From: an uncultured Cytophagaceae bacterium
GTDB taxonomy: Bacteria > Bacteroidota > Bacteroidia > Cytophagales > Spirosomataceae
DNA length: 34,747 nucleotides
Direction: 5' to 3'
NCBI GenBank assembly: GCA_903933935.1
Contig: CAIZMB010000023.1
Coordinates: 1 to 34,747 of the forward strand
The notes under the pieces were generated by a model that made no database searches, was not told the origin of the DNA, and saw only the letters and a program-made list of their open reading frames with translations. The stretch's first letter is position 1; each line of letters begins with the position of its first letter. The position numbers and the translations under genes were made by a program. Shown piece by piece: positions 1-34,747 of the stretch.

Positions 1-1036
1 CAATAAAGAGCAAAGTGAAAAATGTCGCAAAGCCCTCACTCAACCAGGCATCATCCCAAGTCGTTTCCGTGATTGAATTGCCAAACCACTGGTGAGCTAT
101 TTCATGAATGACTACATTCCGAGTTCTTTCCGATTTTTTGCCTGTCACCAAATCTTCCCCATAGAAAATAGCCGACGAACTTTCCATCCCCCCATTCACA
201 CTAGGTGTCTGGATATTGGCCAATTTCTCATAGGCAAATGGTCCCACATATTGGCTGTAAAATTCCAAAACTTTTTTGGTCGGCTCCTGGAAATCATAAA
301 ATCCCTCCTCTCTATTTTTAGCATAGACCCAAGTTTCTATGGATTTGCCCATGAACGGTTCCAAATATTGCACCGCAAACTCAGCCACGCCGATCACAAA
401 TAGCCAACAGGAGGAAGGGACGGATTGTTTCCAGTGTGTCAACTTCACATTGTTCCCTAATTCAGATTCTTCTAACAAAAGGCCATTGGAAATGACTTTG
501 TAATGTGAGGGTGCCTTGACTTTAAATTCAGATGTGGCTTTATCTGATGGATGATCCAAAGTTGGCAACCAGTGCCTAGCCCGATTAGGCCAATTTTCAT
601 TAAAGAAACTGCGATCACCTAATTTGGTTTTCCCAATCCTTAATCCATCCAAAGGAACACCATGATACTTTATTGTAAAAATGATGGTTTGGTTTTTTGT
701 CGACGGGCTCGGTAAATCAAGGATGATTTCATCATTTTGATGGGTATACCGAATGGGCTGATCACCTACCGTAATCGCGTCAATCGCCATACCCTTGTTC
801 TCTTTATCCGCTTTTTGATTGACGAAATCCAATCGGAAATTTCGAACACCCGATTCTTTAAAATCAATAGTTATGGTCGCAATGCCCCTAATTTCATCGT
901 TGCTGTCAGATAGATTTATCCCAAAAGCATAATGTTTTATGTCGATGTTTTTATTGACCGGGTAATCATCTGCATGTGCCGTTGAACCATTGAAAATCAG
1001 ACTAATGCCAAAAAATAAATAAAGAATTTGTTTCAT
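1..1036 (-). CDS. M1 family metallopeptidase (aminopeptidase N-like), 3' end cut by the window edge
   Basis: Translating the minus strand from the ATG at 1036 gives an open frame of 345 codons that runs off the left edge. It starts with a signal peptide (MKQILYLFFGISLIF..., to about residue 22), followed by the beta-rich N-terminal domain of M1 aminopeptidases. The exopeptidase-type GGMESS motif is near residue 284. The zinc site HEIAH is at residues 311-315, followed after 18 residues by the third ligand, E334 in WLSEGFAT. The C-terminal part is missing only because the window ends. It is probably a secreted or periplasmic zinc aminopeptidase. The ATG overlaps the TAA of the upstream M1 paralogue by one base (TAATG), so the two are very likely translationally coupled. 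The family assignment is secure; the substrate is unknown. Confidence 0.93.
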   Translation of the reverse strand, partial: MKQILYLFFGISLIFNGSTAHADDYPVNKNIDIKHYAFGINLSDSNDEIRGIATITIDFKESGVRNFRLDFVNQKADKENKGMAIDAITVGDQPIRYTHQNDEIILDLPSPSTKNQTIIFTIKYHGVPLDGLRIGKTKLGDRSFFNENWPNRARHWLPTLDHPSDKATSEFKVKAPSHYKVISNGLLLEESELGNNVKLTHWKQSVPSSCWLFVIGVAEFAVQYLEPFMGKSIETWVYAKNREEGFYDFQEPTKKVLEFYSQYVGPFAYEKLANIQTPSVNGGMESSSAIFYGEDLVTGKKSERTRNVVIHEIAHQWFGNSITETTWDDAWLSEGFATFFTLLFI

Positions 1037-2688
1037 TATTGGAGCGTTACTTTTTTCAAATAATATCCTTTCGCATCTACTTGGGGTGGCAAAATACTAT
1101 TGACAATAAGACCCTTATTGTCCATCACGATGCGACTCGTTTTATCATTAACGGTCACCTCAAAAGGCAATGGCATCATTAAATTAGCCACCTTGATTTG
1201 GTATTTCTGAAAGCCAATTTCTTTGATGTTTACGTCCAGCACTTGGGTTGTTCTCAGGTAAAAATCAAAAAATGGTTTTAAATCTTTTCCTGATTTTGAG
1301 CTAAATAGCTTTTCAACATCCGTAGTAGTCACAAAATGATCATAGGTGTAGATGGGATCGGTGGCTAAGGTTTTTAAGGTTGGGAAAAACACGTCATCGC
1401 CAATTAAATAACGCAAACTGTGCATGAAAAAAGATCCCTTTCCGTAAATATCCCCTCCTGAATAGACTTCTTCTTCGGTGACTTCTTCCCCAGGAACCAC
1501 GGCATGCTTGTTGCGAACCCCTTTTCTATGGCCTGCTATAATTTCATTGTAGGCTGGCTCACCGCCGATTTCCAACATCGCTAGAGCTTCTGCGTAGGTT
1601 GCAATCCCTTCTTGGATCCACATGTGCCCCCAGTCTTTGTTGGTGACTTTATTGGCCCACCATTCGTGTGCATATTCATGAAATAGATTCGCTGAATATT
1701 CTTGGCCTCCGATATTTTTATAGGCAAATTTATTGTCAAACGTAATCATGGTTTGATGTTCCATGCCCGAATTGGGTACCTCGGCAATGCCTATTTTTTC
1801 TTTTGCCCAAGGATATTCACCAAAGTATTTTTCCAAGATTTGATTGTCACGTTTTTTGGTAGCAATGACTTTTTTGGCATGCATCGTATCTACTTCCAAA
1901 ACATAATATTCAATAGGAACTTTGTTGCCCAAGACGGTAACTAGCTCATCCTTAACGACCTGGTATTTTCCTATGTTAAATAAAATGCAATAATTGCTGA
2001 TGGTGTAATTGGTTTTCCAATGATAGGTTGACTTATTCTTTTTAGTTGACACAGTCATTAAAAGCCCCGGTCCCGCGACTTTTAATTGAGAAGGAATGCT
2101 AATTTTCAAATCAGCACCTTCATTCGGTTCATCGCTGGGATGGTCTTTGCATGGAAAATACATTTTTCCACCTTCCCCTTGTATGTTGATGGATACCCAG
2201 TCATTCCCATTTTTATCTTTCTCCCAGGTAAATCCACCATCCCATGGCGGCTTAATGGCTACGGGTGGAATTCCATGATATTCAATCCAAACTTTTTGAT
2301 GGCCTTCGTTGAAACCTGTTTTTGAGCTAATGAATATTTTATCATCATGTTGATAATAGGATGCGGGTTTGTTGTTCACCTTGATTTGGGTGACTTTGTA
2401 TAGATGGATTAAATCCAAGAGAATGGTGTCTGATTTTTGTGATAAATTCAAACTGACTTCAGTAAAACCGCTAATGGATCTTTTCGCTATATCGACATCC
2501 AAACTTATCGTATAATGCCGAATGTCCATAATGGCCTGCAAAGGTTGCAACTTTCCACCTGAAGTTAGATAGAGGATGTCTCGGCTGTTGATGTCGTCAT
2601 TATGTTGGCTCTTCACGACCCCACTCAGCATTAAAAGCATTAAAACGATTGCCATTTTTATGTTAGAGCTGGATTTTTTTAGTTTCAT
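1036..2688 (-). CDS. Secreted M1 family metallopeptidase
   Basis: This 550-aa protein has an N-terminal signal peptide (hydrophobic stretch about 11-24, ending VVKSQ), an M1 N-terminal beta domain and a gluzincin domain. GMEHQ at about 308-312 is the family's GxMEN-like element. HEYAH is at 337-341 and the third zinc ligand E360 lies in WIQEGIAT, giving the canonical HEXXH-X18-E. At 550 residues it is shorter than E. coli PepN (about 870) and lacks the large C-terminal helical domain, as many Bacteroidota M1 proteins do. It probably releases N-terminal amino acids from peptides outside the cytoplasm. It is the upstream partner of a second M1 gene with a one-base stop/start overlap, and follows the SDR across a heptamer repeat tract. 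ATG start; a second in-frame Met at residue 12 is possible but would shorten the charged n-region. Confidence 0.93.
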   Translation of the reverse strand: MKLKKSSSNIKMAIVLMLLMLSGVVKSQHNDDINSRDILYLTSGGKLQPLQAIMDIRHYTISLDVDIAKRSISGFTEVSLNLSQKSDTILLDLIHLYKVTQIKVNNKPASYYQHDDKIFISSKTGFNEGHQKVWIEYHGIPPVAIKPPWDGGFTWEKDKNGNDWVSINIQGEGGKMYFPCKDHPSDEPNEGADLKISIPSQLKVAGPGLLMTVSTKKNKSTYHWKTNYTISNYCILFNIGKYQVVKDELVTVLGNKVPIEYYVLEVDTMHAKKVIATKKRDNQILEKYFGEYPWAKEKIGIAEVPNSGMEHQTMITFDNKFAYKNIGGQEYSANLFHEYAHEWWANKVTNKDWGHMWIQEGIATYAEALAMLEIGGEPAYNEIIAGHRKGVRNKHAVVPGEEVTEEEVYSGGDIYGKGSFFMHSLRYLIGDDVFFPTLKTLATDPIYTYDHFVTTTDVEKLFSSKSGKDLKPFFDFYLRTTQVLDVNIKEIGFQKYQIKVANLMMPLPFEVTVNDKTSRIVMDNKGLIVNSILPPQVDAKGYYLKKVTLQ

Positions 2689-2733
2689 AGCTATAATTTT
2701 TTACTGATTTGATATATATTTTTGAATCCCTAT

Positions 2734-2817
2734 ACCTCTAACCTATTACCTAATACCTAATACCTCTTACCTATTACCTATTACCTATTACCTCTTACCT
2801 AATCCCTCTTCCCTAAT
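2734..2817. repeat. 12-unit degenerate heptamer tandem repeat (ACCTATT-like)
   Basis: Twelve consecutive 7-mers can be read without a break: acctcta, acctatt, acctaat, acctaat, acctctt, acctatt (three times), acctctt, acctaat, ccctctt, ccctaat. On the minus strand the unit is AATAGGT or similar. The tract fills most of the gap between the SDR and the M1 peptidase and runs into the last SDR codons, supplying its TAG stop at 2815-2813. The period of seven preserves no reading frame and there are no spacers, so this is not a CRISPR. It could be a slippage-prone tract, a spacer in the transcript, or a dispersed intergenic repeat of this genome. Confidence 0.9.
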
Positions 2818-3565
2818 AAGTAGCTCTCCCTCCCGAAATATCAAACAAAAACCCTGTCGTAAACGTACATTCTTCAGAAACAATCCAAGCCGATATCTTA
2901 GCCACCTCATCGATTTCCCCTAATCTTCCCATCGGGATTTTGGCGACCATGTATTCCAATTGCTTAGGGTCGGTATCCGCGTTCATGGCGGTTTTAATCA
3001 CCGCCGGAGCAAGTCCATTGATCGTAATGCCAGCAGTTGCATATTCTTTTCCAATGGATTTTACAATGCCAATAACCGCGGCTTTGGAGGCTGAATAGCC
3101 AATCATTCCCGGATTACCTTCTTTCCCAGCCATGGAGGCAATTAACAAAATGCGTCCATAGCCAAAAGGTTCCATCGCCTTCACAGCGTATTTAGTCATC
3201 AAAAAGGTACCTCGTTGGTTTACCTGATACAAGCGATCAAAATCCTCCGTGGAATAATCCGTGATTTTGGTGCTAGTTGGCCCCACGATACCCGCACAAT
3301 TGACCATAATGTGAATTTGTCCATATTTTTTGCCAACCTCCTCATAAGCTGAAATGATGCTTTGCTCTGAAGTGACATCGCCGACAATCGTCATGACTTC
3401 ATAACCGGCCGATTTAAATTCGCTTTCGGTTTGCTCTAATTTGGATGGGTTGCTATCGAGTAATACTACTTTGCCTCCTTCTGAAGCTATTAATGCGGCT
3501 ATTCCTTTCCCTAAGCCATCTGCTCCGCCACTGATTAATGCTACCTGATTTGTAAATCTTGCCAT
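2813..3565 (-). CDS. Short-chain dehydrogenase/reductase (SDR), classical type
   Basis: This 250-aa protein is a complete classical SDR. The nucleotide-binding glycine motif GGADGLG is at 13-19, D37 after the second strand suggests NAD preference, D63 follows in VGDV, and NCAG is at 89-92. The catalytic set is S144, Y157 and K161 in YSASK. The closest families by feel are sugar-acid or 3-oxoacyl reductases of the FabG/2-dehydro-3-deoxy-fuconate dehydrogenase type; the substrate cannot be fixed. Its stop codon lies inside the heptamer repeat. It is divergent from the GntP-type transporter, with 97 bp between the two start codons, so it may oxidise or reduce a sugar acid taken up by that permease. 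It may also lead the transcript that continues into the two M1 peptidases. Confidence 0.9.
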   Translation of the reverse strand: MARFTNQVALISGGADGLGKGIAALIASEGGKVVLLDSNPSKLEQTESEFKSAGYEVMTIVGDVTSEQSIISAYEEVGKKYGQIHIMVNCAGIVGPTSTKITDYSTEDFDRLYQVNQRGTFLMTKYAVKAMEPFGYGRILLIASMAGKEGNPGMIGYSASKAAVIGIVKSIGKEYATAGITINGLAPAVIKTAMNADTDPKQLEYMVAKIPMGRLGEIDEVAKISAWIVSEECTFTTGFLFDISGGRATY

Positions 3566-3577
3566 GTTTGCTATTTG

Positions 3578-3611
3578 TTTGAAAATAAAATCCTAACATA
3601 GAACAATTTTG
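3578..3611 (+). promoter_or_regulatory. Candidate Bacteroidota-type promoter for the GntP-type transporter
   Basis: A TTTG at 3578-3581 and CAATTTTG at 3604-3611 (one mismatch from TAnnTTTG) are 22 bp apart, within the range used by the Bacteroidota housekeeping sigma factor. This would place transcription start near 3618, about 45 bases before the ATG at 3663. It is a pattern match only, in AT-rich DNA. Confidence 0.35.
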
Positions 3612-3662
3612 TGAAATTTTAATACTTAATTGGAATACTTTTTCACCAAAAACCTATTTAAT

Positions 3663-4991
3663 ATGATAACCCTTTTAATCACCCTATTATCTCTTGGGGT
3701 AATTTTATTAGCCATATCAAAATTTGACATTCATCCATTTTTAGCTCTTTTCATTGGTGCCATTGGTTTCGGTATTTGTGTCGGAATGCCTACAGAGCTT
3801 ATTTTGAAATCAGTTAAAGACGGTTTTGGAGGAGTTTTAGGAAACATCGGACTCTTGATTTTATTAGGGGTAACCATCGGTACCTTCCTCGAAAAAACAG
3901 GTGGCGCCATGGTCCTTGCCCAAAAAGTCCTTTCATGGATTGGCGAAAAATCCATCATGCTAGCCATGATGTTGAGCGGTTGGATCCTTTCCATTCCCGT
4001 GTTTGGCGATAGTACTTTTATCATGATGAATCCCATCAGTAAGTCTCTTTCTTTTAAAGGAAAAGTACCATATGCGGCAACCACCGTGGCTTTGGCTTTG
4101 GGTGCCACCGCAAGTCATTCACTCGTTCCACCGACGCCTGGCCCAATTGCCGCAGCAGGAATTATTAACGCCGATTTAGGTATGGTTATTTTTTGGGGCA
4201 TCGTAGTCAGTCTGATCAGTTTAGTTCCTTGCTATTATTTTGTCAAAAAATACGTCACTAAAATAGAGCTTGAACCCAAATTTGCCGAAGGCGAACAACA
4301 GGAAACAAGCGGAAAAAAACCATCCGCTTTCAAATCATTTTTACCCATCATTTTCCCTCTTTTACTGATTATTTTAGCTTCAGTGGCTAGTTATCCCTCT
4401 AAGCCATTGGGCGAAAATCAATTGACCGATATCATCCTATTCTTAGGCACACCCATCATTGCGCTGTTAATAGGTGCTTTTTTATCCTTTACACTTCCTG
4501 AGAAATTTGATCGCCAAGTGCTTTCTTCGACCGGTTGGATCGGTGATTCATTAGTGATCGCCGCCCCCGTGATTTTGATTACAGGTGCTGGAGGGATTTT
4601 TGGTAAAATGCTTCAGAACTCAGGGATTGCTGATATTGTTACTTCAAATATGAGTACGGCCAACTGGGGAATTTTCTTGCCCTTTATTCTTGCCTTTTTT
4701 CTAAAAACAGCTCAAGGATCGTCAACGGTCGCGATGATTACAACGGCGTCTATTATCGCTCCCATCTTAGGAACGTTAGGTCTTGACTCAGAATCGATGC
4801 GGGTATTTGCCGTTTTGGCGATAGGGGCGGGTGCGATTGCGATATCACATGCCAATGATAGTTTTTTCTGGGCTGTGACTCAATTATCAGGCTTGACGAT
4901 CAAAGAAGGAAATAAATCTCATAGCGTCGGTACGGTCATCATGGCTTTCACTTCTATTTTAGCCATTTACCTATTGACTTTTATCGTATAA
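3663..4991 (+). CDS. gntP: GntP family gluconate/aldonate:H+ symporter
   Basis: This is a 442-aa, very hydrophobic polytopic protein of the usual length for the GntP/ion-transporter family (about 440-450 residues). Family-like segments include FGDSTFIM (about 114-121) and the loop ATASHSLVPPTPGP (about 148-161), with a hydrophilic central loop near 215-230. It should import gluconate or a related sugar acid with protons across the inner membrane. The frame opens at a TTG at 3630, but the ATG at 3663 is preferred because it begins directly with the first membrane helix (MITLLITLLSLG). The divergent SDR and the convergent gluconate-5-dehydrogenase-like SDR fit aldonate metabolism. The exact substrate is inferred from family only. 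Confidence 0.88.
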   Translation: MITLLITLLSLGVILLAISKFDIHPFLALFIGAIGFGICVGMPTELILKSVKDGFGGVLGNIGLLILLGVTIGTFLEKTGGAMVLAQKVLSWIGEKSIMLAMMLSGWILSIPVFGDSTFIMMNPISKSLSFKGKVPYAATTVALALGATASHSLVPPTPGPIAAAGIINADLGMVIFWGIVVSLISLVPCYYFVKKYVTKIELEPKFAEGEQQETSGKKPSAFKSFLPIIFPLLLIILASVASYPSKPLGENQLTDIILFLGTPIIALLIGAFLSFTLPEKFDRQVLSSTGWIGDSLVIAAPVILITGAGGIFGKMLQNSGIADIVTSNMSTANWGIFLPFILAFFLKTAQGSSTVAMITTASIIAPILGTLGLDSESMRVFAVLAIGAGAIAISHANDSFFWAVTQLSGLTIKEGNKSHSVGTVIMAFTSILAIYLLTFIV

Positions 4992-5000
4992 TCAAATTGT

Positions 5001-5037
5001 TAGCCTTCCGGAAAGCGATTAACGGGAGGCTATTTTT
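5001..5037 (+). terminator. Rho-independent terminator between convergent genes
   Basis: TAGCCTTCCG at 5001-5010 pairs with CGGGAGGCTA at 5023-5032 (ten pairs, one of them G-U), with a 12-base loop, and is followed by five Ts. It terminates the GntP-type gene. The T run touches the stop codon of the convergent SDR, so the hairpin probably also ends or protects the minus-strand operon. Confidence 0.8.
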
Positions 5038-5833
5038 ATCGGGCGGTCCAACCGCCATCCACGGACAACATAGCACCCACCATGTAGCTGCCTGCGTCAC
5101 TAGCTAAATAAATGGCTGCACCTTGAATTTCTTTTAATTCAGCCCAACGGCCTAATGCCGTGGCACCTACCACAAATTTTAAACCCTCTTCCGTATCAGC
5201 AATCGGCAAGTTCATTTCCGTTAAAAATGGACCCGGACAAATGGCATTTACATTGATATTAAAGGGTGCCATTTCCAAGGATAATGCTCGAGTCATTTGG
5301 ACCACCGCTCCTTTGCTCGACGTATAAGGCGTGCGATTAGACAATCCAATGAGTCCCAATGCACTCGCCAAATTAATGATGCTTGCCCTTTTTCCTTTTT
5401 TCATGTAAGGAATCACGGCCCGAGAACTTAACCAAGTCCCCGTCACGTTAACATCCATCACTTGCTTGAAATCTTCTAGCGATAATTCATCGATCGCCCC
5501 TCGGATATTTATTCCCGCACTATTGATTAAAATATCAACACGTCCCCATTGCTTAAAAGCATATGCCGCCATTGCCTCAGTCTCTGATTGTTGGGTTACA
5601 TCCGCTTGGAAAAAAAGGGCGTCGACCGGATAGGTAGTGGCCAACTCTTTTGCCGCATTTTCGCCTTCCTCTTTGTTTCGATTGACCAATAAAATATGCG
5701 CCCCGGCAGATGCCAGTCCTGCTGCCATGGCAAGCCCCAATCCTTTTGAACCACCTGTAATAATGGCCACCCTTCCTGTCAAATCAAATAAATTAATTCC
5801 CGGAAATTCTTTTTTGTCTAATCCTACGCTCAT
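5036..5833 (-). CDS. SDR oxidoreductase, gluconate 5-dehydrogenase / KduD-like
   Basis: This 265-aa classical SDR has an N-terminal extension typical of the gluconate 5-dehydrogenase/2-deoxy-gluconate 3-dehydrogenase group (LFDLTGRVAIITGG). The cofactor motif TGGSKGLG is at 26-33 and NSAG at 104-107. The catalytic residues are S157, Y170 and K174, and PGPFLTEM at 200-207 follows. N51/R52 after the second strand (LLVNRN) would fit NADP binding. It probably interconverts a sugar acid and its keto form in the cytoplasm. It is the last gene of the seven-gene minus-strand operon, 13 bp after the isomerase-like gene, and convergent with the GntP-type transporter, which together suggests keto-aldonate metabolism. 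The substrate is not proven by sequence. Confidence 0.9.
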   Translation of the reverse strand: MSVGLDKKEFPGINLFDLTGRVAIITGGSKGLGLAMAAGLASAGAHILLVNRNKEEGENAAKELATTYPVDALFFQADVTQQSETEAMAAYAFKQWGRVDILINSAGINIRGAIDELSLEDFKQVMDVNVTGTWLSSRAVIPYMKKGKRASIINLASALGLIGLSNRTPYTSSKGAVVQMTRALSLEMAPFNINVNAICPGPFLTEMNLPIADTEEGLKFVVGATALGRWAELKEIQGAAIYLASDAGSYMVGAMLSVDGGWTAR

Positions 5834-5846
5834 TTTTATGTTTTAT

Positions 5847-6962
5847 TTATCCTAGTCCTAATTTACTTTTACTAAACTGTAAGCAATCCACTATATTTTT
5901 TTCCTCATAAGCCAAAGCCTGCTCTCCGGTCAATTGGCTCGTTTGAGGTAATTTACCCTCAAATTTTTTCTCTCTCACCATGGCTAAGGTTTTGGCTAAA
6001 GCAGATGATGAAATATCCCCCATGGTCTCATAATAAGCCGCATCCAAACAAGGTATTTTTAAAGGATCACGCGTGATCATTTCCAAGTTAAATGTAATCG
6101 ACGGATTTAATTTTTTGCATAAAGCCACAGCAGCAGGCAAATCGACGATTCCCTGACCCAAAGGGACCTCCGAAAGTAAAAACCCTTTTTCATATTCTTG
6201 GACCCCCATATCTTTCACATGCGTGGAGAATGAATAAGGAGCCAAGGTGCTAATCACCTCCATGGGATTTTCTAAAAGCGATATATTATTTCCAAAATCC
6301 AAGGTGACACCCACCCATTCACTTCCAATGAGCTTAATTAATTCCACCATTTCCGCTGCCCTCCAATCCTTATGATTTTCAACCGCTAATTTAATTTTAT
6401 GTTTCCTGACAATCGGCTCGGCTAAACGCAATGAAGTAATGGCGATCGATTTGAAATGTTGGAATTCAGCCTGTGAATGAAAATTTTCATAACGCCTACC
6501 GGATAAACAAACCGTTCTTAAAATCTTGGCTCCCGCTTCTTTCGCATATACTAATTGGGCTTCAAATCTAGGTACATCGGCCTCATTCTTAGGTAAACCT
6601 ATGCTTCCTTCGATGTATAAACCCAGTTTTTCCCTTTCATCCCGCATTTTTTTGGTAAAATCATCCGTCCAATCATTCAAGGTTACTTGAATTCCACCAG
6701 CACCTATTTCCTTGCAATGCCTTAAAAGCTGCAAGGCATTGGTGAAACTTGGGTAATGATCGCTCGTCGTTTTAGAGTTCCAACGAGCCCAATAGGAATG
6801 AACGACGACTCCCATCGCAGGACCTTCAACGGCTTTGATGGTTTCTCCATTTGCTCCATACAAGCCTAATGTTGCCGCACCCCCAATACCTAATCCCAAA
6901 CCTCGCAAAAACTTTCTGCGGTCAATCTCTCTCTCCATGATTCGTTGGTTATTTTCCATCAT
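5847..6962 (-). CDS. Tat-exported sugar phosphate isomerase/epimerase-like TIM barrel
   Basis: This 371-aa protein starts with a twin-arginine signal (DRRKFLRGLGLG at about 14-25, then a weakly hydrophobic Gly/Ala stretch), followed by an AP-endonuclease-2/xylose-isomerase-like TIM barrel. Likely metal ligands can be seen: E195 (AVENH), D222 (LDFGN), H248 (STHVKD) and E294 (NLEM), the usual E-D-H-E arrangement. Relatives act as sugar epimerases or isomerases, and some exported members act on 3-keto sugars as lyases. The Tat signal means a folded, metal-loaded enzyme outside the cytoplasm, so a sugar-phosphate substrate is unlikely despite the family name. It lies 8 bp after the cytochrome c fusion and 13 bp before the SDR. 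Start at the first of two adjacent ATGs. Confidence 0.88.
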   Translation of the reverse strand: MMENNQRIMEREIDRRKFLRGLGLGIGGAATLGLYGANGETIKAVEGPAMGVVVHSYWARWNSKTTSDHYPSFTNALQLLRHCKEIGAGGIQVTLNDWTDDFTKKMRDEREKLGLYIEGSIGLPKNEADVPRFEAQLVYAKEAGAKILRTVCLSGRRYENFHSQAEFQHFKSIAITSLRLAEPIVRKHKIKLAVENHKDWRAAEMVELIKLIGSEWVGVTLDFGNNISLLENPMEVISTLAPYSFSTHVKDMGVQEYEKGFLLSEVPLGQGIVDLPAAVALCKKLNPSITFNLEMITRDPLKIPCLDAAYYETMGDISSSALAKTLAMVREKKFEGKLPQTSQLTGEQALAYEEKNIVDCLQFSKSKLGLG

Positions 6963-6970
6963 TCATTTGG

Positions 6971-9484
6971 TTAATTAGGTTTCTTTAGACTTTCAACATA
7001 TTTCTTTATTTCATCCGTTTTCCAAGGATATACTCGGCCTTGAGAAACATTTCTAGTAGAAAAAACAAATCGACTGGCTACAGGCTCCGCTTGATTTCCC
7101 CACTCATTTCGAATGTAAGTTAAAATAGAGGCTATATCCGCATCTCCCATCGTGGAATGTGCGGGCATCACAGGTAAAATTGCCGGAGCATCATATTTTT
7201 TTCCAGCTACGATCATCGGACCCTCCATCCCATGCAATACTATCAGCGATAGGGTAGTGGCATCCCCCAAAACCCACTCGGAAGCCCTTAATGGCGGTGC
7301 AAATCGGTTGATCCCCTTGCCGTCCACCCCATGGCAACCTGAACAAGTGGCCAAATATTTTTGTCGGCCCTCCGCAAATTGAATTAAAGATTTTTCATCC
7401 AAAAAGCTTTTTGAATCCTTCTGGCTAACCATGGTTTTTTGAGGCCAATGAAACATGTTTTCCAACATGGCCCATTTGTTTTCATCCAAAATTTTATTTT
7501 TCTCTTTGAAAATAGCAGGCATCGCGGCCAATTGGATAGGTTTTAGGTCTTTTCTATTCGGTGCTTGAATTGCTAGTGATGTCAAAAGGACTTTTTCTTT
7601 CCATGTAAAAGGCTCTTTAGAATCAATTTGCGCCAATAAATCTTTTATTTCACTTTCCTTTCCTTTTTTCACCACGGCAGAAGTGATCATTTCTAGCATA
7701 ATTTCTTTGTCGGCCGTAGCTGTGACCCAACTATCCAATGAAATCAAATAGCTTAAAAATTCATATTCTCGATTCCATAAACTACTCATCACTGCATCCC
7801 TAAAAAGGCCTGAGTGTATATGCTGACTTAATAAAATTCCCAGTATTTTTTGTTGGCTTTTAGCGCTGGCCAAATGAACACTTAGGGCTAATTGGACCGC
7901 CTCAGTGGGTTTCGCTCGCTGTGCGATGGATACTAGTTTGTCGTCTAATGCGGCAGTGGGCGTATTGGGTTTTTGGCCCAACAAGCGTAAGGCATTAGTT
8001 TTAATTAGGCTGTTCTCATCTAAAATCAATGAGCTTAGAAATTCTGTATCAGCAGCTTGTAGTCCTTCCAATGTCCACAAGGCATGTAAACGGCCTAAAG
8101 TAGACGCATTCTTTTTGACTGCTTTTTTCAGCTCAGGGATCAGTGATTTGTCCTGACTTTCAATGAGTAGCCTTTGAGCAATATCCCGATAAAAACCATC
8201 TGGATTACTTAAATATGAAATCAATGTTGGACCACTGGCTTGCTGTAAAGGGTGAACTTTTTTGACATTTTTGCCCTTAGGAACGATGCGCCAAATTCTT
8301 CCCATGTGAATGGGCGCGTCCAATTTTCTTTTAAGATTTTGTTCTTTTAAATAGGGGGTCATATAAGAACCGTGCTGAATGATTCCGTGGTACATATCCG
8401 CTATATACAACGCGCCATCAGGTCCCAAAGCCATTTGCGTCGGCCTGAAACGCTCGTCGGTAGAAGCTAAAAATTCGCGTTGTGGATTTGGGTCATAGGC
8501 CTGTAAAATTCCATTTTTTTCAGTGACCACATTGCGCTTGATTAAATTACCCGCAGGCTCACAAACCAAGGCATTGCCGTAATATTGGGTAGGAAAAAGT
8601 GTACTTCTTAAAACCAAGGGGGAGCAGGCGGCTGTAAATTCCCTGAGCCTTCCTTTCTTGTCCAAAGTGCCCTCAATATATCCTCTGTTGATGGCTGGAT
8701 TTGAACGGATTGGATAAATTCTTCGATCGGTGGTTAAGCCATGATCAATCCCGGAACTGATGCTGTGATTTTTATTTCGAGTAATGCTGTTGGCCGGCAC
8801 TAAATCGGCATGTAATTGCGACCAATTATAATTGTAAAATAACCTTCCTTGGTCATCATGACTCATGCCCCATTGGCCCCTAAATTCAGTACTATCTCGC
8901 TGCCATTTCCCCTCCATGAGGCGATAGCGAAGCCTAGATTTTACATTGTAATACCAGTTGTCCAAATTTAAAAGAAGCCCATTATCCGAATGTTCTGGCG
9001 CTCCATTTTTTGCATAAGTTGAATCTAACAGAACTTTTGTATCGGCTTTTAAGTCGCCATTGGTATCTTGTGTCAACCAAAGCGCTTTATTTTCTGAAAT
9101 CAATGCCCCGCCCTTAATGAGTCCTAAAGCCCTAGGAAGAATCAATCCATCTAAATAAATGGTGCTTTTGTCCATCACCCCATCGCCATCTTGATCTTCT
9201 AAAATAGAAATCCTGCCCGATTTCTCAACCTCTCCTTTGCCAGCAATATCCGGCATAAATCCGCGCATCTCTACGACCCATAATCTTCCGTCTCCATCAA
9301 AGCTCATGGCCACCGGTTCTTGGACCATGGGCTCTGAGGCGACTAATTCGATCGTAAATCCAGGCTCTATTTTAAACGTTGATTTTTCCTGAGCGGGCGT
9401 TCTCACTGGAGATATATCCCATTCATTGCTCCTTGGAATTTGAGCACAACATAAAACAAATGCAAGGAACAGAAATACTCTCAT
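6971..9484 (-). CDS. Membrane-bound dehydrogenase-like protein: beta-propeller, HEAT repeats, cytochrome c (PVC-type heme domain)
   Basis: This 837-aa exported protein has a signal peptide at 1-15 (LFLAFVLCCAQ; C12/C13 could also suggest a lipoprotein). A propeller of the dehydrogenase-like DUF7133/GSDH type follows (about 35-400) and contains calcium-loop-like DQDGDGVMD. Helical HEAT-like repeats cover about 410-640. The C-terminal cytochrome c domain has the heme-binding CSGCH at 714-718, with M773 in VMPAH as the probable axial ligand. Such proteins are common in Planctomycetes, Verrucomicrobia and Bacteroidota and are thought to pass electrons from sugar oxidation to the respiratory chain; this role is not proven. 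Its place between an exported Gfo/Idh enzyme (18 bp upstream) and an exported isomerase-like enzyme (8 bp downstream) supports a periplasmic redox role. Confidence 0.9.
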   Translation of the reverse strand: MRVFLFLAFVLCCAQIPRSNEWDISPVRTPAQEKSTFKIEPGFTIELVASEPMVQEPVAMSFDGDGRLWVVEMRGFMPDIAGKGEVEKSGRISILEDQDGDGVMDKSTIYLDGLILPRALGLIKGGALISENKALWLTQDTNGDLKADTKVLLDSTYAKNGAPEHSDNGLLLNLDNWYYNVKSRLRYRLMEGKWQRDSTEFRGQWGMSHDDQGRLFYNYNWSQLHADLVPANSITRNKNHSISSGIDHGLTTDRRIYPIRSNPAINRGYIEGTLDKKGRLREFTAACSPLVLRSTLFPTQYYGNALVCEPAGNLIKRNVVTEKNGILQAYDPNPQREFLASTDERFRPTQMALGPDGALYIADMYHGIIQHGSYMTPYLKEQNLKRKLDAPIHMGRIWRIVPKGKNVKKVHPLQQASGPTLISYLSNPDGFYRDIAQRLLIESQDKSLIPELKKAVKKNASTLGRLHALWTLEGLQAADTEFLSSLILDENSLIKTNALRLLGQKPNTPTAALDDKLVSIAQRAKPTEAVQLALSVHLASAKSQQKILGILLSQHIHSGLFRDAVMSSLWNREYEFLSYLISLDSWVTATADKEIMLEMITSAVVKKGKESEIKDLLAQIDSKEPFTWKEKVLLTSLAIQAPNRKDLKPIQLAAMPAIFKEKNKILDENKWAMLENMFHWPQKTMVSQKDSKSFLDEKSLIQFAEGRQKYLATCSGCHGVDGKGINRFAPPLRASEWVLGDATTLSLIVLHGMEGPMIVAGKKYDAPAILPVMPAHSTMGDADIASILTYIRNEWGNQAEPVASRFVFSTRNVSQGRVYPWKTDEIKKYVESLKKPN

Positions 9485-9502
9485 GTTAAAATCTAAATCT
9501 GT

Positions 9503-10879
9503 TTAGAATCCTTTGACTTCCCAACCTTTGCGATAGGTTCTCTTTAAAAACTTTTCTGCCGCTGGATAATTAGGGAATTTCATTTTTGCTGAATCCCAAG
9601 TTAACAATTGGTCCGGTACGCGAATCGCAATCGTTCCTAATAAAACAGCTTCCGCCATAGGTCCCGATTGTGCAAAATGCGACTCGGTTTTTTCACCTCC
9701 CAAACAGGCATCCACAAAATGATGGTAATGATTTCGCTCAGCCAATGTCGGTATTTTCACCTCTTTTGGTGTACCAAAAGGAATGTACACAGGCATTTTT
9801 CCATGCGGAATTAATAATGCGCCCTCCGTTCCGATCAACATCGCAGATTCAGCCGGATATTCTCCACCCTTATATAAATCCATGACTTCTTTCGGCGGAT
9901 AAAACTCGCCATCAAACCATTCTAATTGGAGTGTATCCTTTTCTGTCATCGCATTGCCCGGAAATTGCCATGTAATATGATTTCCCTGTGGCCATGTATC
10001 TGCACGACGCTCAGGTGAATTTTGCCATGATTTTTGAACCTCAGCTACGACTGAAATTGGAGGTTTCATATCCAAGCCTTTCCAAACCGCATCAAAAATA
10101 TGGCAACCAATATCTCCAGACCAACCGGTTCCAAAATCTTGCCAAGTTCTCCAAATAGCTGAATGGTAAATATCGGGTGCATATGGCCTTACCGGCGCCG
10201 TTCCTATCCACTGATCCCAATGTAAATGCGAAGGAACTTCTTGTCCTTGTGCAGGTCTAGGACCCACTAATCGGTATTTAGCTACTGCTCCAGGCCGATT
10301 CGAACATAAATAAGCATGTTTCACCTTGCCTATGAGGCCTTGCTTGATCATAATTACCCCGGTTCTGTCGCCCATCGTAGAAGCAATTTGAGTTCCTAGT
10401 TGGGTCGTAACACCTGCTTTTACCGCTTCTTTGGTTAATGCACGCACCTCCGCCACATCATGGCACATAGGCTTTTGACAATACACATGTTTTTTATTTC
10501 GGATCGCCTGCACCGCAATCGCATAGTGATTATGATCCGGCACGGTTACATTCACCGAATCAATGTTGTCCTGCTCCGCTTTTAATAATTCACGGTAATC
10601 GGTATAAGTTCTGGCGCCTGGACACAAGTCCGCAGCACGTTTTAGATTTTTTTCATCTACATCACAAAGAGCGACGATCTCGACCGAAGCATGTTTTTTG
10701 AATTGTTGCAAATCGCCCCATCCCATCCCACCTACACCTATGGCCGCATGTCTTAGTTTTGTGCCCGCCGGTATTTTAGCAGCCGCTTCATTCGTAAATA
10801 ATAAAGGACCCGCTATGGCTGCCGTAGCCGCCTTGATCATAAATTCTCTCCGAGAATTTGCTTGTACTTTGTTTTTCAT
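9503..10879 (-). CDS. Tat-exported Gfo/Idh/MocA family oxidoreductase
   Basis: This 458-aa protein opens with a Tat signal (SRREFMIKAATAAIAGPLL, about 9-27). The Rossmann motif GVGGMG is at 48-53, then PDHNH at 114-118 and the catalytic-lysine motif QKP at 135-137. GDIGCHIFDA carries H260 and D263, equivalent to the family's catalytic acid/base region. The C-terminus ends KRTYRKGWEVKGF, typical of the Bacteroidota-type C-terminal domain. The family oxidises or reduces sugars and polyols with tightly bound NAD(P); exported members such as Zymomonas glucose-fructose oxidoreductase keep the cofactor bound. It is operonic with the ceramidase-like gene upstream (25-bp gap) and the cytochrome c fusion downstream (18 bp). 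The substrate is unknown. Confidence 0.92.
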   Translation of the reverse strand: MKNKVQANSRREFMIKAATAAIAGPLLFTNEAAAKIPAGTKLRHAAIGVGGMGWGDLQQFKKHASVEIVALCDVDEKNLKRAADLCPGARTYTDYRELLKAEQDNIDSVNVTVPDHNHYAIAVQAIRNKKHVYCQKPMCHDVAEVRALTKEAVKAGVTTQLGTQIASTMGDRTGVIMIKQGLIGKVKHAYLCSNRPGAVAKYRLVGPRPAQGQEVPSHLHWDQWIGTAPVRPYAPDIYHSAIWRTWQDFGTGWSGDIGCHIFDAVWKGLDMKPPISVVAEVQKSWQNSPERRADTWPQGNHITWQFPGNAMTEKDTLQLEWFDGEFYPPKEVMDLYKGGEYPAESAMLIGTEGALLIPHGKMPVYIPFGTPKEVKIPTLAERNHYHHFVDACLGGEKTESHFAQSGPMAEAVLLGTIAIRVPDQLLTWDSAKMKFPNYPAAEKFLKRTYRKGWEVKGF

Positions 10880-10904
10880 AGGTTTAGGTTTTTGAATCTG
10901 TAAT

Positions 10905-12242
10905 TTATTTTATTTTTTTTAGAGTTAAGTAAATCGCCGCCATGATTTTTTCTTCAATGTCCTTTTCAAAAGGTCCTGGCATACCATAATAGATCATGCT
11001 TGAATCTGCTTCATATCCGCCTTCTTTTAAAACGCGTTCCGAAGGAATATAGCACATGACCTCATTGCTATATCCGGCAACAAAAATATTTTTATTAGGA
11101 AATTCTTTCTTGGTCCTCAACGAATAATCAACGACCACTTCGCCACCCAAGGCAATCATTCTGAATTCATTTCCTAGCCGAATTCCTTGGATCGGGTAGG
11201 TGTAAGTTTCGGTATTCCAACCTTTATTATAGGCCTCCAACATCAATTTGGCCCTTCTTTGGATAAACTTATCCGGACTCTGTAAGTCTTTTTGATAATC
11301 AGCCACCGGCACTTTTTTGAATTTCAATGGGATGGTACTGAAATAGGATTGAAGCTCATTTTTTATGGGCTTCACATCTTTTGAGTGGACCAAATTGACC
11401 ACTTGGTCTGCTAGGCTATTTCCATGTTTGATCGCAAGCTCCACTGTTCCGCGGGGTTCTGGGTTTTGATCCCCAGCACAACCTAAAATAAAAAATGCAG
11501 TAGCGGTAGGAATTTTTTTCTCAATGTCAATTTGCGCAAAACCCGCATAATCTCCATTGATTAAATAATTATTCCCCATCAAGGTGGTATTGTGACACGC
11601 ATAGCCAAATAAAACTGCCTTAATTTCACCCGATGAATTCATAAATTTCAAGACAGGAACATCGTGATCTATTGGGCCGGGAAGGTTAATGCCATTTTTC
11701 TGGGCGGCCAAAGCCCTTCGATTAATGGCAAAGTCGGCCGATGTATGTCCCACAAATACCTGCATAGGTTCCTGATGCTCATAGGCATTGACAATCACAG
11801 TCACTAATTTGTCAACCAAAACTTGCGTGTATTCCGAAACGATTTTTTGGTCCTCTGGGCTATATTGTGAAATGACACTTAAAGATGGCCATATCATAGG
11901 TCCAGAATGTGTATGTGATGAATTGAACATGAGTTGGCGCCTCTCGATCCCCAATTTCCCCTGAATTTTTTCAGCCACCTCCTCAGAAACCTGATGCGAA
12001 AGCCCTAATAAATCCGTGGTCACGATGATCATCTTCTCCTGCTTATTGGATAGTACCAGCGCCTTTGCCCATAAATCATGTAAAACTCCTTCGGAGGGCT
12101 TATCGCGATTCGCATAGCCCGTCATAAATGCGGGGGATTTGGGTGTAATGTTGATTTTGGCAATACCCACTTGCATCACCGACTGCGAAATACAATTGCC
12201 TATTGTCGCTAAATAAAGAAAAAATATAAGCCTTATTTTCAT
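10905..12242 (-). CDS. Neutral/alkaline ceramidase-like (N-terminal domain) secreted hydrolase
   Basis: This 445-aa protein has a signal peptide (IFFLYLATIGNCISQ) and then matches the N-terminal catalytic domain of neutral ceramidases. VGIAKINITP opens the domain, SSHTHSGP carries H110 and H112, and GYACHNTTL carries H217. GGEVVVDYS (E368) and GYSNEVMCYIPS (Y391/Y398) follow, which correspond in order to the zinc ligands of bacterial ceramidase. Full ceramidases are about 650 residues or more; this one lacks the C-terminal Ig-like domain. In Bacteroidota such short members are frequent beside sugar genes, and the true substrate may not be ceramide. Its ATG overlaps the TGA of the propeller gene by four bases (ATGA). 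Confidence 0.85.
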   Translation of the reverse strand: MKIRLIFFLYLATIGNCISQSVMQVGIAKINITPKSPAFMTGYANRDKPSEGVLHDLWAKALVLSNKQEKMIIVTTDLLGLSHQVSEEVAEKIQGKLGIERRQLMFNSSHTHSGPMIWPSLSVISQYSPEDQKIVSEYTQVLVDKLVTVIVNAYEHQEPMQVFVGHTSADFAINRRALAAQKNGINLPGPIDHDVPVLKFMNSSGEIKAVLFGYACHNTTLMGNNYLINGDYAGFAQIDIEKKIPTATAFFILGCAGDQNPEPRGTVELAIKHGNSLADQVVNLVHSKDVKPIKNELQSYFSTIPLKFKKVPVADYQKDLQSPDKFIQRRAKLMLEAYNKGWNTETYTYPIQGIRLGNEFRMIALGGEVVVDYSLRTKKEFPNKNIFVAGYSNEVMCYIPSERVLKEGGYEADSSMIYYGMPGPFEKDIEEKIMAAIYLTLKKIK

Positions 12243-13516
12243 GCTTCTAGTTTGATTTTGATTAAATCCGTAACGGTCCGACCTTTTCTATTAATTCTAG
12301 CCAAGGTATAAACATTGCCCAAGGTATCTAAAGCAATTGAATTTACATACAGGGGCCTGTCACCATTTTCATAAAAAATAGCACCATGATCACGGTAGGT
12401 ATTTGTCGGAATCTCATAAGTGACTAAATGCAAATTTTCTAATCCTTTAGCTGCGCCTTTGGCGATGGATTTTTCTCCCTCAATCCTTTTCCCATTTTCA
12501 TAAATGGGTCCGCCGGTTAAATAATAAATGGTTTTCCCATCAGGCCCCAACGCAAATCCTAAATAGCCGTAACTGAATTGGTCGAAAAATCCTGATTTTT
12601 TTGAAGGCAGAGAAGTGATGCGATCGACAATTTCGACGGTTTGTGCCTTTGGGTCAAACTTAAATAAGTAACCGGAATTTCCATGAACGCCATAGGCTAC
12701 ATGTTCAGGGGCATACCAAAAGATTTGTCGCCAATGATATCCCATCGTTCCCGGTAATGTAGGATCGTATTTTCCAAAATAATCCAAACGTAAATGAACT
12801 CGGTCTAATGCGCTTATTTTCATTTCAAAAGGATTCATATAAAATATGTCTCCTTCGATGGTCGTATAATAACAAAAACCCGTGTCATCGTCGACGACCA
12901 GCGACCGACATAACGAACGAAAATCGATTCCAGGCGTTCCTGCTTCCCCATTTCCTGAAATCTTGTCCAATAGTGTTAGCTTTTTTTCGTTGACCTGGTA
13001 GCAGAAAAATTGTCCCGTGGGCCAAGTAATACCAAAGATATTTCCTCTCTGAGTATCCATCACCATCGTGACCACACCCTCTCCATTTGGGATCATGGCT
13101 AAATCGGCAAAGGACTCCTCTTGTAAATCATAGGATAGGATATGACCTCCTGGATATAAATCAAAACCATCCGGCGCCTGCTCCGGAAGGCGATCCATCC
13201 CATCTATAAGTTGGTAATATCCGACATGGGTAGAAAAGTACAGTTTGTTTTGAAATTCATAAAATAAGACATGACTCTTTCCTTGGGCGATGCTTTTTTG
13301 ACCTCCCTCCCCACAAAGGACGCTTAGGTCACCTAGGAATTTAATCTCTTCTTTAATGGGATCGAACCGAAACATTTGACCGCCCACATCAATTTGATCG
13401 GACGACAATACATAATATAAACGTCCATCGCTCGCCACCGACATGGCATTATAGGTATCGTGCGCTTCTAAAAAGCCCGAATCAAAACAGGATGCAATCA
13501 ATGGGCTTTGTATCAT
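12239..13516 (-). CDS. Uncharacterised beta-propeller-like protein
   Basis: I do not recognise a named family for this 425-aa protein. The sequence has repeated strand-rich blocks of the type LYYV, LYFSTHVGYYQL, HILSYDLQEES, NIFGITWPTGQFFCYQV, GDIFYMNPF, GYLFKFDPK and TIYYLTGGPIY. About six or seven such blocks, spaced 50-60 residues apart, suggest a beta-propeller of the SMP-30/lactonase or quinoprotein-like kind. No signal peptide is visible, so it is probably cytoplasmic, unlike most of its operon partners. It is locked between the DegT-type gene and the ceramidase-like gene by four-base ATGA overlaps on both sides, which argues that its product is needed together with theirs. It might be a lactonase, an isomerase or a binding protein; no function is claimed. 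Confidence 0.82.
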   Translation of the reverse strand: MIQSPLIASCFDSGFLEAHDTYNAMSVASDGRLYYVLSSDQIDVGGQMFRFDPIKEEIKFLGDLSVLCGEGGQKSIAQGKSHVLFYEFQNKLYFSTHVGYYQLIDGMDRLPEQAPDGFDLYPGGHILSYDLQEESFADLAMIPNGEGVVTMVMDTQRGNIFGITWPTGQFFCYQVNEKKLTLLDKISGNGEAGTPGIDFRSLCRSLVVDDDTGFCYYTTIEGDIFYMNPFEMKISALDRVHLRLDYFGKYDPTLPGTMGYHWRQIFWYAPEHVAYGVHGNSGYLFKFDPKAQTVEIVDRITSLPSKKSGFFDQFSYGYLGFALGPDGKTIYYLTGGPIYENGKRIEGEKSIAKGAAKGLENLHLVTYEIPTNTYRDHGAIFYENGDRPLYVNSIALDTLGNVYTLARINRKGRTVTDLIKIKLEA

Positions 13517-14877
13517 TGGAGCTTCTTCTTAATTTCATCTGCATGTGTATGGATGCGCTGGATCGCTTGGAAAATTAAATCCATATCGTTTTTGGAACCC
13601 AAAAGCATATTCTGTGTAAACCAAACCGCCTCATTACATAAGGTGTCATTTAAGGGACATTGGTTCTGCTCCATATAAGTGGCATAATTCAGTTCACCCG
13701 AATGGTACATCTTTTTGAAATTGACCGATTCAAACGTCTGCTTTAAAAACGGTTGCGTATTTAATGCCGTATATCCACCCATGCAAGGAACTCCTTCAGC
13801 GTCTAATGCTTTTAAAAATTGGGCTCTAGACAAACCTTTGAAGGCTGTTTGGTCATATCGAAAGGGATATAAATGGTAAGCTGCTTTGGTTACTTCCGGG
13901 TATAAACGCAAAATATGTATGCCTGGTATTGTTTTTAATAAGGAAGTCAAATAATTCGCATTTTGATTTCTCGTTTCCGTTTGCGCTTCCAATCGGGTTA
14001 ATTGGGCCAGGCCAATCGCCGCTTGATATTCTGAGAATCTCAATTTGTTTGCTTGCATTTGACTCCCGGCCGTCACAGATCCAGTGGATATTCCATAAGG
14101 TAATCCTAAATTATGATAGGAATAACAGGCATCCATAAAAGCATCATCGTCACTGATGATAGCGCCACCTTCACCGATGGCAATATTTTTTGAGTTTTGA
14201 AAACTATAGCAACCAGCTTTTCCAAACGTGCCTACTTTTTGATGATTTATTTCAGCTAAGGGAGCTTGGCATGTATCTTCAATCACGATTAGCTGGTGCT
14301 TTTTAGCGATATCCATGATGCGGATCATATCAGAGGGAAGACCTAAAATATGGACAGGCATGATGGCTTTTGTTCTTTTAGTGATTTTAGCTTCGATTTT
14401 TGAGGGATCCATTTGGAAAGTCGTCGGATCTACATCCACAAAAATGGGGATAGCGCCATTCGCTAAAATGGATTGTATGGTAGCGATGAACGTATAAGGA
14501 GTAACAATGACCTCGTCACCAGCGTTAATTTGGGATTGGTGTAGTGCAATGATCAGTGCGTTCGTTCCATTAACCACTGTTATACACCTTTTGGAACCGA
14601 TCAATTTTGCCCAAGCCTGTTCGAATTGGATGACTGTTTTTGATCTGGACCAAACACCGCTTCGCATCACGTCTAATAGGATTTTTTCGTCTTTCTCTGC
14701 ATCCCAAATAGGCCATTTAATCCATTGGCCAGGATTTATGGTTTTCTCTCCGCCTAAAATAAATGGCTTATTGGATTTTTTTGAAATGATCGAAAAATTC
14801 GATTTTGATAAAATTCCTGCATTTAAACTTAGAATTGATGCTTTTTTTATAAAATCTCTTCTTTTGGCATTTTTCAT
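13513..14877 (-). CDS. DegT/DnrJ/EryC1/StrS family PLP aminotransferase-like protein with a Tat-type N-terminus
   Basis: This 454-aa protein contains a complete DegT/StrS sugar aminotransferase fold. NGTNALIIAL (about 103-112) would bind the PLP phosphate, D201 in IEDTCQA contacts the PLP ring nitrogen, and K230 in YSFQNSKNIAIGEGGAI is the Schiff-base lysine. The family transfers an amino group to nucleotide-linked keto sugars. The oddity is the N-terminus KRRDFIKKASILSLNAGIL, a good twin-arginine motif plus a hydrophobic stretch ahead of the enzyme (which begins about residue 38). The start is well supported: it is the first gene of the operon and no other ATG precedes the domain at a normal distance. 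It may act on free keto sugars in the periplasm, or be an aldolase/dehydratase-like relative. Its TGA overlaps the next ATG. Confidence 0.9.
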   Translation of the reverse strand: MKNAKRRDFIKKASILSLNAGILSKSNFSIISKKSNKPFILGGEKTINPGQWIKWPIWDAEKDEKILLDVMRSGVWSRSKTVIQFEQAWAKLIGSKRCITVVNGTNALIIALHQSQINAGDEVIVTPYTFIATIQSILANGAIPIFVDVDPTTFQMDPSKIEAKITKRTKAIMPVHILGLPSDMIRIMDIAKKHQLIVIEDTCQAPLAEINHQKVGTFGKAGCYSFQNSKNIAIGEGGAIISDDDAFMDACYSYHNLGLPYGISTGSVTAGSQMQANKLRFSEYQAAIGLAQLTRLEAQTETRNQNANYLTSLLKTIPGIHILRLYPEVTKAAYHLYPFRYDQTAFKGLSRAQFLKALDAEGVPCMGGYTALNTQPFLKQTFESVNFKKMYHSGELNYATYMEQNQCPLNDTLCNEAVWFTQNMLLGSKNDMDLIFQAIQRIHTHADEIKKKLQ

Positions 14878-15113
14878 TTTAATCTTTTCATTTTATATAA
14901 TCAACAAAGAATATCAATTTTTTCATAGGCTCAATAGTGTATTTAGACCAATGCATACTTATATATACATTAACATACAGCAAAATAAATTTATTGATAA
15001 TTTAAGATTTATTTATACAAATGTTGTTGTTTTTGAATTTTTCTGATTTTAAATTGCACCCTATTAAAAAATTACGTTTATTATTTTATCATTTTACTTA
15101 AACTATCTTACAC
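14878..15113. promoter_or_regulatory. AT-rich divergent promoter region between the minus-strand operon and SusC
   Basis: These 236 bp separate two divergent operons and hold no credible gene. The best plus-strand match to a Bacteroidota -7 box is TACGTTTA at 15073-15080 (one mismatch), with a TTG at 15054-15056 only 16 bp upstream, which is short. It would give a leader of about 26 bases before the SusC ATG. No convincing minus-strand box was found. No long inverted repeat was seen that would mark an operator. Confidence 0.4.
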
Positions 15114-18100
15114 ATGAAAAAAAATTTACTAAGCAAAATTTTGTTTTTGCTGGTATGCCTAGTCTCCATGTCGTGGAGTGCAATGGCACAATCTCAAACC
15201 ATCACCGGTAAAGTTACCGATGAAAAAGGGGAGGCCTTAGTAGGAGTTAACATCATACTAAAGGAAACCAGTAGAGGAACAACCACTAACATCGATGGAA
15301 AATACTCCATCTCAGTGGCAGGCGCTAGTAGCCAATTAACATTTACCTCGGTGGGTTATGACAGCAAAACCATCACGGTAGGAAGTCAGACATTGATCAA
15401 TGTCGTTTTGACTGCAAATGCTCAGAACTTATCTGAAGTAGTCGTGATCGGTTACGGTACACAACGTAAATCTGATTTAACGGGTGCTGTGAGTTCGATC
15501 AAAACAGATCAATTGTTGGAGCGTCCAGCATCTTCATTAAACCAAGCTTTGGCTGGTCGTATGGCGGGTGTTCAAGTGAACAACAACTCTGGTCGTCCAG
15601 GTGGTCGTACTACAGTTCGTGTTCGTGGATTTAGCTCGATTAACTCTTCAAACAACCCTTTGTACGTAGTGGATGGTGTCATGCTTCCTCAAGGAACATT
15701 GAACCAGTTTACTAATGCCATCGATTATTTGAATCCAAATGATATCGTTTCAGTTGAGGTGTTGAAAGACGCATCGTCAACAGCCATTTATGGTGCTCGT
15801 GGAGCGAACGGAGTTATTTTGGTGACAACCAAAAAAGGTCAATCAGGTGAAGGAACAGTTACATATAATTCTGATTTCAGTGTGAACGTAACAGGACCTA
15901 ACAAGCCAGAGGTGTTAAATGCCAAGCAATACATGGCAGTAGAGGATTTATCTTGGAAAAATATGGAGAAGTATGATCCAATTGGCTGGAAAAATGGCAA
16001 ATGGGCTGCATATGATCCTCGAATTCGTCGTGCTAATTACAGCAAGTTGTTTCCAGGTGTTTTTGATTCAAATTTAAATCCTTTGTATGACACCGATTGG
16101 TTTAATGAGTCGACTCAAGCAAAATTGTCTCAAAATCACCAATTAGGTTTCAGTGGTGGAAATAGCCGTACTCAGTACTCATTCTCGATTGGATACCGTG
16201 ATGATCAAGGTTTAGTAAAGACAACGTATTCTACGCGTTACTCTAGCCGTTTTACGATTGATGATCAAATTAAATCATGGTTGAAAGTGGGTGGTACATT
16301 AGCTTACAACAATCAAGCAGAGCGTTTATCGGATGTCAATGATGCAGTTTCACGTCAAATCGTGGAAGATTTTCCTTGGATGCCTGTGACTCATGCAGAT
16401 GGAACTTACGCGAATAACCGTGATTTCCCTTTTGCAGAAGGTACTTTCAGTTCAGTACACCGTTTAATGGGTCGTCAATATATTTTGAATACTCAAACAA
16501 CAACAGGTAGTGTTTATTCAAACATTACGTTCATGAAAGGTTTAGAGATGAAGACTGTGTTGGGTGCTAATATCATGACTCAAGAGAACAACTCTTCTCA
16601 GACACGTACTTTGGCAATTGCCAATCAAGGGGAAGCATCTGCTTCTAATTCAAAAGAGACTTTCTGGTCATTAGAGAATTACTTGACTTATACCAAAGAG
16701 TTTAATGATATTCATTCGATCACAGCTTTATTGGGTCTATCTTGGCAACAAACAGATGCATTCAGTATTAATGCGAACGTTCGTGGATTTGCAACGGATT
16801 ATTTTGGTTTTAATAACTTAGGTGCTGCGGCAACTTTAGGGGGTATTGGATCAGGAGCGTCTAAGTTTGCCTTTAATTCTTATTTCGGTCGTGTGAACTA
16901 TGGCTTAATGAATAAGTATTTAGCTACGATTACTGCTCGTGCTGACGGTTCATCTCGTTTTGGAGAGAATAATAAATTCGCTCTTTTCCCTTCAGGTGCA
17001 TTGGCTTGGAGAGTATCTGAGGAGGATTTCTTGAAAGGAAGTACAACTATTTCTAATTTGAAATTAAGAACTTCTTATGGTATCACAGGTAACTCTGAAA
17101 TTCCTTCATACTCATCATTGCCATTGTTAAGTTCTAATTATGCAACGGTCATTAATGATGCGCGTGTATCAGGAACAGGTATTTCTCGTTTAGCTAACCC
17201 TGATTTACAGTGGGAGAAGACAGCTCAAACAGATTTTGGTATCGAGTTGGGATTATGGAATGGCCGCGTAAGCATTGAAGCTGATTACTACTACCGTTTA
17301 ACGACGGATATGTTATTAGATGCTCCGGTACCTACCACTTCTGGTTATGGTACAATTCGTAGAAACGTAGGTTCGATGGAAAACAAAGGAGTTGAATTCA
17401 TGATTAACTCGGTGAATGTAAACACGAAAGGTTTCCAATGGAATACAAACTTTAATATTTCATTCAATAGAAATAAAGTTTTATCTCTAGCTACTCCATC
17501 TGATATCTTCAACGTAGGAGGTCCTAACTTTACCAACCCAACTAACATCATCCGTATCGGTGAGCCAGTAGGTTCATTCTGGGGATTGACTCGTTTGGGT
17601 GTTTGGAGTGAAGCTGAGCGTGATCAAGCGGCTAAGTTTACTTCATACCGAAATGGTTTAACGATGTTACCTGGAGATTTGAAATACAAAGATTTCAATG
17701 GGGACAATGCGATCACAGATGCTGACCGTAGAATTATTGGAAATGGTAGCCCTGATTTCTGGGGTTCATTTACGAATACATTCAAGTATAATAACTTTGA
17801 TTTAATGTTGGAATTAGCTTATTCGTACGGAAACGATGTGATGTTAATGAACTTACACCCATCTGAAGATCGTCAAGCTTTAGCGAATAGTTATTCAACA
17901 GTATTGAACGCTTGGACACCAACAAACCAAAACACAATGATTGCTGAGATACGTGATACACGTGCTGGTTATGTGACTAACGTAGATACTTGGTGGATTA
18001 AAGATGGTTCATTCTTAAGAGGAAGAAACTTATTGTTAGGTTATACTTTCCCAACGAATGTTGCTAACAAGCTTAAGTTAAGCCGTTTACGTGTATATGG

Positions 18101-18269
18101 AACTGCTCAAAATTTCTTCTTATTAGTTAAAGAAGCTGGTGTAGTAGGTGATCCTGAAACTACTCCTTTAAATCAAGGGGGTGGTAACAGTGCATTCTCA
18201 CAAGGTATGATTTGGCATAATTATCCAAAGCCAACGATTTACATGGTGGGTCTACAAGTTGCATTTTAA
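15114..18269 (+). CDS. susC: SusC/RagA family TonB-linked outer membrane transporter
   Basis: This 1051-aa protein has a signal peptide (cleavage near AMA-Q26) and a carboxypeptidase-D-regulatory-like domain (about 29-105, TGKVTDEKGEALVGVNI). The conserved EVVVIGYGTQ element (about 108-117) leads into the plug, where VDGVMLP and LKDASSTAIYGARGANGVI are typical SusC signatures. A long beta-barrel ends in an aromatic/hydrophobic strand (MVGLQVAF). With SusD it imports oligosaccharides through the outer membrane using TonB energy. The downstream sialidase, NagA and NagB suggest sialylated or GlcNAc-containing glycans as cargo. Arginine is mostly CGT, unlike several nearby genes, consistent with strong expression. 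The SusD gene follows after 30 bp. Confidence 0.97.
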   Translation: MKKNLLSKILFLLVCLVSMSWSAMAQSQTITGKVTDEKGEALVGVNIILKETSRGTTTNIDGKYSISVAGASSQLTFTSVGYDSKTITVGSQTLINVVLTANAQNLSEVVVIGYGTQRKSDLTGAVSSIKTDQLLERPASSLNQALAGRMAGVQVNNNSGRPGGRTTVRVRGFSSINSSNNPLYVVDGVMLPQGTLNQFTNAIDYLNPNDIVSVEVLKDASSTAIYGARGANGVILVTTKKGQSGEGTVTYNSDFSVNVTGPNKPEVLNAKQYMAVEDLSWKNMEKYDPIGWKNGKWAAYDPRIRRANYSKLFPGVFDSNLNPLYDTDWFNESTQAKLSQNHQLGFSGGNSRTQYSFSIGYRDDQGLVKTTYSTRYSSRFTIDDQIKSWLKVGGTLAYNNQAERLSDVNDAVSRQIVEDFPWMPVTHADGTYANNRDFPFAEGTFSSVHRLMGRQYILNTQTTTGSVYSNITFMKGLEMKTVLGANIMTQENNSSQTRTLAIANQGEASASNSKETFWSLENYLTYTKEFNDIHSITALLGLSWQQTDAFSINANVRGFATDYFGFNNLGAAATLGGIGSGASKFAFNSYFGRVNYGLMNKYLATITARADGSSRFGENNKFALFPSGALAWRVSEEDFLKGSTTISNLKLRTSYGITGNSEIPSYSSLPLLSSNYATVINDARVSGTGISRLANPDLQWEKTAQTDFGIELGLWNGRVSIEADYYYRLTTDMLLDAPVPTTSGYGTIRRNVGSMENKGVEFMINSVNVNTKGFQWNTNFNISFNRNKVLSLATPSDIFNVGGPNFTNPTNIIRIGEPVGSFWGLTRLGVWSEAERDQAAKFTSYRNGLTMLPGDLKYKDFNGDNAITDADRRIIGNGSPDFWGSFTNTFKYNNFDLMLELAYSYGNDVMLMNLHPSEDRQALANSYSTVLNAWTPTNQNTMIAEIRDTRAGYVTNVDTWWIKDGSFLRGRNLLLGYTFPTNVANKLKLSRLRVYGTAQNFFLLVKEAGVVGDPETTPLNQGGGNSAFSQGMIWHNYPKPTIYMVGLQVAF

Positions 18270-18299
18270 TCATACGGATCATTTAAATTTAAAAATGTC

Positions 18300-19856
18300 A
18301 TGAAAAAACAATTAATTTCCAAAATATATAAGATCGCCTTGGTAGGCGTGCTGTTATTTGGACAATCGGCTTGCTCAGATTTCTTAACTGAAAAGGCGCC
18401 GTCCAATTTAACACCAAGTAGTTTCTATACCATTCCAGATCATGCGGAGGCTGCTATTGCATCTGTTTATGCTGATTTAAGGTTTATGGGTGGTGGAGCA
18501 GGTATTTTCTCGTCCAACTGGCAATTGTTAGAAGCTCTAACAGGAACTTCTACGACTGAGACTGCACAGAATTCAGATTTGAACAACCTTTACGGTTTAG
18601 TTCATGATGGATATACCGTTCACATTGTCAATTATTGGGGTGGTCTATACAAGGTTATCGCTCAGGCAAACCAAGTAATTGAGAAAGTTCCAGCGATTAC
18701 TCCGATGGATGCGAAACAAAAAAGTAAGATTTTAGGAGAAGCTCGTTTCTTACGTGCGTCTGCATATTTTACTGCGGTTCGTTTATGGGGAGATATTCCA
18801 TTGATCACTAAGCCGCAAACGGCTTCTTCTGAAGATTTTCTTCCAGCAAGAGCACCTGCTGAGTCTGTATACAAATTGATCGTTGAAGATTTAATCGCTG
18901 CGGAAGCGGCTGGATTAGATTGGATGGATTCACGTGGTCGTGTAGGAACAGCTGCTATAAAGGCTCAATTAGCTGAAGTTTATTTAACGATGGCTGGTGG
19001 TACTTTGAATAAAGGCGCTAGTCATTATAAATTAGCTGCGGATAAAGCATTTGAAGTAATTACGTATGCAAATAGCAACCCAACTTCAGTGAATTTATTT
19101 AATACTTATTATGATATTCATCGCGAGTCAACTGAAAATAAATTGGAACATTTATTTATGATTCAATACAATAACTCAGTAGCAGGGAATCCAATGGAAA
19201 ATTTCTATCCGAACTTTAAGCCAGTAACTTTCTCTGGTCCAGGTGGAACGGGTTCATCAGTTCCAACTCCAGCTTTTTATAAATCTTATGAAGAAGGAGA
19301 TCTTAGAACAAAAGACCAAGAAGGATATTTCTATACAAGTTACTACACCAATGGAAGTGGAGCTCCGTTTAGCTTAGGTGCACCTTATGTATTTAAGCAT
19401 TTTAATCAAACATCTGCTGGAACGTCTGGCGCGCCTGGAACACGTAATAATAATTTAAATGTTCCTCAAATTCGCTATGCTCAAGTTTTATTGACTTATG
19501 CGGAGGCTCAAAATGAAGTGGGTGGTCCAACGCAAGCAGCTTATGACGCATTCAAAAGAATTCGTGATCGTGCGAAGTTAACTACTCCTGCTTTGGGAAC
19601 TTATACAGCGGCTTCGTTTAGGACAGCCGTTTGGAAAGAGCGTTGGCATGAATTATGCTACGAGCAAATCACTTGGTTTGATATGGTACGCTTGAAAAAA
19701 GCATTCAATCAAAATACAAAAACCTTTGAGGAATTTGTTGGACATACAAACCTTAGCTCAAACCAAAAGTTACAAGCGAAGCATTTATTACTTCCTTTGC
19801 CAACGGCTGAGTTGTTAAACAATCCAAAATTAGGAAAGCAAAACACTGGATATTAA
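18300..19856 (+). CDS. susD: SusD/RagB family glycan-binding outer membrane lipoprotein
   Basis: This 518-aa lipoprotein has the lipobox cysteine at residue 25 (GQSAC), followed by the typical SusD N-terminus DFLTEKAPSNLTPSSFYT. Helical TPR-like segments follow (AILGEARFLRAS-type sequence in KILGEARFLRASAYF; KAQLAEVYLTMAG). The C-terminal part has YAQVLLTYAEAQNEVGG, RIRDRAKL and WKERWHELCYEQITWFDMVR, all SusD hallmarks. It forms the lid on the SusC barrel at the cell surface and binds the glycan. It is complete and of normal length. A strong terminator follows, so the SusCD transcript can end here before the enzyme genes. Confidence 0.96.
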   Translation: MKKQLISKIYKIALVGVLLFGQSACSDFLTEKAPSNLTPSSFYTIPDHAEAAIASVYADLRFMGGGAGIFSSNWQLLEALTGTSTTETAQNSDLNNLYGLVHDGYTVHIVNYWGGLYKVIAQANQVIEKVPAITPMDAKQKSKILGEARFLRASAYFTAVRLWGDIPLITKPQTASSEDFLPARAPAESVYKLIVEDLIAAEAAGLDWMDSRGRVGTAAIKAQLAEVYLTMAGGTLNKGASHYKLAADKAFEVITYANSNPTSVNLFNTYYDIHRESTENKLEHLFMIQYNNSVAGNPMENFYPNFKPVTFSGPGGTGSSVPTPAFYKSYEEGDLRTKDQEGYFYTSYYTNGSGAPFSLGAPYVFKHFNQTSAGTSGAPGTRNNNLNVPQIRYAQVLLTYAEAQNEVGGPTQAAYDAFKRIRDRAKLTTPALGTYTAASFRTAVWKERWHELCYEQITWFDMVRLKKAFNQNTKTFEEFVGHTNLSSNQKLQAKHLLLPLPTAELLNNPKLGKQNTGY

Positions 19857-19879
19857 TATTTTTTGCTTAATTGATTTAG

Positions 19880-19917
19880 AATCCCCTTTCATGAAAATGT
19901 AAAGGGGATTTTTTTTA
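19880..19917 (+). terminator. Rho-independent terminator after SusD
   Basis: AATCCCCTTT at 19880-19889 pairs with AAAGGGGATT at 19901-19910. An inner CAT/ATG closes a GAAA tetraloop (GNRA type) with one bulged T at 19900. A run of Ts follows to 19916. It lies 24 bp after the SusD stop and 32 bp before the sialidase ATG, so it can reduce read-through into the enzyme genes. Confidence 0.9.
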
Positions 19918-19948
19918 TCTTGTCGCTACGTTTTTTTAATAATAATCT

Positions 19949-21121
19949 ATGAGAAAAAATATGCTAAGTCTTGTTTTTTTTGTTTGTGCTATATCTACTT
20001 TAGCCCAATCCCCATTTTCAGTCATATATACCTCAGGCCAAGAAGGACATAAAACCTATCGCATTCCTGCCATGATCAAAAACAAGCAAGGACATTTGCT
20101 CGCTTTCGCGGAAGGTCGTGTAAATGGTTCAGGGGATTTTGGTGATATAAATATCGTTCTTAAAATTTCCCGCGACCAAGGCCTCACTTGGTCCGCGCTT
20201 TCTACATTAGTTGATTATCAAGATTTACAAGCCGGAAATCCAACACCTATTTTAGATACCACCGACCCACGCTTTCCAAAAGGCCGTGTGTTTTTATTTT
20301 ACAATACGGGAAATAACCACGAAAATGAGATCCGAGAAGGGAAGGGTTTACGCGAGGTTTGGTACATTACATCGACTGATGGCGGTTTGACCTGGACTAA
20401 ACCAGTGAATATCACGAGTCAAGTACATCGGCCGAATCAGCCTTCCCGTAATTCTGCTTATACGTTCAAAGAAGATTGGCGGCATTATGCCAACGGCCCT
20501 GGCCACGGAATGCAATTTACCCAAGGTCCTCATGCAGGTCGAATGCTTATCGCAGCTAACCATTCTGAAGGTCCACGTGGTGAACGAGGATCCGATTACC
20601 GCGCACATACCTTTTATACGGATGATCATGGAGATACCTTTCATTTAGGGGCCTCCATTGCTATCCCAGGGAGTAACGAATCTTCAGCCGCAGAAATTTC
20701 GGGTGGTAAACTTCTTATGAACATTAGAAACCAACGAGGCGATGTACGCCAAAGAATCATCGGCCTTAGCGAGGATGGAAGTGCTTCTTGGAAAGAAACT
20801 TATTTCGATCCACAATTGCCCGATCCTATTTGCCAAGGAAGTATTCTAACCATTGCAAAAAAGAAACAGGCTTTTACTTTAGCTTTTAGCAATGCGGCTG
20901 ATACTAAAAATCGGGATAATTTGACCATTCGGATCAGTCAAGATGATGGTCGTACTTGGCCTATATCGATTCCGGTAGACAATGGAGCTTCCGCCGGGGA
21001 ATCACCTAAGGACTTCACAGCCTATTCAGATTTAGTTTTATTAGATTCAAAAAATATTGGGATTGTCTACGAACGAAAAGATTATTCTCAAATCGTTTTC
21101 AAAAAAATTAAGTGGAAATAG
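19949..21121 (+). CDS. Secreted exo-alpha-sialidase (GH33-type, BNR/Asp-box)
   Basis: This 390-aa protein has a signal peptide (cleavage near LAQ20) and a six-bladed sialidase propeller. YRIP at 37-40 carries the first arginine of the substrate triad (R38), and R57 and D63 lie in EGRVNGSGDFGD, where the acid/base Asp is expected. Asp-boxes are SRDQGLTW (74-81), STDGGLTW (142-149), TDDHGDTF (224-231) and SQDDGRTW (330-337). E243/E249 and R260 lie in the conserved NES...AEI...MNIR segment, and Y359 is the probable nucleophile in TAYSDL. It should remove terminal sialic acids from glycans in the periplasm or outside the cell. It starts a five-gene run ending with NagA. TACGTTTT at 19927-19934 is a weak candidate -7 box. 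Confidence 0.93.
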   Translation: MRKNMLSLVFFVCAISTLAQSPFSVIYTSGQEGHKTYRIPAMIKNKQGHLLAFAEGRVNGSGDFGDINIVLKISRDQGLTWSALSTLVDYQDLQAGNPTPILDTTDPRFPKGRVFLFYNTGNNHENEIREGKGLREVWYITSTDGGLTWTKPVNITSQVHRPNQPSRNSAYTFKEDWRHYANGPGHGMQFTQGPHAGRMLIAANHSEGPRGERGSDYRAHTFYTDDHGDTFHLGASIAIPGSNESSAAEISGGKLLMNIRNQRGDVRQRIIGLSEDGSASWKETYFDPQLPDPICQGSILTIAKKKQAFTLAFSNAADTKNRDNLTIRISQDDGRTWPISIPVDNGASAGESPKDFTAYSDLVLLDSKNIGIVYERKDYSQIVFKKIKWK

Positions 21122-21166
21122 TCGAATAATTTCGTAATCTTTACCCTAGCTTTTTAACCTATTTAA

Positions 21167-22510
21167 ATGAAAAATACACGTAGAACCTTTATTAAAAAGG
21201 CATCCTCAGGAGCCTTTGCATTAAGTTTAGGAGGAATGCTTCCCGCATTTTCAGCCAAAAGTTATCAAAATATTCTAGGGGCCAACGAGAAAATTAGGGT
21301 GGCCTGTATGGGAGTGAATAGTCGCGGCTTGGCCGTTGGCAAAAATTTCGCCCATCAAAAAAACTGCGAAGTCCTTCATGTATGCGATGTAGATTCTCGT
21401 GCGGCGGATATTTGCATCGATGCCATAGGTAAAATTCAAACAGCTAAGCCCAAAGCCACTCCCGATTTCAGGAATGCGTTAGAAGATAAAGATTTGGATG
21501 CACTTATTGTGACGGCACCCGACCACTGGCATGCCCCGGCTGCTTTGTTGGCCTGCTCAGCTGGAAAGCATGTGTACTTAGAAAAGCCTTGTAGCCATAA
21601 TCCCAACGAAGGAGAGATGCTCGTTAAATCAGCTGAAAAACATAAGCGTGTTTTGCAAATGGGTAACCAGCGCCGCTCTTGGCCCAATGTGGCCGGAGCT
21701 ATTGCGGAGCTTCACGCGGGGGTTATTGGCCGACCCTATTTTGCGAAAACGTGGTATACGAATAACCGCGCTTCCATTGGAATAGGGAAGGAGACTGCCG
21801 TTCCAGCATGGCTTAATTATGATTTATGGCAAGGACCTGCGCCAAGAAAAGTATACAAAGACAACTTGATTCATTACAATTGGCATTGGTTTTGGCACTG
21901 GGGAACAGGTGAAGCATTGAATAATGGTACTCACATGATTGATTTAGCTCGTTGGGGTTTGAATGTGGAATACCCGACAAAAGTGAACTCTACCGGTGGT
22001 CGATATATGTATCAAGACGATTGGCAGACACCAGATACCCAAGTGATTAATTTGGAATTTGAGAATAAATCCATGATATCTTGGGAAGGTAGAAGTTGTA
22101 ACGGAAAGTCCATTGAGGCCAACAGCGTGGGCATTATATTCTATGCTGAGCAAGGAAGTATGGTCATCGAAAGTGGCAACTCCTATAAAATTTATGACCT
22201 TAAAAATAACCTGGTCAAAGAGGTGAAAAATAATTTTACTGTGGATGCGCGCAACTTATCAGATCCCTCTCAAAATTTAGATGCTTTGCATATACTTAAC
22301 TTTTTCGATGGAATTCGCTTAGGTACGCGCTTGAATTCAGATATTGTATCTGGTCATCAAAGTACGCTATTGGTTCAGTTAGGCAATATTTCCCAGCGAG
22401 TAGGCCGATCTTTAGATATTAATCCTAAAAATGGTCACATTTTGAATGATAAGGGTGCAATGAAATTTTGGTCACGTGAATACGAAAAAGGTTGGGAACC
22501 CAAAATTTAA
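21167..22510 (+). CDS. Tat-exported Gfo/Idh/MocA family oxidoreductase
   Basis: This 447-aa protein starts with a Tat signal (TRRTFIKKASSGAFALSLGG, 4-23). The dinucleotide-binding segment is CMGVNSRG (47-54), then PDHWH (118-122) and EKP at 139-141 with the family lysine. NNGTHMIDLARWGL carries H256 and D259. It ends WSREYEKGWEPKI. The sequence is rich in Trp/His around YNWHWFWHWGTGE (238-249), which may line a sugar-binding site. It is placed 45 bp after the sialidase and 3 bp before the NagX-like gene. The context suggests oxidation, or NAD-dependent glycosidic cleavage, of an amino-sugar glycan outside the cytoplasm. I considered the NAD-dependent GH109 glycosidases, but their diagnostic segments are not evident. 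Confidence 0.92.
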   Translation: MKNTRRTFIKKASSGAFALSLGGMLPAFSAKSYQNILGANEKIRVACMGVNSRGLAVGKNFAHQKNCEVLHVCDVDSRAADICIDAIGKIQTAKPKATPDFRNALEDKDLDALIVTAPDHWHAPAALLACSAGKHVYLEKPCSHNPNEGEMLVKSAEKHKRVLQMGNQRRSWPNVAGAIAELHAGVIGRPYFAKTWYTNNRASIGIGKETAVPAWLNYDLWQGPAPRKVYKDNLIHYNWHWFWHWGTGEALNNGTHMIDLARWGLNVEYPTKVNSTGGRYMYQDDWQTPDTQVINLEFENKSMISWEGRSCNGKSIEANSVGIIFYAEQGSMVIESGNSYKIYDLKNNLVKEVKNNFTVDARNLSDPSQNLDALHILNFFDGIRLGTRLNSDIVSGHQSTLLVQLGNISQRVGRSLDINPKNGHILNDKGAMKFWSREYEKGWEPKI

Positions 22511-22513
22511 CTC

Positions 22514-23650
22514 ATGGCGCAATCAGCAGATTTACTGGAACAGCAAGAGAAGTTTTTGAACAATCGATTGTATTCATTGGACGCATTACGTGGATTTGAT
22601 ATGTTTTGGATCATTGGTGCCGAGGATATTGTTCATGGCCTAGCCAAAGTTACGCATTCGCCCTTTTGGGAAAGTTTTTCTGCTCAGCTTATACATCCCG
22701 ATTGGAATGGGTTCACAATGTATGACCTTATTTTTCCATTATTTATCTTTTTAGCAGGCGTTTCTACTCCATTTTCAGTCGGGAAGGCTTTGGACGAAGG
22801 CATTTCCAAAAATACGCTACTCAAGCGAGTAGTCAAACGAGGAATTATTTTGTTTATTTTAGGTGTTATTTACAACAATGGGCTTACGCTCAGGCCATTA
22901 GCTGAAATTCGTTTTTCATCCGTTTTGGGCCGTATTGGGATAGCTTATATGTTGGCCAATATCATTTACCTATACGCCAAACAACGCTGGCTCATCATCT
23001 GGTTTTCTGCACTCTTAATTGGGTATTATTTGATTTTAAAATTCATGTCGGCCCCAGGCTTTGCTCCTGGTGACTTGACGATTGAGGGCAACTTTGCTTC
23101 TTATGTGGACCGAATGGTTTTGCCAGGCAAATTAAGTATGGGCATACATGATACAGTTGGTTTTTTCAATAATATTCCTGCGATTGGAAATGCCCTAGCA
23201 GGGATAATGGTTGGCATATTTTTAAAACGTACCCACATCAGCGGAAAGGAAAAGGCTTTATATTTATTTGCCACAGGGATTATTTCTTTGGTGATAGCCC
23301 AACTATGGAACTTGGATTTTCCGATCAATAAGAATTTATGGTCTAGTTCATTTGTCATGCAAACTGTGGGATGTAGCTTGCTGTTTTTTGCACTATTCTA
23401 TTATATTATTGATGTTTTAGGGTATAAAAAATGGGCGTTTGCTTTTCAAGTGATCGGCGTTAATTCGATATTAATTTACCTTTCTGAGAAATTTATTGAG
23501 TGGGAATATACCGCAAAAAAAATCTTTGATTGGGTATACCAATGGGCTGGGGATCCTACATCTATTATTTTTGTAGCCATTGCAATTTTATTCATTAAAT
23601 GGCTTTCTCTTAAATTTTTGTTTGATAAAAAAGTGTTTTTACGCGTTTAA
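22514..23650 (+). CDS. nagX: NagX-like membrane acyltransferase (heparan-alpha-glucosaminide N-acetyltransferase/DUF5009 type)
   Basis: This 378-aa integral membrane protein has about ten hydrophobic helices. The family signature SLDALRGFDMFWI is at 21-33, and HPDWNGFTMYDLIFPLFIF at 61-79. These are typical of HGSNAT-like/YeiB-like acyltransferases that move an acyl group across the membrane to a sugar. In proteobacterial GlcNAc loci the equivalent gene is called nagX and its exact role is not settled; acetylation of glucosamine or de-N-acetylated sugar in the periplasm is a reasonable guess. It is packed between the Gfo/Idh gene (3-bp gap) and NagB (12-bp gap), so it is clearly part of the amino-sugar operon. 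Confidence 0.88.
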   Translation: MAQSADLLEQQEKFLNNRLYSLDALRGFDMFWIIGAEDIVHGLAKVTHSPFWESFSAQLIHPDWNGFTMYDLIFPLFIFLAGVSTPFSVGKALDEGISKNTLLKRVVKRGIILFILGVIYNNGLTLRPLAEIRFSSVLGRIGIAYMLANIIYLYAKQRWLIIWFSALLIGYYLILKFMSAPGFAPGDLTIEGNFASYVDRMVLPGKLSMGIHDTVGFFNNIPAIGNALAGIMVGIFLKRTHISGKEKALYLFATGIISLVIAQLWNLDFPINKNLWSSSFVMQTVGCSLLFFALFYYIIDVLGYKKWAFAFQVIGVNSILIYLSEKFIEWEYTAKKIFDWVYQWAGDPTSIIFVAIAILFIKWLSLKFLFDKKVFLRV

Positions 23651-23662
23651 ATTTTAATTATT

Positions 23663-24406
23663 TTGAAAGTACATATCTGTGATAATGCAAAGAATTTGGG
23701 CAATTTGGCTGGCTTAAGAGCCGCTGAATTAATCAAAGAAACGATTGAAAATAAGGGTTTTGCTAATATTATTTTAGCGACGGGGACGAGCCAGTTTGAA
23801 ACCATTCAGCAATTGATCAGTGACCCGGAAATCCAATGGGACCGAGTTCAAATGTTTCATTTAGATGAATATATTGGCTTATCCATTACGCACAAAGCTA
23901 GTTTCCGCCATTATTTAAATGAGCGTTTTATCTATTTGGTGCCAACGTTAAAAATGGGTCATTTGATCAATGGTGAGCTTGATCCTGTTCAAGAATGTGC
24001 CCGACTAGCCGATTTAATTCAACAAAATCCCATCGATGTGGCATTGGTTGGCATCGGTGAAAATGGCCATCTAGCTTTTAATGATCCTCCGGCAGATTTT
24101 GATACGGAAAAACCTTATATCGTAGTGGATTTAGATGAGGCTTGCAGAGCCCAACAAATGGGAGAGGGTTGGTTTGAAACCATGAATGATGTACCTAGGC
24201 AGGCAATTAGTATGTCGATTAAACAAATCATGAAATCAGATCATATCGTTTGTTCGGTTCCTGATGAGCGAAAGGCTCAAGCGGTGGCGGATTGTTTAAC
24301 TAAACCTGTTTCCAATGTATATCCTGCTAGTATTTTACAGCAACACGCCCATTGTGATTTGTATTTAGATGCTAGCTCTGCTTCGCTTTTACCAAAGAAT
24401 TTTTAA
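23663..24406 (+). CDS. nagB: Glucosamine-6-phosphate deaminase/isomerase
   Basis: This 247-aa NagB/RpiA-like protein converts glucosamine-6-phosphate to fructose-6-phosphate and ammonia in the cytoplasm. Family motifs are ATGTSQFET (39-47), MFHLDEYIGL with the conserved Asp, and VGIGENGHLAFNDP. The start codon is TTG at 23663; no ATG lies before the conserved core. In the last motif the E. coli pattern NDGHIAFNEP reads ENGHLAFNDP, so the Asp next to the catalytic His is Asn and the later Glu is Asp. This marks a subfamily also found in other Bacteroidota/PVC-type bacteria. 6-Phosphogluconolactonase is the main alternative, but adjacency to NagA (3-bp gap) favours the deaminase. Confidence 0.88.
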   Translation: MKVHICDNAKNLGNLAGLRAAELIKETIENKGFANIILATGTSQFETIQQLISDPEIQWDRVQMFHLDEYIGLSITHKASFRHYLNERFIYLVPTLKMGHLINGELDPVQECARLADLIQQNPIDVALVGIGENGHLAFNDPPADFDTEKPYIVVDLDEACRAQQMGEGWFETMNDVPRQAISMSIKQIMKSDHIVCSVPDERKAQAVADCLTKPVSNVYPASILQQHAHCDLYLDASSASLLPKNF

Positions 24407-24409
24407 GGA

Positions 24410-25600
24410 ATGTCAGAAAGAATTAAAATCTTTAATGGCCAAATTATTCATCAGAATCGGATGCAATCGGGTGGCTGTCTCTTGGTTGAAAACGGAAAGA
24501 TTATTAATGTTTCTGCTAGTGATGTCGACTTTCCTGATGCTGAATTAATTGACGCTAAAGGAAATTTTATTTCACCTGGATTTATTGATATTCATATTCA
24601 TGGGGGAGGAGGTTCTGATTTTATGGATGGGACTGTGGAAGGTTTTTTACAAATTGCCCAAACACATGCCAAACATGGTACCACCTCCATGCTTCCGACT
24701 ACCTTAACCTGTGAAAAGGAAGACTTAATTCAAACCCTGCAGGCCTATCAAGCCGCATGTTTATCTAATCAATTTGGAGCTGATTTTATAGGAATGCATT
24801 TAGAAGGACCTTATTTTGCGGTAAGCCAACGAGGCGCACAGGACCCGAAATTTATTCGAGATCCTGATCCAGCTGAATACAAAGAGATTCTTTCTTCTTT
24901 TGATTTTATCAAACGTTGGTCTGCGGCTCCCGAGCTAAAAGGTGCGGTGGAATTTGGGAAGTATGTAACCTCAAAAGGAGTTTTAGCCGCTATTGCGCAT
25001 ACAGATGCCATTTATGAGGAAGTTTTAGAGGCCTATCATCATGGGGGATTTACCTTAGCTACCCATTTTTATTCAGCTATGTCGGGAGTAACGCGTCGTA
25101 ATGCTTTTCGATATGCCGGTGTCATCGAATCAGCCTATTTATTGGATGATATGGATGTGGAAATTATAGCGGATGGCGTTCATTTACCCGCTCCATTGTT
25201 GAAATTAATTTATAAAATTAAAGGTCCGGACCGAATTGCTTTAATTACCGATGCGATGCGTGCTGCGGATATGCCAGAGGGAGAGTCTATTTTAGGTTCG
25301 TTCAAAAATGGCTTAAAGGTTATCGTCGAAGATGGCGTAGCAAAATTACCGGATCGAACTTCCTTTGCAGGAAGTGTGGCCACAGCAGATCGATTGGTTC
25401 GAACTATGTTGAATTTGGCTCAAGTCCCTTTAGTAGAAACAATCCGAATGATTACTGAAACCCCAGCTCGAATCATGGGAGTTTCAGATCGAAAAGGATC
25501 TTTGGCTAAAGGCAAAGATGCGGATGTCGTTATATTTAATGATCAGATCGAAATCCAAAAAACCTTCGTTAAAGGACGTTTAGTCTACCAAAATAACTAA
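24410..25600 (+). CDS. nagA: N-acetylglucosamine-6-phosphate deacetylase
   Basis: This 396-aa amidohydrolase-fold enzyme removes acetate from GlcNAc-6-P to give the NagB substrate. Motifs are HIHGGGG (62-68; H62 and H64), HLEGPYF with metal ligand E132, AHTDA with H197, THFYSAMSG with H219, GVHLP (H258) and the catalytic D281 in LITDAMRA. The usual THLFNAM is THFYSAM here, a modest variation. Length and ends are normal. It is the last gene of the sialidase-Gfo/Idh-NagX-NagB-NagA run. Its TAA overlaps the stop codon of the convergent DUF1080 gene. No GlcNAc kinase or PTS is in the window, so the phosphorylated substrate must come from a gene elsewhere. Confidence 0.95.
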   Translation: MSERIKIFNGQIIHQNRMQSGGCLLVENGKIINVSASDVDFPDAELIDAKGNFISPGFIDIHIHGGGGSDFMDGTVEGFLQIAQTHAKHGTTSMLPTTLTCEKEDLIQTLQAYQAACLSNQFGADFIGMHLEGPYFAVSQRGAQDPKFIRDPDPAEYKEILSSFDFIKRWSAAPELKGAVEFGKYVTSKGVLAAIAHTDAIYEEVLEAYHHGGFTLATHFYSAMSGVTRRNAFRYAGVIESAYLLDDMDVEIIADGVHLPAPLLKLIYKIKGPDRIALITDAMRAADMPEGESILGSFKNGLKVIVEDGVAKLPDRTSFAGSVATADRLVRTMLNLAQVPLVETIRMITETPARIMGVSDRKGSLAKGKDADVVIFNDQIEIQKTFVKGRLVYQNN

Positions 25601-26319
25601 TCCAATTCTTTTATTTTGATGTTTTTGAATGCTACATTGTGGCCGTGATCTTGCAATAAAATATAGCCTTCTTTACGTTTATCGTATCCCGTTATCGATT
25701 TGAATTTACTTTGTAAGAATCCATTTTTGAATTCATTCGAATTCCGATTGACCGATATGATCATTTTGTTGTCCAACCAATGTTCAATTTGCTCACCCTT
25801 CACCACAATGCGGGAGGTATGCCATTGACCAATTTTCACATCCGGTTTATCGGGAGGAACCATGTTGTAAAGAGCCCCCGTTTTATGGTCTTCGGGCAAG
25901 TGCTTGTCGTTATAGATAAAATCGGGATCGTCTATTAATTGATATTCATAACCGATCAATGAGCTTGAATTCGCTGGTTTTTGAGGAAGTTCTTCCACAA
26001 AGTACTTGACCCCTGAATTACCTAATTTCCCCAATTTCCAATCAAAACTAAGATCAAAATTTTTGTATTTTTTTAACGTAATGATATCACCCCCATCGCC
26101 GGATTCTTTTCCGGAAGATAATTGGCCCAATAGCTGTTGGTTTTTAATTACCCATCCATGGGAAGGGAATTGATTTTGGTAGGCACCGCGCCAACCAGTA
26201 TTTGATTTTCCGTCAAAAAGCAAAGTATAGCCGTTGGTTTTTTCGATGCGACTCAATTTATTGTTTTGACATGAGCCAAAAAATAAGCCTATTAATAGAA
26301 CGCTGATTATTTTTTTCAT
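25597..26319 (-). CDS. DUF1080 lipoprotein (3-keto-disaccharide hydrolase domain)
   Basis: This 240-aa protein is a lipoprotein with the lipobox cysteine at C17 (LFFGSC). It is followed by one DUF1080 domain, a concanavalin-like beta-sandwich: YTLLFDGKSNTGWRG, GGDIITLKKYKNFDLSFDWK, GNSGVKYFV, HKTGALYNMVPP and the C-terminal LLQDHGHNVAFKNIKIKEL. Domain databases link this family to 3-keto-glycoside lyase/3-keto-2-hydroxy-glucal hydratase activity. It is probably anchored in the outer or inner membrane facing the periplasm. It is the third gene of the transporter-Gfo/Idh-DUF1080 unit (4-bp gap), a pairing that fits oxidation at C3 of a sugar followed by cleavage. The domain is certain; its action on this organism's glycans is inferred. 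Confidence 0.93.
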   Translation of the reverse strand: MKKIISVLLIGLFFGSCQNNKLSRIEKTNGYTLLFDGKSNTGWRGAYQNQFPSHGWVIKNQQLLGQLSSGKESGDGGDIITLKKYKNFDLSFDWKLGKLGNSGVKYFVEELPQKPANSSSLIGYEYQLIDDPDFIYNDKHLPEDHKTGALYNMVPPDKPDVKIGQWHTSRIVVKGEQIEHWLDNKMIISVNRNSNEFKNGFLQSKFKSITGYDKRKEGYILLQDHGHNVAFKNIKIKELD

Positions 26320-26323
26320 GATA

Positions 26324-27319
26324 TTAAATGATGTTGGCGATTTTTACTCGGCCCCCTTTTTTCTTTTTGCTTTTATCTGCCGCTTCCATAAAGGCAAATA
26401 TTTCTAAGGTTTCTGCTTTATCTACAGGAGGAATACCCGTTTTAAAGAATTCAATAATTTTAACTAAAAGAGGATCATATCCATTGTAAGGCCCTAAATG
26501 CATGATCCCTGTTTTGCCATATGCGGTCCCACCGTAATCTTGTTTACCCGTTTTTATGCCTCTAAATGTGCCGATTCTTCCATCCGCCCAAACGCCTGTA
26601 CAAACCTCTTGGTCTTCTGAAATCGTTCTTTGGACCGAAACACAACCCGTTCCCATGACGGTAAATAGCATTTCAACGCCATGAATTCCGTACCAAAAAA
26701 GATCAGGATGAGTTTTTTCGAATTTCATTGGGCTATAGGTGTCGGCACCCACCACTGGGCCAATTTTACCCTGCCTTATCTCTTGCATCCCCGCGGAAAA
26801 GCGTAAGGATGAAGCAGAGAATATAGGTACTTTGTATTTTGCAGCTTCATTGAAAATTTCTTTCGCATCGGCTAAAGATGCGGCTATCGGCTTGTCGATA
26901 AATGTCGTTTTACCTGCTTTAAATACTTCAATGGCCTGCTCTAAATGCAGTCTTCCATCATTTGTTTCAAGCAAAACAAAATCTACTTTACTTAATAATT
27001 CTTGAATCGATCCCACAATTTCGACGCCTAGTTTCTTGACATCTTCGGTATATCCAGGGATTCGTTCGGTACTGGAAACGATGTCTTTGCTTCCTTGGGG
27101 ATAAGCTGCTACAATTCGAAATCCTTCATAAATGGGATTTTGAATGCTCGCATTTAATGATTTTGTGAAGGCAACACTATGGGAAGTATCGAGTCCAATA
27201 ATCCCAATTCTTTTTCCTTCCGCCGCTCTTGGCATGAATTTAAACTTAGAAAATGGCAGACTTAAACCCGCCAAAGCCATGGGTCCCATAAAATCCCTTC
27301 TTGTCATTTTTCCTTTCAT
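26324..27319 (-). CDS. Tat-type Gfo/Idh/MocA oxidoreductase, divergent short form
   Basis: This 331-aa protein is counted from the ATG at 27319; a TTG six bases upstream is less likely. It has a Tat-like start (MTRRDFMGPMALAGLSLPF, 5-23), then a divergent Rossmann motif GIIGLDTSH (39-47). The family lysine lies in IDKP (141-144), and YGIHGVEMLF supplies the expected His. It is about 120 residues shorter than the other Gfo/Idh proteins of the window and lacks their C-terminal KRxYRxGW ending, so it belongs to another subfamily. The gap from the transporter stop is 9 bp and to DUF1080 is 4 bp. The neighbours suggest it provides the oxidised sugar for the DUF1080 protein, or reduces the 3-keto product. 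Confidence 0.87.
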   Translation of the reverse strand: MKGKMTRRDFMGPMALAGLSLPFSKFKFMPRAAEGKRIGIIGLDTSHSVAFTKSLNASIQNPIYEGFRIVAAYPQGSKDIVSSTERIPGYTEDVKKLGVEIVGSIQELLSKVDFVLLETNDGRLHLEQAIEVFKAGKTTFIDKPIAASLADAKEIFNEAAKYKVPIFSASSLRFSAGMQEIRQGKIGPVVGADTYSPMKFEKTHPDLFWYGIHGVEMLFTVMGTGCVSVQRTISEDQEVCTGVWADGRIGTFRGIKTGKQDYGGTAYGKTGIMHLGPYNGYDPLLVKIIEFFKTGIPPVDKAETLEIFAFMEAADKSKKKKGGRVKIANII

Positions 27320-27328
27320 CTTCAATTA

Positions 27329-28645
27329 TTAATTAAGCGTCCATTGTCTGATTTTATGTCCTTTGATGGCATAAAAAATTAAGTATAAATAGCAGGGAAT
27401 TAAAACGGCATAGGCCAACTTCAAGTCATACAGATCCGCGAAATAGCCATAAAAAAGGGGTAGGATTGCATTTCCACAAAGGCCCATAATTAAAATGGAT
27501 GCACCTATTTTAGTAAATTTTCCTAAGCCGTCTAGGGCTAAGGGCCAGATCCCCGCCCAAATTAGCGAGTTGGCCAAACCTAATAAAACAACGAAACAAA
27601 TACTCACGTCAACCTTTAATCCTGCCAGTTCTACAATTCCAGAGGTCATTAATATTCCAAAGGAAAACAGTAAGCCAAGAATGGTACATGTGCGAAGCGC
27701 ATTTACTTGGCTGATGTATTTTGGGATGCATATGATCCCGATGATATATCCAAAAATAGTAGCAGCGAGCGTAAATGAAGGGAAAATTTTAGCTTCCATG
27801 AGCTGGATATTCATTGACCCCGCGTAGCCAATAACGGTATCGATGGCTATTACTTGGGTGCCAACGTGCAGAAAAATGGCAAAGGCACCTAAAATCAAAT
27901 GGGGAAATTGGAATATGCTCGTTTTCTGTGAATTGACCTGTGTCACTATATCATTTTCTTGATCCGTATCGATCTCAGGTAATGGAGAAAATCGAACCGC
28001 TAAACCTAATAGGAACAATAAAATCCCGACGCAAAAATAAGGAACGATCACTCGTTGGATTAATTCATTTAGCGCCAAATTTCGGTCGGCCCCAGTCATG
28101 TGTTCCAAATTCTTAAACAAGTCACTATCTGTGGCCTTTAGAATCACTGCGGCAAATACCAGCGGGGCCAAAATCCCTGCGCCTTTATTACAGATTCCCA
28201 TGATGCTGATCCTTTGGGCTGCACTTTCTTTTGGCCCTAAAAGAGTGATATATGGATTTGCGGCAGTTTGTAGGATGGCTAATCCGGTACCTAAAGTAAA
28301 AAGTCCTAATAAGAAAATTGGATATGCTCGGTTCATTGCCGCAGGAATAAAGATGAATGCCCCGACCGACATAATCCAAAATCCAAGCATCATACCTTTC
28401 TTAAAACCAATGGATTTTAATACATAGGATGCAGGCACTGACATAATGAAATAGGAAATATAAAATGCAAACGTAACTAAATAGGCTTTGAAGTTGGTAA
28501 GTTCACAGGCGATTTTAAAGTAGGGGATCAAAATAGAATTGGCCCAGGAAACAAAACCGAAAATGAAAAACATCATTCCAATTAACATGATGGAAATTTG
28601 AGTATCTCTTTGGGTTAAAGAGCTTACTGATACTGGATTTTTCAT
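27329..28645 (-). CDS. Sugar MFS transporter, FHS family (FucP/GluP/NagP-like)
   Basis: This 438-aa protein has about twelve membrane helices and the FHS-family opening MFFIFGFVSWANSILIPYFK (25-44). The loop LQTAANPYITLLGP and the conserved AQRISIMGICNKGAG are also typical of fucose:H+ symporter relatives, including Bacteroidota GlcNAc permease NagP. It should bring a monosaccharide, or its 3-keto form, through the inner membrane with protons. As first gene of the unit it precedes the Gfo/Idh and DUF1080 genes. NagP is a reasonable guess because of the nearby NagA and NagB, but fucose, glucose or galactose cannot be excluded. Confidence 0.9.
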   Translation of the reverse strand: MKNPVSVSSLTQRDTQISIMLIGMMFFIFGFVSWANSILIPYFKIACELTNFKAYLVTFAFYISYFIMSVPASYVLKSIGFKKGMMLGFWIMSVGAFIFIPAAMNRAYPIFLLGLFTLGTGLAILQTAANPYITLLGPKESAAQRISIMGICNKGAGILAPLVFAAVILKATDSDLFKNLEHMTGADRNLALNELIQRVIVPYFCVGILLFLLGLAVRFSPLPEIDTDQENDIVTQVNSQKTSIFQFPHLILGAFAIFLHVGTQVIAIDTVIGYAGSMNIQLMEAKIFPSFTLAATIFGYIIGIICIPKYISQVNALRTCTILGLLFSFGILMTSGIVELAGLKVDVSICFVVLLGLANSLIWAGIWPLALDGLGKFTKIGASILIMGLCGNAILPLFYGYFADLYDLKLAYAVLIPCYLYLIFYAIKGHKIRQWTLN

Positions 28646-28787
28646 TATTTTAAATAGGTTTTTTAAAGCAGGTTTAATTTATGTTGATTTTCTTAAAGAA
28701 GCAATTATTTTTAGCCAAGTCGTTTAAAATGATCAGTTTTATGGGCCTCAAAATGTAGTTTTTTAATCTCTTTTCTTATAGCTTTAC

Positions 28788-28795
28788 TAAATTTG
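28788..28795 (+). promoter_or_regulatory. Candidate -7 box (TAAATTTG) for the GT9 gene
   Basis: TAAATTTG matches the Bacteroidota TAnnTTTG consensus exactly. No clear TTG lies at the expected distance upstream. It would start a leader of 60-70 bases before the GT9 gene. The rest of the divergent gap (28646-28862) is AT-rich, with nothing else recognised. Confidence 0.35.
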
Positions 28796-28874
28796 AAAAT
28801 TTAGGAAAGCTTAGAAAAGAACTATTTTTTTTGAAAATTTGTAATTAAAACCTGTTAACTCGTTGAAAAAATTG

Positions 28875-29840
28875 ATGGTCCTATTTTATTGGAGTGAAGT
28901 TTTTTGTTATTACATTAGACTTTGTCTAAAAGTATTCATACTTAGATTTAGGTCACCTGAAAAAGTCTTTTTGTGCATTGCCATGGACGGAGATTTAGGT
29001 GACATGGTTGCCTCAGAGCCTATATTGCCACGATTGAATCAAAAATTTGGGAACACCCACATCACGTGGATTACTAGTAAAAAGCACTTCCCGCTCCTTG
29101 AAAATCATCCACTGGTGAATCTGCTTATTGATCAAAAATTTACCTTGCTCAGTCATTTACTTCAAAAATCGAATCCATTCCATCAATATTATAATTTACA
29201 CTTAAGTGGATTTAGAAAAGATAAAATGACGGGAACTTTGATTGCAAATCCTAAGGCAGATGCATTAGGCATTGATTTGTCGAATTACTACGATCAACAT
29301 AATTTATTGGAAATAGCCTTAAAGCTTTGTGATTTAGCTGTTGAAGATGCACAACCTCATATTTATTTAGATGAAACACCCTATGATGTTCCCTTCGAAA
29401 AACCTTATTGGGTCATTCATGCTAAATCCAACGCAGGATTTCGGGATTGGACGGACGAAAACTGGTGTCATTTATTGACGAAAATAATCGATACTTGGAA
29501 TGTTAACATGATCGAAATTGGGCATGTAAATCCGTTAAATTTCGCTCATAAAAATTTCGTTAGTTTGGTCGGAAAAACGAGCCTTCCTGAGACAATGAAG
29601 ATTATGCAGGGAGCCTCTTTTTTTATCGGATTGGATTCAGGGCCAACTCATATGGCGAATGCATTTATGTTGCCAGGCTTAATTTTAAATGGTGAATTTT
29701 TGAATTTTAAAACTTATATGTCATATTCGGGCATGTACAAAAATAGTCAAAAAGTCAAAGTGCTTTTTAACGAAAGCGGTATGGCTAAGGATTTGGCATT
29801 TGAAACTGTTTGGGGAGAATTAATTAAATTGAACAAATAA
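28875..29840 (+). CDS. Glycosyltransferase family 9 (heptosyltransferase-like)
   Basis: This protein of 321 aa from the ATG (325 if the TTG at 28863 is used, giving MKKLMVLF...) has the GT9 layout. The N-terminal CIAMDGDLGDMVASEPILPRL corresponds to the family's GDxx-PxL opening. The mid-protein VIHAKSNAGFRDWTDENW is the typical acceptor/donor linker, and SLPETMKIMQGASFFIGLDSGPTHMANAF the donor-binding segment. A hydrophobic stretch at the N-terminus (VLFYWSEVFCYYIRLCLKVFIL) may tether it to the inner membrane. It probably adds a sugar to lipopolysaccharide or another surface glycan. Four of six arginines are AGA/AGG and none is CGT, unlike the SusC or Gfo/Idh genes. Its place among catabolic genes is unexplained. 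Confidence 0.85.
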   Translation: MVLFYWSEVFCYYIRLCLKVFILRFRSPEKVFLCIAMDGDLGDMVASEPILPRLNQKFGNTHITWITSKKHFPLLENHPLVNLLIDQKFTLLSHLLQKSNPFHQYYNLHLSGFRKDKMTGTLIANPKADALGIDLSNYYDQHNLLEIALKLCDLAVEDAQPHIYLDETPYDVPFEKPYWVIHAKSNAGFRDWTDENWCHLLTKIIDTWNVNMIEIGHVNPLNFAHKNFVSLVGKTSLPETMKIMQGASFFIGLDSGPTHMANAFMLPGLILNGEFLNFKTYMSYSGMYKNSQKVKVLFNESGMAKDLAFETVWGELIKLNK

Positions 29841-29909
29841 AATATGAATAGCAGGCTAATTTAATTGGCTCAAAATAAACCGTTTTTGAAAACAAATAAA
29901 CCTAAAATT

Positions 29910-31337
29910 ATGGACGTAACTAGACGAAGTTTTTTGGAAAAAAGTGCCCTGGCAGGTAGCTTTTACATTGTTCCTAGGCATGTGTTAGGAAAGGGTTTTC
30001 GCGCTCCTAGTGATCAATTGAATATCGCTGGTGTGGGGATTAATGGAAAAGGGATGTCGGACGTAAATAATGCCTACAACGAGGGTGTTAATAATATTAC
30101 AGCTCTTTGCGATGTGGATTTGACGCGTGCAAAACCGTTGTTTGAGAAGTTTTCTAAGGCGGGTCGCTATCAAGATTGGCGCGTAATGCTTGAAAAAGAA
30201 AAGGGTATTGACGCAGTAACAATTTCCACGCCTGATCATAATCATGCAGCTATTGCCATGGCTGCCATGCAATTAGGAAAACATGTGTATGTTCAAAAGC
30301 CGATGGCGCATAATATTTTCGAGGTTCGCACCATGACTGAAGCGGCTAGAAAATATAAAGTAGTTTCTCAAATGGGAAATCAAGGGGCTTCTAGTCCAGG
30401 GACCCAGCAAGTTGTCAAATGGTTTGAAGAAGGATTGATTGGTAAAGTCCATACCGTCAACATTTGGACCAATCGCCCGATTTGGCCTCAGGGAATTCCT
30501 GTTCCTTCTGGAAAACATGAAAAACCATCGGACATCGACTGGGATGTTTGGTTGGGACCTGCATCTTTGATTGATTATAATCCAGCTTACCATCCATTTA
30601 AGTGGAGAGGTTGGTGGAATTTTGGTACGGGTGCTTTGGGGGATATGGGTTGCCACTTAATTGATGGACCATTTAGAGCGCTTGGGTTAGGTTATCCTAC
30701 GGAAGTTGAAGCGAGTGTAGGCTCCGTTTTTGTTGCAGGAAACCAACCTGAATACATACCAGAAGGATGCCCGCCATCGGCTGCAATCCAATTGAAATTT
30801 CCGGCATCAAAGAAAAATAAATCGGCCGTTACGATGAACTGGACAGATGGTGGTATTCGCGGATTCCACCCTGATTTGATTCCTGCAGATGATTCGATTG
30901 GGACCGCAGATAATAGTAATGGGGTGATCATGATGGGTTCTAAAGGAGTTTTGGTCCATGCAACCTATGGGTTAGAGCCACGTATTTACTTGAATAATGG
31001 GACTAAAATAGAGATGCCAAAGCAAGAGCCAAATAACCTAAAAGAGTATGGCCATCAAGCGATGTGGGCGGAAGCATGCAAAGCAGGATTCAATAGTGCA
31101 GCGCATCAAGGTTTATCTTCGAAATTTGATTTTGCGGGTCCATTATCAGAAACTGTGTTGATGGGAAATTTAGCTATTCGTAGTTTCAACGTGCGCACGC
31201 CGATTCCAAACACAAATAGATTCACGTATCCTGGACGTAAGAAGTTACTTTGGGATGGACAAAATATGAAGATTACTAATTTTGAGGATGCCAATCAATT
31301 TGTTAAGCGTGAATATCGTGCTGGTTGGAAATTATAA
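29910..31337 (+). CDS. Tat-exported Gfo/Idh/MocA family oxidoreductase
   Basis: This 475-aa protein is counted from the ATG at 29910; the frame opens at a TTG at 29865, but only the ATG places the Tat motif (TRRSFLEKSALAGSF, 4-18) at the N-terminus. IVPRHVLGKGFRAPSD follows, a segment shared with the paralogue at 33075-34529. GVGINGKG (41-48), PDHNH and QKP (129-131) mark the cofactor and lysine sites, GDMGCHLIDGPFRALGL carries the second catalytic region, and the end is KREYRAGWKL. It lies 69 bp after GT9 and 5 bp before the secreted unknown protein. Substrate unknown; glycan oxidation in the periplasm is likely. Confidence 0.92.
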   Translation: MDVTRRSFLEKSALAGSFYIVPRHVLGKGFRAPSDQLNIAGVGINGKGMSDVNNAYNEGVNNITALCDVDLTRAKPLFEKFSKAGRYQDWRVMLEKEKGIDAVTISTPDHNHAAIAMAAMQLGKHVYVQKPMAHNIFEVRTMTEAARKYKVVSQMGNQGASSPGTQQVVKWFEEGLIGKVHTVNIWTNRPIWPQGIPVPSGKHEKPSDIDWDVWLGPASLIDYNPAYHPFKWRGWWNFGTGALGDMGCHLIDGPFRALGLGYPTEVEASVGSVFVAGNQPEYIPEGCPPSAAIQLKFPASKKNKSAVTMNWTDGGIRGFHPDLIPADDSIGTADNSNGVIMMGSKGVLVHATYGLEPRIYLNNGTKIEMPKQEPNNLKEYGHQAMWAEACKAGFNSAAHQGLSSKFDFAGPLSETVLMGNLAIRSFNVRTPIPNTNRFTYPGRKKLLWDGQNMKITNFEDANQFVKREYRAGWKL

Positions 31338-31342
31338 TTACA

Positions 31343-32059
31343 ATGAAAAAAATCGTTTTTATTTTATTGATATTGCCTTTGATTTCTTTGGGCCAACAAG
31401 CATCCTTGAAGGGTGCTTGGGGCCTAGAGAACTCATTTGGGCAAACGGTTTTATTGATTACAGACCAAGTATTCAGTTTGACTCAATATAATTTTATGGA
31501 TAAAAAATTCATTTCTAGCGAAGGAGGAACTTGGCGCTCGGATGGAAATAATATCTGGTTGGCCTACGATTGGTCTTCCATGGATACTTCTAAAGTCGGC
31601 AAAGAAATTAAGGTTTCGGTCGATCTTTCCTCAGGCCTATTAAATTTAGGTTTGTTAAATCAACCTTTGAAGAAGCTCGATCAAGGGAACCCTGGAGCTT
31701 TGAAAGGCGAATGGATCATTTCAGGGAATTATTCTAATGACGTTGTTTCAAAACGGCCTAGCCCATTTTTCCCAAGAAGAACCATGAAGATTTTAACGGG
31801 AAATCACTTTCAGTGGATTGCTTTCAATGTAAAAACAAAGGAGTTTTTTGGAACAGGAGGAGGTACTTACACGACTACTCCAGAGGGTAAATATGCTGAG
31901 TCGATTCAATTTTTCACCAAAGCTGTGACCAGTATCGGAAAGCGAGTTGAGTTTACTTATTCTTTTCAAGACGGAGATTGGCGCCATAAAGGGCAAAAAT
32001 CAACTGGTGGACCCATGGATGAATGTTGGACCCCGAGGAAATATTACACTAAAAAATAA
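31343..32059 (+). CDS. Secreted protein of unknown function with two similar halves
   Basis: This 238-aa protein is counted from the ATG at 31343; a TTG at 31325 overlapping the previous gene is less likely. It has a clear signal peptide (IVFILLILPLISLGQ, cleavage near residue 18). I recognise no named family. Two halves look related: LKGAW at 22-26 and LKGEW at 120-124, each followed by an I-T---F strand and then GGTW (61-64) or GGTY (172-175). Such patterns fit lipocalin-like or small beta-barrel domains. It follows the Gfo/Idh gene by 5 bp and is convergent, with no gap, to the fucosyltransferase-like gene. It may bind the glycan or cofactor of its neighbour; this is speculation. Confidence 0.85.
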   Translation: MKKIVFILLILPLISLGQQASLKGAWGLENSFGQTVLLITDQVFSLTQYNFMDKKFISSEGGTWRSDGNNIWLAYDWSSMDTSKVGKEIKVSVDLSSGLLNLGLLNQPLKKLDQGNPGALKGEWIISGNYSNDVVSKRPSPFFPRRTMKILTGNHFQWIAFNVKTKEFFGTGGGTYTTTPEGKYAESIQFFTKAVTSIGKRVEFTYSFQDGDWRHKGQKSTGGPMDECWTPRKYYTKK

Positions 32060-32962
32060 TTAAATTCTCAGCCAGTCACTAGGAATTAAATCCTTGGTTT
32101 GAGCATTCATTTCTTGGTCAATAAACCACATTTTAGGTGCTATAACAATCCTTTCTGGATTCTGATTTAACCAGGCACCCCACCAACTAAACGTACTGTT
32201 TGCAATGATTTGATGTTTGCAGTGACTCATTAAAATCAAATCTAAGTAATTATGAGCATCGTCATTTTGACTCATAAATTCGATCGGAAAATTACTTTTG
32301 AAGTTTTCTTTTGCCCATTCGATGTCATCTGAAAAAACGAATAATTCTAGATTAGGATGCTGAGCTGCGATCATTTCAATCGCTCTTTGATAATAGTTGA
32401 GGTCTAATCCTCCATGTATTTTATGGTGATTTTTTCCAGCCATTTCGATGCCATGCGTTCTTCTGATGTGTAATGAAACAGATGTGACCTCAGACATTTT
32501 TTTTGAAATTACAGCATTTTCATTCTGGAGAGAGGCCTTAAGTTGGATGTCTTGTATAATTTCATCCCTCACATCATTAAAATATTTTTCGCTTTGCCAA
32601 TATCCGTCTAGATAGGTATGCCTTTTTTTTGTTTCAATGGAATCATCAAATTCAAGATTTTTCTCTTTAATTAAATTCCAATTACTCCTTTTTAGACTTA
32701 TTAAATAGTTTTTAATTTTTCCTTGCCAATGTTTTTTATCAATGCTCATATGGTCCAAATCAATTGAAATTGGATCGTTTTTTAAAAGATTTTCTTCAAT
32801 CTTGAACGGAGATAAATTATAACTTCTTCCATAGGGATCATTTTTAAATCCATATTCAGTTTCTAGGTACAATTTCTGATTTGTCTTTAGCGAAATTTTT
32901 TTGCCAAAAGCATATTGGAATAATTGATTTCCTAAGCCGCCAAAAAGTTTAACTACAATCAT
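32060..32962 (-). CDS. GT11 family alpha-1,2-fucosyltransferase-like protein
   Basis: This protein of 300 aa from the ATG at 32962 (304 if the ATG at 32974 is used) fits GT11. GGLGNQLFQYAFGK is at 8-21, HIRR at 165-168 (GDP-fucose binding), FSDD at 210-213 and NSTFSWWGAWL at 255-265. The usual HxRRGDY reads HIRRTHG, so the Gly-Asp after the arginines is lost. The downstream ATG is preferred because family members begin MIVVKLxGGLGNQ and the predicted promoter leaves a better leader. All nine arginines are AGA or AGG, unlike the CGT-rich neighbours, which suggests foreign origin or low expression. It should fucosylate a surface polysaccharide, if active. Confidence 0.88.
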   Translation of the reverse strand: MIVVKLFGGLGNQLFQYAFGKKISLKTNQKLYLETEYGFKNDPYGRSYNLSPFKIEENLLKNDPISIDLDHMSIDKKHWQGKIKNYLISLKRSNWNLIKEKNLEFDDSIETKKRHTYLDGYWQSEKYFNDVRDEIIQDIQLKASLQNENAVISKKMSEVTSVSLHIRRTHGIEMAGKNHHKIHGGLDLNYYQRAIEMIAAQHPNLELFVFSDDIEWAKENFKSNFPIEFMSQNDDAHNYLDLILMSHCKHQIIANSTFSWWGAWLNQNPERIVIAPKMWFIDQEMNAQTKDLIPSDWLRI

Positions 32963-32988
32963 ACGTTTTGTCAAGAATAATATAAATT

Positions 32989-33020
32989 CAAAATTAGTTA
33001 AATAATTAAACTTGACTCAA
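32989..33020 (-). promoter_or_regulatory. Candidate Bacteroidota promoter for the GT11 gene
   Basis: On the minus strand TTG (33020-33018) is followed after 21 bp by TAATTTTG (32996-32989), an exact TAnnTTTG match. Transcription would start near 32982, leaving about 20 bases before the preferred ATG at 32962 and only about 8 before that at 32974. Confidence 0.5.
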
Positions 33021-33074
33021 TTATTAATTTTCACAATTTTTTATTTAGCTTTAAAAGTTCAAATTCTAAACCTA

Positions 33075-34529
33075 ATGAAAAAGAAAAAAACAGTGGACTC
33101 CCGTCGGGAGTTTTTGAAATCAGCCTCCTTAGCATCTGCAGGATTCATGATTGTCCCTCGCCACGTATTAGGCGGTAAAGGCTTTTTAGCACCTAGCGAC
33201 AAATTAGTTGTAGCCGGTATTGGAGCGGGTGGAAAAGGTAAATCAGATTTAAAATATTTCTACGATAGCGGTAAAGCGGATATTGGTTATTTATGTGATG
33301 TAGATGATCGCATGGCTAAAGATTCAATCGCAGCATATCCAAAAGCAAAATACTATAAAGATTGGCGTAAAATGATGGAAGTGGAATCGAAGAATTTCGA
33401 TGCTGTTTCTGTTTCTACGCCGGATCATAACCATGCGGTTCAAGCCATGGCTGCCATGCAATTGGGAAAGCACGTGTATGTGCAAAAGCCAATGACGCAC
33501 GATATTTTCGAGGCTCGTATGTTGACGCAAGCGGCTGCAAAATACAAAGTAGTGACTCAAATGGGTAACCAAGGTAGCTCTGGTGACGGGGTGCGCCAAT
33601 TGGTTGAATGGTATGACGCGGACATTATTGGGGATGTTCATACGGTTCAAATTTGGACAAACAGACCCATTTGGCCACAAGGTATTCCTTGGCCTTCCAC
33701 TAAGCCTGCAGTTCCTGCTGGATTAGATTGGGATTTATGGTTAGGTACTGCACCTCAAAAAGATTATGTTGAAAACTTGATTCCAGGCTCATGGCGTGGT
33801 TGGTGGGACTATGGTACAGGCGCTTTAGGTGATTTAGGTTGCCACTTAATGGAAGCTCCTTTCCGTGTCTTAGGTTTGAAATACGCTTCTGATGTTCAAG
33901 CTAGTGTGAGTAGTGTATTTACCGCGTTTGGTAAAAGAGGTGTATTCTTAGATTCTTGCCCTCCATCAAGTCATGCAACGTTAACTTTCCCTAAAACGGA
34001 TCGTACAAAAGGACCTGTAACCATGCATTGGATGGATGGTGGAATTAAGCCAGAACGTCCAGAAGAATTAGGGCCGGATGAAATGTTTGGTGATGGTAAT
34101 TCGGGTATCTTGTTTATTGGTACCAAAGGAAAAATGATGGCTAGTGAATATGCGGCTAATCCTCGTTTATTGCCTTTGTCAAGAAATCAAGAAGTAAAAG
34201 TGCCTCGTAAATTGGAGCGTGTTCCAGGCAGTGCCGACGGACATTATGCTCAATGGGTGGAAGGTGCTATTGCTGGATACGGTAAAAAACAATTAAGTTC
34301 GCCATTTGATTTGGCAGGTCCTTTGACTGAAGCGATCTTAATGGCTAATCTAGCTATTCGTGTGGCCGATATGCCTTTCCCTCGTAAAACAGGAAACGGA
34401 ATGCATTATCCAGGTTCAAACACAAAATTACTTTGGGATAACCAAAATATGCGCGTGACCAACTTCGATGCGGCTAACCAATTCGTCAAGCGTCAATATC
34501 GTGCTGGTTGGGGTGAATTAACACTTTAA
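33075..34529 (+). CDS. Tat-exported Gfo/Idh/MocA family oxidoreductase, paralogue of the gene at 29910
   Basis: This 484-aa protein is counted from the ATG at 33075; the frame extends to a TTG at 33012, but that would put an extra hydrophobic stretch before the Tat signal. The Tat signal is SRREFLKSASLASAGFM (9-25), followed by IVPRHVLGGKGFLAPSDK. GIGAGGKG (48-55), PDHNH and QKP (137-139) are present. GDLGCHLMEAPFRVLGL is the second catalytic region, with Met-Glu where the paralogue has Ile-Asp. The C-terminus KRQYRAGWGELTL matches the other long Gfo/Idh proteins. Most arginines are CGT, as in SusC, suggesting high expression. It is a single-gene unit closed by a terminator. The substrate is unknown. 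Confidence 0.93.
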   Translation: MKKKKTVDSRREFLKSASLASAGFMIVPRHVLGGKGFLAPSDKLVVAGIGAGGKGKSDLKYFYDSGKADIGYLCDVDDRMAKDSIAAYPKAKYYKDWRKMMEVESKNFDAVSVSTPDHNHAVQAMAAMQLGKHVYVQKPMTHDIFEARMLTQAAAKYKVVTQMGNQGSSGDGVRQLVEWYDADIIGDVHTVQIWTNRPIWPQGIPWPSTKPAVPAGLDWDLWLGTAPQKDYVENLIPGSWRGWWDYGTGALGDLGCHLMEAPFRVLGLKYASDVQASVSSVFTAFGKRGVFLDSCPPSSHATLTFPKTDRTKGPVTMHWMDGGIKPERPEELGPDEMFGDGNSGILFIGTKGKMMASEYAANPRLLPLSRNQEVKVPRKLERVPGSADGHYAQWVEGAIAGYGKKQLSSPFDLAGPLTEAILMANLAIRVADMPFPRKTGNGMHYPGSNTKLLWDNQNMRVTNFDAANQFVKRQYRAGWGELTL

Positions 34530-34549
34530 TCACATCCTTCCTTATAAAG

Positions 34550-34578
34550 AGACTCGTAGAAATGCGGGTCTTTTTTTT
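34550..34578 (+). terminator. Rho-independent terminator after the last Gfo/Idh gene
   Basis: AGACTCG at 34550-34556 pairs with CGGGTCT at 34565-34571 (one G-U pair) around an eight-base loop and is followed by seven Ts. It lies 20 bp after the stop codon. The remaining 34579-34747 is AT-rich and shows no gene. Confidence 0.82.
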
Positions 34579-34747
34579 GCTCCCAATTTATTAATCCCAT
34601 CTGATTTTAGGGATTTTTAATTTCAGTGGAACTATAACCTTGTATTAAACAATGATAAATCTTAGTTCTGAAAGAAATTAATAGTCAACAATTTTTTCAT
34701 TTAAATACGTGAAAATTAATATTTCTTTGTTGAGTTAAAATTTATCC

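Follow-up and report, generated by a model that had tools for sequence, protein, structure and literature searches.

The window analysed here, 34,747 nucleotides from an uncultured freshwater Cytophagaceae bacterium, encodes five Gfo/Idh-type proteins with twin-arginine signals, which raises the question of whether they act together and on what. A sequence-only reading had proposed a single system outside the cytoplasm, in which the five enzymes, a Tat-exported TIM barrel, a DUF1080 lipoprotein and a cytochrome fusion would cleave glycosides by oxidation, elimination and hydration, beside a SusCD pair and a sialidase. All of these genes were found where that reading had placed them; the starts at 29910 and 33075 are internal ATGs, and a mechanical ORF scan begins the two frames at 29865 and 33012. 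Each of the five proteins matches PF01408 (72.5, 52.7, 44.1, 64.5 and 61.3 bits, against a cut-off of 24 bits) and opens with an RRxF motif (SRREF, TRRTF, TRRDF, TRRSF and SRREF). The motif lies near the N-terminus of seven window proteins, TatC is encoded once in the genome, and the predicted export is backed by these twin-arginine signals. The window holds five PF01408 matches where 0.36 would be expected from 30 in the 2.89 Mb genome (Poisson 3.8e-5, or about 0.003 when 83 windows are allowed for). Gfo/Idh-type and DUF1080 proteins are common in this genome: DUF1080 has 19 matches genome-wide, some of them two per gene, and the glycoside 3-dehydrogenase model BT_2158_fam (NF058561) has 25, none of which reaches its curated cut-off of 750 bits.

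To judge from their sequences, four of the five resemble NAD dehydrogenases and GfoC does not, because it lacks the second glycine of the nucleotide loop and the acidic residue of beta-2, a position occupied by Asp in 188 of 190 sequences of the GfoA, GfoB, GfoD and GfoE families. Scores against BT_2158_fam are 467 bits for GfoE, 464 for GfoD, 289 for GfoA, 145 for GfoB and no match for GfoC; the 750-bit cut-off is reached by none of the five. GfoD (29910..31337, plus strand) and GfoE (33075..34529, plus strand) are BT2158-like, GfoE matching the solved dehydrogenase 8tdf at 1.6e-89, and their family is found in 147 of 150 genomes. The proposed oxidation, elimination and hydration chemistry is plausible for some of the proteins: GfoD, GfoE, GfoA and GfoB are related to glycoside 3-dehydrogenases of the BT_2158 type, and the DUF1080 protein matches solved structures from its family. 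Membership of GH109 was rejected for all five, since neither the PF21252 C-terminal domain nor the GGHGG loop occurs in any of them.

Their co-location, the short gaps, the Tat export that they have in common and the chemistry of their families suggest that the five enzymes, the TIM barrel, the DUF1080 protein and the cytochrome work next to the sialidase as a single system for oxidative cleavage of glycans. From the DegT gene through SDR2, GfoA and the TIM barrel included, the gaps measure -4 to 25 bp, and these genes are probably one transcript. However, comparison across genomes takes the system apart. GfoA (9503..10879, minus strand) is a standalone family without a conserved neighbour, no other family recurring in more than seven of 71 loci, a count that omits nine loci from the same close lineage and includes several short ones. 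In the 12 non-genus genomes that have both GfoB and an orthologue of GfoE (80% identity or more), the two are never near each other, lying on different contigs in nine and more than 1 Mb apart in three. The block formed by the TIM barrel, the cytochrome fusion, SDR2 and GntP is missing at the corresponding place in the near-identical genome L001, as is most of the DegT-propeller-ceramidase segment. With GfoC devoid of NAD signatures and NanE below its cut-off as further points against it, the five-enzyme system was rejected and is now considered highly improbable.

The members of the variable block are a Tat-exported xylose-isomerase-like TIM barrel (5847..6962, minus strand; PF01261 62.8 bits; DRRKF), a PVC-type dehydrogenase with a cytochrome c (6971..9484, minus strand; DUF7133, Cytochrom_C, one CSGCH) and the SDR oxidoreductase SDR2 (5036..5833, minus strand). 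The TIM barrel matched no solved structure at 1e-3, and the idea that it is recognisably related to solved eliminases or hydratases is not supported. Diverged DUF7133 homologues are found in the cassette elsewhere in 10 of 60 loci, and the one sampled (L208) gave no cytochrome c match. A promoter and terminator scan of positions 18000-34747 performed no better than on shuffled sequence, and Rfam gave no match at the gathering threshold.

The SusC-like transporter (15114..18269, plus strand) and the SusD-like lipoprotein (18300..19856, plus strand) are local partners. The GH33-like sialidase (19949..21121, plus strand; PF13088, one YRIP, four Asp boxes) stands beside GfoB only in the close relatives L001 and L006 and, among 12 same-genus loci, in L112, L113 and the window itself (L111). 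It is doubtful that the locus serves sialic-acid catabolism, the genome having a single, sub-threshold match to NanE (22.1 against 27 bits). Elsewhere it carries two GH20 and two GH109 genes, and conventional HexNAc release is therefore possible.

What is conserved, as shown by sequence comparison, is a smaller cassette made of GfoB, GfoC, a NagP-like MFS transporter, NagA, NagB and sometimes a NagX-like DUF5009 protein. Near-full-length GfoB (at least 65% identity) occurs in 82 of 150 family genomes, 81 of which also have GfoC; six genomes have GfoC only. The two genes lie within 20 kb of each other in 72 of the 81, with less than 500 bp between them in 26, and in the other nine they are either on separate contigs or more than 20 kb apart. 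Their co-occurrence gives a Fisher value of 7e-34 with relatedness ignored, or 2e-33, likewise ignoring relatedness, when two genomes with partial GfoB are added (G128, with GfoC 3 kb away, and G129, without a GfoC match). Among 60 fetched loci, a NagP-like MFS gene is present in 53, NagB in 49, NagA in 48 and GfoC in 49, counts that are partly by construction, the loci L141-L232 having been picked non-randomly around GfoB, GfoC, GfoE or the propeller gene. GfoB, GfoC, MFS and NagB also stand together in two other families (L221-L224), where the NagA match is 57% in L223-L224 and only 27-28% in L221-L222. The genes are seldom found beyond the family: across the class, GfoC is in nine of 395 genomes, five of them outside it. 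A glycoside-hydrolase scan of 47 of the 230 neighbour clusters has GH32 among the 25 listed of 95 Pfam families. Literature searches among open-licence PMC papers listed none whose title or abstract describes the GfoB-GfoC pair in nag loci.

In the window, GfoB (21167..22510, plus strand; PF01408, PF19051) is followed by the NagX-like DUF5009 membrane protein (22514..23650, plus strand), a candidate periplasmic glucosamine N-acetyltransferase with an HPDWNGF motif, then by a NagB-like glucosamine-6-phosphate deaminase (23663..24406, plus strand) and the N-acetylglucosamine-6-phosphate deacetylase NagA (24410..25600, plus strand). The NagP-like MFS sugar transporter (27329..28645, minus strand) is 3 bp from GfoC. 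Only NagA exceeds the curated cut-off of its model (TIGR00221, 282.7 against 225.65 bits), with NagX (NF046061, 332.9 against 480), NagP (NF046060, 384.6 against 625) and NagB (TIGR00502, 136.4 against 236.9) below theirs; the NagX and NagP models are nevertheless the best NCBIfam matches of these proteins, and the transporter passes TIGR01272 (245.7 against 202.55). Mutant fitness data tie NagX, and often NagP and NagA, to glucosamine use, according to passages of PMC9007349. The nag context and the DegT-propeller-ceramidase genes, as parts of a conserved unit, had been overlooked in the earlier reading.

GfoC (26324..27325, minus strand; PF01408 only) is a Tat-exported protein of the Gfo/Idh fold which, read from sequence, appears to have lost the NAD-binding signatures, GxGxxG and the beta-2 acid. 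The window loop reads GLDTSH; the second-glycine position holds Asp in 76 of 77 sequences, with a gap in the remaining one, and Tyr replaces the acidic residue at the end of beta-2 in 77 of 77. A structure model built from five window sequences reached a mean pLDDT of 40. Orthologues in family f12 (L223, L224) begin with a Sec-like signal; in the RR count, the L223 start scored as RR by coincidence, and one of the two sequences counted without RR (L145) has an overlong mechanical N-terminus. GfoB is altered in a different manner: it reads NNGTH where GfoA, GfoD and GfoE have DxGCH, and among 77 distinct sequences, the window's own included in these counts as in those for GfoC, GVNSRG is kept in 76 and NNG[TV]H in all 77. 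The Asn before the His, Asp in the solved 8tdf, is invariant in the 77, and the second Gly of GxGxxG is Asn in 77 of 84; given these substitutions, the activity of GfoB may differ from that of its 8tdf-type relatives. Such losses might be taken to mean that the pair has nothing to do with carbohydrate redox and that dead Gfo/Idh proteins serve, for example, in ligand sensing or binding. This is very unlikely, as the Lys and His positions are kept throughout both families (EKP Lys and NNG[TV]H His each in 77 of 77 GfoB; 78 of 78 GfoC), and GfoB retains the beta-2 Asp in 84 of 84 together with high overall conservation.

It could also be supposed that GfoB is a complete NAD-dependent glycosidase on its own, similar to GH109 enzymes or sulfoquinovosidases, with GfoC as a binding or regulatory partner. 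A GH109 alpha-N-acetylgalactosaminidase is present in Spirosoma linguale, and passages of PMC10755693 and PMC6521355 describe GH109 and NAD-dependent sulfoquinovosidases as oxidising, eliminating, hydrating and reducing in a single active site with an oxidoreductase fold. Moreover, GfoC occurs without GfoB nearby in eight of 12 extra loci (L225-L232), four of the eight having DegT and the ceramidase-like gene, and GfoC is therefore not solely the partner of GfoB. Yet GfoB has neither a GH109_C domain match nor the GGHGG loop, and the presence of GfoC in nearly every GfoB genome argues for a required partner, so that a self-sufficient GfoB seems rather improbable.

The DUF1080 lipoprotein (25597..26319, minus strand), of the 3-keto-disaccharide hydrolase family, lies 4 bp downstream of GfoC. 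It matches PF06439 (145.6 bits, cut-off 26.8) and the solved members 4jqt (3.3e-51), 3hbk (5.5e-47) and 8tda (3.9e-27), and its N-terminus was judged by eye to be a lipobox. It stands next to GfoC mainly in the source genus; outside it, DUF1080 adjoins GfoC or GfoB in three of 69 loci (L155, L198, L225), of which L225, from another family, has the GfoC-DUF1080 adjacency. GH109-family genes are found near GfoC in four of 60 loci (L169, L198, L200, L215).

At least four other genera add to the cassette a Tat-exported DegT protein, a ceramidase-like amidase and a propeller-like protein, the window copies of which occupy 10905-14877; this comparison shows the three to be genetically tied to GfoB and GfoC in those genera. 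The DegT-family PLP aminotransferase (13513..14877, minus strand; PF01041 322.9 bits; KRRDF), absent from the gene list of the earlier reading, sits between GfoC and GfoB in other genera. Its RR motif is kept in 23 of 23 sequences including the window's, and the PLP lysine in SFQNSKN, K230, is invariant in 14 of 14. The neutral-ceramidase-like amidase (10905..12242, minus strand; PF04734 97.3 bits; profile match to 2zws at 5e-17) is probably secreted. The uncharacterised propeller-like protein (12239..13516, minus strand) has SBBP as its best Pfam match, at 18.7 bits, below the cut-off of 20.5; no signal peptide was seen by eye, its profile gave short partial matches only in the PDB, and a single-sequence structure model had a pLDDT of 36. 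It is found together with DegT in 21 loci and with the ceramidase-like gene in 21, and occurs in six of 395 phylum-wide genomes. Literature searches among open-licence PMC papers listed none whose title or abstract describes an exported DegT with these partners.

These genes bear on another explanation, by which GfoB and GfoC would turn an amino sugar, free or terminal, into GlcNAc importable by NagP. This would happen outside the inner membrane, through epimerisation or keto-sugar formation and without glycoside cleavage, and in some genera DegT would add or remove the amino group. The profile of DegT is closest to 2-deoxy-scyllo-inosose aminotransferases, which suits keto-sugar amination better than glycoside cleavage; Gfo/Idh proteins with bound NAD include sugar-sugar oxidoreductases, 5a02 and 1h6a being among the weak structure matches of GfoB; and in 26 of 37 loci from outside the genus, no more than 500 bp separates GfoB from the MFS importer gene. 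On the other hand, the best solved relatives of GfoB, 8tdf and 8tdh, resemble the glycoside-dehydrogenase family, DegT is present in 22 of the 60 loci and missing from 38, and the DUF1080 and GH109 neighbours suggest glycosides. Conversion of this kind is a serious candidate, though on balance an unlikely one.

The reading that is tentatively preferred, with somewhat less than even confidence, places the functional core in the glucosamine/GlcNAc cassette, where GfoB and GfoC would process amino-sugar glycosides with the help of redox chemistry ahead of uptake. GfoB would reside in the periplasm, having passed through Tat with its NAD tightly bound, and would oxidise a hydroxyl, probably at C3, of an amino-sugar glycoside. 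A later non-redox step, for example elimination or hydration, would be catalysed or supported by GfoC, joined in this genus by the DUF1080 protein, and the amino sugar would be regenerated by reduction with the NADH of GfoB. NagX could then acetylate the freed GlcN for import by NagP and breakdown by NagA and NagB. GfoA, GfoD, GfoE, the TIM barrel and the sialidase would be neighbours whose functions are separate or accessory. A more specific proposal makes GfoC the eliminase or hydratase partner of an NAD-bearing GfoB, the two forming a two-protein oxidative glycosidase that acts on amino-sugar glycosides and is encoded in nag operons, extended by DegT in several genera; this is doubtful in its full form.

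Relatives of this chemistry exist. BT2156-BT2160 of Bacteroides thetaiotaomicron is reportedly an oxidative glycoside pathway, with BT2158 as glycoside 3-dehydrogenase and BT2157 as the DUF1080 protein. The window resembles it in bringing exported Gfo/Idh proteins that match the BT_2158 model close to a DUF1080 lipoprotein, and in the proposed 3-oxidation followed by lyase/hydratase chemistry; it differs in that all its proteins fall short of the BT_2158_fam cut-off, GfoB and GfoC are part of a nag cassette, NAD signatures are missing from the second Gfo/Idh and the TIM barrel lies outside the conserved unit. A Gfo/Idh-like fold is shared with GH109, which acts on N-acetylhexosamine glycosides, and with the NAD-dependent sulfoquinovosidases, which form GH188, whereas the window five lack the GH109 hallmarks and the two GH109 genes of the genome are elsewhere. 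Gfo/Idh and DegT are also encoded together in the GnnA/GnnB and NtdC/NtdA types, pairs that make 3-amino sugars from cytoplasmic nucleotide or phospho sugars; both window proteins, in contrast, have Tat signals and a catabolic context. The dehydrogenase of the LacABC route to 3-ketolactose is not known to be a Gfo/Idh protein, unlike those of the window. In that route (Caulobacter, Pedobacter), as outlined in part of PMC9007349, periplasmic oxidation is followed by a proposed DUF1080 hydrolase, the order also proposed here. BT2158 is treated in sections of PMC11300592 and BT2157 in sections of PMC9007349. With the NagX-NagP-NagA-NagB glucosamine pathway, as described in PMC9007349, the window shares NagA, NagX-like and NagP-like genes in one locus, differing in that GfoB and GfoC are added, as are the DegT, ceramidase-like and propeller proteins in several genera.

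The chemistry is known in kind, from BT2158 and GH109, and what is new is a pair linked to nag genes of which one member is non-canonical; the earlier broad claim comes down to two genes, which comparison supports strongly. If the preferred reading is correct, some of the many exported Gfo/Idh proteins would gain a concrete role in amino-sugar use, and a dehydrogenase fold would have been reused for a non-redox step of oxidative glycan cleavage. Should the two-protein glycosidase hold as well, the genera with DegT would run keto-amino-sugar chemistry outside the inner membrane.

The genes behind the sequence-only reading, which had joined five Tat-exported Gfo/Idh enzymes, a TIM-barrel protein, a DUF1080 protein and a cytochrome fusion into one system of oxidative glycan cleavage, were all found where it had placed them. 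All five Gfo/Idh proteins (GfoA to GfoE, starting at 9503, 21167, 26324, 29910 and 33075) match PF01408 and carry an RRxF Tat motif. The same motif is present in the TIM barrel and in a DegT-family PLP aminotransferase (13513-14877, minus strand) that had not been listed, and TatC is encoded in the genome (2.89 Mb, 98.9% complete, 198 contigs, the window being contig C23). Compared by GfoA, its closest relatives with a name are MAGs deposited as Spirosoma fluviale or Cytophagaceae. Five Gfo/Idh genes in 34.7 kb exceed the 0.36 expected from the 30 in the genome, where proteins of this kind are nevertheless common: the BT_2158 model matches 25 times and DUF1080 19 times. The end of GfoD is overlapped by a protein encoded at 31325-32059 (plus strand), for which only a sub-threshold DUF4488 match was obtained.

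The glycoside 3-dehydrogenase model BT_2158_fam (NF058561) is matched by GfoE (467 bits), GfoD (464), GfoA (289) and GfoB (145), all below its cut-off of 750, and no match to this model was found for GfoC. GfoE also matches the solved dehydrogenases 8tdf (1.6e-89) and 8tdh (1e-86), and the DUF1080 protein several solved members, the top one being 4jqt (3.3e-51). A 2024 Nature paper reportedly deals with oxidative glycan cleavage of this type. Passages of PMC9007349 propose DUF1080 proteins as periplasmic 3-ketoglycoside hydrolases; with this proposal and the above matches, the chemistry put forward is already known in kind, but its assignment to a five-enzyme unit did not hold.

Three observations contradict a single five-enzyme system. 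First, GfoA (9503-10879, minus strand) has no recurrent neighbour: among 71 loci outside its close lineage, some of them short, every other protein family is limited to seven or fewer, and for this reason GfoA is apparently an enzyme that stands alone and is widely conserved. Its identity in loci outside that lineage is 63-83%, and the motif DIGCH is found in 81/81 sequences. Second, GfoE, whose family is present in 147 of 150 genomes, is distant from GfoB; in the 12 genomes outside the genus that have both (GfoE orthologue at identity of at least 80%), nine have them on different contigs, and in three the distance between them is 1.3 to 2.2 Mb. Third, the near-identical genome of locus L001 retains GfoA, SusC and SDR1 at this place and has no match there to 3570-9479 (GntP, SDR2, TIM barrel, cytochrome fusion) or 11121-14677 (most of the ceramidase-like, propeller and DegT genes). 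The two missing blocks flank GfoA on both sides; L004 and L023 likewise lack the greater part of the DegT and propeller genes. These absences may reflect either repeated loss or gain, or gaps in MAG assembly. A sialidase adjoining GfoB was seen only in close relatives (L001, L006; three of 12 same-genus loci, one being the window itself), in another genus (L216) a 51% relative is encoded some 9 kb away from a GfoC, and the NanE match in the genome is below cut-off.

Judged by their distribution, GfoB and GfoC are tied to each other. Near-full-length GfoB (identity of at least 65%) occurs in 82 of 150 family genomes and GfoC in 81 of these 82, the two lying within 20 kb in 72 of the 81 and less than 500 bp apart in 26. 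GfoC without near-full-length GfoB was found in six genomes, among them G128, with a partial GfoB 3 kb from GfoC; G129 has a partial GfoB and no GfoC match. The pairing is not exclusive, since in eight loci (L225-L232) of a set of 12 GfoC stands without GfoB, four of these eight carrying DegT and the ceramidase-like gene. Genes of the cassette are rare outside the family (GfoC in 9/395 genomes class-wide, five of them outside; propeller in 6/395 phylum-wide, three outside).

The 60 loci fetched were picked around GfoB, GfoC or the propeller, so that the counts of these three (53, 49 and 25) are partly by construction; the others are NagP-like MFS 53, NagB 49, NagA 48, DegT 22, ceramidase-like protein 21, PF16490 Gfo/Idh-like protein 19, LacI regulator 14, NagX-like DUF5009 12 and DUF7133 dehydrogenase 10. 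The order C-DegT-ceramidase-propeller-B-MFS-NagA-NagB, on one strand and sometimes with an extra gene interposed, is shared by four or more genera (g5, g26, g31, g32); in the window these genes fall into three presumed operons, the gaps ranging from -4 to 92 bp. GfoB, GfoC, MFS and NagB occur together without DegT in two other families (L221-L224), NagA in L221-L222 being only 27-28% identical. Three loci from outside the genus (L155, L198, L225) also have DUF1080 adjoining GfoC or GfoB. The propeller-like protein (12239-13516, minus strand; no Pfam match at cut-off) is 53-62% identical to 14 relatives and is also found in three other families. The PF16490 protein recurs beside the cassette (L153:3166-4551 and relatives, 19-20 loci), with [ED]PGHFHA in 19/19 at the expected site of the glycine-rich loop. 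Adjoining a DUF7133 dehydrogenase, L208:6595-6927 encodes a small iron-sulphur protein of the HiPIP type, with RR at its start; the protein is a possible periplasmic electron acceptor, and its cluster occurs in 8/60 loci.

NagA scores above its curated cut-off, and the best NCBIfam matches of DUF5009 and the MFS are NagX and NagP, both below cut-off. From fitness data in five bacteria, Price and colleagues, in passages of PMC9007349, propose that NagX adds the acetyl group to glucosamine in the periplasm and that the sugar is afterwards taken up and passed to NagA. Together these point to a cassette most likely serving glucosamine or N-acetylglucosamine, with GfoB and GfoC most likely as its exported front end.

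The glycine-rich loop of GfoC reads GLDTSH in 76/78 aligned sequences; in a separate count, the second glycine is Asp in 76/77 (the remaining one has a gap). Tyr stands in 77/77 where other Gfo/Idh proteins have Asp (188/190), and 78/78 retain the xKP lysine and the histidine. From these sequence substitutions we infer that GfoC makes no conventional use of NAD; the Sec-like signal of the GfoC orthologues in another family (f12; L223, L224) fits a protein without need for export with a cofactor. GfoB retains the beta-2 Asp, Lys and His, its second glycine is Asn in 77/84, and it has NNG[TV]H where 8tdf, GfoA, GfoD and GfoE have Asp before that His.

GfoB, using bound NAD, would oxidise an amino-sugar glycoside, GfoC, together with DUF1080 in this genus, would carry out a non-redox step, and the released sugar would be acetylated if needed and then imported. 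That GfoB does all steps alone is a live rival, since GH109 enzymes and NAD-dependent sulfoquinovosidases are described, in passages of PMC10755693 and PMC6521355, as running them within one active site. The C-terminal domain and GGHGG loop that are features of GH109 are missing from all five window Gfo/Idh proteins; the genome has two genes each for GH109 and GH20, all of them elsewhere, and a GH109 family occurs near GfoC in 4/60 loci (L169, L198, L200, L215; one cluster, the L198 protein matching PF21252 and that of L200 being 76% identical to it). Another rival is conversion of free or terminal amino sugars without glycoside cleavage. The exported DegT, with a Tat RR motif in 23/23 sequences, is closest in profile to inosose aminotransferases and keeps the PLP lysine; its substrate may be a keto sugar that it aminates or deaminates, and this would speak for interconversion in the genera that have the enzyme. 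Among the open-licence PMC papers listed by a literature search, none describes by title or abstract an exported DegT near exported Gfo/Idh genes.

The observation behind the original interpretation was confirmed, and the interpretation itself is supported in part. The finding is a pair of exported Gfo/Idh proteins inside a nag cassette, one of which apparently works without NAD; on a bolder reading, the GfoB-GfoC pair would, if this is true, be a two-protein oxidative glycosidase.
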